A stretch of 64,000 nucleotides of DNA from Bolinopsis microptera (Eukaryota > Ctenophora > Tentaculata > Lobata > Bolinopsidae). Under the pieces are notes generated by a model. It saw nothing but the letters and a program-made list of their open reading frames with translations, was not told the origin of the DNA and did not search any database. The stretch covers positions 10,214,303 through 10,278,302 of the forward strand of contig NC_087075.1 of NCBI RefSeq assembly GCF_026151205.1, in the 5' to 3' direction. The translations under genes were made by a program, and so were the position numbers. This document shows, one piece after another, positions 1 through 64,000 of the stretch. How positions within the stretch are numbered: position 1 is the stretch's first letter; every line of letters starts with the position of its first letter.

Positions 1-203
1 AATCGAACAGGTCTTATAAAAAAGAAATGATTTGAACTTGTAACAGTCTTGTCTCCAGTAATACTATATAAGGAGGTTGTTATCTATCACTACTTAGATA
101 ATACACATGATCATTCAAATAGCGCTTTTAATGAACTATTCAAATAGTTAGAAAAGATTATTGATTGTTAGAAAGTGGTGGTATACAGCTATTAAAGCTC
201 ATA
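1..203. other. intergenic, no gene seen
   Basis: No long open frame, RNA gene or repeat was recognised before the left end of the TIR element. Confidence 0.5.
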
Positions 204-205
204 TA

Positions 206-989
206 CCTTACTCGGGATTATTATGACCGGGATAAAGTGGCGGGTTTAGGGTAATTTCGCCATATTTTTCCCGAACCACATTTTCACCGGTCGTTAATAA
301 ACCCGCCGTCTCAGCTTTTAGGGTTCCCAAGGGGTAAGGGTGCTCATATTTTAATCGTTGTCTTATATTCACTAAAGAAGACTATTGGGACACTTGTAGG
401 TTTTTCGACTTTATTTGGCTAAAATTGCAAAAAATTCACCTTTTTGCCCAATTCTTGTCATATATCCTTATTGTCAAAGTTGATTTAAATAGGCCAATTT
501 TCAATTTCTTAGGTATTGACTATCTCTACATAATGAAATAGGACTCAAAGTAAAAGTAACAGTTAAATTAAAACTTGAATTAATTAAAACTGTCAATAAC
601 ATGAATCAGTTTCATCAGTCATTTATTCATAATTCTAAACAATGTGAACGATGCATTCTTTCGAAGATTTTCTACAAATTGAGTCATAATGGTTATTTGA
701 TACACGTAAACATTTAATGCTAATTCAAAACAACGAATTTGCTAGAGTGCTAGACTACCAACACGTTACTACAAGCAGAAAGGGGATCACAAAAAATTCC
801 TATAAGTAACAACAATCTCACTATCAATTACATCTGAGACAAAATTTTTGAATCTAAAATTGAAAGGTTGGACACCGGTAAAATGGCGACCGGGAAAATG
901 TGGTGGGTTTTGAGCAAGTTCGCCATATTTTTCCCGAACCATATTTTAACCGGTCGTTAATAAACCGGTCGTAATAATCCCGAGTAAGG
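206..989. mobile_element. 784-bp non-autonomous TIR element with TA target duplication
   Basis: The left end reads CCTTACTCGGGATTATTA then TGACCGG (206-230). The right end (989 backwards) reads the same with one mismatch (C for T). TA dinucleotides flank both ends (204-205 and 990-991), as in Tc1/mariner-type MITEs. A ~65-bp direct repeat, itself partly self-complementary, lies inside each end (about 240-305 and 905-970; core CGCCATATTTTTCCCGAACC). No transposase frame is present. The superfamily call rests only on the TA duplication. Confidence 0.75.
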
Positions 990-991
990 TA

Positions 992-3201
992 GTCGTATTT
1001 ACTAACTGTCACTTTTATAGACTTCATATGAGAACCAAATCACAGCAGATATTGATCATGCCGGTGTTAAAAGGTACATCACAGTGATAGTAGATATCGG
1101 AACTAAGCAATTTCACAAATACAATACGTATTTTATAGTGGTGGATAAAAATTGGAAACAGAAATCAGCTCCTAATGGAACTTTTGTGTCTTCAATTCTG
1201 TTTCAAACCAAAATCTCTGTATTATTCGACCTGTTCGGCTAAATTACACTTTGTGCTATTTTTCCACGCAACTGTTCGGTTAATTTAAAGTGGGTGTCTT
1301 TTGCAATATATTCAGAACTTTTTAATAAATTGTGTTACTCACAACAATCAACATCAAGCAAAATATTCGAATAATTTGCTAAATTTGAATACTCTCAAAA
1401 TATAGGTTCTGCTAATTAGATACATGGACACCTAGGACCCACTTTGATAATCGATTTATAGGTATTTACTTGATCTTTTATAATTACTTTGTTGTTATAT
1501 GTAAACTAGATAAGAGTCCTGTTAATAACGGTATTTACACTTTGACTTAGATAGTGTTACTTTTCGCATGTACACATTACATAAGTCACTGAATAATATA
1601 ATAATGTTATCACGTGATTTATTTAACCTGCTGTACTATTCTTTAAATTTGTTTTTATTTAATTGACATTTTTATAGCTTTTGTTAACTGACATAAATGT
1701 CAATTACAATATTGCTATGACGTTTTGTAATTGTTGGACTCAAGTAGAGAGTTCAGTGTGATCAGCTTTTTTACAAAATGATCATCGTGTGGACTGACAT
1801 ACAATGCTTGATATAACATGGGGGTTAACAACCAAATTGCTATTAGCAAAACTTTCAGATATTGTATTTCTATTTGTTGGTTCAATTATCATCATACTTA
1901 TGAATTTTTATGAACAGTTTGATGCGTCTATTACTCTTCGTTAAAACCAGATTTTTTCAAAATTTGAATGAAAGTAGCAAAATAGAATACACTCTATTAA
2001 CGTAAATACTAACTGCTGTGAATTTTTCGGCTATTTTTTGGACGGTTTATAAATCTTTATTATATAGTATCATATAGATAAAATCTACGAAAAGCACTTA
2101 CACTTTTGTACACTTTTTAACGCTACATTTTTGCCTCTTTGCTTCTATGTATGATGTAAAAAGTGTAGTTTCCGCAAGAAACCAAATGATGTAATTCCAC
2201 GTCAGATTAAGAGCTAATTCTTTTAAAGCAACACGTTTTTAATGTGTTGATATCTCATCTAATTGCTATCTTGGGTAAGTCCGGGACAGTACCATTACCA
2301 GTGACATATCTGTAAAATCTACCTGAACCTTCCTTTAACCTTTTAGATCTACCACAGATCGTAAGCTTTCCCGGGAGAGGGTATTTGGTTTTACAAACTG
2401 TGAAGTCGTTCGGCTGTCTACAAATGGGATTCACAACAAGGGACGTGGAATATTGAGTCGACCTCACCATCGAGAGAGCAACTCTGTAGCTGCTTTCCTC
2501 GTAGAATTTTGCCAGCTTATCTTAGTCTTTATCATTTTTCTCGAAAATACTTCATGCGAACTTGTGACAGACTATTGTTTAAAATACCACTGACGAGGTG
2601 GATTCGTAACGTCTGGGTCTTTCCTCTAGATGAGGACAAGTAACGCTCAATGATCTGAATTGCCACTGGATTGCCACCGCCCTAAGATCAATATCTCAAG
2701 ATCTGCTAAGTCTATCAAAGCCCTGAGCCCCAACAACTTGCCCTCTTCAATTCTCAGAGTTACCTCCCGTGTTTTGCATCATGACAATTCTACCAATTGG
2801 TGTAAATTTTGCGTTTCCAAAAATATTTATTTTAAATACGCACGAATTATTCTATAAACGTTCCTGCTTTTGCAAGAAAATAAATTCGTAATTTACTTCA
2901 GTAAGGAGTCGTAATGCACATATAATTCAGTAATGCTGTCAATAAATTAAAGTGGTTTGTTCGACGTTTGAATACGTGGCCAAGAGGAAGCTGATGTAGT
3001 GGCCCTTCGAGCGTGAATTTTGTATCCACAGAGGCCTATTTTCTAACTCCAATTAAGATAGTGTTAATTCGAAACTTCGTTTCCCCTCGGAAAATACAGC
3101 AAATTTTGTCACCAAAATTCATGGTGTTTATTAAATTGATCAGCTCTGATTCTATAACCCAAGCCGGGTAACATGTGATACCTGGAGGTCTGCTGTTGGT
3201 G
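992..3201. other. AT-rich intergenic region upstream of the secreted-protein gene
   Basis: No exon with a plausible start, splice sites or family signature was found. The short open frames here (for example 2255-2470 and 2660-2857) have unremarkable composition. The promoter of the gene starting at 3202 should lie at the right end, but no clear core element was identified. Confidence 0.4.
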
Positions 3202-6200
3202 ATGCAGTTGCTCTACATTAGCATATTACTTGCTACAATCGGAGTAAACTATGCTCAGAAAGGTAAGTTTTATAAAATATAATCATTATTTTAAGTTGAA
3301 AACAGGTAAGTGTTTTTAATCGCGCGTTTCAGGTAGTAGTTTAACGTGCTATGAGGAATAAGAATTAAAAAGTGTTCGTCAGCAAAGTTTCAAGAGGATA
3401 ACATCTTGAATAACTTTCAGTTTGGGAATGGACGACAGTAGAAAAAGGTAGGGATATTCCTTTCGTCCTGGTAGAACGACCCCTTGAAATAGAAAATGTA
3501 CCCATGGAGGGCCTATCTAATGCAATAGGGAAAATCATCTTCAAAGACAAACACGGAGTCACTCTAACTTTCATGTATCTGATTCATGAGCTTCAGGGTT
3601 CACCATCGCCCGGCTCATACCAGATACAAAATTGTATGGCATCCACCGGGCCAACTGAACCATATGGGGGCCCAACGTTGCTAAACAACAGGATTAAAAT
3701 CAGCAAGGTAACAGGAGGTGTGACTGTTGAGTTTAATGAAGTGATCATCATAGAGATGACCTCCGCCCCCGCGGGAGCCCCAGATGTAACCAAATGCAAC
3801 GCTTTTCTGGGAGGAGATGTGCGGATCATAAAGTTTGCAAATGATGACACAGCCAGTGAATCTTCAGACAATATGGTTAAACTTAATATGCTTAATATAT
3901 GGTTTCTGAAATAAGGCTAAGAGACATTTCTGAATTTTCGAAAAGATCAATTTGTTTAAAAATAAAATTCGCCGTTATTCTATTAAAATTTTAAATATTA
4001 AGTTTAACGTTTTAATAACTTTCAGTTTGGGAATGGACGACAGTAGAAAAAGGTAGAGATATTCCTTTCGTCCTGGCAGAACGACCCCTTGAAATAGAAA
4101 ATCAGAGGCACATATTAGGTGCGATGGGTGCGGGATCGCACAATTTACCGTTTTCCCGCACATTTCCGCATAATTTATTGTTTTCCGCACACTTCCGCAC
4201 ATTTTGTAATTTTCTGCATATTTCCGCATAATCTAGCATTTTCCGCGTAATTTCGCATAATCTTGAAATTTTCGCGTTAAGATTTTCGAGTGTAAAAACC
4301 AAAATATTTTAAAAGTCGGGCCCTTTTAGGACCGTGACTCAGGCCCTTTTAGGACCGTGACTCAGGCCCTTTCGGGACCGTGACCCAGGCCCTTTTGAAA
4401 CTCATACCTAGGCCACGTGACCCAGTTACCACGTGACCCAGGCCCTTTCGGGACCGTGACCCAGGCCCTTTCGGGACCCTGACCCAGGCCCTTTCGGGAC
4501 CCTGACCCAGGCCCTTTTGGAACTCATACCTAGGCCACGTGACCAAGTTACCACGTGAACCAGGCCCTTTCGGGACCCTGACTCAGGCCCTTTCGGGACC
4601 GTGACCCAGGCCCTTTTGGAACCCATGCCTAGGCCACGTGACCCGGTTACCACGTGACCCAGGCCCTTTCGGGACCATGACCCAGGCCCTTTCGGGACCA
4701 TGACCCAGGCCCTTTCGGGACCGTTACCCAGGCCCTTTCGGGACCGTTACCCAGGCCCTTTCGGGACCGTGACCCAGGTCGTTATGGAACCCTCGTCGTT
4801 ACCGTACTTCGATCATACCTGCTGCCCTTTTTATCGGGTAATGAGCTCTATTCGTTGTAGCGTTGGCTTTATAGTGGGCTTAATGGATCTTGGATCAAAT
4901 GGTTTACAAGTACTGACGATCAATGCCAACAAGCGTGTCACATATTTGCGATCACGCATGGGATCTGATCGACTCTATCAAGAGGCGTCTTCAAATAACT
5001 GTCTCCTGATCTCTACCACTACCAGATCAAGTCACTGTTCTCAGATAACTGAATCTCAATATAGGTTCAATCATGGACTTAGTAAAGAACTAAACCCTCA
5101 GTAACACATAAACAGACCTATTTTTGATAAGAGCGGCGGTTATACGTTTAGAATTTCCAAAGTCCTTCAGAAAATGCAAAAGAAAACCGCACAATTCCCG
5201 CACAAATTTCGAAAAAATCGTCGCACATTTGCCGCATAATTGGTAAAAATTTACCGCACCTTACCGCACATTTTACCTTTATAGTCGGATGCGGTACCGC
5301 ATAATTTCGATTTTTTTACCGCACCTAATATGTGCCTCTGTAGAAAATGTACCCATGGAGGGCCTATCTAACGCAGCAGGAAAAATCATCTTCAAAGACA
5401 AAGACGGAGCCACTCTAGCTGACCTATTTATGATCTATAATGGTCCATCATCGCCCACTGTCTACCAGATACAGTATTGCATGTCATTCGCCGGGCCAAC
5501 TGAACCATATGGGGACACACCGTTGCCAAAGAACAGGATTGTAATCAGCAAGGTAACAGGAGGTCTGACTGTTGAGTTTAACGAAGTGATCATCATAGAG
5601 ATGACCTCCGCCCCCGCGGGAGCCCCAGATGTAACCAAATGCAACGCTTTTCTGGGAGGAGATGTGCGGATCATAGAGTTTCCAAATGATGACACAGCCA
5701 GTGAATCCTTCAGACAACACGGTGAGATCAATTTGTCTTGAAATTAAGTTTGCCATCGTTCGATTAAAATTGTTTTTGTCCTTTCTATTTTTACACACAT
5801 ATAACTTTTCTAACAGTTAGTGTTGTGGCTGCACAAAAACAAATGACGTTTAAAAAGAATGCCATCATAACTTACATTACCATAATAGCATCCTTAATCC
5901 CGGTTTGAATAGTTTTATCATCAGCAGATTGGCGAGCTGTGGAACATGAGAAAGAATACCTCTTTTCCTGGGCAGCAGCTCCATTAGAGATCCGAACATC
6001 CCAGCCAAACGGCCAAACATGGATCAAGTTCATGGACAAAGATAAGAACAGCCTCGGGAATATCCATTTTAGATACTATGCCGATATTGCTGAACCAGTA
6101 TATTTCAAGCAAATATTTCCCTGTGATTTGGAATCTCAATTTAAGGAAAGTGGAAAGGCCTTGATTCCAACATCTCAGCATAAACGCTGGTCCTTTGAGA

Positions 6201-7808
6201 GGTTTCCAAGCAACCAAGGGATGGGCCTAAATGTGAAGTGCAACGACATTTTGATCTCCACTTATCGTGTGCCCGATGATTTCCCGATGATGAATGCAGT
6301 TCTATGTCCTGCCTTCTTCAATAGTGATGTCCATTTCATAGCATTCATCGAGGATAAAGGATTGCCGGACGGGGAAGAGGAATACTTTAAAGACAACGGT
6401 AAGACAGGGGAGAATTTTAACCCTATGTCATGTGGATTGTGGGGTGATCCGGAATCAGCGTTCAAAAATACATCAATTCAAGTTGGTTTCAATCGAGTGT
6501 AGAGTGATTTAGCACGCTCGAAGACAATGATTGTCGAAACATTAATTTTGACTGTCAAAGTCGACTGCTATTCGAGAAACATATCAAGATGTCATGTCCT
6601 TGAAGAATACACATTTTTAAAAATAATTCCCCTCAACTAAAAACCAATCATATCCAGGAAAGTGTAACACAGGCGAATACGTGGACTCTATGAACGGGGG
6701 CTGTACACCCTGCCGGGTAAGGACCTACAGTCTAGGAGGGGTAGATGCATCATGTGCCAGCTGTCCAGCCGGGAAAACAGTGCTGGAGGGAGAAGGAGGC
6801 TCAGAGAAAGACTGCACTTGGAGTAAGATTGATAACAGTAATCATTCACTGTCTTCTTATCAGTATCTCTAGACATTTTAAAATATACTAGTATTATAAC
6901 CTGATTCTGGTGTATCGTATCCATTAAATAACCCATCATCTAATAACAAGGTCACAAATATAACAGCTATAAACCTCCCCTCAGAGCCGTGTAGTGGAGG
7001 GTACTACCTTGATGGTACCACTGGATGTCAGCTCTGTAGTAAAGGTAGCTACAGTGCAGGAGGCAGAGTGGCAGAGTGCACGGCTTGTCCCACCAACTAC
7101 ACAACAAATGGTATAGCGGTCAAGGTGGAGGATTGTCTACTTGATCCAGGTAAGGTGGTTGGAATTCGTGAGTATGGTAAAGGAGGAAATTCCAGTGAAA
7201 GGTGGTTGAAATGTGCTGATTTCACCATCTTGGTGGCTTTATACCAGGTACTAGTTTCTAGATCTCGGGAAGGGGGTTTGGAACAAATAATAAAGGTTTG
7301 ACGAGGAACATAATCTGTATGTATATTGTATATACTATACAGACTATTTTCTTTCACTTCATTGACTTCAAGTCTTTGATGGTGTCACAATTTACAAACC
7401 AAACAGTCTAAATTAGTAGACGGTGTTTGCCGAGCAGCCTTAACTAAAGATATCAAATTTGTTGAAAACTGAGGATCCCATGAGAGGAGTTAGTGAGGAA
7501 GAGGTCCTGTCGACGGATGAACGGCTTCAGAGAAATCAGTACTGCTGTCGAGAAAGTTAAGAACCTTTACTAAATATTAAATCTTAACAATTAAAGTTAT
7601 ATGATATAATTTGTATTTCAATTTCAAGGTTTGCTTACATCTATGCACAGTATGAATTTTTACTGATTATAGTTACTTATCACAACTATATCTATCTGCA
7701 GGGGTCAGCACTCAGCACCTAAACATCCTCTGTTCTCATCTAAACACTACTACTAGTACATCTACAAATAATATCCAAAACCTTCATCACAGACTTCCAG
7801 GTACATAA
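3202..7808 (+). CDS. secreted protein with unnamed ~150-residue domain(s) and two GCC2/GCC3-like Cys-rich modules
   Basis: Intact chain: 3202-3262, 5928-6398, 6658-6822, 6985-7149, 7702-7808, joined in phase 1 throughout (969 nt, 322 aa). Exon 1 is a signal peptide (starts MQLLYISILLATIGV, cleavage likely near YAQ). Exon 5928-6398 encodes an unnamed domain beginning WRAVEHEKEY with a PLEIRTSQPNG motif. Exons 6658 and 6985 are both 165 nt and encode Cys-rich modules (patterns GGCTPC, CASCPAGKT; GCQLC, CTACPTNY) resembling GCC2_GCC3/ephrin-receptor-like repeats. The last exon is low-complexity (Thr/Ser/Asn/His) and ends in TAA, with an AATAAA at 7868. Two further domain exons, A (3421-3875) and B (4026-5721), sit between exons 1 and 5928 and are listed separately. 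Because every exon is phase 1-1, A and B can be skipped without frame loss. The product should be secreted; its function is not known. Exon 7702-7808 is the least certain. Confidence 0.72.
3421..3914 (+). pseudogene. domain exon copy A, frame-altered
   Basis: Preceded by a good acceptor (AACTTTCAG). It joins exon 1 in phase 1 (V-WEWTTVEKGRD) and encodes the same kind of domain as the exon at 5928, ending near residues NDDTASESSDN. Compared with copy B, the 3' end has one fewer base (TCTTCAG against TCCTTCAG at the matching place). The position matching B's donor reads G|GTTAAAC instead of GTGAGA. The frame therefore runs on to a TAA at 3912-3914. It may be decayed, or may act as an alternative terminal exon giving a short secreted one-domain product. 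DNA identity with copy B is very high over long stretches, so the duplication is recent. Confidence 0.65.
4103..5340. mobile_element. 1238-bp non-autonomous hAT-type element
   Basis: Terminal inverted repeats CAGAGGCACATATTAGGTGC (left, 4103-4122; right end is the exact reverse complement finishing at 5340). A perfect 8-bp target duplication TAGAAAAT lies at 4095-4102 and 5341-5348. TIRs starting CAGAGG and 8-bp duplications are hAT hallmarks. Subterminal regions (about 4130-4270 and 5180-5330) are full of short CCGCACA/CCGCATA motifs, as expected for transposase-binding repeats. The interior carries a ~23-bp minisatellite. No transposase frame was seen. Confidence 0.92.
4315..4775. repeat. 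~23-bp minisatellite inside the hAT-type element
   Basis: Roughly twenty imperfect units containing CAGGCCCTTTCGGGACC plus GTGAC. A higher-order variant containing CCTAGGCCACGTGACC recurs every few units. It is GC-rich compared with the surroundings. Long open frames over it are a by-product of the repeat. Confidence 0.9.
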
Positions 7809-8328
7809 TTTAACCTGTAATTAACTGAAACAATTATAATAACACAATTTAACTTTATATTAATTAAAATAAACTCGTTGCAAGTTGAAATATGTAAGAT
7901 GGACAATTCTTCCGCGATAACTTAGGTGGTAGGTAGATAGTAATGAAGCTTCTTTTCCTAAAAATCATTCGAAGATAACATTTCCAAAACAGGATTAATT
8001 AATTTAACTACTTACAACCTGCAGGCTGAAAGACAGTCATGAAAGGAAAGGATCGCACTAATATAAACAAAAGAGTTATTCTATGATCGTGCGGACCGGA
8101 GAGAGAAGTAATACAGAGTTCCTCGGAGCAGAACACTCGAATGATTCCGGTGCACTCTCCAAGTACGAGTAAGTACAAGAAGGATTTTCTAGTTTATTTA
8201 CACGTTTTCAGGCCTTTATTCAAATTATTAGTATATTTGAGAATTGGTCCTTTGATGCAGTGTTCATTATTAGTCCATTTGACATATGAAATGTCTCTCA
8301 GAAACGGACTGAAGATAAAGCAAACTGA
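7809..8328. other. 3' flank of the secreted-protein gene
   Basis: An AATAAA polyadenylation signal is visible at 7868-7873, 60 bp after the TAA. Nothing else was recognised before the minisatellite. Confidence 0.5.
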
Positions 8329-8961
8329 AGCACTAGCTGTTGAAACTGAAGAACTAGCCGTTGAAACTGAAGCACTACCCGTTGAAACTGAAGCACTAGC
8401 CGTTGAAACTGAAGAACTAGCCGTTGAAACTGAAGAACTAGCCGTTGAAACTGAAGAACTAGCCGTTGAAACTGAAGCACTACCCGTTGAAACTGAAGCA
8501 CTAGCCGTTGAAACTGAAGAACTAGCCGTTGAAACTGAAGAACTAGCCGTTGAAACTGAAGCACTACCCGTTGAAACTGAAGCACTAGCCGTTGAAACTG
8601 AAGAACTAGCCGTTGAAACTGAAGAACTAGCCGTTGAAACTGAAGCACTAGCCGTTGAAACTGAAGCACTAGCCGTTGAAACTGAAGCACTAGCCGTTGA
8701 AACTGAAGAACTAGCCGTTGAAACTGAAGCACTAGCCGTTGAAACTGAAGCACTAGCCGTTGAAACTGAAGCACTAGCCGTTGAAACTGAAGAACTAGCC
8801 GTTGAAACTGAAGAACTAGCCGTTGAAACTGAAGCACTAGCCGTTGAAACTGAAGAACTAGCCGTTGAAACTGAAGAACTAGCCGTTGAAACTGAAGAAC
8901 TAGCCGTTGAAACTGAAGCACTAGCCGTTGAAACTGAAGCACCAGCCGTTGAAACTGAAGA
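8329..8961. repeat. 21-bp minisatellite, about 30 copies
   Basis: The unit is GAAGCACTAGCCGTTGAAAC plus T. It is a multiple of three without stops, so long frames exist on both strands (heptads like TEALAVE on +, LQFQRLV on -). Units differ almost only at GCA/GAA and GCC/CCC, which are amino-acid changing in the + frame. There is no sign of synonymous-biased change. A start or splice context that would make it a real protein is not evident. Confidence 0.92.
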
Positions 8962-9826
8962 TACTCATTTTGAGACAAAAGTAAAATTTTTGAGACTGAG
9001 ACTGAGTGGATATTGGACTGATTTGAGAAGGACGGAAAGTCCTCCAGAAACTTAAGGACCAAGGTGAAATAAAGTAAATTACGAAACAGTTGGCTTAAAT
9101 TATTTAGCATAATCTGTTTATATGATGTTTGATGCCTGCAACAAAAGCCATGCATCATGATTTCAAAAAACGTTTAGATCAGTGGTTTACTTTTTTAATT
9201 TCTTGATTTGCTAAATGTCAATTTTCGACGTGGATTAAATATATTCAATTGATCAGCAGTTATGTGAACAGCAGTTAATGATTACGATTGATAATTTTTT
9301 TTTGGTTAGTTTATAGTTGGGTACTTTGTAGCGTTTTTTTAAAGCTCAGCTCTACGAACTCCTGTTTAATTTAGTTATTCAAACCGGGAAACCGGATAAA
9401 TGTACATATGGTTTACACGTCCCCAGAACCGTCATACCAAGATTTAGCAAGGTGTTATCCATGATACAGTAGACTTAGCCAGACCTCTGGAACTTTAGGT
9501 GCCTCATCATGTAGACGTATTAGTGAGATACCCTGGGCTGGGTTACCTAGGTGGGGTACCTTGGACATCCTGGGTAATTACCTGGACTAAACACACCATC
9601 TCCACATCTAATTCCACCAGGATTTAGGTCAAATATTGGCAGCAGTCTGCAGTTCATACCAATGTCTAGACATTGTCTAGAGTTATATCTAGCAGTAAGC
9701 AAGTAATGACTGTGAAATGAACATTACCCTTTGTAGGGAATTGGGAAATTGTGATACTGTATCATGTTTGCTAGACATAGTATCTGGAATTAGTATCGTT
9801 CCCTTGTTTGTCACATGATCGCTATT
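8962..9826. other. intergenic between convergent genes
   Basis: No supported exon. This lies between the 3' end of the + strand secreted-protein gene and the 3' end of the - strand gene. Confidence 0.4.
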
Positions 9827-12800
9827 TTAGACAAAGGAGGAAAAGCTTTGGTAAGCTGGGCAGTGATGAGGGCAAGGAGTTGAGAGAGCAGCTGAAATAT
9901 AGGAATAAGGAAGCACCATTAGTTACCGCTAGTTACCACTAGTTAACACTAGTTGCCACTAGTTACCACTAGTTACCACTAGTTACCACTAGTTACCACT
10001 AGTTACCACTAGTTAACACTAGTTGCTACTAGTACTAGTTACCACTGGTTACCACTAGTTACCACTAGTTACCACTAGTTACCACTAGTTACCACTAGTT
10101 ACCACTAGTTACCACTAGTTAACACTAGTTCCCACTAGTTACCACTAGTTACCACTAGTTACCACTAGTTACCACTGGTTGGATACGACTAATGTTTATT
10201 GTTTACTGGCCTACTCTTACTTTAGCATGTCCATTTCAAGAGAATAAAGACCATAGCCTGAGCCCTGAGGTTGTCTAAGAGTCTCAGGAAGTGTTTCACC
10301 AGTGAACAATGGCAAACAAGGGTTCGTTAATTTTACATCTTACGAGTTATGACACCAGAAATAGTATAGTAATATAGTAATAGTAACCACTAGTTGCCAC
10401 TAGTTGCCACTAGTTACCACTAGTTACCACTAACACCAGCAATAGGGACACAAACTCTGACATTTAACCAACCTGCTGAGTGTTTAGTGGGACGACACTT
10501 TACAGGAGATCCTGATATCTTCATGAAATCAAACTTGTTGCTGACATCTTTCAGCGGTGTTCCTGGGGGCTGATTGGCTGTGAGGGTACCACGTGACCCA
10601 AATACTCCACTCTGATTGGCTGGTGAGTTGAAAAGGAGGCTGAGATTGGCTGGAGACTCGCCAGCTCTGCTTGTTGGTTTCGAGTCCTCGTCCTCGGAGA
10701 ACATGGCCTGGGTATTGAAGATATTATCACATAGTACATACATACTGTCTCTCACGAATATGTCATAATAAGAGAGTATTACAGATTCTTTGAAACAAAC
10801 ACACTAGTAAATATCATAAGTTTATATTATATTTATATTTATATTTATTTATAAAGTAATGTAAGAAATTAAAGTAAGTAAGATATCACGATAAAAAGAG
10901 CTGACTGGCGGCTTATGATCATAACTAACCGAGCTTGGTGCTAGAGGAGAAGATTCTCTCTTTTTTGGAGATCTTCTCACTTTGATGACAGGTTTCGGCG
11001 TATTTTTTCTGAACGGAGCTAAATTTTAAACTTTAACAGTAGCGGGTCAAATAAAAACAGTTGGACCGTACCGTCGAATGTGATTCAAACTCAACAATCA
11101 ACATTCAATATTAATGATTGATTTCCTGACCAAGCCTAATAAATTAACTTCTGAACTCTTAGTTATAATATCAATATTATTCAATACATAATAATAATGT
11201 AGTGGTGTGACTGGTAGATAAGGGGATATATAAACTTTACTTACCGCTGTGAAACAGTAACAACAGTGGTCTTTGTAGTGAAAACTAGCAGCACAGATAA
11301 GGCAAGTAAACAGTATCTCAGAACTTTGTAATACAAATGGTATACTCCTGGGGGAGTGGGGGTGGTCAAAATTAGGGTAGAAATTGAAAGTTACGGGAAA
11401 ATGTTGAGTAAAACCAGCAATTTTCCTGGTTTAGTTTGTCAATAGTTTATCACAAATATCGAGGCCCAACTCGTTGTACAAATTTAAAATTTCAGGAAAA
11501 ATTGCGAGAAATGAGTTAAATCCTGGGCATTCCAACCTGGAGCAAGATAAGAGAACTTGTAGACAGTATAAGAGAGTAAGCTTAGGACTATGCTATGTAA
11601 GTGGTGCTGTCTCAACACTACCGTAGTTATCTGAAATTATAGCTTCGTGATGTATGTGGCTTAGGGTTACTGGAAAGGAGATAAGCGCCTCAGGCCATCC
11701 CAACGTTCGGGATAGACCCGCCCTTGTATTTTTGTATTGTTGATGTATGAATTTGATTCAAAATAGTATCAAGCGAGTCCATCGAACTTATTTGGGAAAT
11801 GAGGATCCAGCGCCAAACGGCCAAGAAATTGCAAATGTTTGTTATCCAAGAGTTTAACTGAGATTCTTTTAAAAATTAAATATGAATAACTAATTTTTGT
11901 ATTTTAACAAAATTGCTAAAAATCCTAACCTGAATGACTAAAACGATAGTGTATATCGTTCCATCAATATCAGCCGGATACAGCTCCTCGCTTATTTCTA
12001 GGAACGAGTAAACACTTGTATTATTCAGTGTGGTTGCTATGATGTCATAGCTCTTGTTGATGACGTCACGTGATAGTTTGGTAACTTCGCTGACGAAGGA
12101 ACTGGAGTGACTTTGTATCGCTGTCGCTGATAACGTCAAATTAACTGAAATGTGAAGTTTAGTTCTACGATTCATGTCAACAGGGTGGTCAGAAAACGGC
12201 GAAAATCGTTCAAAAGTAAATCAGGTTATTTTAGTTCAAAGTGTTAGCTGTTAATAGCAGCCTCTCAAAGCTTACCGATAAAGGTCTGGTAAAAGATACA
12301 GATGAGAATCAGTACAGTGGTCAATATCAGGGTAAACGCTATCAGGGCCAGCGTGCAGGCTTTAGACTGAAACAATGATATTGTGAGTATCAGTGTGAAA
12401 ATCATGGCCACAGTACTCAAGATAATTTAGGAAACGTCATCAAAAGTTTGATTTCTAAATTGTAAACTTCAAAAAAGTGGTCGAATAATCGCTCCTAATT
12501 CACAAAAACGACACTAAGATTTAAGCACACACAACACGACTAATATCCTCGCACTAATATACCGTTACAATAATGACTCTAATATATCAAGCCACCACGT
12601 AGTCTACCAGTCTACCTGTCGTGATTTGGAGGACATTCCCTCACTCTCCTCACTCCCTGCCGGTGTCACGTGACATACCGGATACTAGCACGGAACATCT
12701 GATACAGAGCGGGCTTTGTTGGTACAGGTACGCTTCAAACTCCTGGTGGTGCGGCGGTGTTATGAACACATTCCTGGCCTAACGTTTATAAATAAATAGC

Positions 12801-13052
12801 TGAGTAAATTATAATTACTACACTAATTATGAAATACTGAATATCGTATTCGTGCTTTGTCTCCTCAAATTCAAATTTTCTATTATAACATATTACATTT
12901 TGAGTTATTGCCCCCCAATAACTCAAAACCCGGCCCCCTCGTTAACTCACCACAGTCTCAGCGTCAGTACTAACTGTCCCCCCACATCTAGCACGCAACT
13001 TAGCGTCCACCACCGCTTTTCGTTGTGAACACTTGTAACAGAGGGTAGCCAT
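9827..13052 (-). CDS. predicted single-pass membrane protein (tentative 8-exon model)
   Basis: Exons in order: 13052-12951, 12778-12679, 12359-12276 (or from 12366), 12144-11930, 11284-11245, 11018-10930, 10707-10473, 9891-9827. Phases agree throughout (930 nt, 309 aa). The N-terminus has paired cysteines (LCYKC, CIRC). Exon 3 is a transmembrane helix (TLALIAFTLILTTVLILICI). Exon 4 (from VNLTLSATAIQ) is an extracellular-looking ~70-residue segment with N-glycosylation sites, reminiscent of a SEA domain. Exons 6-7 change character: basic SPKK/KVRRSP, then acidic FSEDEDSK and SP-rich, like a nuclear protein. The 3' half could therefore be a separate gene that my phase chain has merged. The 40-nt exon 5, the exon 2/3 junction and the terminal exon are weakest. 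No family was assigned. Confidence 0.45.
9918..10434. repeat. 10-bp minisatellite ACTAGTTACC, two blocks
   Basis: About 25 near-perfect copies occupy 9918-10178 and about five more 10384-10434. The blocks lie near the two ends of one predicted intron (between exons 10473 and 9891 of the - strand gene), close to its acceptor and donor. Confidence 0.92.
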
Positions 13053-14638
13053 GGCAACCAACACGATCCTTCACCGCTTAATTGTCACATCTATTGGGAG
13101 TGTATTGTTTAATCTCAGGATATGTTAACGAATATTATCTTTTTCTTTAAAGTCATTGAATTATTTTGTAGTAGGGAAAATGAATGTTAAATAGTTTAAG
13201 TATGTTGGGTCGTCAGTCAGTCGGTCAGTTTGTATATTTGAAAAATAAACACAGAAATTGAAAAACAGATTTAAATAATATAATACAAATAATAATCGTC
13301 TGGCATGTTCATACCTGCTATCCTAAAGTTGTAAGAGACCTAGTACTGCCAGAACAATTTTTCTGATCAAATTTTGTACCAATTACCTATCATGGCGTTT
13401 CACTATTTAACTTAATTTCAATATTAAAACCTATAAAATTATGTTACGCTTCCCTCAAAAAGTCATCAACTGGAATTGACTAAAATGTAACATTTAAAAT
13501 TATCATGATTCAAATTACGTTTATACCCCCTATAGCATTGACTTTAAGTTATATTCTACAGCATAACACTCATGTTATTCAAAAGCCAAAGATTAATTTG
13601 AGTAAACAAAGAACAAAAACTCAAAAAAGCAGCTTTCTTTGTTTGAGCGGAACAAATATCAGGAAACAGCGTTCCGTCGCGAAAAATCTGAATCTTCTGT
13701 AAATTTTATCTTAACCCTTTTAATTATCTTTACAATTGCAAATTACGAGTTAAGAAGGCCGAATAAACTATTTAGAATAATTTATAGATCAACAAATAAT
13801 ATGCTAATACATGGATTTTAGTTATTTATTCCAGTTTTTTAACTAAACTTTATGTCGCTTCCCAAGGGGTTCGATAAATTAACCTCCCTTGAAAACTGAT
13901 AAAATGAATGTATACAATAGCTGATAGTAGATTCCCTTACTTTAGAGGCTCTGTTGGACACAGACGATTTGAATTTAGTGCAAAAATTGAACAAATGAGC
14001 CCGAAAAGATAGTTACATATTATGTAGATAGTTTTTGCAGCAAGGCTTCGATATAAAGCAACCAAGAAAGGACGTACCGTGTAATGCTTCCAATTCTAAA
14101 ATAGATCAAGAAATGTCATTTCTAAGTGAGGGAATAAACTAAAAATATAATCTTGGATTAAAGCACACATCCTGTGATCATGTCTCATATTTTTGAATAA
14201 TCAACTTATAAATATAATACTTTAAAACATATTATCCCAACATTAAATCAGCACTGATAATATAGCTCAATGGCCACTGAGAGGAAACAACGGCCTGGTG
14301 CTACGAAAGTAACTACAACCGACTGTATCCTAGCCTTTCTCAGTCTGTAACACGAGGGATCATCGCCATTTTCTACTTTGTGGTATTTATCGTATAAATA
14401 GCGAAAGATACCGAAACAAATGTTCTATAAAATGTAAACTCAATGACATTATCCTTCTCAAAGGGTATATAAATCTGAAATCTCGTGGAGAAATGGCGAC
14501 TGACGATGATCCCCCAAACATCCAACTTCATCCTGGACCAATCCATCAACTCCACAACCTGACCTAACAACAACAACCTGATCAGTCTACAGAACAGTAC
14601 CGAGCACACCATCACCACACAAACGAGTGTGCTGCTAC
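13053..14638. other. intergenic
   Basis: AT-rich DNA between the 5' end of the gene starting at 13052 (-) and the 3' end of the SWIB gene. Short open frames at 13505-13821 and 14373-14618 show no family signature. Confidence 0.4.
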
Positions 14639-14740
14639 CGCACGAGCAAGTGTTACCGCGCGCGTGTTACCGCGTGTTACCGCGCGCGTGTTACCACGTG
14701 TAACCGCGCACGTGTTACTGCGTGTTACCGCGCGCCAGCT
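14639..14740. repeat. GC-rich GTGTTACCGCGC tandem repeat in the 3' UTR of the SWIB gene
   Basis: Seven or eight imperfect units of GTGTTACCGCGC(GC) start about 12 bp beyond the stop codon of the - strand SWIB gene. It is strongly GC- and CpG-rich in an AT-rich region. Confidence 0.85.
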
Positions 14741-14752
14741 CCTCTGCTCCCG

Positions 14753-17700
14753 CTATGATCCCTCAGTGGAGCCGTTACTGGGGGCTTCTTCCGGGGGATT
14801 GTACTCTGGGTACTCGCGTGAGTACTCAAACTCGTTCTCCTCTGCGCACATGTGCCCCGACAGGTACTTCATCATTCCTGCAGGTATGATTCGTAGTCAC
14901 AATGATTCTTGTTTGTGATTGGTTGTACAAACTTATTAGTTAATCATTGCGTGATTAAAGATCTGAGTAATTTTAATCTCTTATAGTGGGGGGGGGGTAA
15001 GGCTGAATATGTGTGTGTGTATATACCAGTACGACAGTACAATGTACAATCAGATTATTGGTATATACAATGTACAATGTACCATGTACATACCAATAAT
15101 CTGATTCTACTGATTCTTGTTTTTATCACTACTACTGCTACTACTACTACTACTATGTCGGAACTAAGTCCGATCTACGCCAGATAACCCCCTCCATATA
15201 TCCCTGTCCAGCAACAGGGTTCGCAGGCCCTCTTTAGAGTTTGTCCCAACTTTCTTCAGTAACATAGACAAGTAGCTTTGTCTTGGTCAGCCTTTCTGTG
15301 CTCTACCATGCTCATCGGTTCCCATAAGACTAAATCAGACTGGCAAGTAGCTCAGGATGTCTGATGCAGTTTCCCGCCATTTTTAATCTCCTGCTTCGTA
15401 ACTTGTTTGACAGCCTTGGTAGGCTACCATACAAAGTTATATTGCTGACCTTGTCCTTCCATGAGATACCATCCACAGTATCTTTGTGTATGTCCTGTCC
15501 AATCTTTTATCTTGAGCCTTTGTCAGTGTCCAGGTTTCTGATCCGTAGAGCAGTAGTGACAGTACTGACTCACAAGCCGCTATCGGCTATGAACAATCTA
15601 ATCTTAAGGCTCTTTGAGAGTTTGGATTTCCAGATATCCTTCAGTCTATGTAGGGCACCCCATGCTTTTCCCTTTCAAACCCTTATCTCCCTACTTGTGC
15701 TCTCAATCCAGGAGCCTAAGTAGATGATATCATCCTCATTTCCTATGCTTTCCCAGATGGACTTTGGAGGTCGCTAGATCGATCCTCCATATTTAATGTC
15801 ATAACCTTGGTCTTGCCTTCGTTTATGTGTAGCCCCAGGCCCACGCTCGCCGCCGATTCTACTCGGTGCATTTAAAACATGTGCATTTAAAACTCACCGA
15901 AAGTCTGAATTCTTTTAGTTTTAAAGATAGGCATCATATCCTCCTCTACCAACATAAACTTCTTATTCTTGGGGTCTTGTAAACCTCGAGCTTTTATCAA
16001 TGCCCACATCTCTTTAACCACCGTATGTCTGAAACATTGAACGTACATTTACAGTTTATCTAATTGCTGATTACTCATTGCACGGTGAGGAGAGGTTAAC
16101 ATATTTTTTTAAAATAAAAAGGCTTATAGAGGTTAATACTCAGTAATTACTTAATGTAAGTACTTAATGTAAGTACTTATTGTAAGTACTTAATGTAAGT
16201 ACTTAATGTAAGTACTTAATGTAAGTACTTAGTAAGTCAAAGTTTGAAGTACCTTGACATATAGTTATATCCAATAACATCTGATAGAGTGGGACTCAGC
16301 CACAACTTCTTGCTATACATCGAATCTGCAAAAAAATACAATTTAAAAAGATACTGCAGATTGGTCACGTTTTTATCATTTTGCTGACTGTCAATAAAGC
16401 ATTGTAATCTAATGTTTTAATGTCTGACCATAGGAGTTCAATTACGTAAACAAATGAGAAAACTGCCCAAAACATAATAGGATAAAAATGACAGATTGAA
16501 CAGTAGGTACCCACTTTTTGATCGGGACTTATCCTTGGCGGTTTTCTCCTTCTCAATCTTGAAGATGTGTTTTTTACAGTGATTTGTCAGTGTGGAAACC
16601 CTAATTCTGTCTTGACCGAAAACTGCTTTGAAGTCTTCGTCACAGACGATATACATTCTGTCGTAACCCTCGTGCAATTGCCGTGACAGAGCTTCCTGAA
16701 TGAGGAAGTATGTTTTATAACAATAAAAGTATGTTTTATAATTGTTAGCAATGGTTGAAGCAGGGGCAGGACGCTCGCCAGTCGCCAACCCAACAAAACT
16801 GTCAAAGTCCCACTTCCCACAACAATTTCTTGAAAATAGTATCCCTAGCTTCACACCAGGAATAACACCCCGGTATACGGTAGAGAAATGGGGCGAGAGT
16901 ATTTCACTACGGAGTTCAAGAGATGCTCCCAGATACTGCTCTTCTAACCTGATGAAGTCGGAGACTTATTTCTGACATAGGTAAAACTTCTGCTCCAATA
17001 ATCTTTGCCAATTCGGGTGACACCCTCACATCTGTTTTTGAACCTGAAATATTTTTGTTATGACTGATTTTTTGTTGATGGCAGTCTATCACTTACGAGA
17101 CAATAAAACTTTAAATATAAAACTTTAAATATAAAACTTTAAACAAGTTTTTCTGAAGGCCAAATCCCTGGATGAATTTCAGTACATAATTTGAAGCACA
17201 CAAAGTTTTGGAAGTTACAGTTAAGCTTGATGTTGATTCAGTTTTAATTTAGAAAGGAGACTGAGAGATGCCATGTGATGTGCTGTGTTTTACGGTCGTC
17301 TGAGAGTACAGTGACTGCGGACAATCTTAATATGACAGTGCGTGCGCGGACTAAAATAAATCACCGAAAATGTCACCGCGCTTTCCATTGTTACACCGCA
17401 AGATTTGGCGTACGCCACCAGTTTGACTCAGACGGGCATTGGTAGTTTACAAGAACCCGTACCGAGAAGCGGACATCCAGAAAGATACAGCTGCTGTGTC
17501 AAACTCCGGTTGAAATTCATACAGTGATTTGATCGTACCATAGCTGTGGCAGAAAGATGTTTCACGACTCTTAAGACACGGACATGGGAGTATCTCCCTT
17601 TCTCCCATTGTAAGCTCCCAACCAACGCTAAGGCCTTATTCCCTCCAAAAAGAAGGATCACATGATTAAGCCAATGTTACACCATGATATATTGGTTCCT

Positions 17701-20700
17701 AACTGTACAGCAGTGGTCGGATAGGAAGAAGTAAGAACGGTGTATAGAAATTATATAATTAAATCGCTGTTCTGACCTGCTCTACTCTTAATTCTGGGAA
17801 ATTACAAATGGGATAGACTAAACATATTGAGCTCAAAAACAATAATAGCCTATAATGTATAATTAGCTCTTCTTAGCTTTTCTTTAGATTGTGGTTAATA
17901 TCTCTATATTATATTAACTTGCTGAGTTAATGTTACATTTAAATTACCTCGGTTGTTGATCTTTTTACATGCACGATTTGACGTTTGTGCAAAACTCGAA
18001 ACATCTGAAATAAAATGAGCATGTTCATTATCTGAGAAAAATTTACTTCAAAATGCAAAAGACTCGCTCCTAGCTGGACTTGAACCAGCAACCTTTCGAT
18101 TAACAGTCGAACGCGCTAACCGATTGCGCCATAGAAGCTTGAAAACAGCAAAATCTTGAATAATATATCCTGAGTTATCTTGGTGATGAGTACGGTAGTT
18201 ACAAATTCTACTCACCATTCGAATTTGCTGTTTTGCCACCTGGATGGATATATCAAGATTATATCAAGCAGATTTCTTGATGTGAAACTAATTAGCTAAG
18301 ATATGAAACAAGAGCAACCTGAACAACTGTGTTTTGTCAGTCGGCACCTATATATTATATAATTATGGTTTTACAGATGTTTTACATAATGTTTATCAAT
18401 CCAGCTGCAGTCTGGTAGTGTTGAGTATCACGAATATTTCTCTAGCTTTTATATTACATGTTTTTTGCCTCATAGTAGTTATTTTGATTTTGTGTAAAAC
18501 ATGTAACTGTAATCATTGATGTAAAATTTAATTGGTATGAATTTTGAAATTTAAAAAATGTGAGAATTTGATCAGTCGATACCGTAACATAACCTAATCT
18601 AACGCAGATACAGCAAGAAGTACGATCTGAAAAAACTCACGTTTTTTGGCGGGGGTCTTGGAGACCGGTCTTTTGGGGGCAGTAGTTTCGAGTTCAGTAT
18701 CCGAGCCTGATGACACTGAATCATCTGAAATGTTGCTTGTGATATTTTCTGGCCACAAAATGGTCCGATATCGACGGCCCTTTCAAGGCAAAATACTGGA
18801 AACTATATTTATAATTAATAATAAATTCAACATGGAATTGATACGATCTCATTAAAGAAAGTGCTCGAAAAAAGTAGAAATTACCGTCAGAACTTTGTGT
18901 CTGTTTGGTTTTCTTGTGATTCTTTTCTGAAATTAAAGGTTTGTAAAGTTGCACTTAATGAGTAACAGTTAACCGTATGATCATTTACCGAGGCCATACA
19001 TAACAAGACTTTTAAATGGTTTTTCATATCTCTTCCGAGTTTTTTTGTGATTCCTTAACGCATTAAATTTAAATCTGTATTAAATTATTTGACAGTTAAA
19101 GTTTTATTTATCTTGCCTAATTTAATAAGATGAACAAATTTCAATTATATCAATTATATCAATTATATCAATTATATCAATTATATCAATTATATCAATT
19201 ATATCAATTATATCAATTATATCAATTATATCAATTATATCAATTATATCAATTATATCAATTATATCAATTATATCAATTATATCAATTATATCAATTA
19301 TATCAATTATATCAATTATATCAATTATATCAATTATATCAATTATATCAATTATATCAATTATATCAATTATATCAATTATATCAATTATTTCAATTAT
19401 ATAAGTTATTTCAGCCGTATTAGCTTTTTCAACGAAGATCACGAACGATTTAAGTTATTACGGCTGTAAGGAGAGTACGTTAAATTAGAGTTGCAAAAAT
19501 AATGGCACTGTAAAACATATAATCGTGATCCTTAAAGTTAAAACGTTTGCCCGAGATATAAATGATCACATGACAATTTGCGCTATTTTGGAAGATACAA
19601 TTAAGATCCCTTATTCAGTTATTCACTGATAGCTAATAGCTATATCCCGAACTAAACTGAGGGCCCTTCAGGGTTTTGTACAGGCAAGCCTCCCTATACA
19701 GCTGTATACCTCTCTATTATACTGGGTGCCTCTCTATAACCTTTAGCTAATTAGCCTGTTTTGAGCAAAAACATGCACAGAGAGGTTGCACTGTAGATAG
19801 TTGCCATGGTCACGTGCATGACACGTGTAACGAACGTCTAGAACACGTGTATGGGGCAGTATCGAGATAGCCCGACCACTGGTCCGCGGACCACTGGTCC
19901 GCGGACCACTGTCTGCGGACCACTGTCTGCGGACCACTGTCTGCGGACCACTGTCCGCGGACCACTGTCTACCAGATCATATTACTGTATAATAACAGTA
20001 TTCGAGGACGAGCAGGGAACCAGGGACATAGATGCATTACACCCAGGACAGGACATGGAGCTCTTTAGGAGGTTTTTCTGGAATAGGAAGTCTCTAGCAT
20101 TCTCTAGGGAGGCGGTGGGTCCATTAATTTCGTCCATTAGACAGAAGAGTACCATGTCAGGAATTGGAATAGTTGTTGTTGTTGATGATGGCAACTGATA
20201 ATACTTCACCAAAAACGAACGACTTATATACCACATTTTAATCGTAATCATTTATTTCATTGAGCAATCAATATTATTCGTAACTAATTATATCCGAGAG
20301 ACCACATTTGAATCGTAATCAATAGTTTGATCCAGTAATTTACTACGCTACAATTAATTATGCTAGTCGTAACTAATTGCATCCAAGATACCATACATAC
20401 CATTCATATGATCTGGCAACCAATCAACTATTCACAAACACCTGTTGCTTGATTCAGGGGATACTGTTATTATACAGTAATATGATCTGGTAGACAGTGG
20501 TCCGCAGACAGTGGTCCGCAGACAGTGGTCCGCGGACCAGTGGTCGGGCTATCTCGATACTGCCGTGTATGGTCGTGGTTTTGATGTTCACTAAAATATG
20601 TGTGCCCTTTTGCCCTTTTAAGCGTGTGCATGCTTTCAAAAATGTAATTAAAAGTTGTGTACTGCTATTTAGTAACATTATCTAATTACCATCATTATTT

Positions 20701-22146
20701 AAACATTTTCATTGCTGGGTATATTCAAAATACACTCAAATCGATCGTAATCTGATCTTCCCTTAGAGCCTTAGAATAATGACATGAAATTGATATCTTT
20801 ATCTACTTGGGATAACGTTTTCACGAAATGTATACAGTCTATATATATATACAAATCAAGATTAGCTGTTCACAAATTTAGTACACTAATCAATATCAAT
20901 GATACTTACCTTAATTAATTACAACCCTAACCAGCGGCAAGTTATACTTACAATCTGACCATTAAATGTACGAAGAGGATTATTTTAATATTGCATTGCT
21001 TCACTTGCTTATCATTTTAGTGCTCACTTTAAAGCTTTAAAAATTAAAATCTGCCATTTAAGGTGTATAAAATATCACGTCATAACTGTACACACCTTGG
21101 TACGTTTTCAACGAATATCATGAGCCAACCTGTATTATCATGCAATAGCCTATTAATAATTCCTTATCAGTTGTTTCTAAGTAAGCGCATGTACTTACTG
21201 TTCAACTAATTGATGGTACATTTAAACCCCGATTTACAGGGCCTGAATTTAAAGAAAGTTTCACAGATCCCCAAAAGTGTATATTTCAGGAGTAAAGAAT
21301 TTCCACAACTTTGGAACGGTGAGCCTACTTTTATCCCCACCAGAATACTTACTCCCTATTTGATCTATAGGTAAAATGGTTGCAGAGAAAGAAATACACT
21401 GTTCGTAATAAAAATTTCACAAATTTCACAAATTTCACATATTATTATTACCTGGTTGAGGAGATGGGGCACGCTTGTTAATTTCTGGTTCTTTCTCTTC
21501 CTCACTGCCCGATTCTAGAGGGAAATTGATATGTTATTCCTTAGCTTCAACACTCATGGCAGCGTTTATCTTAAAGTTTATAAAATCATGAAAAATAAAA
21601 GATGTGCAATTTGATGAGTTTCTGCAACAGCATGTTACAAAATTTACACTCCAGACTCCAAATAATAAATTAAAGATGTCATTAAATCAACAAATAGCAA
21701 GAAAATGCAAATCAAGTAATAAGTTCACACACCCATCTCATCTATCAGTTCCATGATAGTCTTATCAATAAACTTCTTGTGTTCTGTCAAATCACACCCA
21801 TAGTCCTTCTCTAGCTGTTTCCTGAAATAGTAAAATAGTGAAATGGTGAAATAGTGAAATAGTGAAATAGTGAAATAGTGAAATAGTGAAATAGTGGGAG
21901 GTGTTGCAAAAGAACAAGGGAGGATTGAATTTGAACAGCCGCTTGATATTTTATGGGTACTGATGAATATCACAAAAAATCAAACAATGCACGGTGCAGC
22001 ACGTGCAAATATGGAGATTAAATTTAAAAGGCTATTGTCAACATTTCAGATAGTACTTACCTAACTTGCTTTGCTGAAAGGTTGTCTAAATCTGCAGTTT
22101 TAAGGATTTCTTTTACAGAAGACACCAATTCTTTTTGGGATGGCAT
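14753..22146 (-). CDS. DEK_C + tandem SWIB domain protein (UAF30/spp27-like chromatin factor)
   Basis: Eleven exons: 22146-22061, 21821-21733, 21514-21452, 18926-18885, 18724-18641, 18004-17948, 17043-16949, 16695-16515, 16325-16253, 16028-15898, 14877-14753. The sum is 1026 nt, 341 aa plus TAG, with all phases consistent. Residues ~1-58 form a DEK C-terminal domain (VSSVKEILKTADLDNLSAKQ, EKDYGCDLTEHKKFID). A charged, Ser/Lys-rich linker follows to ~145. SWIB domain 1 is ~148-217 (SPELAKIIGAEVLP, MYIVCDEDFKAVFGQDRI). SWIB domain 2 is ~240-309 (LWLSPTLSDVIG, ALIKARGLQDPKNKKF, FKTKRIQTFGMMKYLSGHM). The tail is acidic. DEK_C/SWIB proteins such as yeast UAF30 act in nuclear transcription and chromatin. 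The start is the first ATG of the DEK_C exon. Its introns hold a tRNA, a LINE fragment, a foldback element and minisatellites. Confidence 0.93.
15048..15106. repeat. inverted repeat, 17-bp perfect arms
   Basis: Arms AATCAGATTATTGGTAT (15048-15064) and its complement (15090-15106) enclose a 25-nt loop. It lies in the last intron of the SWIB gene. The loop contains further TGTACAATGTAC-like palindromes. Confidence 0.85.
15155..15850 (-). mobile_element. degenerate LINE 3' fragment
   Basis: Read on the minus strand, broken frames give INEGKTKVMTLN, YLGSWIEST, WGALHRLKDIWKSKL, then an RNLDTD-like region. These are the post-catalytic RT and C-terminal signatures of jockey/RTE-type LINEs. Multiple stops and frameshifts make it a fossil. 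It lies in the last intron of the SWIB gene, in the same orientation. Confidence 0.75.
16138..16245. repeat. 13-bp minisatellite abutting a 5' splice site
   Basis: About eight units of CTTAATGTAAGTA. On the minus strand the array begins about 20 bp after the donor of the SWIB-gene exon ending at 16253, and shares the donor's GTACTT word. Confidence 0.85.
18065..18138 (-). tRNA. tRNA-Asn (anticodon GTT)
   Basis: 74 nt on the minus strand with a full cloverleaf. The acceptor GCTTCTA pairs with TAGGAGC (one G-U) and is followed by discriminator G. The D-arm region is TGGCGCAATCGGTTAGCGCG. The anticodon stem TTCGA/TCGAA encloses loop CTGTTAA, giving anticodon GTT (Asn). The T arm is GCTGG TTCAAGT CCAGC. 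A and B box words are intact. It lies in an intron of the SWIB gene (between exons 18641 and 18004), same strand. No intron; CCA is not encoded, as usual for eukaryotes. Confidence 0.95.
19138..19400. repeat. 9-bp satellite (TATCAATTA)n, ~29 copies
   Basis: A nearly perfect array inside the third intron of the SWIB gene. The period divisible by three yields stop-free QLY and IID repeats on the two strands, which are artefacts. Confidence 0.95.
19855..20564. mobile_element. 710-bp foldback-type TIR element with 8-bp target duplication
   Basis: Ends start GGCAGTATCGAGATAGCCCG on both sides. The inverted repeats are long (left 19855-20001, right 20461-20564) and carry differing numbers of a ~17-bp unit containing GGACCACTGTCTGC. 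Perfect 8-bp duplications GTGTATGG lie at 19847-19854 and 20565-20572. The interior (about 20003-20200, + strand) has an open stretch reading DEQGTRDIDALHPGQDMELF onward that I cannot assign. An 8-bp duplication fits hAT, Merlin or related groups; the GG start is not typical of hAT. It sits in the third intron of the SWIB gene. Confidence 0.88.
21822..21897. repeat. 8-bp tandem repeat forming a splice acceptor
   Basis: On the minus strand, ACTATTTC is repeated about eight times. The last unit, ACTATTTCAG, is the acceptor of SWIB-gene exon 2 (starts 21821). Confidence 0.9.
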
Positions 22147-22313
22147 TTTTAAAACAATTGCCTACATATGCATTGTGTTAGTAAATCAAGCCAGGGCTGA
22201 TTGAAACTCCTAGATTTAACATTAAACTGTGGTTATGAAGGTAAACACAAAAATGATACGAAAATTACATAAATACCCACTTCAGATATTTACAAAAAAG
22301 TATAGAACCATTT

Positions 22314-23774
22314 CCTGAAGATTGGTTAAAGGGTGTGATCATTGTTATTGGGAAGAAAGGAGACACTTCAGTCTGCGGGAACAACAGAGGGATCACCTTA
22401 AGGTCTACAGCATCTAAGCTTTTTCAGATGATTCTTCTTAAGCGGTTACATGCTGGTATGGAGTGTCTTCTCAGGGAGAATCAGTGCGGATTTAGACAGA
22501 ACCGCTCATGTATTGATCAGATTTATTCTCTCCGAACTATTATTCATAACTGTCTTGAGTTTAACATTCCTCTTTACATTAATTTTGTCGATTTCAAGGC
22601 AGCGTTCGATTCTATCAGAAGGGACTTTATTTAGTGCAGTATGAGACACTATGGGCTGCCTGAAAAATATGTCAGAATATTTCAGTCATTTTTTGGGGGT
22701 ACCATGAGTGCCGTGAGGGTTAATGGGGAGCTGACAGACTGGTTTGATGTTAACTCAGGCACAGGTCAGGGTGACATTCAAGCACCTCCTGTCTTTAATT
22801 TCTGCCTAAACTTTTCTGCATTTCTGGCTGAGACCAACAAGATCATCAGTCAAGGCGCAGTGCTGCAGAAAGAGACGAAGACGGTCGAGGAAAAGGTCAT
22901 TTTGGACACCGATTATGCTGATGACATGGCTATTATGGACAACTCAGGGGAAGGCCTACAGGAGTCAACTGATCTATTAGTTCATTACAGCTCCTACGCT
23001 GGGCTCAGAATAAATGCAAAGAAGACCCAATGCATGGCTGTAAGCAAGTGCGCCTCCCAGCGACCTTTCATCAAGGATGATTGTATTGAGCTGTCGGTTG
23101 AGGGTGAACCCGTCGAGCAGGTTAGCAACTTTGTCTACCTGGGTGCAACTATCAGTGGGGATGGGACAATCAACAGAGACCTGGATGTCCGTATCCAGAA
23201 GGCTAATGGCGCCTTTCATCAGCTCTGGAACATTTGGAATAGCAGAACTATAAAGACTCCAACCAAGATCAGGATCTATAGGGCTGCTGTCCTCACCATC
23301 TTGTTGTATGGAGCTGAAGTCTGGAACACCACCAAAAAGCAGATGAAACGCTTCGAGGTTTTCCATCAAACCTCCTTGAGAAGGATCCTTAGGATTAAAT
23401 GGTTCTTTCATGTGACCAACGAAGAAGTTCTTAGGAGGGCTGGCATCAAGTCAGTCGAGACTTTCATCAGTGCTGCCAGGCTACGTTGGTATGGACATGT
23501 AGTTAGAATGCCAGACTCTAGACTACCGAGGTTTCTGTTGAACTGGAAGCCAAATTATGGAAAGAGGTCAAGGGGCAGACCCCGTAAGAACTGGAAGTCC
23601 TGCGTACTCGAAGATGCTGCTAAGTTTACAGGTGTTGAAAACATCGACAACAACACGACAGAAGCTTTGGCTACCAACCGAGTACAGTGGAGACATATGT
23701 TACGCCGCCAACGCGATGTGTGTGATGCAGGCCACTCCAACGACTAGGAGGAGACCTTACCATGTAACATGTAT
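22314..23774 (+). mobile_element. 5'-truncated RTE-like LINE with 14-bp target duplication
   Basis: Target duplication GTATAGAACCATTT lies at 22300-22313 and 23775-23788, perfect. The body starts inside the RT (PEDWLKGVIIVIGKKGD) and contains the RT motifs NRGITL, FVDFKAAFD, GTGQGD and DTDYADDMA. The C-terminal signature is YLGATISGDG, LLYGAEVW, LRWYGHVVRMPD, GRPRKNW. One in-frame TAG at 22632-22634 stands where a Trp is usual; otherwise the frame is open to TAG 23745-23747. The 3' UTR is only 27 bp, as in RTE-clade elements. The endonuclease is missing through truncation. It lies upstream of the - strand SWIB gene start. Confidence 0.92.
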
Positions 23775-23788
23775 GTATAGAACCATTT

Positions 23789-24660
23789 TAGAATGAAAAT
23801 GACATAAGGTCAGCCAAGGTAAACGGATAAAGTAAGAGAGGTATACAGTTCTATACTATATCCTGATCCTGTTTAAATCTGGAGTAGAATTAGTATAAAT
23901 TGAGCAAGCTACAATTAGACTGGTATAAATCCATTGAAGTGGCAATGTTAACGGATTTCAAAGAGCTGGAAGTCTTAGAAGACTACAGATTTATTAACTG
24001 AATGAAGCAGTGGAAAAATCAAATGAGAATTACTGACATCCTGCAAAATATCACACCCCTAGATTCTTTCTCACCCATGTGAATTATATCGGTGTCAGTA
24101 TTTCAGAAAAAATTTAAAACCCCCACTCCCTATCGGATCCTGAAAGTAATGAACCCATACATGTCTTTAAGAGTCTTTAGTTTTGCTACATCACATTAGT
24201 AGACATGTAAGTTACAATCAACCAGGATTCCTACAGAGCAGGATAGGATCCCACTCTATTAAAAATCCTGCATCTGATAAAAATCCCTGTCAAGGCAATA
24301 TTTCCAGTTCGGGCAAAATTCCTGCCACATCCAATCTCTGACAACTATTGCTCAAATCTCTGTGAAGCATTAAGCAAGTGTGTCCGATATCCAGCTAATA
24401 GGTTTGAACATTCTGGTGTTTTTTCAACCCCATTGATTTGAATTTCTGTTCAAACGAAAGAAGATTAATGAGGAAGATACGTCTTGAGTGATCATTCCAT
24501 AGGATCACTCTTTACCAAAATGTACCTCTTCTCCAAATTCAGTGAAAAAATATATATATTTCAGTGAAATGAAGCAAAGTTGCTGAATAAATCAGAATAT
24601 ATTACGTTAGTGAAGAATAAAAGGAACTAAGACGACTCTAATATTAGGAAATCAAAATAT
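23789..24660. other. intergenic between two retrotransposons
   Basis: No exon or repeat was recognised. An AT-rich, A-run-rich stretch begins near 24660, next to the 3' end of the following element. Confidence 0.4.
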
Positions 24661-24721
24661 TCTAAACAATAAAAAAAATAAAAATAAATAAATACGTAAA
24701 ATAAAATAAAATAAAAAAAAA

Positions 24722-24836
24722 GGGGGGACCCCCAACCCATGTAGCTGAGACACCTCACAGCAAGTAGACCAAAGTGGCTCTTGCTTGTGAAGGGTGAATC
24801 AACTACCCGCCGAGGCGGTGGGTTGGGAGTCCCCCC
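24722..24836 (-). repeat. stem-loop in the 3' UTR of the RLE retrotransposon
   Basis: GGGGGGACCCCCAACCCA (24722-24739) pairs with TGGGTTGGGAGTCCCCCC (24819-24836), with 17 of 18 positions complementary, around a 79-nt loop. Stable 3' UTR structure recognised by the element's own RT is known for R2-type LINEs. That role here is inferred. Confidence 0.8.
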
Positions 24837-26620
24837 TGGGATCATTTCGTCCGTAAAATTTTACACATTATAAAAGCTACAATAAATTATCTATAAAATT
24901 TACATAAACAAACTTAAGAGAGCTCAAAGCTCGTCTTCTGAGGAATGAGATTGAAGGATATGTCATCCAGTCCAAGGTGCTGGGCTTTTTGTCTTCCTCT
25001 GATTCCCCTGAGTGCTATGAGTGTGCTTCGTAGCAGATCAAACCTGAATCGTGTTCTGATGTGATTTTTGACCTGGCTCTTAGCTTCTTTATTGTGGTCA
25101 GCTATCCTTTCAGAAATACGATCTACAAACACAGTGCAGAGTGGGCCCATACCTCCGGATGTTGTAAAGACTAGTGGGACAAAGGACCCTTTCTCTGACT
25201 GAAGTACTCTCTCCTCATAGAGATCTTTCTTCTCTTTCTCATGCGCACTGTAGATTTTATCTAGTGGCTTAAATGTATTGGAGTCGCAATTAGGATGAGT
25301 GACCCTGATGTCAAAGAATGTTCTTTCGAATGGTGCATACAGTCCAACAGCTGCTATGTCCAGACGGGCTTCATCCTGGGTGTTGGTCTTCCTGGAGAAT
25401 GAAGTTGGTTGGACAGGTAGGAGTGCAGGTTCTATCCTTACATCCTTACACTTTGCTTCTTGAAGGAAGAAAGCTACAGTGTCTCTAATGGCATTGTGGC
25501 GCATGCAAACGTATCCACCTAATTTACAATCAAGGGAGTGGTAGACACTGTTTGCATGTCCGCAAGCACATTTAGAGGGCACTCCTTGGATCTTCCATCC
25601 ATAGCGTAGGCGTATGCTGTCTTGGAACTCTTGCTTGTTTAGAACATAGTTGAGGTCCTTTAGAGGTAATACTGAAAGCCATGTTGATGCTCCCTTCTCT
25701 CTTGCTTGGTTTAAGTGGTTCTTAAGAAGATGATCTGACCCATTATAAAGCATCTTGAACCTTTGTGGTAGAAACTCATCCTTCTGTTTTCTCAGTTCTT
25801 CTTTCTTTTCTTTCATCTTGCCCATATCCAGCTTGGTGATATCCTGGTCTTGTTGGTTGATTAAACTCACAAGATCTTTAGTGAGTGCCACTGAGAATGC
25901 ATATTCACGAGATGATATCCTGACGGGATTGATGATACCTAGGCCTCCACATCGAACAGGGAGTTCAAGGATATCTCTTTCATGCTGGTTGACAGGGCGA
26001 CCGAGGAGGGCTGGAATGAGCACATACATGATCTTGCTCTCTAGTGGGACAAAGTGCTCTCCAATGTCTGGTATAGTACGCATGTAGTATCTCCATCTGT
26101 GGCATATTCCTTTAGTAAAGGCCGAATAAGCCAACTTTGTGGTTCTTCCGTCGCTACATCTGCTAGTTGATCAATATCAACTATCCATTTTTCGACTTTT
26201 TCTCTGATGTACTCTTCCCTGAATTCTTTTGAGCCTACAACAGCACCAAGATGGCGTTCTCCGGATGTCGTGATCTTAACTCCCATGTGTTTAAATAGGG
26301 TTTCTGCTTCTATTAGCTCTTTGGGGTTTTTGACAATCAGAATTGTCTTTTTTGCGTTGGGGCGGTACCCATATCTTGGGCCTATTTCACAGAGTCTATT
26401 CCACCAATGGAGCAGTTGGATGAAGCTTCCACATGCAGAGCTGTCATCAGCATACCACACCATAGTTGCTTCTGCATATGCTTTGAGATCATCTATTATA
26501 GGTCTGGTGGCTATGGAATAAAATTGCATTGCTGCAACATCTCCTTGTGTGTTGCCTTCTTCACCCCAGATGAACTCCCCTGACTTTGAGCCGGAGATGA
26601 AGAGCTTTCTCTTTGCTTGG

Positions 26621-27227
26621 CAGAGGCGGCTATTGAGGGCGTCCAGGCGTCCATGGACGCCTTAAAATTATTATCTGGTGGCTGGTGCTTAAAATAGAAA
26701 TAGTAATTAGTAATAGTGTTAGGAAATAACAAATCGCAATATAAAGGTCTTCATTTACTATCATACGTTTTAATGTAAGCGCACGCGTGATCTTCGTGAA
26801 ATTTTGTGTTGTAGGGAGTCCAATCCTACCTCTGGACTACTCAGCCGCGCAGTTTTAACACATAGTTAATTGTAAACGTTACAAAGCACATCGTGTGCAT
26901 CCCACTATAGGTAATCTATTATGATTTGCCTCGATTTGGGGGTCCAGGACCCTTTGCAATTTGACTGCTATATGATACTGCGCGGCTGAGATTGTACACG
27001 TGTGGACTGGTGTCCTGTTTCACCCATGTTATAAGTTTTTGTGTTTGTTTGCTGTCGCCTGTAAAGTGTTACACATTACATTTACAAGGCCCTGTGTGTA
27101 ATGTAATCGGTAGTTTGGAGGGATCAGCTTGAGCCGGCTCCCAAGCCCCCCTCCCCCCCCCCCCCCCCCCAGTCCATCGATTGGACCCCCAACAAAACTG
27201 CCAGCCAGCTCCCACGAGCCGCCTCTG
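26621..27227. mobile_element. 607-bp non-autonomous hAT-type element nested in the RT
   Basis: TIRs CAGAGGCGGCT / AGCCGCCTCTG. Perfect 8-bp target duplication TTGCTTGG at 26613-26620 and 27228-27235. On the minus strand, the RT frame stops being sensible at NTYQA and resumes at KRKLFISGSKSG; one duplication copy joins them in frame. The interior contains a 14-bp inverted repeat (CTCAGCCGCGCAGT, 26840-26853 against 26977-26990) and a long C run near 27150. No transposase. Confidence 0.93.
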
Positions 27228-28140
27228 TTGCTTGGTAGGTATTTTTAAGGAACTGGTGAAACACAGGGCAGGTTGTTGCAACAGTATCAAGAGCCAGCTC
27301 TCGGTGTAAACTGTTAAACGCATTTAATGCATCAACTAGGAGAAGGCCTTGGCTGTTTTTGTTGGCAAAGTTCTCGGCCATTGAATGAACTGCGGCTTCT
27401 ATACCTGACTCAATGCCACTGCAGGTTTGTAGGGATCCACTTGCCTCCTTAATGTGTTCTTTGATAGTTCTTGTTACTGTTTTTGTCATAATCCTTCGCA
27501 AGACTTCACCAATGCCGATAGGTCTGACTCCTGGTCGCTTGTCCAAGGGGATCAGTCTGCTTGCAAGAAGATCACTGAGCATGGTTGGTGCAATGGTTTC
27601 AGTGCATAATCTTTTAGTAACATCGGCTATGGCTTGAGCTAAGGTATCATTGCATTTTCCATAGCTCTTTGAGCATAGAATGTGTTTCCAACCGTCAGCA
27701 TCAATGAGAGTGGGGCCTCCTGATCCATGGGTGTTCTTGGCAGCAGCTTTGATGGCTTCGCCGTCAATTTCTTCAAACAGTACAGGTTCTATATCAATTG
27801 TTGGATGTTTCTCTGGCCCATCACGCTTCGTTGCAGGAGGGTGTTTTTCTCGCAGCTGTTTGATTGTGTCATCATTAATAGGAAGAATGCCTGTTCTCTT
27901 CTCATTGTCTATTAGTCGTGTGGCTTCTTTTACTTTACCCTGGAGCATTCTCCGGCAGAACGCCTTCTTTTCATTGAAATCTTTAGTAACATTTATCTTC
28001 TGAAGGCGGCTCTGTATCATTCTACATTCTGACAACAGTCCTTCTATGTCTAAACAATAAATGGAGCTTAAAATCGTAAACTTTAATTCAATAAACTTTT
28101 CGGCACACTCCAATGTTTGAGGATTATCTAAATCATGGTG

Positions 28141-29353
28141 GACTCATACAATAATGGAGTATTTGTTGACTAGATTCATCTATTAAAATCATGGGCACAC
28201 ACCAGCCTCGAACTGAAAATCAGCAAACAAATGGAGTCCGACTAAACAGTTATAATAATAATTAATGTTATTTTTTATACACCACCAAAAGGTTACATAA
28301 TTTTAATTTAACCCTTATGCTCAGCTGTAAATAATACTTAATTAACGAGAGCGTCCATCTTTGCCTTGGACGGAGGTGAAACAAGAAACTGTTAAGAAAA
28401 CAGAAGTTTTAAATATTATCATTTATCAATACTTCCAACACTTGTCACTATTATGTAAAGAATTATTCGCTAATAAGTTAAATGTTAAATTCGCAGACCG
28501 AGGACTAATCCAAAAGTAAACAGCAAAATCCGTCGCTTGATACTGACAGACTAGCAATCATTAGCAATCTGCAATCATTACAGAATATTTCGATGAGACG
28601 AATAATTAGCCATGGTCCGGTTTAGGTAGCGCTCGACTTTGCCATGACTTTGCGACTCACTGCAAACAAAAAGCAATCGCGCGGCGCCAAAATGTGATTT
28701 ATATTAGAAGTTTTCATCGCTCAAAATCAAAAAACATTTAAAAATATTTTGATAGCAGTTTTAATCATTTATACCACTTTTTAAATTATCGGTTTTTAGA
28801 TTTACAAAATATTAAAATACATTTAACTATTTATTAAAAGTTAACATGTTTATGTAATTTTTTTAAAGTTTGTTTTTTTATTTGTATTTTGTAAACCTAT
28901 TTACTTCGCAAAAATGTACGTCAAGTTTTAATTCATTTTCAATTTTAATTTGAACTCAGGATTTTTGAATTACAAGAGAAAATCCAATAATTTTTATTAC
29001 GTTATAAATTTAACAATTCCAGATTAGACCACAGATTCCATATCGCAGACTCGCTATCGCGCCGCGCGCTTCGTTAACAATTGTCTCATTCACTATTTTC
29101 AGCGCTATATATTTTCGGCACTGGATAAAACTGCAAGTATTTTGCAGGTCGAGCGTGGCCTATTCTACAAACTCATGTTGCCGTAAGTTGATTGTGTTGC
29201 CATTTGCCTGCTCAGTTTAGTCTACCCACCGAAAATAAAACAGAATACTTGTAAAAATTAGATTGTTTTTGTTGGGTTGATGAGACGGGATTAGAGAACT
29301 TGGTTTGGCCCTGTTTAGCTAGTGCTTCTTAATTTGTGGAATTTGTTGGCTCT
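28141..29353. other. intergenic / presumed NF-YA 5' region
   Basis: AT-rich, with a local CpG-rich patch near 29055-29075 (CGCGCCGCGCGCTTCG), possibly promoter-proximal for the + strand gene starting at 29354. No exon found. Confidence 0.35.
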
Positions 29354-32300
29354 ATGGACCATTATGGAAGTGGGTTGGTTGCTACCCTTCAGACGAGAAA
29401 CCTGAGTCTGAACAATCTGAACAGTGTCTACGATATACATTCTCCCACCGAGTCCAACCCACAGTCACTTTACTTCAACCAGTCATCCCCTGATGTCATG
29501 CAGGTTTGCTCTTACGACTTTTTCTTCAAATTTTAGTAAATATGAATAATCTCAGAGATTGTCGATTTAACTAATTGAACAAGAAACTCCCTCATAAATT
29601 CCATCATTTCTTAAATATTCAGTCAAATTTACTTATACTTGTTAATGAGCCTATACCACTTTGGCATTTTAAAAACAAAACAGTTTGTCGATGACAGCAA
29701 CTTGTTGATCCCAAAATCATGATCCCACCAATATACACTATATTGAATATATTAAATATTCAATATTAAATCCAGTGAACGGTCGCTATATTACTGTCTA
29801 GTACGGCACTTCTTCCTCTCAACAATAATAATAATAATACAGAGAATGTTACGAACTGTTAAAACAATTTTCAAAAATCTCTAAAATATTCAGTCAACAT
29901 GAATTGTTTTCGGAAGCTCGTTCTACACATGATACAGTACATCACACGCATAGCAGATATTTCGTGTGGATTTTCCATTTTCAACTGAGAACAGTCGAGA
30001 GTCAGAGCGTCTGGTTGACTGTCAACAAACACTCTTAACAACACTTACAAGATCGTGTTTGACACCCGTTTGACAGTCATTTTGTACCGTTAAAGGCACT
30101 ACTGCATGGAATTCCGCTCTATATTCACGGGCCAGGCCTCATATCAGTGCTAATTTCCATTATTTACCCTGACAATTGTTTCAACATACTCCGTGACTCC
30201 GCGTACCAAGATGTCCTAACTATCTCACATTAGTAAGTTTTATATTTTTTCTAGGGTAAAATAGTAACAATTTCTCAGCTAGTGTTGACTGATTCATAAT
30301 TGCCGTCCAAGCATTCCGCACGAAAAAAAATCGTTTTATCCCACTACGATAGGCGATATAAGTCGTTATCAAGTAATCAGTAGGTTGCGTAATTAAATAC
30401 TTTCTCGGAGAAGAAGAGAAAAATCCGGCCCAACTATCCAACATACAATAAAGTTCCCACAGAAAATATCCCTTTTTGGCTGACAGAAAGGAAAGCAACA
30501 TGTGAACACATTCACCCTCCCATTGCATGAAACATGGACTGGATATATTTAAATTGAAGCATGGTATTGATGGTTAAAGTGTTAAGTGTAGACATACTTT
30601 AGTATATTCTCACATATTATGTCCACTGCACACATGCAGTCTAAATCAACACCTGCCCTAATTGCCAATCGCCGGATGTACATCTAGTGTTTTTTGTCAT
30701 ATAAAGTATATTTTTTAGAACATTTTTTTCTTCTTTTCTGAGAATTTTAAATGTTACGTCGCCGTAAGTAAAAGTTAAATTTGAGAGTAAGAAACGAAAT
30801 ATTCCCAAAATAAGTACAGCCAGGATATTTGCGTCACTCATGAAGGCTGTGCCAGATTTCCAAGTATAATAAATCACGAGGTCTGACTGTTAAAATTCAT
30901 GATTTAATGTTCCAACATGAACTTTGTTGAGCTGCACGACTTAACGACTATTATCACTGAAGCTCTACTAGATAACAACTCACCCCAGACCGAATCACTT
31001 TTCACGCCTGCAAAGCAGGGAACTGAAACATTTAACATACTAAATCGATAAGTGGACCAGCAATAATATTCATCTGATAAATTCACAAAATAATACAAAT
31101 TTATTTATTTTTATACGTCATCTCCTCGTTTTACTCTAGACCCCCTCCTCCCCCAATCTCATTTACATGAGGTAATTTTCTATCAACATTCTTGCTACCC
31201 CCCGTTTATTGGGAGCCATGGAACTAATAGCCCCATTAGGAAACATCGAACAAAGCCTGGAAATGTTAATGGTTGATTACGCAAGTGAAGTTTTATGCCC
31301 CAAGAACTAATAATCTGAACTCGTTTTCGTCTTAAATAAGAAGCACTAGAGTGCAATTGGAACAGACTTATTCTATTATTAGTCTATGGTAATATCGAAC
31401 AACAATCCTTGACATCTATACATTTTGAATAATATGCAGTCTGCACGGTATATCGAAACTCTTGGTAAATCGATTTATATTGGTTAACACGTTACGCCAG
31501 TTATTGGGGAGAAATCGAGCACAGTTTTAATTAAAAACAGGATAATTAAAGAATATTTTTAAATAGAGGGCCTGGTTCATAATCCTGAATTTAATTCGGT
31601 AATAATCCGTAATAATATCCATGTTGAAGTAGATAAAGTGTATAACTATAGAAGATTCAGTATATAATAGTAGATATAGTAGATGCCATAATAAGCCCCG
31701 TGGTGGGTGTGCAAGGGCGTGGCCCGTAGTACCCGGATCTTCAGGGCTATTAATAGTAACACACTTGACCTCATTAATATTCCTTGTTAACCGGGCACTA
31801 ATTGGGAAGTTACCATTAACATTCTGTGGGAAGTGTGGACAATGCGTTGTTCTGACCGTGCATCGGGGAGCCCTGGTGTGTTAGGTACTCAGAAGGGGAT
31901 GACATGATGATAGCTCGTTGAAGACAGAGAGAGAGAGAGCTCGTTGAAAAGTCTCAGGAAAACTTTAGAGGAATTCTCATCTCGGTGACCTTATGTCTCT
32001 CAACAATTGATGAGAACGAGTAGAAGAGGGAGGAGGGCATTAGACCGACATCTCGGCACGTATTGGTGTCTTTGACAAAGGTTTTACCCCTGTCAAAGGG
32101 CAACTCTTTGTTAACTGTCAAAGACCAATGGTTGCGTGAATGTCGGGTCAATACCCGGCTGTCCGATATGTCTTTCTTTCCTGAACCATTTATTGACAGA
32201 CGTTAGGTCCGCATCGATAACAATTACACAACATACTTAACTCATCTTCAATGGTTCAATCAGCAAAAGGAAGGGTTATCTTGATGAAAATGCGGGCTAA

Positions 32301-32870
32301 CGTGTGAGCTTTCTTATTAAGCGTTTGACGAGAACTTTCTGATAAATTTCTAGCAAAATTAACATACATGACATAACTAAATCTAACCGAACTTAATCCT
32401 CTAAACAAATAAATTATAACCCACTTTAGTTCTCTAAACTAACCATGTTTTAACTAATAATAATATAATTCCAGCAAAATTCTCTAAACTAAGTACGTAT
32501 TAACTGTGTTTTAATACTTTCAACACTACCATATTATAGCAAATAATTTGAGAACATAAATATAATAGAAGTTCCCCTTGGTCGCATGTACAGAATTATC
32601 AGAAGTTTTGAACTCTAAACATATGTGTTAACTAATATAATTCCAATATAAGTCCCCTAAACTAATCTTGTTTTAACTAATTCCAACCAAGTTAACTAAT
32701 ACAGCTCCCTAAACTAAGTATATATATATATTAACTAACCGTCTCTACTCCAGGGTTTATCACACAGTTCCATCTCCCCTCCACACGGTCTGTCCTACTC
32801 TCCTGCTGGACTGTCCTGTGCTCTCCAGAACCCGTCTCCTCCTTCCTCCCTCAGTCTCAACCATCTCATG
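29354..32870 (+). CDS. probable 5' coding exons of the NF-YA gene
   Basis: Exon 29354-29503 starts MDHYGSGLVATLQTRNLSL and ends CAG|GTTTGC in phase 0 (50 codons). Exon 32754-32870 (GLSHSSISPPHGLSYSPAGL onward, 39 codons) has a strong acceptor (CTCTACTCCAG), a strong donor (ATG|GTGAGT) and phase 0 on both sides. Composition is Ser/Pro/Asn-rich, like the C-terminal part of the NF-YA protein downstream, on the same strand, with no other gene between. The link across the 10.7-kb intron is inferred; the exons could belong to another transcription factor. A weak candidate linking exon (37314-37362, low confidence) lies between. Confidence 0.5.
32420..32740. repeat. imperfect repeats ending at an acceptor
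   Basis: Four or five degenerate copies of a CTCTAAACTAA...TTTTAACTAA...TAATTCCA block run up to the acceptor of the exon at 32754. Confidence 0.6.
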
Positions 32871-35800
32871 GTGAGTCCTTATCGTTGCTAAGATACTGCA
32901 TCTTGATTGGTTCGTTGCTATGATAGTGTACCTTGAGTGGTTTGTTACTGTCACGTGATTAGAGTAGTGGGTTGTTGTTCCAGTCATTGATCTGTGATTA
33001 TATATGATAGGAACATCCACGTCCCTGGACTAAAAGCACAAATCATGTTCAAACCAAAAAAACAGAATATCCACATGCTATGTTTTAATTAAAACTGTTC
33101 TTAAACTAATTCCACGTTACCTTCCTATTCTTTAAAACTCATTCAAAAGGAATCCCAACCAAATGAATTCCACTCTCTCTCGCCAGTACGTACCTTACAA
33201 AGAGCGTCTAATACCGTGTATTTCCTACTTCTGACCCGTACTTAGTTGTGTGCTGCTTTAAAATGCCTTTGTGTAGTGTAAATAGACGTTTAATGTCCGC
33301 CATTATAACATTATATTGTATAATGTTATGTTTTATATACACAATTTAACTTGAGTTATAATATGTGTGCTGGATCATCCTCTGACTTCTTTCTTCCTGG
33401 GATTTTAATGTTGGACAGCTGGAGAGAGTTACGAAATGTTTGTGACATGACTTCGGCGGTGTTGTCAATCTTAATGTTAATGATCGACGATTAAAAGAGA
33501 GAAAAGTTGTTGAAAAGTTATACGATTTCTTAGGGTTAGAGGTGGTCGGTGGAACTATTGCTCGAGTCTAATCGACGTGTCAGTCCGAGTGTGTGATCCT
33601 TGATAACTTAGTCTGTGAATTGGAATTTGACAATTATACTGGAAATTTTGCATTTTTGACATGCTGAATTTCAAAAGCGTCGAAAGATTTTTCCATGTTC
33701 TTGACACTTTTGGCACCGCGAATTTTATAAAATATGTCATTAAAGTGTCTATGCGTTTTCGACGTTATGGATATTAAGCATACAAAAAGGAAGTTGTTCG
33801 TCATTTTTGAAAATTTAGGAGCTAATATTTGTGTGCTATCGGTGACACGCACCGTAGATTGCTTACATAATATGTAGTTGTACAAGGAAAAAACATATAA
33901 TTTACCGCTGAATAAATTACGACTTATATCGGCTAAGCCATATGGTTAAGTTTGCTATGAAAAACATATTTAATCATGTACTTACTTACTTCATCTCATA
34001 TGATTATGAAAGGAATAATGCGATATCAGAAACACTACTATCTAAAGAAAGTTAGAACAAGGTTACTTGTGCAAATGACGACAGGTTCTATAGATTTAGA
34101 TTCTGATGGGGAAGTGAAACATATTTTTGCTGACACGTGACAGTAATTAGTCAATCAGCTTCTAGCATTGATCAATTAAATCTCAGAAGAATTGAGTTCA
34201 AAAGAACTCAATTAAAAACTCATATAAAAAAACTAATTCTTGATCGAAAATTACGTCAATTAATTTAATTTTCATTAGCTTTGGAATAAACTGATTTCAA
34301 ATTTCACAACTAAAAACAATATATTCTGATTTCGTTTTTCCTGCCAATACATCATGTTTCGTTTAACAGGTATCTGGGATCAAGCTATTTAACGTTTTAA
34401 ACATGTGTGATTATACATCTCAAACAAACCATACTGCTCCCCTTAAAATACTATTGTAGACAAAGCTCTGTCTTAGATACGAGATTTTTGGCTTCATAAA
34501 TTCAGTAATACCGTCTGAAAAGCTCCGTAAGAAATATTGTTGATTTTCTACAGCTCCTGGTCCGGCCACAGATGCGCTCCCACTAGACTCTTTGATCTTT
34601 CTTTACAGCTGGAACCTGGTTCAAAAGTTATTAATAGTTGTAGACTTGTTTACGGTATATAAGTTAAACCTGCCCAAGCTAGAGAGCCATGGCAGGGCCA
34701 GCAAGCAAGGCCCGGACCAAAACACACTGAACCGACTGAGTATGGTGTTCAACCACTTAGATAAAGACAAGATTTTAGTCAGTTACAATATAAAGCCATT
34801 TAACGAAATCATCAATTTTTATTAGCAAAACTCAAACCGAAACTGGACAATTTCATAGGGAAAATTTATAAGTTCCTACTTCCTATACTTTCGTTACTTG
34901 TATTAGCTAATACCAAAACACCAAACAGACGTTTATAGTATATCTGAAAAAACATTATAGTTTTGAAGTTATGTTCAAGGAGATGATCACAATTTAATAG
35001 TTTAATCTGTGCAAAACTTTCGTTTGATCATTAAAGAAAAATATATTTGAAATTAAATTTAAGATTTAAATTACCTTATTCTTTGACGACAAACCAACAT
35101 CAACCAGACATTGCAACAAATATTTATGTCTAGTTTACAAGTACTTACTTGTTGCACAAGTCACGCCGTATTCTGCAGATTTTAAACTTTTAGCTGGTAT
35201 TTCTTCCTCCTTATCTAAAACAGGGAATACTACATTCCACAGGGAACGCATTCCACAGAATAGTTTTATATTTTACAGGCCCTATTTAGCTGTTTGGGTG
35301 TTCGGAGGCTGTGCAGCAAGATTTGTTGGGGGAGGTCCTTGGAGCTCAACACGGATATGTTGTCATGGCAATACAATTAAATTACCCACGTGACACTGAG
35401 AGCTTCCCATTGGTCCATTTGTTGTCACGTGACTCTTATCTTCCTCCACATTGGCCCATTTCCCGAGCTATATTTAACTTGTTGTGACACGTGCGCGCGT
35501 CTCACTGCACGAATTGGTCCCCTGCAGTGGTACCGACTGATCAGTGGTTACCTTCATCACGTGACACGCACGTGGGTGATCGTGTGACCTAATAGAAATG
35601 GTGAGGAGGAAATACAGTACTTGGTAGTGCGGAGAGGAGGGAACGTAGTAAAGTATCAACAATCAAAATATAATGTACCTTGGCTGCAGGCAGGTGGGTT
35701 CCAATTACGTAATAGTCAGGATATATAGCTCAGCCAGCGTAGGGTAGGGACTATATACAGATTACAGGTCCCGGGCTGGTTAATTAGGGACCACATACAG

Positions 35801-38800
35801 GCAAGTTGGGGTCTTATACAGGCCCGGCCCCGGGCGGTTAGACTAGTAGGACTGGGTAGGGACGGTGCACTTTCCTCGGTCTTGTAGGGTAGGTCTAGGG
35901 ATGATCTAGTTCTCAATATTCCCCTCATTAGAAGTTTTATTAACAGAACAGGCTAGTTTCTGGCTAGACAACTTCGCAACAAAACTGGTAGTTACCTTTA
36001 AGTGAGTATACATTGTTTGGTTTAATTTCTAATTTCGGACAGTTACAAATTTTACGTGATATCAAATCCCATTAAACATAAACATTTTCCTTAGAAAACT
36101 TACAGGGTGGATCAGAAGTAACTGCCCACATGCAACCCTTTAATATAAATAACTCACGTCAGAATTGGACAACAATTTCAGAGAATATAGATATGGGCCA
36201 AACTTAGGTATCCTGAAAGTGTCGTAAAATTTCATTGATCAGAGAGGGTGTGGCACATACACATTTGGTCTGATAATTGAAGTGCTTTCCTAAAAGTTGG
36301 TTGCTTCCAATTTAGCCGAGTTATGACCATTTTAAGATCTTGCGGTTACGTGATCCAGGCACTTAATCAGTGATCTCTTCAAAGTTCAATCAATAAAATT
36401 CAATGGCCTGATTGGTTGGGGATTGCTTATAGTTTGACCCATCTCTATTATTTTGAACACAAGATCAAATGTTGAGTCTAAAAATTGTTCACGATTCCAT
36501 CAAATAAACCTCCCAAGTATCCCTCGAATAAGAACATGAACAATTCCACGAACCGTCTTTTTTATTTCGTTCCATTTGACCGTTTTAAGTATTTTAGAAT
36601 CGTCTGACCTTTCTAACGGGATATTTAAAACAAAACCAGTGGAGATATAATCATGCACGAATAAAACACCTACTTATTTATCGTGAATTTCGTAGAAAAA
36701 TTGTAAACATAAAACTCGGTTGTCTACAGTTTAGTTCATTGCAAACCGAAAATTTAAGAAAATGGGGATTGGAAGAATATGAGTATAAACTATAAGATCT
36801 TCGAATAAAACCAGACAACTTAATAATAATGTTCGTTTATCATCAAAGTTTTCTGAGCACCGCGAGATATCAGACAGTTTACCAGTTACTGTTACAATGC
36901 ACCCAGTTAACGGTATTGCTCCTACCGGTTTTATAAGTACAATTTTTCCTTTTATATTCAAGGACCTATTTATATTGGTATCATATTTATCCCGGTAAAT
37001 GTTGGTTCTGGTGCAACCGAGCGCCGTTTTAGATTCTAGCTGTTATAACCTGAAGCAGATATTGAGGATTTTTACCAATAATACTGTGAAGTGTGAAACC
37101 ACAAGCACTTTCGTCAAACATTGCTATGCTGCTGAGTTTGATGGATGGGAAGGTTTTAATACTAGCTAGGTTTTCAAAACGTTACCAAACGAGATCAGCC
37201 CACAAATTAAATTTCCCAACTTCAAATAGATACCAAGTTTCTCTTTCTAAATCAGCCTGATCACCTCAGTACAAACTTAAATTACCCACATATTTTCAGA
37301 CACCACGCCTCACTATCACCAAGCACAGTACAGTCTCCCCACAAAAACGTTAGATACATCATGTCATACAATTTTTCCAAAAAATAATTTATAATTCTCA
37401 TAACATTGCTGTGTATTTCTGACTTTTCCAGTGTCCAACTTTATTTTCGCGTCAAATCTTGCTTACCTATTGGTATGCAGCTAGATAAAAGTTGACAAGT
37501 ATAAATAAATTTTGCTCATCGTGAGAGAGCTGTTGGAAAAGATTTTCCATGTTTTTCGTATTATATAAAGCTCGGAGAAAACATATTAAAGACAAGTATA
37601 TTGTTGTGATTATAATTGTAGTTACGTAATCTCCATTATGATGAAGTAAGGGGAGGATGGTGTGAGACTAGATGGCGTATGTCAATGTTTTATGAAAAGT
37701 CAGGAGGTGTGGCCATGTCGAGTGCTTCAGTATCGGTTGATGATTTCAGTGATTAGACACGTGTTAATTGGTTAATCACGTGTGAATTTTTTGTTTCATA
37801 GAGACACATTAACAACACGTTCAAATGTGATCCGGTTGATTTTGGAGTATGGAAATTTTAATCGCAGTTGTTGAAGATCAGCATGATGTAATGTTTAAAA
37901 GCTTGCAGATTATTTTGTCTGTGATAGTCTGGCTATTCAAATGGCTAAATGCTTTTCGCGAACCAAAACTTTTCTTACGTAAACGATAAACACATTTAAA
38001 TATAAAGATACTGCTAGAAGTAACAAATACTTGTATTGTGACATAAGTATCGGTGGTGGGGGCAAAGACATTTTATAGTTGACGGAGAAAATATACAAAA
38101 TTGATAATATCAGCCGTGGCGTTTGAGAAAATATACAAAATGGATATCAGCCGTGGCGTTTGAGAAAATATACAAAATGGATATCAGCCGCGGCGTTTGA
38201 TCTTATAAAAACGGATCTTTAAGGGTAAGCAAAACGTTTTGCATGCTTACCTTTCAACTAATGTTTACTTGCGTTTAGCCGTTCGTCGTATACTTTCAGG
38301 TAGTTTTACAGAAATACAAACCGTCCATTTCTAGTTAAAAGGATTATCTAGGTAAAGTGTTGCTGCTCCTACAATACTTCTACCATCTTCTGAGTCTAAC
38401 TCTGAGAGTAATCTCGGCATTATGACCATTCATAATATTATTATATTATGAATATTCACTGTGGAGCACGTGCAATGTGCATCAATAACCAAATCGTATA
38501 CCTTGCTAAAACTTGTTGTCAGCCATTTAAACGCCAAAACACAGCAAGTAATCCAGTTCTAAGGTCCCAGACATTGCATGAGTGACATCACATGCAGTTA
38601 CAACCATGTTGTCTATTTCAATAACACAGCCATATTTTTAACTTTGTGGCCGTTGAACGTCGCTAAACGTCTTGAGAACAATCCTGCCATATACTTTCAG
38701 TAGTTCAATCGTCTTATTTATTTCAAACAACATGCAAAGTACACGGAGTAATTTCACAACAATCTGCCGACCTAGACTAGGTTTTACTCTACCACCGAAC

Positions 38801-41800
38801 TGAACATGTCTCTAGCTCGCTCAAAGGACCCACTAGTCGGAACTACACCCACTAGTCGGAACTACACCACCCCACTGGTGCCGACCAGTGACCACCCGTT
38901 CAGCCCTTAATCCCACCGCTCTCATAAACTGCTGCGCGCAACACTGCACGTTTTACTCCATAACACGTTATCATTCATCGTCACACTCACACATTTCTCG
39001 AACTGCCAGATTTGAACGGAGCAGTTTAAGATGACCCTTGTGACTGTGCTTTATAGAAGTAAAGAGACACATCCCAGTATCACACCCTCAAACATCACAC
39101 CCTCACAAACAATTCACACCTTTTTAGACATGGTTCTCAGTTATAACGTGTGATTTGTGCGAAACTGGGCTTGTTTCACACAAGTCACACTTAAGCTGAG
39201 TGTGTTGGGAATTCTTTTGGTTTAGTAATTGACACTAATGGTAGCATATACTCTTAAGTTAGGTCCAGAGACCACTGAAGACAAGTTGAAGGTAAGGTTC
39301 GCAGAAACCAAACTAATGCTGTCATGAGGTTACCCGGATTTAAGGTATAGGTCAGTTCTGTACTCGATTGATAGTATATAGACTGATTTGAATATGATGT
39401 TAATTGTTGTATAGTTTAGTGACCACAAGTGTACATATTGAACGGCAATTGGTCACTGGTCAGCGTGTGATGACCACAGATACGGATACGAATCAAGCCA
39501 AGTTGAAAACTGTTCAACATCTGCTTGTTAATTGTAGCCGTGCTTGTTAGAATATATTTTATCTGATCATGATTTATTCAATAAGATCGGCCTTAAGTGA
39601 AACCACCTATTTTTTGACTTATAACCCTTACTATTTTTACATTTATCAAAAAAATATTAAAAAACAACCCTGCAAGTTTCCACAGTACTAATTAAGTACT
39701 CCGTAAAAATCAACTTATCCTAATCTGTGTCGTCAGCATAATGTTTCTCTCGGAAAGTAGCCTTTTTTTAATTCAACCCCGCCAACAATTCTTTACAGTA
39801 CTCACAAAAATTAACATGGTCTCTTAAATCTTTCCTCATAAGACAGCATAGCATTCAATCGTACAGTATATATTCAAAGGTGTATTACGAATCTACGATT
39901 TATTGTACTCAAAATGCTTAGGACTTTAATTCAAGGAAGTTCGGGAGGAGAAAGGCCATTGTATTGTTTAATTCCTCAATAAAGAGGCCTCGTTGTATTC
40001 TCCCTGATCAAGGATCACTCTAATCTTAAGGTTACTTAATTAAAGATCATAATGTTCATGAATATCTTGATTAGTAAGGCTGATGGGGTCTCTTTCAGGA
40101 GATCTGTGTCCGACATAAAGTTTTAATGACAGTAGACTGACTGCTCTGTAAGACATGTAATTTTACTAAATCTCAGCTGACCCGGGTTGGATTGCGGAGA
40201 TGTCCAGAGCATTGATCTACCGTCTCTAAACATCTCAATATGGTTAAGAACAGGAGTAGAAACTGAACCGGGAATAGAAACAGAAATAGGACCAGAATTA
40301 ATTTTGTTCAATCCGTTTTTCAATCTCCTTATTTATCGTAGTGGTTTGACTTTCATTTCCCAAAAAACAGTTTTGGAGAAAGTAAGGGTAGAGAGAATAT
40401 ATTCCCCTCTGTAGGTTTAATGCTTATAGATGAGCAAGCAAGCTTGTTACTTTCTTTCCTTGTACTATACTTCTACTGCTCCCTTGCTTTAAGGAAAAGA
40501 AGGAGTGCAATTATCCACCCTAACAACCTATCCGCATCACGTGACCAGCTCTCGTCCAATCAGAGCCGCGTGTTTAGGTCACGTGACAATATCCAGCCAA
40601 TGAGCGCGCCCTGTTTCCTCCAATGAGTGGCGCGTGGAACATGACTTACTTCTAAGTAATGGGTATTTCCGTTAGGGACCAGGCAACAAGGGCGGTCCGT
40701 GGTAGTGTAAATGTACTATGTAATGGAGATACAGGTAACATTAGGTGCTCTTTTCGAGTGACACGTGATGAGTCATGTTATTAGGGTGACGATGTTATGA
40801 TGTCATCACCCATTTCATCTCAATCGAACCGAGTCAAAAGCTAATCCCCCCTTGATGCTTGAGATCACCTTTTTAAACCATTGTTCTCGAAGGTCCCTGA
40901 AATTCTGAGACAGCTAACATTACTGCACACAGGATCTTGGGATTGAGCCTATGATGATCAGATGACCCTAACTACTCTCCTAGGTCCCGGGAACTTGTCT
41001 CTTTTATTCTTCTAAAGAATAGACTGAAGACTCGTCATATTTATCCTGGATCATTTCAATTGTCTAAACGGGACCAGTATCTAACCTCTTAAACCCGGGC
41101 CGGGGGGGCTTGTATTTAAACTAAATACAAGCCCCGTTTAGCTTTTAACCCTGGACGATTTAGGGGGTTGTATTTACTCATTTATATTAGGGGGTTGTAT
41201 TTTCCCTTGTAAGATTAGGAGCTGGAATTATAATGTATTTAACCCTGGATGGGAAGGGGGAAATGTAGTAAAAGTACCCTCGTTAATTCCAGGTACTACG
41301 CATCCCCTAGCTCGATTCCAAAGTTAAGGACCCGGGCGAAATGACCGTGGAGCATAGGACCGTACTCCCAGACTCACAGTTAGACAGCTGCATTAAAACT
41401 GAGATCTGGGGTTAGGGAGATGTTGCCAGGGTTTAGGGAGAGCCTAGTTTAGGATTTAAGGTTAGGGAGTTGGCGTGGACATTTAGGGTTCACCTGAAAC
41501 TGGGCCTGTAGTTAATTTTAGCCAGGCAAAGAGTAACGTGGATACCTGGCATGGAGTCATCAAATTGTATTTTGCAGTGCAAGAACTGCATAACTTGGAC
41601 CGTTGCCCGCCAACCAGCACGCATTTTAGTCTCTGTTTACAGGAACACGTGCATAATTTATAAATCAAAAATCAGCATATTTCATCTTTAAAATCAGCAT
41701 ATTTCCCCTTATGACACTGCATATTATAAGGAAATAGGTTATGTAAGCATCAAGTATGTACTTTTCAAGCATTTACTACTTACTCAGCAAATAGCAATGG

Positions 41801-43035
41801 AAAGAATACCGGAATTGTACGAGGTAAGGATATGGGGTAATGAGAGCAGTTGCCCGAAACCTGGACTTAAAGTCCAAGCATACATTGCCACTCCAAGATC
41901 CCACACGTACGAACGATCTGATATTATCCCGGTACAGAGATAACACTTTGGAGGTGTTCCCTTAAGTACCTTGTCAAGTGTCAGTACTTATTGAGCACCC
42001 ATTCTGTACCAACATAGAGTTGTTGAGTACCTGTTTGGTACCTACTTAACAGGTACCAGGTAGATCAATCCCTGTAAAAACACATCAAACATCACGTCCG
42101 TTTGGACTGTGTGTCAGCTGCAAGTGCAATATTCCCGTAGGTCTGTGTATTTAGAACCTATAATATGCGCACTTAATGTACCTTCTAACTGCCTACCCCT
42201 ACAACTAACTCTCTTAATGAGCCTCAATTTCTGAGTTCCCTAGAGTTTTATAATCGTGGTCTTTGTGCTTTTATATCAGCAGCTCTATTTTATTTCTCTC
42301 TTTCTGAGTGATTTGCGCCAAAGTAGCTGCCTCTTCAATGTTTGACAGATTACGAAAAAATAACATAATTCCGCTAACCGTAATTCTATCGATAATATAT
42401 ATATATTACATATATCAATAGATAAAGGGATATCTGTCGCGATGACAGACCGCAGGTTTTTGTGTTCGGTTTTTGCTGAGTTCCTCGACATCAATTAACT
42501 AATTAATCAATTAATTAACTAGATGAGTCTGGGACAGGAGGTACCCCGCGAATTGTCATAAGTGATAAGTGTGTATGGTTGGTTCCAAAACCTTAACAAT
42601 ACAACTACTAAACATTATATCAATTAACGGATACTCCAGCGAAGACCTTTCGAGTTGTAACTGAACTGTTATATATTAACTGAACTATTATATATTGATA
42701 TATTTAGTGTGTGTGTTAACTTTCCAAGTTTTTTCTACTGTGGATTACTTGAGGGTGATGTCATATTCAAACACTAAAGTTAGGGGTGTAAAACGTTCAC
42801 ACCTGATTTAAAAATCTGATCATTCAAAGAAGGTAATTTTTTAAAACTTAATTTGTTTCTATAAACCAGGAATGATCTCTTGTTCTCCTCATCTTCCAAG
42901 ATACGTGCATATTTTATCAAGAATCACACCTAATTCTCGTGCTGCAATGAAAAGGAAAATCAGGCATATCAAGACACGTACACACGATATTAAACTAGCA
43001 ATAAGTTTCCTTCTCATACATGTTCTTCAGCTCTA
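32871..43035. other. long presumed intron of the NF-YA gene
   Basis: No second gene was recognised. Contents: a 36-bp tandem triplicate near 38083-38200 (AAATATACAAAATGGATATC core); a hairpin at 41105-41135 (14-bp arms GGGGCTTGTATTTA); CCAAT plus CACGTG clusters near 35385-35460 and 40535-40625; an unassigned open stretch at 34560-34825; and a possible small exon at 37314-37362. Confidence 0.4.
41105..41135. repeat. short perfect hairpin
   Basis: GGGGCTTGTATTTA and its reverse complement, separated by 3 nt. No associated gene. Confidence 0.85.
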
Positions 43036-43625
43036 GTATGTCCCTTATTTCAGATGATGATATACAGCCAGTCCGTTATCCATTACCCGGTACCCTCTAA
43101 CTTCTCCCCTTATTTAAGATAATACCGTCCAGCCAGTCCGTTACCCATTACCCGGTACCCTCTAACTTCTCCCCTTATTTAAGATAATACCGTCCAGCCA
43201 GTCCGTTACCCATTACCCGGTACCCTCTAACGTCACCCCTTATTTCAGATGATACCGTCCAGCCAGTCCGTTACCCATTACCCGGTACCCTCTAACGTCA
43301 CCCCTTATTTCAGATGATAATATACAGCCAGTCCGTTACCCATTACCCGGTACCCTCTAACGTCACCCCTTATTTCAGATGATACCGTCCAGCCAGTCCG
43401 TTACCCGTTACCCGGTACCCTCTAACTTCACCCCTTATTTCAGATGATACCGTCCAGCCAGTCCGTTACCCGTTACCCGGTACCCTCTAACGTCACCCCT
43501 TATTTCAGATGATACCGTCCAGCCAGTCCGTTACCCATTACAATACCCGGTTCCCTCTAACGTCACCCCTTATTTCAGATGATACCGTCCAGCCAGTCCG
43601 TTACCCGTTACCCGGTTCCCTCGCT
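43036..43625. repeat. 65-bp minisatellite carrying a splice acceptor in each unit
   Basis: Nine copies, exact 65-bp period (the eighth has a 5-bp insertion). Each unit contains CCCTTATTTCAG followed by ATGATACCGTCCAGCCAGTC (one copy group has AAG for CAG). The last copy runs directly into the NF-YA homology-region exon. Confidence 0.95.
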
Positions 43626-43646
43626 TCACGAGATGTCTCCTGAGAG

Positions 43647-46258
43647 GAACCACTATATGTTAACGCTAAACAGTACCATAGGATACTGAAAAGAAGACAG
43701 GCCAGAGCTAAACTGCAAGCTGACGGCAAGATACCCAAGATTCGAAAGGTAAGGCTCTTTGCTGTAAAAATTGTTTGAGTTTTCTGATTTTATTTTAAAA
43801 TCATTAGAATTAAACCTCTGTAACGTGCGAATAACTTTTTTATCCAACTTATTCGGTTGACCATATGGGACTTAGGCTGTTCTCATTGTATTTGTTATTT
43901 GTTACACGTGACCAATATGCTATGATGATTTGCTACTGAGTTCATGGAGCGTGGAGCGTAGGTACGGCCATTCGCACCCACCGTATCCGTATTGTACCTC
44001 TGATGTGTCGCCCCTGGTCGTTGACACCATATTTGATTATTTGCAGTCCCCCTCTTCCTTTTTTACTAAAGCTTTACGATATTTTGCTTTATCAGCGAAA
44101 AAAAGTTGCTCAGTGATATTTCAATCGATTTCCTCGAAATCCTCAAAGTTTGACTACTACAGAGTTTTATAATTTATTGTTAACCTTTAGATGTCCGGTC
44201 AGGGACCGAGGTTTGGCGAACCAGGTCAAAGATATTGTTTCAATTTTGATCTTTTCGTAATTCTCGAGCGAGTGGTCAGCTCCAATCCCAGCACGAGTCT
44301 TTTGTCCACAAATTTTGTTTGATTTCTATTATATCGGAGCCCCTCGAGGTCCAAATAATTTAAATTTTTGTCGTCAAAAGGGATTCGATTTCTAATGGGA
44401 AGCTAAGTGACACACACGTGGCCGAGAAGCAAATTAACTTGCTTGGCAATAACCAATTTTAAAATAATGGGTTATGGTTTTGAGATGTCGTTATAACCAT
44501 ATCATCTCAAATTTAGGTTGAAGACTTTTTTTAGATTCAAAACCTTTAAAATCTGATGAGATTTAACTTGAGTTTTTAAATTAATATTTTACCTATAAGA
44601 TTGAAGTTTTATCATTTACCTTATCGTGAACATAAAATGACACATAAATGAATATTATTTAAAAGGCAGTGGGCCATATTATACATATTTGAGGTGGTTC
44701 CACATCACAATAATTTTGTATGTATACAAAATTATTGTGATACTAGAAAACCCGTGGTCACAGGGGGAAAGCTAATAGTATTTTTTGTTAGTAAGTTTAA
44801 ATCGCGTCAAAAAGTATTCATCCCACCGAAGATACAGCCGATTAAAATGTTGCTCGTACTAAAAACAACGTAATATCAACAAAACCGATAAAAATTACGT
44901 TAAAACAATCATTGCACGTGCACGTACGTGTAATAACCCTCGTTACCATGGTTACTTTGCAACCTTTTGCTTTTTACCTAATTTGCACGTGGGCGGTCGT
45001 ACAGTGTACAAACATTGTACAAACAAAAAGAATTCTCTGAATTATAATATAGATATCACAATTGCACAATAAGATTTTAAGAATGTTGCTAATAGTACCT
45101 TAAAGTACGTAAATGTACCTTCAAGTACCTAAAAGTACCTTATCATTACAGAAGTACCTGCACGAATCACGGCACCTACACGCCTGCAGAAGAGTGAGAG
45201 GAGAGGGCGGGAGGTTCCAAAGTAAGGGTTCCAACAATAACGGCCAGGCTAGTCCTGAGATTAAGACTGAGGTTGGTACATTTAAATTTTTCATTATTTT
45301 TGTATTTATTTGTGTTCCTAATAATACTGGACACATATTATTATTTATTTTTAATAACGAATTATGAGTACATTAATGGACGCGTGCTGAAATCTAAACT
45401 GTGAATAATTGAAGTAAAATGAGATATAACTTGTATGTTTTTCAGCTGAATCTCACTTTTGAACCAGATAAGAATGAAGCTCTTGATATCATTGACTTTA
45501 ACTTTGTAATTTTGATTCAGGAGATAAACTTGGATTTCCTGAGTTATACGAACTACAAACCAAACCCATCTCAAGCTATATCGAGCTCAACATTTTCAAC
45601 AACGACCACCTCTACAAATGGTAAGCTATTAGTATTATGATCCAATTAATCAAGTTAATTGATTTTTAATGAATTTATTGTCTTAAGAAATATCCAGGCT
45701 CTCCATATAAATAATCCCAGTATATGACCCCACTTCCATACCTGTAACTATATTTGACCCCACTTTCATACCTGTAACTGTATATGACCCCACTTTCATA
45801 CCTGTAACTATATTTGACCCCACTTTCATACCTGTAACTGTATATGACCCCACTTTCATACCTGTAACTATATTTGACCCCACTCTTCTCCAGGTCTTAT
45901 ACACACAGTTATACCACGACACGACAACTACTACCCAGCAGCCGCAGCGCACCCCAACACGCCGCACGTGCGCACGCCGCGCCACTCCAACTCTCACTCA
46001 CCACCCTACGCCACCCACCCCTCTCCTCTCTCCTGCGAGGTTTCCTCCCTCCCCCTCACCATCGACAGTTTCACCAACTCCAACAATATTTCGAACACTT
46101 TGACCAGCCTCATCTCGGTGAAGCAGGAGAAGATTGATTGCGAGCTAGGTGAGATGTTGGGCGAAACAATGTTGGGAGGGAGGGGCCTGTTGGGGCCTCA
46201 CGACCATCAGATGGTACATGGCCTCCAAAACCAGGGCATCCCCACTCATATCAGTTAG
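43647..46258 (+). CDS. NFYA: NF-YA, CCAAT-binding factor subunit A (HAP2 homologue), 3' exons
   Basis: Exons 43647-43748 (start uncertain by a few nt), 45152-45271, 45446-45620, 45894-46258; phases 0, 0, 1, stop TAG. The first encodes the subunit-association helix (EPLYVNAKQYHRILKRRQAR), which binds the NF-YB/NF-YC histone-fold dimer. The second encodes the DNA-binding segment (KYLHESRHLHACRRVRGEGG), which contacts CCAAT. Both are unmistakable. One unusual residue is Cys where Met or Leu is normal in HAM/HAL. After the homology region comes a ~180-residue Ser/Pro/Asn/His-rich tail ending HIS-stop with a VKQEKID motif; vertebrate NF-YA instead ends soon after this region and has its Gln-rich domain upstream. 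The 5' edge is preceded in frame by TGA (43641-43643), so an acceptor at GAG|AG or GAGAG| is required, or a 2-nt indel is present. Nuclear transcription factor. Confidence 0.93.
44704..44741. repeat. perfect hairpin, 18-bp arms
   Basis: ATCACAATAATTTTGTAT, 2-nt spacer, exact reverse complement. It lies in the NF-YA intron between the two homology-region exons. It could be a MITE core or cruciform; no target duplication was seen. Confidence 0.9.
45715..45890. repeat. 30-bp minisatellite ending at a splice acceptor
   Basis: Six copies of a unit containing TGACCCCACTTTCATACCTG, alternating TATATG and TATTTG starts. The last, partial unit (TTTGACCCCACTCTTCTCCAG) is the acceptor of the terminal NF-YA exon at 45894. 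Confidence 0.93.
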
Positions 46259-46261
46259 TGG

Positions 46262-46350
46262 GGTGTCACGTGGTGTTGTGTGACGTTACGTAGTGTTGTG
46301 TGACGTCACGTGGCGTTGTGTGACGTCACGTGGCGTTGTGTGACGTCACT
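46262..46350. repeat. 20-bp tandem repeat with TGACGTCA palindromes in the NF-YA 3' UTR
   Basis: Four to five copies of GTTGTGTGACGTCACGTGGC start just after the stop codon. Three copies carry the perfect CRE-like palindrome TGACGTCA, overlapping CACGTG in the next word. A candidate AATAAA lies at 46849-46854. Confidence 0.88.
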
Positions 46351-49300
46351 TGCAGCGCAGTTGGTTATTTTATATTAGTCAATTTACACTCACGGATTAC
46401 CATTTTGTTGTGTCCATTTTATGACTAAATTATTAGTGCGATGTCTCACAACATTTAAAAGACGATCGCTTTAAAAACCAAACCTTCTTTCTCGAGCCTA
46501 TATTATATTCTATCACCGTTAAACACCGACTTTAGTGTGATGCGTGTCAATTGCTTAATTGCTAACTGAAATTTTTAGCATCATTTAAAGCAAGTTGACT
46601 ATTTTTACGACTTTTAAATTCGTATCTCTAGCACATGAAGACAATAAGTATTGGTTTAACGATGTCTTAGATAAAACCTGGAAACTGTTTAATTGTTATT
46701 GGTTGTATTTGTATAGAGGTAAACGATGCAGCGTAAGATTTCCATAAATTCTTTTAACTTTTCCCATCATGCATTCCGCACGTATTTTGACAGAGATGTA
46801 GTTCATTTAAGAGTGACGGTTTTGACAGAAGTGCAAGTTGTTTTTTATAATAAAAATTTTAACTCTTAATACTATTTAGTGAGTTAGACACACACATATA
46901 TTTATTGAGAGAGGTTTTTGTCAATGATTAAAACTATTTTTCTATAGTGCGAGGAGTCAAGATGCGGGACATATTAAATTTCATCTCTTTGTATTAATTG
47001 GATGACAGCAGCTCTGACACCTGCATTTGATTGGCCGTGCGTTTTGACGGTACAATACCAGTATGCATCGTCTAAACTCTAACTGCCGAGAGCATTATAA
47101 ATTATAATCGCTGGTAATTCTGTTTGTCAGTCTATGCTGAGAGATAATAGGCGCTGAGTAATGTTTGTAACGATCACGAGATCGACCTTTTTATGTTTTA
47201 TGTGGAGCATAAAATATGCAAGTTATGTAGAGCATAAAATATGTTAAATATGTTTCTATTATCATCGTGTAAATAAGATGTGCTATGTAAAATGTAAATA
47301 ATCACCCTAAAAGTTTATTAATGATGCTTGTGTAAACCAATGGTTTAGGTGACTGCATATTGCATCCACAGCTTTTTTCGCCATGTTTTTCTAATTTTAC
47401 CAGCAACTTGATGTTAACAAACATGTATCTAACTATGTTAGATACATGTTTGTTATGCTTTAGAGAATGCAACTATGTTAACAAGTATGTTCTCAAATAT
47501 GCAAAATATGTTAACAACTATTTTCACAAATTTGAAAATATTTTGAAAACTTTGATAACTGTCCTTGTTTCTCGTCAGCCATGATAGCTTAAAAATTAAT
47601 TTATATTTGTCGCCATTTTCGCAAATCTTTTACCAGTCACTTCATAACCATTGGTTAGAGCTTGTCTATTAACAGTGTATATGTGTTGACCTTGAATTTA
47701 AAAAGTATTTTGTGCTTTTTATTTTAAACAAAATGTGTCTGTCTTGACTTCTATTCGAAAACGTTCGTAATTAAATTTAAAAAGATAATTAAATTAAAAG
47801 ATGAGCATAAATTATCTTACGAAGCAGAAACAATTCAACATTCCACAACTTTCATTATTTATAATTAACACGATCAGTTACAGCCACATATTCCATCACT
47901 TTACACAGTTCAAAGGTCACCATATTACTCCTTCATAAAAGTATTTAATTCCAAAAGTGATTTCCCCGTAGTGGTCTTGCTGCCGTTAGTTTCGAAATAT
48001 TAAAACCACAATTGTCACACACTGTATAATATATAAATATATGTGTGCTGATACAGTACCAGGATGTTTTATATAATGTACATCTTGTATATGATGTTAC
48101 GTGGTAAGATGTCACGTGTTGCAGATATGACTAATAACTACATAGATTTCTCACTTATAACTGTACAATAGGTCCTGCGCACCAAATACCATGCACTGGC
48201 CTTTTTTTATTTGCTTACTTGCTTTTTATCGATTTACATCACAGCATGTTGACTATAACTTCTAAAATCTGGAAAGACGACGATGACTTAAAATGCAGTA
48301 CGCTAAAGTGACCAGCAAGCTAGTCAAGCAATATCGTCGTACTAAATCGGGACTGCAGGCTTATTAATGAAATGACAATTTCAGGCCACGAATAAACCAT
48401 TTTCTGTTTTAAAGAAAGAAAACTCTGCTGTTCTTTATAAATGTGAGGAATGTAAAATATTTGGGATTATTGTATACAGAATCATGTTACTCAGCACTCA
48501 TTTATTTACCACTATTTTTACCGCTATATATTTACAAGTTATTCACAATCTGGCTACAATGGTAAAATTATTACTGAAGATGTTGGCACCGGTCCTTCAG
48601 CAATCGCGATCAACCAATCACTTTCGAGTATTCCAGCTAAAAACCAATCAGCAGTCTCCCACAGGTCACGTGTGAGCAAATTGACCAATCACACGGCAGT
48701 GCCCTCCACAAAACGGATGTGCATCAATATAATTGCTATCCCTAATTGATGACCGAATTTTCTGCACGGTTATTCTACCGTGACGTCATTAAGTGTGTTC
48801 GTGACGTCATCAATGGTTCTGTGACCTCACCATGAGAACTGCCCGAGTAATTACTCCTCATCGAGCTGGACCAGGACATTTGGGTAACTTTGCCGCCGTA
48901 GAAAGTTAGCTACATAAATATGTGTCGAATAATACGTACGGGAGGCAAAGTAAGAGTTTCCTTTTCAATTAACCGACACGTGACACAACACGGTGCAGCT
49001 TGTTCAGCCAATCAGTGTTCAGATTATTTTTAACGTCTAATCAGGAAGCTTCAAATTGATCACGTGATATTTTTCTCCCAATCAGGGAGAAGTGTTTGTG
49101 TAAATGATAAAGCTTAGTTTACTCGGAAGCTATTAAGGTTGATTGAACTCAAGAAATATCGAAAGTAACAAACTGCCTGTCACCTCGCACAGATGCTCAA
49201 AAAATTCCAACACCAAAATTCAACTATTTTAGAGGTAACATTATTTTTTTAATGAAATAATAGAAAATACGTACATACATTCAATTGAATCAAGTAGATT

Positions 49301-50540
49301 TAGAGGTAACATGGTCTGTACTTTTCTAAGCTTGATATAATTAGTATATTTCGTTGGAATTACGTAAACGTGGTTAACAGATAGATTTTAAAATTCAATT
49401 CTTTCCTTATGCACACATTTCTCAACAAATCCGGGAACTTTTGCTTGAAGTAGTTAACTTAAACGAGGCAGAACGATCTACCAGTTATTCGTTCTAACAG
49501 GACCAGATTCACCTTCATTGGACTCCGAATTTACCAGTGTCTGGATTAACATTTGCACAAGGTACTCTTAAAACCGCACTTATTGTAGTAAGTGACATCG
49601 GTTTCCTCTTATTGATAAAATTCATATAACGAGACGCTTAAATCCCGGCTGTAACTGCCGTCATAAATGTCTTGCGGTCTTGGTATTTGGAGTGATGTAA
49701 CCTCGAAAAATTGATATCTAATTGCAAGTAATAATAAACAGGATAATGTTGACAGTTGTGGGGTACATATTTGTTGGCTCAGTAAGTGTCACGGTGTTTT
49801 TAGTTGCATCCTATCATTGGTATCGGACTGTACGTCGCTTCTGTTAACTCAAAGGCTGCAATGGGAGTCATGCATTATTAAGCAACAAAGGTATCACAAG
49901 TTCACGTTTTTTTTTTCAACTTGATCATAAGAACTGCATTATGAAAAGTGAATCCTAAAATATGATATCGAAATTGTGGCAATCATTGTCTGTCACGGTT
50001 TGCCGTATGAGCTAACTTCACTGCGCGCGCTTAACATAAAATGAATACAAAGTTTGTCATTTTTCATTCACAATGATAGTTTGGTTGGGTTAGCGGCGCG
50101 CATAGTATATTTTTGGATTAAATGATGGGGAACGATTCAATTTGGCAGCTAGTTGTTATATATACAGTAGACACCATCGAGCCTTGAGGTAAACTGCAAC
50201 TTTTTTTAATCGCAGTTCCCTCACATATAAATTTGTAAATGATGTAGAGTGAATATAACGAAGTGAATAACATAAAGCCGACGTATTATATATGAGGACC
50301 TTTAATAGAAATATTGTTTGTCAATTCTGAATTCTTAGTGATTTCGACTGATTTGAAATTAATCGTGTCATAACGTTTTCATATGACATGAAACCATTCA
50401 ACAATATTAATACTTCCCGGTAAAATACATCCCGACAAAATATATTTTCCGATCCTGTTGATCATTTTTATTCGGAGAAGCATCTTATTTTCTGTCTGAT
50501 GTGCATGGAACCAACTTCCTCCCATACAACCAACTCACAA
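46351..50540. other. intergenic
   Basis: After the NF-YA 3' UTR no coding exon was recognised. CCAAT/CACGTG clusters occur near 48595-48695 and 49005-49090. Short open frames (47360-47584, 48484-48675) have no signature. Confidence 0.4.
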
Positions 50541-50542
50541 GT

Positions 50543-51401
50543 AGTAGAGGCTCTTACGGGCAAAAAGACGTGTTTTCTGCTACGAGTTTAGAGACCTAAC
50601 CGCTAATTGGACACAATAGTATGATGTCTAAGGATCGATAATATGTTAAGAAGTATAAATTTGGCCTTATTAGTCACGTGCTATACCAATGCGCGTTTTA
50701 AACTTTGACAGTCTATTACTCTAAGGCAAATAAAGTAATTATATCCATATTTTGTCAGCAATAAGATCACATTATTTTCTATTTAGTGTGAAAATATGAG
50801 CTAGAACGGACATAATCTCGCTGAGTTATAGCTGTTTGAAATTTATGATGAACGCGCGGGTGCCAATTGATAACAACTAAATGCTTTTGCGCGTAGTGCG
50901 CGTCGAAAATTTGGCAAAAACGCTTGCGGAGTGACAATATTCAAACTTCGATTAAGTATATGAAGTGGGTACTTCTCGGAAAGGAAAAATTTAGGCAAAC
51001 ACGATGTGACTATTTTTGGGTTGATTTAATACAACTGCAAAAAATTATTCAAACTTAAAGCAAAAAAGTCAAAATTTTTACCACTTTTTTGGATTTTTAC
51101 CTCAGAACAAATAGAGGGATTTGTTTTATTTTTATACAATCTTGTGCGGCTGTCTTTTAGCTATCTTTATGCAAGTTTTGCCGGCATGCCAACAAAATTA
51201 ACTTGCTCAAAATATCAAAAAACATGGTTTTTTGGCCTATTTTTGGCCCAAAAATCGGTTTTTTGCGATTTTACCCCAGAACAATCAGTCCAATCATCTT
51301 GAAACCACTTTCAATCGATTCTACGGTCAAAAATACGTCTAGTAAGGTGTATCTGTGGTCCCTAACGTATCGAGCAGACAATGCCCGTAAGAGCCTCTAC
51401 T
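50543..51401. mobile_element. 859-bp TIR element (MITE-like)
   Basis: Perfect 20-bp TIRs AGTAGAGGCTCTTACGGGCA (50543-50562) and reverse complement (51382-51401). TA next to GAGGCTC at both ends could be a TA target duplication. An internal open frame (51203-51403, rich in W/F/P) runs through the right TIR and does not resemble a transposase. Confidence 0.85.
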
Positions 51402-51547
51402 AAAGGGGACCCCAGGCTATATAATGTTCGGCGAAATGACAGGCTGAGCGCCCCCCAGTAACACATTAAACAACCAACAAGTACGAAGGTAAGCTTAGTG
51501 ATTTATACCAGTATTTTGCATCAAGTTGGGACTATATTGTTCATAGA

Positions 51548-51650
51548 AATTAACTTTACACACTAGTTAATTTTAATTAACTTTACACACTAGTTAACTT
51601 TAATTAACTTTACACACTAGTTAACTTTAATTAACTTTACACACTAGTTT
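51548..51650. repeat. 27-bp tandem repeat, 4 copies
   Basis: Unit AATTAACTTTACACACTAGT plus TAACTTT, nearly perfect. Confidence 0.9.
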
Positions 51651-51918
51651 CACGAATCACGGACCATGTTTAAATTAATGGACTATATTCATTTGATCTA
51701 CAAATTTCAGAAGTAATTTAATTAGAAAAAGCACCAGCCATGACGAAAGTCAACATCTAAACAAACTCCCTCGGTGTGGTCTAGCTGTGATCTCAATCTC
51801 AAAGCTTGTAATCGTGTTATCACAACCCTACTCATTTTTACTTTAATTCCTGGTCTTCTAGCAAAACATGCCATTCATTCAACTCACAAAACTACATAAT
51901 TTAGCATATTTTAAATAT

Positions 51919-52343
51919 AGCCAGGTAGCGCAGTTGGTTAATCTGTAATCATCGGCTTTGTAATCGTGAGGTTGCGAGTTCGAATCCAACTGCCTGCCTA
52001 GTCGTGGGGTGAGCGTCGTTGACGCTCTGCTAAGGATCCCGAGTGGTCTATGTAGCCCCACGGTTCACTCAGCCGAATGCTCGAGAAATCGGGTGTGAGG
52101 GTTAAATGAGGAGCTGTGCTTGATCAATACAGCGAAGCCTCGGGCGAAGAAAGTGTGGCATAGTGCCTTAACCGTCGCTGGCCTTAGGAATGATCCTTCG
52201 GCTTCTTGTAAAGCTCTTCCTTGAAAGTGCTGGTTTACATTGTAATGCAGGTAATGCCGAAGTAAAATAACAAAGGTGGTCGACTCATTCGATGGCCTTG
52301 TTGCGTCGCAACGAATCCTCATAAGATAAGATAAGATAAGATA
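51919..52343 (+). mobile_element. tRNA-derived SINE
   Basis: The 5' head is tRNA-like: A box TAGCGCAGTTGG (51926-51937) and B box GAGTTCGAATCC (51976-51987) are near-consensus RNA polymerase III promoter boxes. A Thr-like loop (TTTGTAA) is present, but the stems are imperfect. A ~300-bp unrelated body follows, and the end is an (ATAAG)n tail. That is the standard head-body-tail SINE structure. The family is not named. No clear target duplication was identified. Confidence 0.85.
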
Positions 52344-54028
52344 TATGTACATTGTTTAACTTAGAAGGCACGGCTTTGTGGCTTGACTACAAGACTCACT
52401 TAATTCTTGATTAAGTTCTTGCTGGCACACGATCAAAACTACTCTTGGTTGCGTTGTGGTAATTTCTATCAATAATACTGGTACTATTTTCCATAACTTT
52501 TCCTCACGTAGAGATCAGATAGTGAAACTTCGGTCACCGGATCAGTTTAAATTCATTTAAAGCTCCATTTTCCCGGAAGCATGTTAATCCAGAAAAATTA
52601 AAATATATTTTTGCAAGCAGGAAAGAGTCAAATACCGGAGTTTTACTGGTGATATTATAAATAGCCCGAGACAAACTTGTTCGGGTATTGTGATATATAG
52701 GTTTTGTTTTTTTAGTCAGTAAAACTACAATTATTTGTGAACTATTGTTAGTAAACTTTCATGAAATTGTATAAATTCTGTTCAGTGAATGATATTTAAC
52801 AAGTATTCTACTTTAGCATGGCAGAAACTGGCGTGTTTCAGAGTGGTATTACAGAAACACTTACTTCAATATTCAGTGGTCCCAGAAAAGTCTGACCATT
52901 AACATTATAAAATCGAGATGCTTCAAAAAATAGTAGGTATCTAACATTGGACATATCACTATCAATCCAAAGTAGAAAACACGGACTGTGAGTGAGAAGT
53001 GACCGGTACAGTCAGACGATTGACGATTGACATCCGCGTATAACTTTCGTGTATAAGGGGATTAGTACCACACTTGGAATGAATATGAAAAGTTATCGAA
53101 GGGCGTAAACACTCCATTCAGGCGCCATGTTATGCTAGATTCTTGGCCTCAAAATCGCGTAAAATAGAGAGCCATATTGAATAGAGGCCTGACTGTCCTT
53201 GGCCGCTGGTATTTTCATCTTCTTAAATGATAAACTCCAAAATTAACACAGAAATGCTTTGAGACCATGCAAATTTGTCTAACTTGTAACTTACTATAAA
53301 TTTAAATCCAATCAATTTCAAATCACTTACAAAGTAGCTCAACAGTATATTACAATTCAAATCAGTATAGCTCTAAGTAAAAAAAGTGATTTTAGCACCC
53401 CATGGGGGCACAAAATCAAGCTATCCCACAATATGCTCGTACAAAGAGAGGGCTAACTTCCATGTTATTTGCCACGTGATTAATGACTAGACTTTAAGCA
53501 GAAAACTGGCATTTTTCTGTGTTTTTCCCCCATTTTCAAAGAACTTTTAACAAAGCCGTTCTTTGATGGGACAGAGACATTTTTTTATGGAAACTACTGC
53601 TTTTAACTGATGCCGAGGTTTTATAAAAATTCCACTGTACATCAAATAATCCTCTCGAAATTCACACCAACCAAAAAACTGTCGAAATATTCTTCAGTAA
53701 AATAGTGATCAGATTCTCATGCAAAGCGGTCAAACAATACCAAAATACCAGCTCCATAAAATTCGAAAAAAAAATTCTTTCCATCCGGAGACATTCCCCA
53801 GTTCTCGCTGTATGCTGAAGAAATTATGTTTCGGATACATGGGAGAGAAATGTAAGCTTTTTGGTATCTGAAAGTCTCTCCCCAAAGATTCTGTACCATC
53901 TGTACTATGATAGAACAATCTCTTTGTTCCAGAACAATCCATGAGTCCAGGGTAATCTGGAACATTCCACTTCAGTGGTGAGAAACATAATGGAGATATA
54001 TCACTAGATCAGGCACTTGTTAGTGGTG
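52344..54028. other. intergenic
   Basis: No exon recognised. The overlapping - strand frames at 53717-53965 are not supported by splice sites or by similarity known to me. Confidence 0.4.
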
Positions 54029-56307
54029 CTACTTCATTAGTTGTACGTAACTCCCAGGGTAGAGGCCCTCAACTCCGTTTAATAAACCTCGACACCATCC
54101 GTTCTCGTCTTCTTCGTCCAACTGGGGGATAATCAGCTTAATTAGCATAATAATTAGCATAATAATTAGCATAATAATTAGCATAATAATTAGCATAATA
54201 ATTAGCATAATAATCAGCTTAATTAGCATAATAATTAGCATAATAATTAGCTTAATTAGTACAATTAACATAAGTCGCTTAAGAAATGGTGAGAAAATTT
54301 GCCAAAAATTCCTTCCACTCTTGAAAAATAACCAATTCATCAAAACAGCACAGAACTTAATGCTGTTATCGAAACTGACTGTTTTGGGGCGAATATTTGA
54401 TGTATAATTATTGTACCTGTATAAGAACATCTCCCTCCTTGAAGGAAAGTTCGTCTGCCTCTGCTCCCGAGTAATCAAACATGGCCATTACACGAACCTA
54501 GCAATATGTACGTGTTTTAATGGAGTTAATTATATTATACAATTACATAATTTTAAATTAGTTCTGAACAAAGCTTTTTTGACGCCCAAATTAATGAGAA
54601 ATGAATGACCAACAAAAACCGAATATAGATAGATCAAAGTACACACACGCACATGTAAATGTACACACACAACTATGCAATATGCATGTAAACACGCCCC
54701 ATAATTCCAGACCACACATATCATCTTACCTCGGCTGCAGGCGCGGGAATAGCAACATATGCATTCTGATCACCCCACTCCGAGTCAACATCATCAAAAC
54801 CGTTGAAGGGATTTCCAATGGGAGCTCCAATGGCACTGCCAGCTTTATTGGATCTGAGGGAAAAGTAACGGATTAGATAATTCAATTTTGAAATCTAAGA
54901 GCTTTCAACCTGTAACATTTACAAGGCGTAATATTACATAGGTATTTAGCATGGCGTAATGTTACAACGGATTCTTGTACGTGATGGAATATTACACAAA
55001 CATGAGGTCGGATATCGGGTTTTAGTTAAACAAAGCTTTAGTGTAGTGTAAGAGATTTGTTTTGTCATTAGCTGTCTTATATCTTAGTGCTAATATCTTA
55101 GTACACCAACACTGTTCAAGTTAATCCTTTGTACACTTGATGCATGAGTCTAGGGCTAATAGGGGGTTGTCTAAAGATGCTATAAAAATTGTTAGGTTAT
55201 AATATGAAGGTTATTATATGAAGGTTATAATATGAAGGTTATTATATGAAGGTTAGAATATGAAGGGTTTAATGAGGAGTTGGGCAAAGAGAGAAGTCTT
55301 ATAATTCATGTAAGAGATGGGCTGAAGGGAACGATGCAATGTAGGGCTGTCCTTTGTTGGGCAAGACTGTCGAGCATACAAGAAATGAGCTGACAGGAAG
55401 GAAGATTGAGTTGAACATGCTGATGGGGAGGATCAGGGGAACTCACAACAATGGCGGAGTGTGCGGGTGAAATGGAAACCATTTCGACGTAGACCCTCGG
55501 GGTAACCTTATCTCATTATAACTGAGGTGAGATTTGAGAAACCTCTGCATAACAACAACCAGAAGATCTTTCGTAAACTTTGTTAATGGTAACGGTTCAA
55601 GAAGAGGTAGCGAAAGATTGAATTAAAAGGAATAACGCACCTGTTATCTTCGTAACCATTGTTGCTGTTGCTGTCCTTCATTTGGAGACTTCCGATTGGT
55701 AATGTGCTGCCAACTTCATCGTATTCCTGAAATGATATTAATGCAGTCGTAAGGCTACAGACCTCAGCTTAGATGTTAGAAAGTTAGAATTTAGGATTTA
55801 TTGTCCAATTGAATTTTAGAAATTTTATGCAGCTCAATTTATGCGCGCGCTTTAATTCGATTATGCGCGTGATCTTTGCATAATGTGACAACTTAAATCA
55901 CAAAAACGTTTTCGCGCGTCACGTAAAGTTGTAATTAGTTCGGCACTAATAGGGTTATTAAGGCGCTGGGTGTGTCCCCGTTCACTTCCACATTCATGAT
56001 GTAATAATGGCATCAAATCATCTATTAAATTAGCAATTTTATTGTGGAATAGTTGGAATTTGACTGAATACGGAAATAAGATCTACGGTAATTGTAAATT
56101 GCACGTTTTCATTAGGTCATGACACAACTCTAAATCAAATACTGAACATATTTTATTTGCTCCTGCCCATGCCAGAATACACATACCACAAATTTGGGCC
56201 AACCCATCGCCATCCCTGTTCCTTTTTGATCCGCATATTTCTTTAAATCCTCTTCAATAGTCATCTCAGTGAGTCCATATTGTATGTTTTGGAAGGAATT
56301 CGTCAAC
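54029..56307 (-). CDS. PACSIN: PACSIN/syndapin (F-BAR and SH3 protein), 3' part
   Basis: Five exons: 56307-56187, 55726-55641, 54853-54730, 54497-54417, 54121-54029; phases consistent, stop TAG. The first visible exon holds the end of the F-BAR-proximal region (EDLKKYADQKGTGMAMGWPK), matching the family's GPGMxMNWPQF motif. The linker exon carries an NPF motif (IGNPFNGFDD), which in this family binds EHD proteins. The last two exons form a complete SH3 domain (MAMFDYSGAEADELSFKEGD, EEDENGWCRGLLNGVEGLYP), which recruits dynamin and N-WASP in the family. Role: membrane curvature and endocytosis at the plasma membrane. The F-BAR exons should lie upstream (higher coordinates), but I found none to 64000, so the gene is partial here or has a very long intron. 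Confidence 0.95.
54131..54255. repeat. 12-bp minisatellite beside a splice acceptor
   Basis: About ten units of ATAATTAGCATA start about 10 bp from the acceptor of the last PACSIN exon (starts 54121). Confidence 0.9.
55190..55265. repeat. short tandem repeat TTATAATATGAAGG-like
   Basis: Five imperfect copies in a PACSIN intron. Confidence 0.8.
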
Positions 56308-56995
56308 CTGCAAAAAAATGTTGAAAAAGTGCTTTAACGAAGAATGAAAATGTGTGGCGGATATTTTTCAACATGTGACAATTAAAGTCCTATTGAAAAA
56401 ACTCAACGATGGTCACGTTTAAGATTAGCATTAATTTCATTTGATTCTCATTCTAAATATAATTCCAATGATTCTAATTTATTCGGATATTAGCCTACAT
56501 AAAATAATATCTTCCTAGAATTCCACAGCACCAAACGAACCATCCTTTCCCTACACAAATTTATATTCCATTTAAATCAATTTACAAGAGAACCGTCCAA
56601 TATTTATAACAGGAGACCGTTAATATCTAGTAAATGTATCCTTGTTTGGCTATATAAATACTTTTATGTAAGCCAAGTGCTATAACAGGGTTTTCAAAAC
56701 AAATATGTTACTTCAGTATCTAATTGTACTGAGTACAGTGTATACAGACAGCACATGAACAAATCAGGCATCATTTTTGCTATTTCCAATACCTCCTATA
56801 GTATGGTAAATTCAAATTTTTACATTTTTATTATTAATATGTTATTGGTGTGACCTTAATCTTATTCGCCACATTAAGAATTTTAAAACTCAAATAACAC
56901 ACTGGCAGAGGTAGAATATTTCACACCCTAAAGTTCAGAATGTTAAAAACCGTGATAACCCACACAACATATACTACAAATAACCTTAGGAACAC
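56308..56995. other. presumed PACSIN intron
   Basis: AT-rich; no exon found. Confidence 0.4.
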
Positions 56996-57290
56996 CCTGC
57001 TAACACACTGCTAACACCCACGCTAACACCCTGCTAACACAGTGCTAACACCCTGCTAACTAACACCCTGCTAACACCCTGCTAACACCCACGCTAACAC
57101 CCTGCAACTAACACCCTGCTAACTAACACCCTGCTAACACCCACGCTAACACCCTGCTAACTAACACCCTGCTAACTAACACCCTGCTAACACCCACGCT
57201 AACACCCTGCTAACTAACACCCTGCTAACTAACACCCTGCTAACTAACACCCTGCTAACTAACACCCTGCTAACTAACACCCTGCAACGA
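56996..57290. repeat. AACACCCTGCTAACT minisatellite
   Basis: About twenty variable-length units (11-19 bp) of AACACCCTGCTAACT with ACGCT variants. Confidence 0.92.
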
Positions 57291-59940
57291 GTACAGCTAC
57301 TACCCTAGTTGTGTGTACAGGTTTAATAATCCTATCTTAACAAAGCGCTATTTTACAAAGGAAATGAACTCATGCTTTCAACACTACTTAGTAACAACAC
57401 ACTCAATAACAGTGTAATTTGAGGAGTATTTAAATGTGAGATTTGAAGTACCTAGCTCAGTTATGTATGATTCACCTCTTCAGGAATGAATCCACATTGT
57501 GTAATGTGTAACCAACTATATTATATAGAATATTATATAGACCTATACTATACCACCCATATTATAAGATTTACTGGGTAAACGGGCCCTGTGTGACTTC
57601 ACTATTGTTCTTTAAAACACACCTGCTTTATGAGCCTGGCCACACAGTACACAACCAGGTGTAATTTAACAAATGGATTCTTACTTTACCAAGTTGTTAG
57701 TATTAATACTTACCAAGTTGTAAGTATTAATTCTTACCAAGTTGTAAGTATTAATACTTATCAGGTTTTAGGTATTAATTCTTACCAAGTTGTAACTATT
57801 AACACTACTTCGCTAGTAAAGTTAGTTTAATACTTTAGACAGTATTATATAAGTTGTAAGTATTAGTACTGGTAGGCATACAAGTTTACTTTTCATACTG
57901 CAGACAGCTATAGTATTACATATAACAATTCTACTATATATCAGTTTACACAGTAAACACAGACACAAAATGTGTTAACATTCTGGTGGAAGTGTACTGT
58001 TGTTACAACACAATAATCGTTTTCTAGAACGATTATATTGTGTGAGATTACTGGCATTTACGCTATTCTGAGAAAATGTGTTTTTTTTTGGCATGACATT
58101 GACAATGATTTGAGAAAACTTTTGATTAATGACAATGCTTGGAAATTTTAAGATATTTCTCATTTTGATATTTAGAGATTTTCAAACAAATTTAATTGTA
58201 GAATAGATTAAATGAAGAATCGTGATTAAGACATGTATTTTAATTTTTACACGATCTGTGATTTAAGTTTTTATTTTATATATTTATTTATTTTATTGCT
58301 AACTAAGTGGGTATACCAATAGCATAATTTTTTAAATAATTAAAATAACTTGCTAATTTAGTTTGATTGTTAGACCACATGAGTCATCTCTCTCACTAAA
58401 CATAAAATAATCTGTCATATTGTTTTAGAGAATGTGATAAGACATGTGTAAAGTGTATCGTAAACATGAGATATAACATGACTATTGTAAAGGTTAAATT
58501 CCACTATAATTATAACATGATCTTGCGATATCAAGTTATAGGAGGTATTTCAGTGCTTTGTTTTAGAAGCGTATTACAACAAGTAACCGATAATGTGATG
58601 AGAATGGCACTTTAACGTTAAGTACACGTCATTATATTGTGCTATATTGTGTTATAATGTGTTACAATGTGTTATAATGTGTTATAATGTGTTATATAGT
58701 GTTAACTTGTTACCAAATTTTCAACACACAATCAGTTGCAATATAAATTGATTAAGTTCCACACAATTGTACATGTCACATATAAAGATATTAGATAACA
58801 GTAACCTCTGTTAAGATTATCAAATTCCATCATTTTAACACACATAACACAGTCTAGATTACACGATGCTCATTGCGTATCTTACTTGCAGCTAAAACAT
58901 GCTTGTTTGCTGTGACAAATCTATCTTAAACTCTCTGGATCTTGATTCTTGATGTTATCATTTCTTCAAGTTATTTTTAGCCCCCACTCACAGACATTCC
59001 TTAACTGTATTATCATCTACTTCTAATATTGCAACTGGTAAATAGTTCTTTTCGCTGATTTTTTAACAGTTTTTAACAGCACAGCTGGAATTTACTCTCG
59101 GTTAAGTTTATTGTTTGTAATGTACATTCTTTGGTGGCAGATAAATATCCTCGTTTATAAAACACGTAATGAGTATTACGGTATTTATTATAAACAAGGT
59201 GTGACTAGTTGAGAAGAGAAGGGAGAGTGACTAGCAGATCAGATTTAACATAGACATTCCTGACAAGGTTTTCTAAACATTCCTAAAATCGCAAGTTCAA
59301 GGAAACTACCAATAGTGTATTATTTTGGGGAGTTTTTTACTTCCTTACATTTTCATCGTTTTAAATGTTAATTATTAATAATTTTAAGTAGGCTAACTTA
59401 TTGGTGAGATCGAAGCCACAAATTACATTTTCTTACCACAAGGACGCATAAAATTACCATCAACTGTCACTCTAAGTCTAACAGTAAAAACAAATTTTAA
59501 ATAAACCCCCTCACAGGTAAACTCATCACTACACCGTAAACTTGTGTAAAACAGCACACTCAAGGATTCTTAAAAAGGAGTGTAAATTAACGATGATATG
59601 ATCTGTACTGTATTACACACTAACTATTAAAGTGAAGCCCTACTGTAATTACCTTGTCAGTTACTTAACTATATATTACATGATGTTATCATGTAATATT
59701 GTGTCACATAAATAACTTATTTGTATTTATAGACGACTTGTTATTGTTTAAATAAGGTTATTACTTTGTTATAGGTGGAGATTGTAACGTTCTCAGTGTA
59801 CACTTCTCCCAGTAATTTAATAAAATAAAGTCTAATGTAAACAAGGTCTAGTGTATGTGTGTAAAGACTACAGAGCCATTGTGTTACATTATCCTTATAT
59901 TGTCATTTGTAAATCTTTAATTCTTTTAAGTTGTCGTTAC
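57291..59940. other. AT-rich region, short repeats only
   Basis: Contains a ~24-bp repeat of TTACCAAGTTGTAAGTATTA near 57685-57800 and a GTGTTATAAT repeat near 58635-58700. No exon of the flanking PACSIN gene was recognised. Confidence 0.45.
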
Positions 59941-60270
59941 CAGCGACCAGTAGCTAGAAAGCTAGAAACCAGCAACCAGTAACCAGTAACCAGTAACCAG
60001 TAACCAGAAACCAGTAGCTAGAAACCAGTAACCAGTAACCAGTAGCTAGAAACCAGTAACCAGCGACCAGTAGAAAGAAACCAGTAACAAGTAACTAGAA
60101 ACCAGTAACCAGTAACCAGTAACAAGAAACCAGTAGCTAGAAACCAGTAACCAGAAACCAGTAGCTAGAAACCAGTAACCAGTAACCAGTAGCTAGAAAC
60201 CAGTAACCAGCGACCAGTAGAAAGAAACCAGTAACAAGTAACTAGAAACCAGTAACCAGTAACCAGTACA
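59941..60270. repeat. CCAGTAACCAGTAGCTAGAAA minisatellite
   Basis: Nested 7-bp (AACCAGT) repeats within a longer unit of about 120 bp that appears at least twice. Confidence 0.9.
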
Positions 60271-60369
60271 TGAGTAACAGCAGTGTATGTGTCCACTCTA
60301 ATCGTAATCTCACGATTTGCTGCCAGTAAAACTGCTCTCAACAGCAATACATCTTACAAAACAAAGAGT

Positions 60370-60810
60370 CTATACACTGATATACACACTATACACTAAT
60401 ATATACACTAATATATACACTAATATATACACTAATATATACACTAATATATACACTGATATACACTAATATACACACTATACACTAATATATACACTAA
60501 TATATACACTAATATATACACTAATATATACACTAATATACACTAATATATACACCAATATATAACACTGAAAGAAGCCAAACCTTATCTAAATTAACAC
60601 GACACCACACCTACACGGTTACACTGGAGAGGCTTCACTAACTGTACTATACCAGACTACACACTACACAGACTAGACAGTACACACAGTACACACACTA
60701 CACATTGTACACACAGTACATAGAGTACACACAGTACACACAGTACACATGTACACATTGTACACACTGTACACACAGTACACACAGTACACATTGTACA
60801 CACAGTACAC
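60370..60810. repeat. ATATACACTA and ACAGTACAC microsatellite-like arrays
   Basis: 60370-60560 is ACTAATATATAC repeats. 60655-60810 is ACACAGTACAC/ACATTGTACAC repeats, partly self-complementary at GTAC. Confidence 0.9.
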
Positions 60811-62290
60811 ATTGTGAGTTGTTGTGCACGCTGTTCAACCCAATCAGTCTAATTAAATAGCCAACTCCGTGATTGTGATATAAGTAGAGATCACACAGTA
60901 CTCATTATCCAACATCACTCATTATCATACAGTTCTCATTTATTGATAGTATTTGTCTTGAACAGTCAACAGAGCACTAAATTCTAAATTTGCTGATCGT
61001 AGAAAAGAATGTTACTATTTGCAACACTACTATATAACAAATAAAGAGTGTTACTATTTGCAGCTGCTAAGGTAATCACACCATTAAATGTAGATATTGT
61101 TGCTGCTGCTGGTAAGGCGGCACACAGCAGCCTTCCTAAAGTGGATGTAGCTGTTAAGAACTGTGTTTTTAGTAAAACTTAACTTCAAAGAAAAAAAAAC
61201 ATGATGTTTTACCGCCAATAAGCTTGACATCCCCTATATAACGTCACGTGTGGGTATTAGATAACGAGGGAAAGGTATGAAGATGGTATCCAGACATTAT
61301 GAGATCAGTGTTCACTAAAACTATTCAGTCATCACTTATTACTAAGTAGGTATTATGTTTTAAAACTACATTGTGGTAGAGTGGTAGTACGATGTGTGAA
61401 ATTAGTGAACAAGCTTAATGAAGTAATGACTGATAGTAGCTTCTCAAAATGTGCTATTGAAATGGTGAAATATACACTATCATGTACTGTAGTACGGTGA
61501 AACGACATTTCATTGTCAAGCACACGAATCATGTACTACCCCCCGTGCGGTGAAAGCACACGAAAGCACACGAATAATGACGAAACGCAGTAATAATTCT
61601 TATAGTTAGAAACAAAAAAACTTCATGTAATAACTGCTACATTGTCTAATGAAATTAGCATTGAATTATCGGATACCGGCTAAAAGAAGTACAATGAATC
61701 AGTAACTACAGTAAACGAGAACTGTAATCGTTACTAACTTATTTATGGGACCATCTGGAAATAGACTCGAATCAAAAGTTTCTCAATAGGTGGTTTACAC
61801 TCTGCAGAGTGTACAGTTAAAATGTTGCTTCTATTAAACCGGTTGATTTTCCAATCAAAAGCTACGAATAACGTTAATTTCGTATCACTAATCGTTATCA
61901 GATTTCGTTTTTGGACAACATGTACGATTCATATTGAATTCCTTGTGTCGTAATCTGTATATCACACTTTACCCCAACTACCACCGCTAATACTGACCTT
62001 GAGTACCAACTTGGACAACACCAACTTATAATTCTAACAATGTCCACATTTTAATCTACCAATGTATATATTGTATTATATAATACACGTTCACAAGTAC
62101 ACTGGTCACACAAAAGAGCATTTCCTACAGGATGTATTCTATTATTCTATAATCATGCAGTTAGCCTGTTATGTAATTAAATGTGTATACTCTCTTGTTA
62201 GACTATCAGACCGGACCAAGTTAAGGTTATTGGAGTAAGCTATGTGTTTAGTTAATTAAACTGATAAATATGTTCTAGTTAATTAAAGTA
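60811..62290. other. AT-rich region, no gene seen
   Basis: No supported exon. Confidence 0.4.
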
Positions 62291-62640
62291 GGTGATATGT
62301 AGTAGTAGTAAATCTTTCAAAGTACGAAATATCTCTTTAAAAGAGCATCCTAGGCACCTTATAGATATCAAAACGCATAAAAAAGAAAACAAAAAACATC
62401 AACCATCTTCTAACTTCTTCCACTCCTCCCTATCTAAAGCTAAAAATCTAAGGTCTTCGAAATCAGTCAAATTCTTAAGTCTAATATCAAGATTTCTACT
62501 AGTCAAGTCTTTTCTAATAACATCTAATAAGTTTAAACATGGTCTACCCCGTCTCCCTTCCATAAAAATATCAGAATTTATAGCAAATAACATAGAGGTG
62601 TATGCTGGTGAGTCTTCCTGTCCTCTTAAGATATGTGAGT
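62290..62640 (-). mobile_element. LINE 3'-terminal coding fragment
   Basis: The minus frame reads LRGQEDSPAYTSMLF, GRRGRPCLNLLDVIRKDL, then LRFLALDREEWKKLEDG before a stop. This is the C-terminal tail typical of jockey/RTE-type LINE RT proteins. Only the last ~80 codons remain. Confidence 0.75.
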
Positions 62641-63004
62641 GATATGTAAGTTAATTAAAGTAGGTGATGTGTAAGTTAATTAAAGTACAGCTCATGGGTG
62701 GGGTATAAAAAGGAATGTAACAGGATTCGAATATTTTGGGATCAAATCAGCAACACGGGAAAAGAAGAAACTTTTTTTAGTTACCGTGTTATTTTTAAGA
62801 ACGAGAAAATCTAATGAAAGTCTGAAACTCAAGTTAATCTCTTATATACTAGTTTTAAATTGAATGATTGAACAAACTTTGGCCTTTTTCGTATCAATAT
62901 CATTAGGTCGGTGGTACATTAGTCCTTACACAGCAACAGATAATAGATAATATATTATAAAGATGAACTTGGTAACTGATTTGAGGTATATTTAGTCCCA
63001 CAAT
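62641..63004. other. spacer, no gene seen
   Basis: AT-rich; TTAATTAAAGTAGGTGAT is repeated near 62280 and 62650, flanking the LINE fragment. Confidence 0.5.
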
Positions 63005-63770
63005 TTAGGTCACCCTCTGGCCCACATTGGTGACCCTCTGGCCCACATTGGTGACCCTCTGGCCCACATTGGTGACCCTCTGGCCCACATTGGTGACCCT
63101 CTGGCCCACATTGGTGACCCTCTGGCCCACATTGGTCAGCCTCTGGCCCACATTGGTCAGCCTCTGGCCCACATTGGTCACCCTCTGGCCCACATTGGTC
63201 ACCCTCTGGCCCACATTGGTGACCCTCTGGCCCACATTGGTCAGCCTCTGGCCCACATTGGTGACCCTCTGGCCCACATTGGTGACCCTCTGGCCCACAT
63301 TGGTCACCCTCTGGCCCACATTGGTCAGCCTCTGGCCCACATTGGTCACCCTCTGGCCCACATTGGTGACCCTCTGGCCCACATTGGTCACCCTCTGGCC
63401 CACATTGGTGACCCTCTGGCCCACATTGGTCAGCCTCTGGCCCACATTGGTCACCCTCTGGCCCACATTGGTCACCCTCTGGCCCACATTGGTCAGCCTC
63501 TGGCCCACATTGGTGACCCTCTTGCCCACATTGGTGACCCTCTTGCCCACATTGGTCACCCTCTGGCCCACATTGGTGACCCTCTGGCCCACATTGGTCA
63601 CCCTCTGGCCCACATTGGTCACCCTCTGGCCCACATTGGTCACCCTCTGGCCCACATTGGTCACCCTCTGGCCCACATTGGTCACCCTCTGGCCCACATT
63701 GGTCACCCTCTGGCCCACATTGGTCACCCTTTGGCCCACATTGGTCACCCTCTGGCCCACATTGGTTCCT
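63005..63770. repeat. 21-bp minisatellite, ~36 copies
   Basis: Unit GGCCCACATTGGTCACCCTC plus T, with variants GTGACC and GTCAGC. Stop-free in several frames on both strands (QCGPEGD-like on -), which is expected for a 21-bp repeat lacking stops. Confidence 0.95.
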
Positions 63771-64000
63771 CAACCAGCATGAGCAGTAAAGTAGCCTAAA
63801 CCCTATCATCATGTGCCTGGTATTAATTACAGATGGAACCACACCTTTATATACGAAACTACAATAAATTACAATACACATTATATACAATATAAATTAT
63901 ACACACAGTTTAATGTACATATGTATTATAATCAATATATGTATATATAGTACATGCTGTTTGTACACAGTAAACACAGTACACACACTCCATGTAACAT
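63771..64000. other. AT-rich end of window
   Basis: TATATA/ACACAGTACAC simple sequence; no gene seen. Confidence 0.5.

Follow-up and report, generated by a model that had tools for sequence, protein, structure and literature searches.

Minisatellites spanning or abutting splice sites in introns of the ctenophore Bolinopsis microptera

In 11 of 275 introns sampled across the genome of Bolinopsis microptera, blind to the presence of arrays, the end of the adjacent exon is copied together with its splice site within the intron, in ten cases by a tandem array that crosses the junction and in one by an exon copy. Such arrays are probably splice-junction minisatellites ("mirages") that span or abut splice sites, are tolerated there and lengthen the introns; a further drive of arrays towards splice sites may exist but is unproven. 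The original prediction, made for a stretch of 64,000 nt (the window, positions 10,214,303 to 10,278,302 of contig NC_087075.1), held that splice sites are amplified along with the intron end and that this recurs in the genome; both points are borne out in the sample, the first by the ten arrays with exon and splice site in the unit and the second by the 11 introns, although these are unevenly spread. None of the arrays in the window is a proven crossing array.

Arrays crossing exon-intron junctions

The introns were located by the Pfam matches of their exons, paired when they held near-consecutive positions of the Pfam model and the gap between them was below a limit that varied by set (4500, 8000 or 9500 nt). 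In most exon lists, matches without a possible neighbouring exon (single-exon or isolated) were dropped by hand before the intron sequence was viewed. Set 1 kept 139 of 146, or 133 once duplicated genes were removed, set 2 86 of 90, set 3 45 of 49 (of the other four, one was unsolved and three fell short of the threshold) and set 4 all 11. The thresholds of the hold-out, sets 3 and 4, were fixed in advance, and the families first named were PF00443 and PF01602; since these gave too few introns, PF18199 was added in set 3 and then PF12780 in set 4 with the same thresholds. Five usable introns came from PF00443 and one from PF00501.

The ten crossing arrays overlap the junction by at least 4 nt, eight on the donor side and two on the acceptor side, and have units of 18–65 nt in 2 to 52 copies; seven contain at least eight copies, and three (the first intron of L019, L048 and L080) contain two. 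The 33-nt unit of the kinesin L012, present in 52 copies, consists of 26 nt of exon followed by GTAAGTG, that of L026 (25 copies) of 30 nt of exon and GTAAG, and that of the dynein L091 (12 copies) of 53 nt of exon and the donor, while L120 carries 34 copies of CCCAGCAG|GTATGTAGTT. On the acceptor side, L027 has 26–29 copies of a unit made up of the acceptor CCCCTTTTCTCAG and 29 nt of exon, in an intron whose splice call is 6 residues off the length of the Pfam model, and the exon copy of L014, 59 nt long and also at an acceptor, was missed by TRF. Among the units listed, the sequence varies between genes. The five introns with the arrays just described lie at C12:14428273-14430090 (L012), C2:22504380-22505845 (L026), C2:22511843-22514489 (L027), C2:21035700-21036509 (L091) and C2:20962797-20963748 (L120). 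The coding domain continues from the outermost copy, the first at donors and the last at acceptors, and from this continuity the exon-side copy should be the one that is spliced.

When 18-mers of the adjacent exon end were sought in the intron with at most one mismatch, a copy was found at 8 of the 550 junction sides, and all eight reach the junction exactly; the controls gave 0 for the reverse complement and 0 of 2741 for draws of other introns. Exact 14-mers also gave eight sides, seven of them with a distance of 0 and the eighth with a distance of 20.

All 190 splice-site copies in the ten crossing arrays keep GT/GC or AG, ten of them being the exon's own, in a search with up to four mismatches that badly decayed copies would escape. 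In the seven arrays aligned to a consensus, the splice dinucleotide shows 2 mismatches in 354 letters, against 1.3–6.6% at the other positions of the unit. Selection might thus keep the repeated sites as splicing decoys or regulators, and use of the second donor is predicted to meet a stop first in five of the eight donor arrays and to shift the frame in one, a possible off-switch. Such a role is nevertheless very improbable: 215 of 272 unit positions are free of any mismatch, the mismatches being concentrated at a few positions, and with most positions invariant, intact splice sites are expected without selection, so the argument that all internal splice sites are intact and hence selected was dropped. 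In L120, furthermore, the predicted second donor would add 18 nt in frame.

The share of the intron filled by arrays is 1.3% in introns below 200 nt and 21% in those of at least 1000 nt (264 introns). Removal of the surplus copies brings the introns of L012 and L091 to about 131 and 160 nt respectively, near the usual size of short introns. Under the preferred reading, short tandem duplications would arise all over introns, and one that straddles an exon-intron border would be harmless while splicing keeps to the exon-side site, which is why junction duplications could be tolerated. A surviving duplication might then grow or shrink via slippage or unequal exchange, as any minisatellite, and arrays halting just inside a splice site, the window's among them, would reflect the same process bounded by an exon that cannot change. 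The outcome would be introns longer by hundreds to thousands of bases, in which their own splice site may recur dozens of times.

The introns with such copies are concentrated in kinesins (8 of 58 kinesin introns and 3 of the remaining 217, P 0.00025; about eight genes by coordinates), and with this clustering the 4% of the sample is not an even genome rate.

Placement of arrays relative to chance

The null used was uniform seeding on an intron in which each array was reduced to a single unit, with units allowed to straddle the junction. A null confining arrays inside introns, under which 8 of 46 arrays touched or crossed the border against 0.3 expected, was discarded as unfair, because the unit of an array may straddle that border.

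Enrichment of arrays near splice sites beyond chance had been predicted, with a genome-wide distance test as the check, and this found partial support in the full sample, where 28 of the 107 arrays cross a splice site or end within 12 nt of it against 15.56 expected (P 0.0002), but not in the hold-out. Crossing arrays number 10 against 8.63 expected (P 0.35), close to uniform seeding, and duplications across the junction therefore seem almost neutral. Arrays that end 0–12 nt inside the intron number 18 against 6.93, and a similar excess is seen when arrays at most 40 nt apart are merged (18 against 6.76), when one array per intron is counted (16 against 5.61), outside kinesin genes (13 against 4.82) and when only strict splice calls are used (15 against 5.79). 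This excess was first found on sets 1 and 2, and the hold-out did not confirm it, neither for arrays that cross or abut in set 3 (2 of 18 against 1.49, P 0.46) or in sets 3 and 4 combined (4 of 23 against 3.11, P 0.37), nor for near-splice-site arrays alone in sets 3 and 4 (3 against 1.51, P 0.19). In the window, three of the four tabulated introns (DEK_C, SWIB, SH3 and that of a 30-nt array) have an array at 12 nt or less against 1.29 expected, or two of four if the farther figure for SH3 is taken; this is not significant, and the window by itself is little proof of a placement other than by chance.

With 107 arrays in 72 of the 275 introns, some could end near splice sites by coincidence, the sites themselves being nothing special, and the counts of crossing arrays, of the window and of the hold-out agree with this. 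We give coincidence some chance, but not a large one, as the excess just inside the intron persists under all four variants and the exon copies in introns remain regardless. The same excess, together with the units of L012 and L026 that end directly after the donor motif, would be expected if splice sites were hotspots that seed arrays, for example by transcription- or splicing-linked DNA breaks or by slippage at the donor motif, and crossing within kinesins is indeed above expectation (7 against 3.73, P 0.047). Hotspots are rather unlikely, however, since the pooled crossing count needs none, crossing outside kinesins is 3 against 4.90, the hold-out gave no confirmation, and any short homology shared by the L012 and L026 units at the donor motif may be due to chance. 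The wider proposal that splice sites in this lineage generate arrays, the minisatellite process preferring exon borders and intron size co-evolving with the number of competing sites, is likewise doubtful; if it were true, a single intron could present the spliceosome with some fifty donors or acceptors that are nearly the same, with maybe only the exon-side one in use.

Abutting arrays were also considered as diverged crossing arrays, which most are not: a 16-nt junction probe compared with the unit across 264 introns stood out at 3 of 22 sides (n69, n88 and n219, with at most 0.09 of shuffles as good).

DNA transposons with terminal inverted repeats that bear minisatellites might instead bring the arrays, some of them inserting near splice sites. 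In the kinesin copies L015 and L016, which are nearly identical, one intron differs by an insert of 940 nt whose inverted ends carry 11-nt arrays. By eye, TGTGTCTT flanks the insert on either side, whereas the copy lacking the insert has it once; a scripted overlap test for this duplication returned none, and a one-base difference adjoins it. The longest frame of the L016 insert has no match in Pfam. A similar layout is seen in the window at 19855–20564. As a source of the arrays transposons are improbable, being unable to yield units that contain the end of the host exon together with its splice site. In the one assembly used, the only pair of near-identical genes whose intron lengths clearly differ is thus set apart by a transposon-like insert and not by a mirage.

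Relation to known minisatellites and intron gain

"Mirage" minisatellites are described in passages on amphioxus Adh3, troponin C and the globins BflGb6 and BflGb9 (PMC3087553), and similar repeats in those on PGBD5 (PMC3902484), with units of 10–72, 150–160 and 157 bp (PMC3087553, PMC3902484). According to the same passages they are spliced normally, in the globins (PMC3087553) as in PGBD5 (PMC3902484). Haplotype length differences and somatic instability are reported for amphioxus, with differences in copy number at Adh3. The Bolinopsis arrays resemble the amphioxus ones so described in that a tandem unit spans the exon-intron boundary at both 5' and 3' borders, in that many copies retain AG/GT and in their overlapping unit sizes (18–65 nt here), but the host is a ctenophore, the survey was blind to arrays and not of single genes, and up to 52 copies are present. 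A C. elegans minisatellite, CeRep25B, is over-represented near alternative splicing regions (PMC4039745); as far as its description goes, it shares the position near splice decisions but is one named family, unlike the units here, which vary between genes. The passages on earthworm metallothionein describe intronic repeats and mention none that span a border.

In the potato RdRp gene an intron has reportedly been gained when AG|GT proto-splice sites were duplicated in tandem. The same mode of gain is described for Drosophila near-intron pairs (PMC2891723). There too coding sequence and splice signal are duplicated in tandem and the extra copy becomes intronic, but in L012 and L091 the intron seems to pre-exist and the array to enlarge, not create it. 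Intron birth by AG|GT duplication is unsupported in these two, which retain 98 and 95 nt respectively of non-array sequence with its own acceptor.

No report of splice-border minisatellites in ctenophores was found in the open-access literature searched, and among the matches listed the amphioxus papers were the only clear precedents in other organisms. The present findings suggest that duplication of splice sites by minisatellites is not peculiar to cephalochordates, give an array-blind estimate of its frequency, and point to one concrete route of intron growth. Introns in which 8 to 52 near-identical splice sites compete serve as natural constructs and make the spliceosome's choice of the exon-side copy testable.

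Introns and arrays of the window

The exon borders in the window were examined by comparing joined-exon translations with Pfam across four introns, splice sites were scored with a matrix derived from set 1 of the intron sample, and arrays were taken as TRF rows. Joining the exons restores whole DEK_C, SWIB, SH3_9 and CBFB_NFYA domains, which supports the exon boundaries at these introns. Every array that the original prediction named by period and place has a TRF row, save the diverged repeats at 32420, where two short rows (32634–32655 and 32882–32946) are all that TRF reports. That they abut splice sites holds for some only, as detailed below.

The intron interrupting DEK_C (21822–22060, minus strand, 239 nt; donor score 10.4, acceptor 11.4) joins exons that match PF08766 at 1–54 of 54 (E 5e-22). 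Its 8-nt array (21823–21896, minus strand, unit TTTCACTA in the minus-strand reading) lies 1 nt off the exon, and the last unit has, as predicted, the acceptor TTTCAG, where the other units have TTTCAC. The 12-nt array (54129–54256, minus strand) in the intron 54122–54416 precedes the acceptor of the SH3 exon by 7 nt in a weak TRF row (score 32) or by 17 nt in the main row, so that abutment depends on the row, and the acceptor is outside the unit; the joined exons match SH3_9 at 1–49 of 49 (E 4.1e-15). In the SWIB intron (16029–16252; joined exons match SWIB 1–61 of 74, E 4.6e-17) the 13-nt array (16143–16231, minus strand) stands 21 nt inside the donor and does not abut it, and its units hold a weak donor-like motif that scores 3.0, against 7.6 for the true donor. 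Nor do two 10-nt arrays on the minus strand (9915–10180 and 10381–10432) abut, being 23 and 40 nt off the ends of the probable intron 9892–10472, the flanking exons of which, including the upstream one, have no Pfam match.

The NF-YA gene on the plus strand is supported by 43647–43748 and 45152–45271, which when joined match PF02045 (CBFB_NFYA) at 1–56 of 56 (E 5.1e-29). Upstream of the core exon lies a 65-nt array of about nine units (43042–43622, plus strand), seven of which carry the acceptor motif TTATTTCAG with scores of 8.2–10.2. The last of these acceptors, at 43579, has 44 nt of array downstream, and the array would cross into the NF-YA exon if this acceptor were used. The frame from the array into the core has one stop directly before EEPLYVNAKQ, suggesting either that 43579 is not the coding acceptor or that the true one is the weak alternative at 43647 (score -0.8).

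A 30-nt array (45720–45884, plus strand, 5.5 copies) ends 9 nt before a strong acceptor at 45894 (score 12.4) and presumably belongs to the same gene, given the NF-YA exons upstream; the exon that follows gives an open joined frame but has no homology support of its own. The terminal unit, said to contain the acceptor, by eye continues into it, in diverged form.

Copies of 8 nt of the exon edge, sought in the introns of the window's 8-, 12-, 13-, 10- and 30-nt arrays, were absent there. A further 10-/20-nt array (45089–45142, plus strand, 5.2 copies of 10), missing from the original list, ends 9–11 nt before the acceptor of the exon at 45152–45271, which encodes the second half of the CBFB_NFYA core (plus strand; splice-site scores of 7.0 at the acceptor and 8.8 at the donor). 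This exon begins with AAGTACCT, 8 nt that occur twice in the preceding intron; paired copies of the exon start in the last 70 nt are found in 1 of the 275 sample introns, and in 0 of 275 in the other-intron control.

Arrays crossing the exon-intron border

The assembly consists of 232 contigs with a total of 264.65 Mb, and contigs C1-C13 add up to 258.07 Mb (97.5%), with the window located at C4:10214303-10278302. For the Bolinopsis microptera assembly, PMC10232365 gives 97.23% of the bases in 13 chromosome-scale scaffolds, and PMC11797021 gives 346 scaffolds and 265 Mb. Tandem repeats are common, with 141 TRF rows of score at least 30 in the 64-kb window, and a figure of 13% repeats by TRF is given for the ctenophore Hormiphora in PMC8527503. 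Gene pairs with 98–100% identity within one chromosome are found at C13:4.98/5.07 Mb, C11:11.30/11.34 Mb, C3:14.38/14.63 Mb and C3:18.57/21.28 Mb, and are either recent duplications or unpurged second haplotypes.

Introns were sampled without regard to repeats by searching Pfam models (kinase, chaperonin, myosin, kinesin, AMP-binding, SNF2, adaptin, UCH and the four dynein domains DHC_N2, AAA_6, Dynein_C and AAA_8) against the whole genome, where each exon is a separate match and the introns are the gaps between consecutive matches. GT/GC-AG splice pairs were solved from frame, model length and splice score, and in set 1 the residue length difference was zero in 104 of 146 pairs. The sample kept contains 275 introns, 72 of which hold 107 arrays with a TRF score of at least 50.

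Ten arrays reach at least 4 nt into an exon. The exon end and donor are present in 52 copies at L012, where the repeated codons read INTSLSELG, which we take to be a kinesin motif, and 30 nt of exon followed by GTAAG is found in 25 copies at L026. The acceptor and 29 nt of the exon start, reading FSFIDLAGS, form 26–29 copies at L027. At L091 the repeated segment consists of the donor with 53 nt of a dynein exon, in 12 copies, and at L120 an 18-nt unit is present in 34 copies. Further crossing arrays have 8 copies (L022), 24 copies (second intron of L019) and only two copies each (first intron of L019, L048 and L080). An eleventh intron, in L014, contains a 59-nt copy of the start of the next exon that was missed by TRF. 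In a TRF-independent test, an 18-mer of the exon end with at most one mismatch was found in the adjacent intron at 8 of 550 junction sides, all extending exactly to the junction; the reverse complement gave 0 and draws against other introns 0 of 2741.

As in the amphioxus "mirages", described as leaving splicing undisturbed and being unstable in copy number, these are minisatellites spanning the exon-intron border; their occurrence in a ctenophore genome, the array-blind frequency and the neutral yardstick are additions. The 11 mirage introns are located in about 8 genes, judged by coordinates, and the rate is uneven since eight are in kinesin genes (8/58 vs 3/217 for the others, P 0.00025). 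The L014 kinesin gene (C12:14.83 Mb) also has one 21-nt repeat unit in two introns, flanking the intervening exon block.

Presumed splicing at the outer copy and probable growth of the arrays

The domain reads on from the outer copy, which is the first at donors and the last at acceptors, indicating that splicing presumably uses this exon-side copy. If splicing took the second donor instead, five of the eight donor arrays would first meet a stop, one (L022) would shift the frame and one (L120) would insert 18 nt in frame; no second donor copy was found in L080. The splice dinucleotides are intact in 190 of 190 internal copies found, with 2 mismatches in 354 aligned letters, and this needs no selection since 215 of the 272 unit positions never vary.

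Without the surplus copies the L012 intron (1818 nt) shrinks to about 131 nt and the L091 intron (810 nt) to about 160 nt, close to the size of the usual short introns, and among 264 introns arrays make up 21% of the sequence of those of at least 1000 nt vs 1.3% of those below 200 nt. An array is probably born neutrally by a short-range duplication, tolerated through splicing at the exon side, and then grows as a minisatellite. Several acceptors (L023, L017 and L027) read CTAATTACAG, so that a CTAAT resembling a branch point may lie no more than 10 nt from the AG, and in L017 and L023 most of this motif is repeated in short arrays.

Chance and a possible preference for splice sites

Under uniform seeding, where a unit may start anywhere overlapping the intron and may straddle the border, the 10 crossing arrays observed are close to the expectation of 8.63 (P 0.35), indicating that splice junctions are no barrier and that a hotspot is not needed; kinesins have 7 vs 3.73 expected and other genes 3 vs 4.90. 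The original prediction of a recurrent process rather than chance holds in part: crossing arrays are as frequent as chance gives, and those stopping 0–12 nt inside the intron are in excess, with 18 observed vs 6.93 expected (reached in 0 of 50,000 simulations). Together the two classes amount to 28 vs 15.56 (P 0.0002), and the excess near splice sites persists with merged arrays, with a single array per intron, in non-kinesin genes, and at cut-offs of 5, 8, 12 or 20 nt. The hold-out, with thresholds fixed in advance and families partly added afterwards, gave 2 vs 1.49 expected in set 3 (18 arrays) and 4 vs 3.11 in sets 3 and 4 (56 introns, 23 arrays, P 0.37), which does not confirm the excess and is too small to decide it. 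The excess of arrays stopping just inside splice sites is modest.

Arrays in the window and probable mobile elements

When the exons on either side of an intron are joined, whole domains are recovered at four window introns (DEK_C, E 5e-22; SWIB, 4.6e-17; SH3_9, 4.1e-15; NF-YA core, 5.1e-29), and these borders are therefore sound. By splice scores, the predicted abutment holds for the 8-nt and 30-nt arrays (1 and 9 nt from the acceptor), depends on the TRF row for the 12-nt array (7–17 nt from the acceptor), and is not found for the 13-nt array, 21 nt from its donor, nor for the 10-nt arrays, which lie in an intron lacking Pfam support, at 23 and 40 nt from its ends. The 65-nt array has a strong acceptor in 7 of about 9 units, and its coding acceptor is uncertain since a stop follows the last of these in the frame into the NF-YA core. 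Another array, at 45089-45142 and unnamed in the prediction, lies 9–11 nt before the second NF-YA exon, and the first 8 nt of that exon are present twice in the preceding intron; of the 275 sample introns, 1 has a pair of such copies within its final 70 nt. Arrays are within 12 nt of a splice site in three of the four tabulated window introns (two by the stricter SH3 figure), with 1.29 expected under uniform seeding, and the window on its own is weak evidence that arrays favour splice sites.

A second source of arrays is found in two nearly identical kinesin copies, L016 and L015, which differ in one intron (L016:724-1785 vs L015:731-852) by a 940-nt insert in L016. The inverted ends of the insert contain 11-nt minisatellites, the flanking TGTGTCTT is doubled as judged by eye, and the longest frame of the insert (103 aa) has no Pfam match. 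Window positions 19855-20564 have a similar layout and are a probable mobile element: the terminal inverted repeats, perfect over 42 nt, start with GGCAGTATCGAG and lead into inverted 14-nt minisatellite arrays. Elements of this type can bring an intron its arrays but not a copy of the end of a host exon. Two further frames in the window, one at 22635-23744 matching the reverse transcriptase RVT_1 and DUF6451, and one at 27127-28143 with an RVT_1 match below the curated cut-off, are probably retroelement remains.
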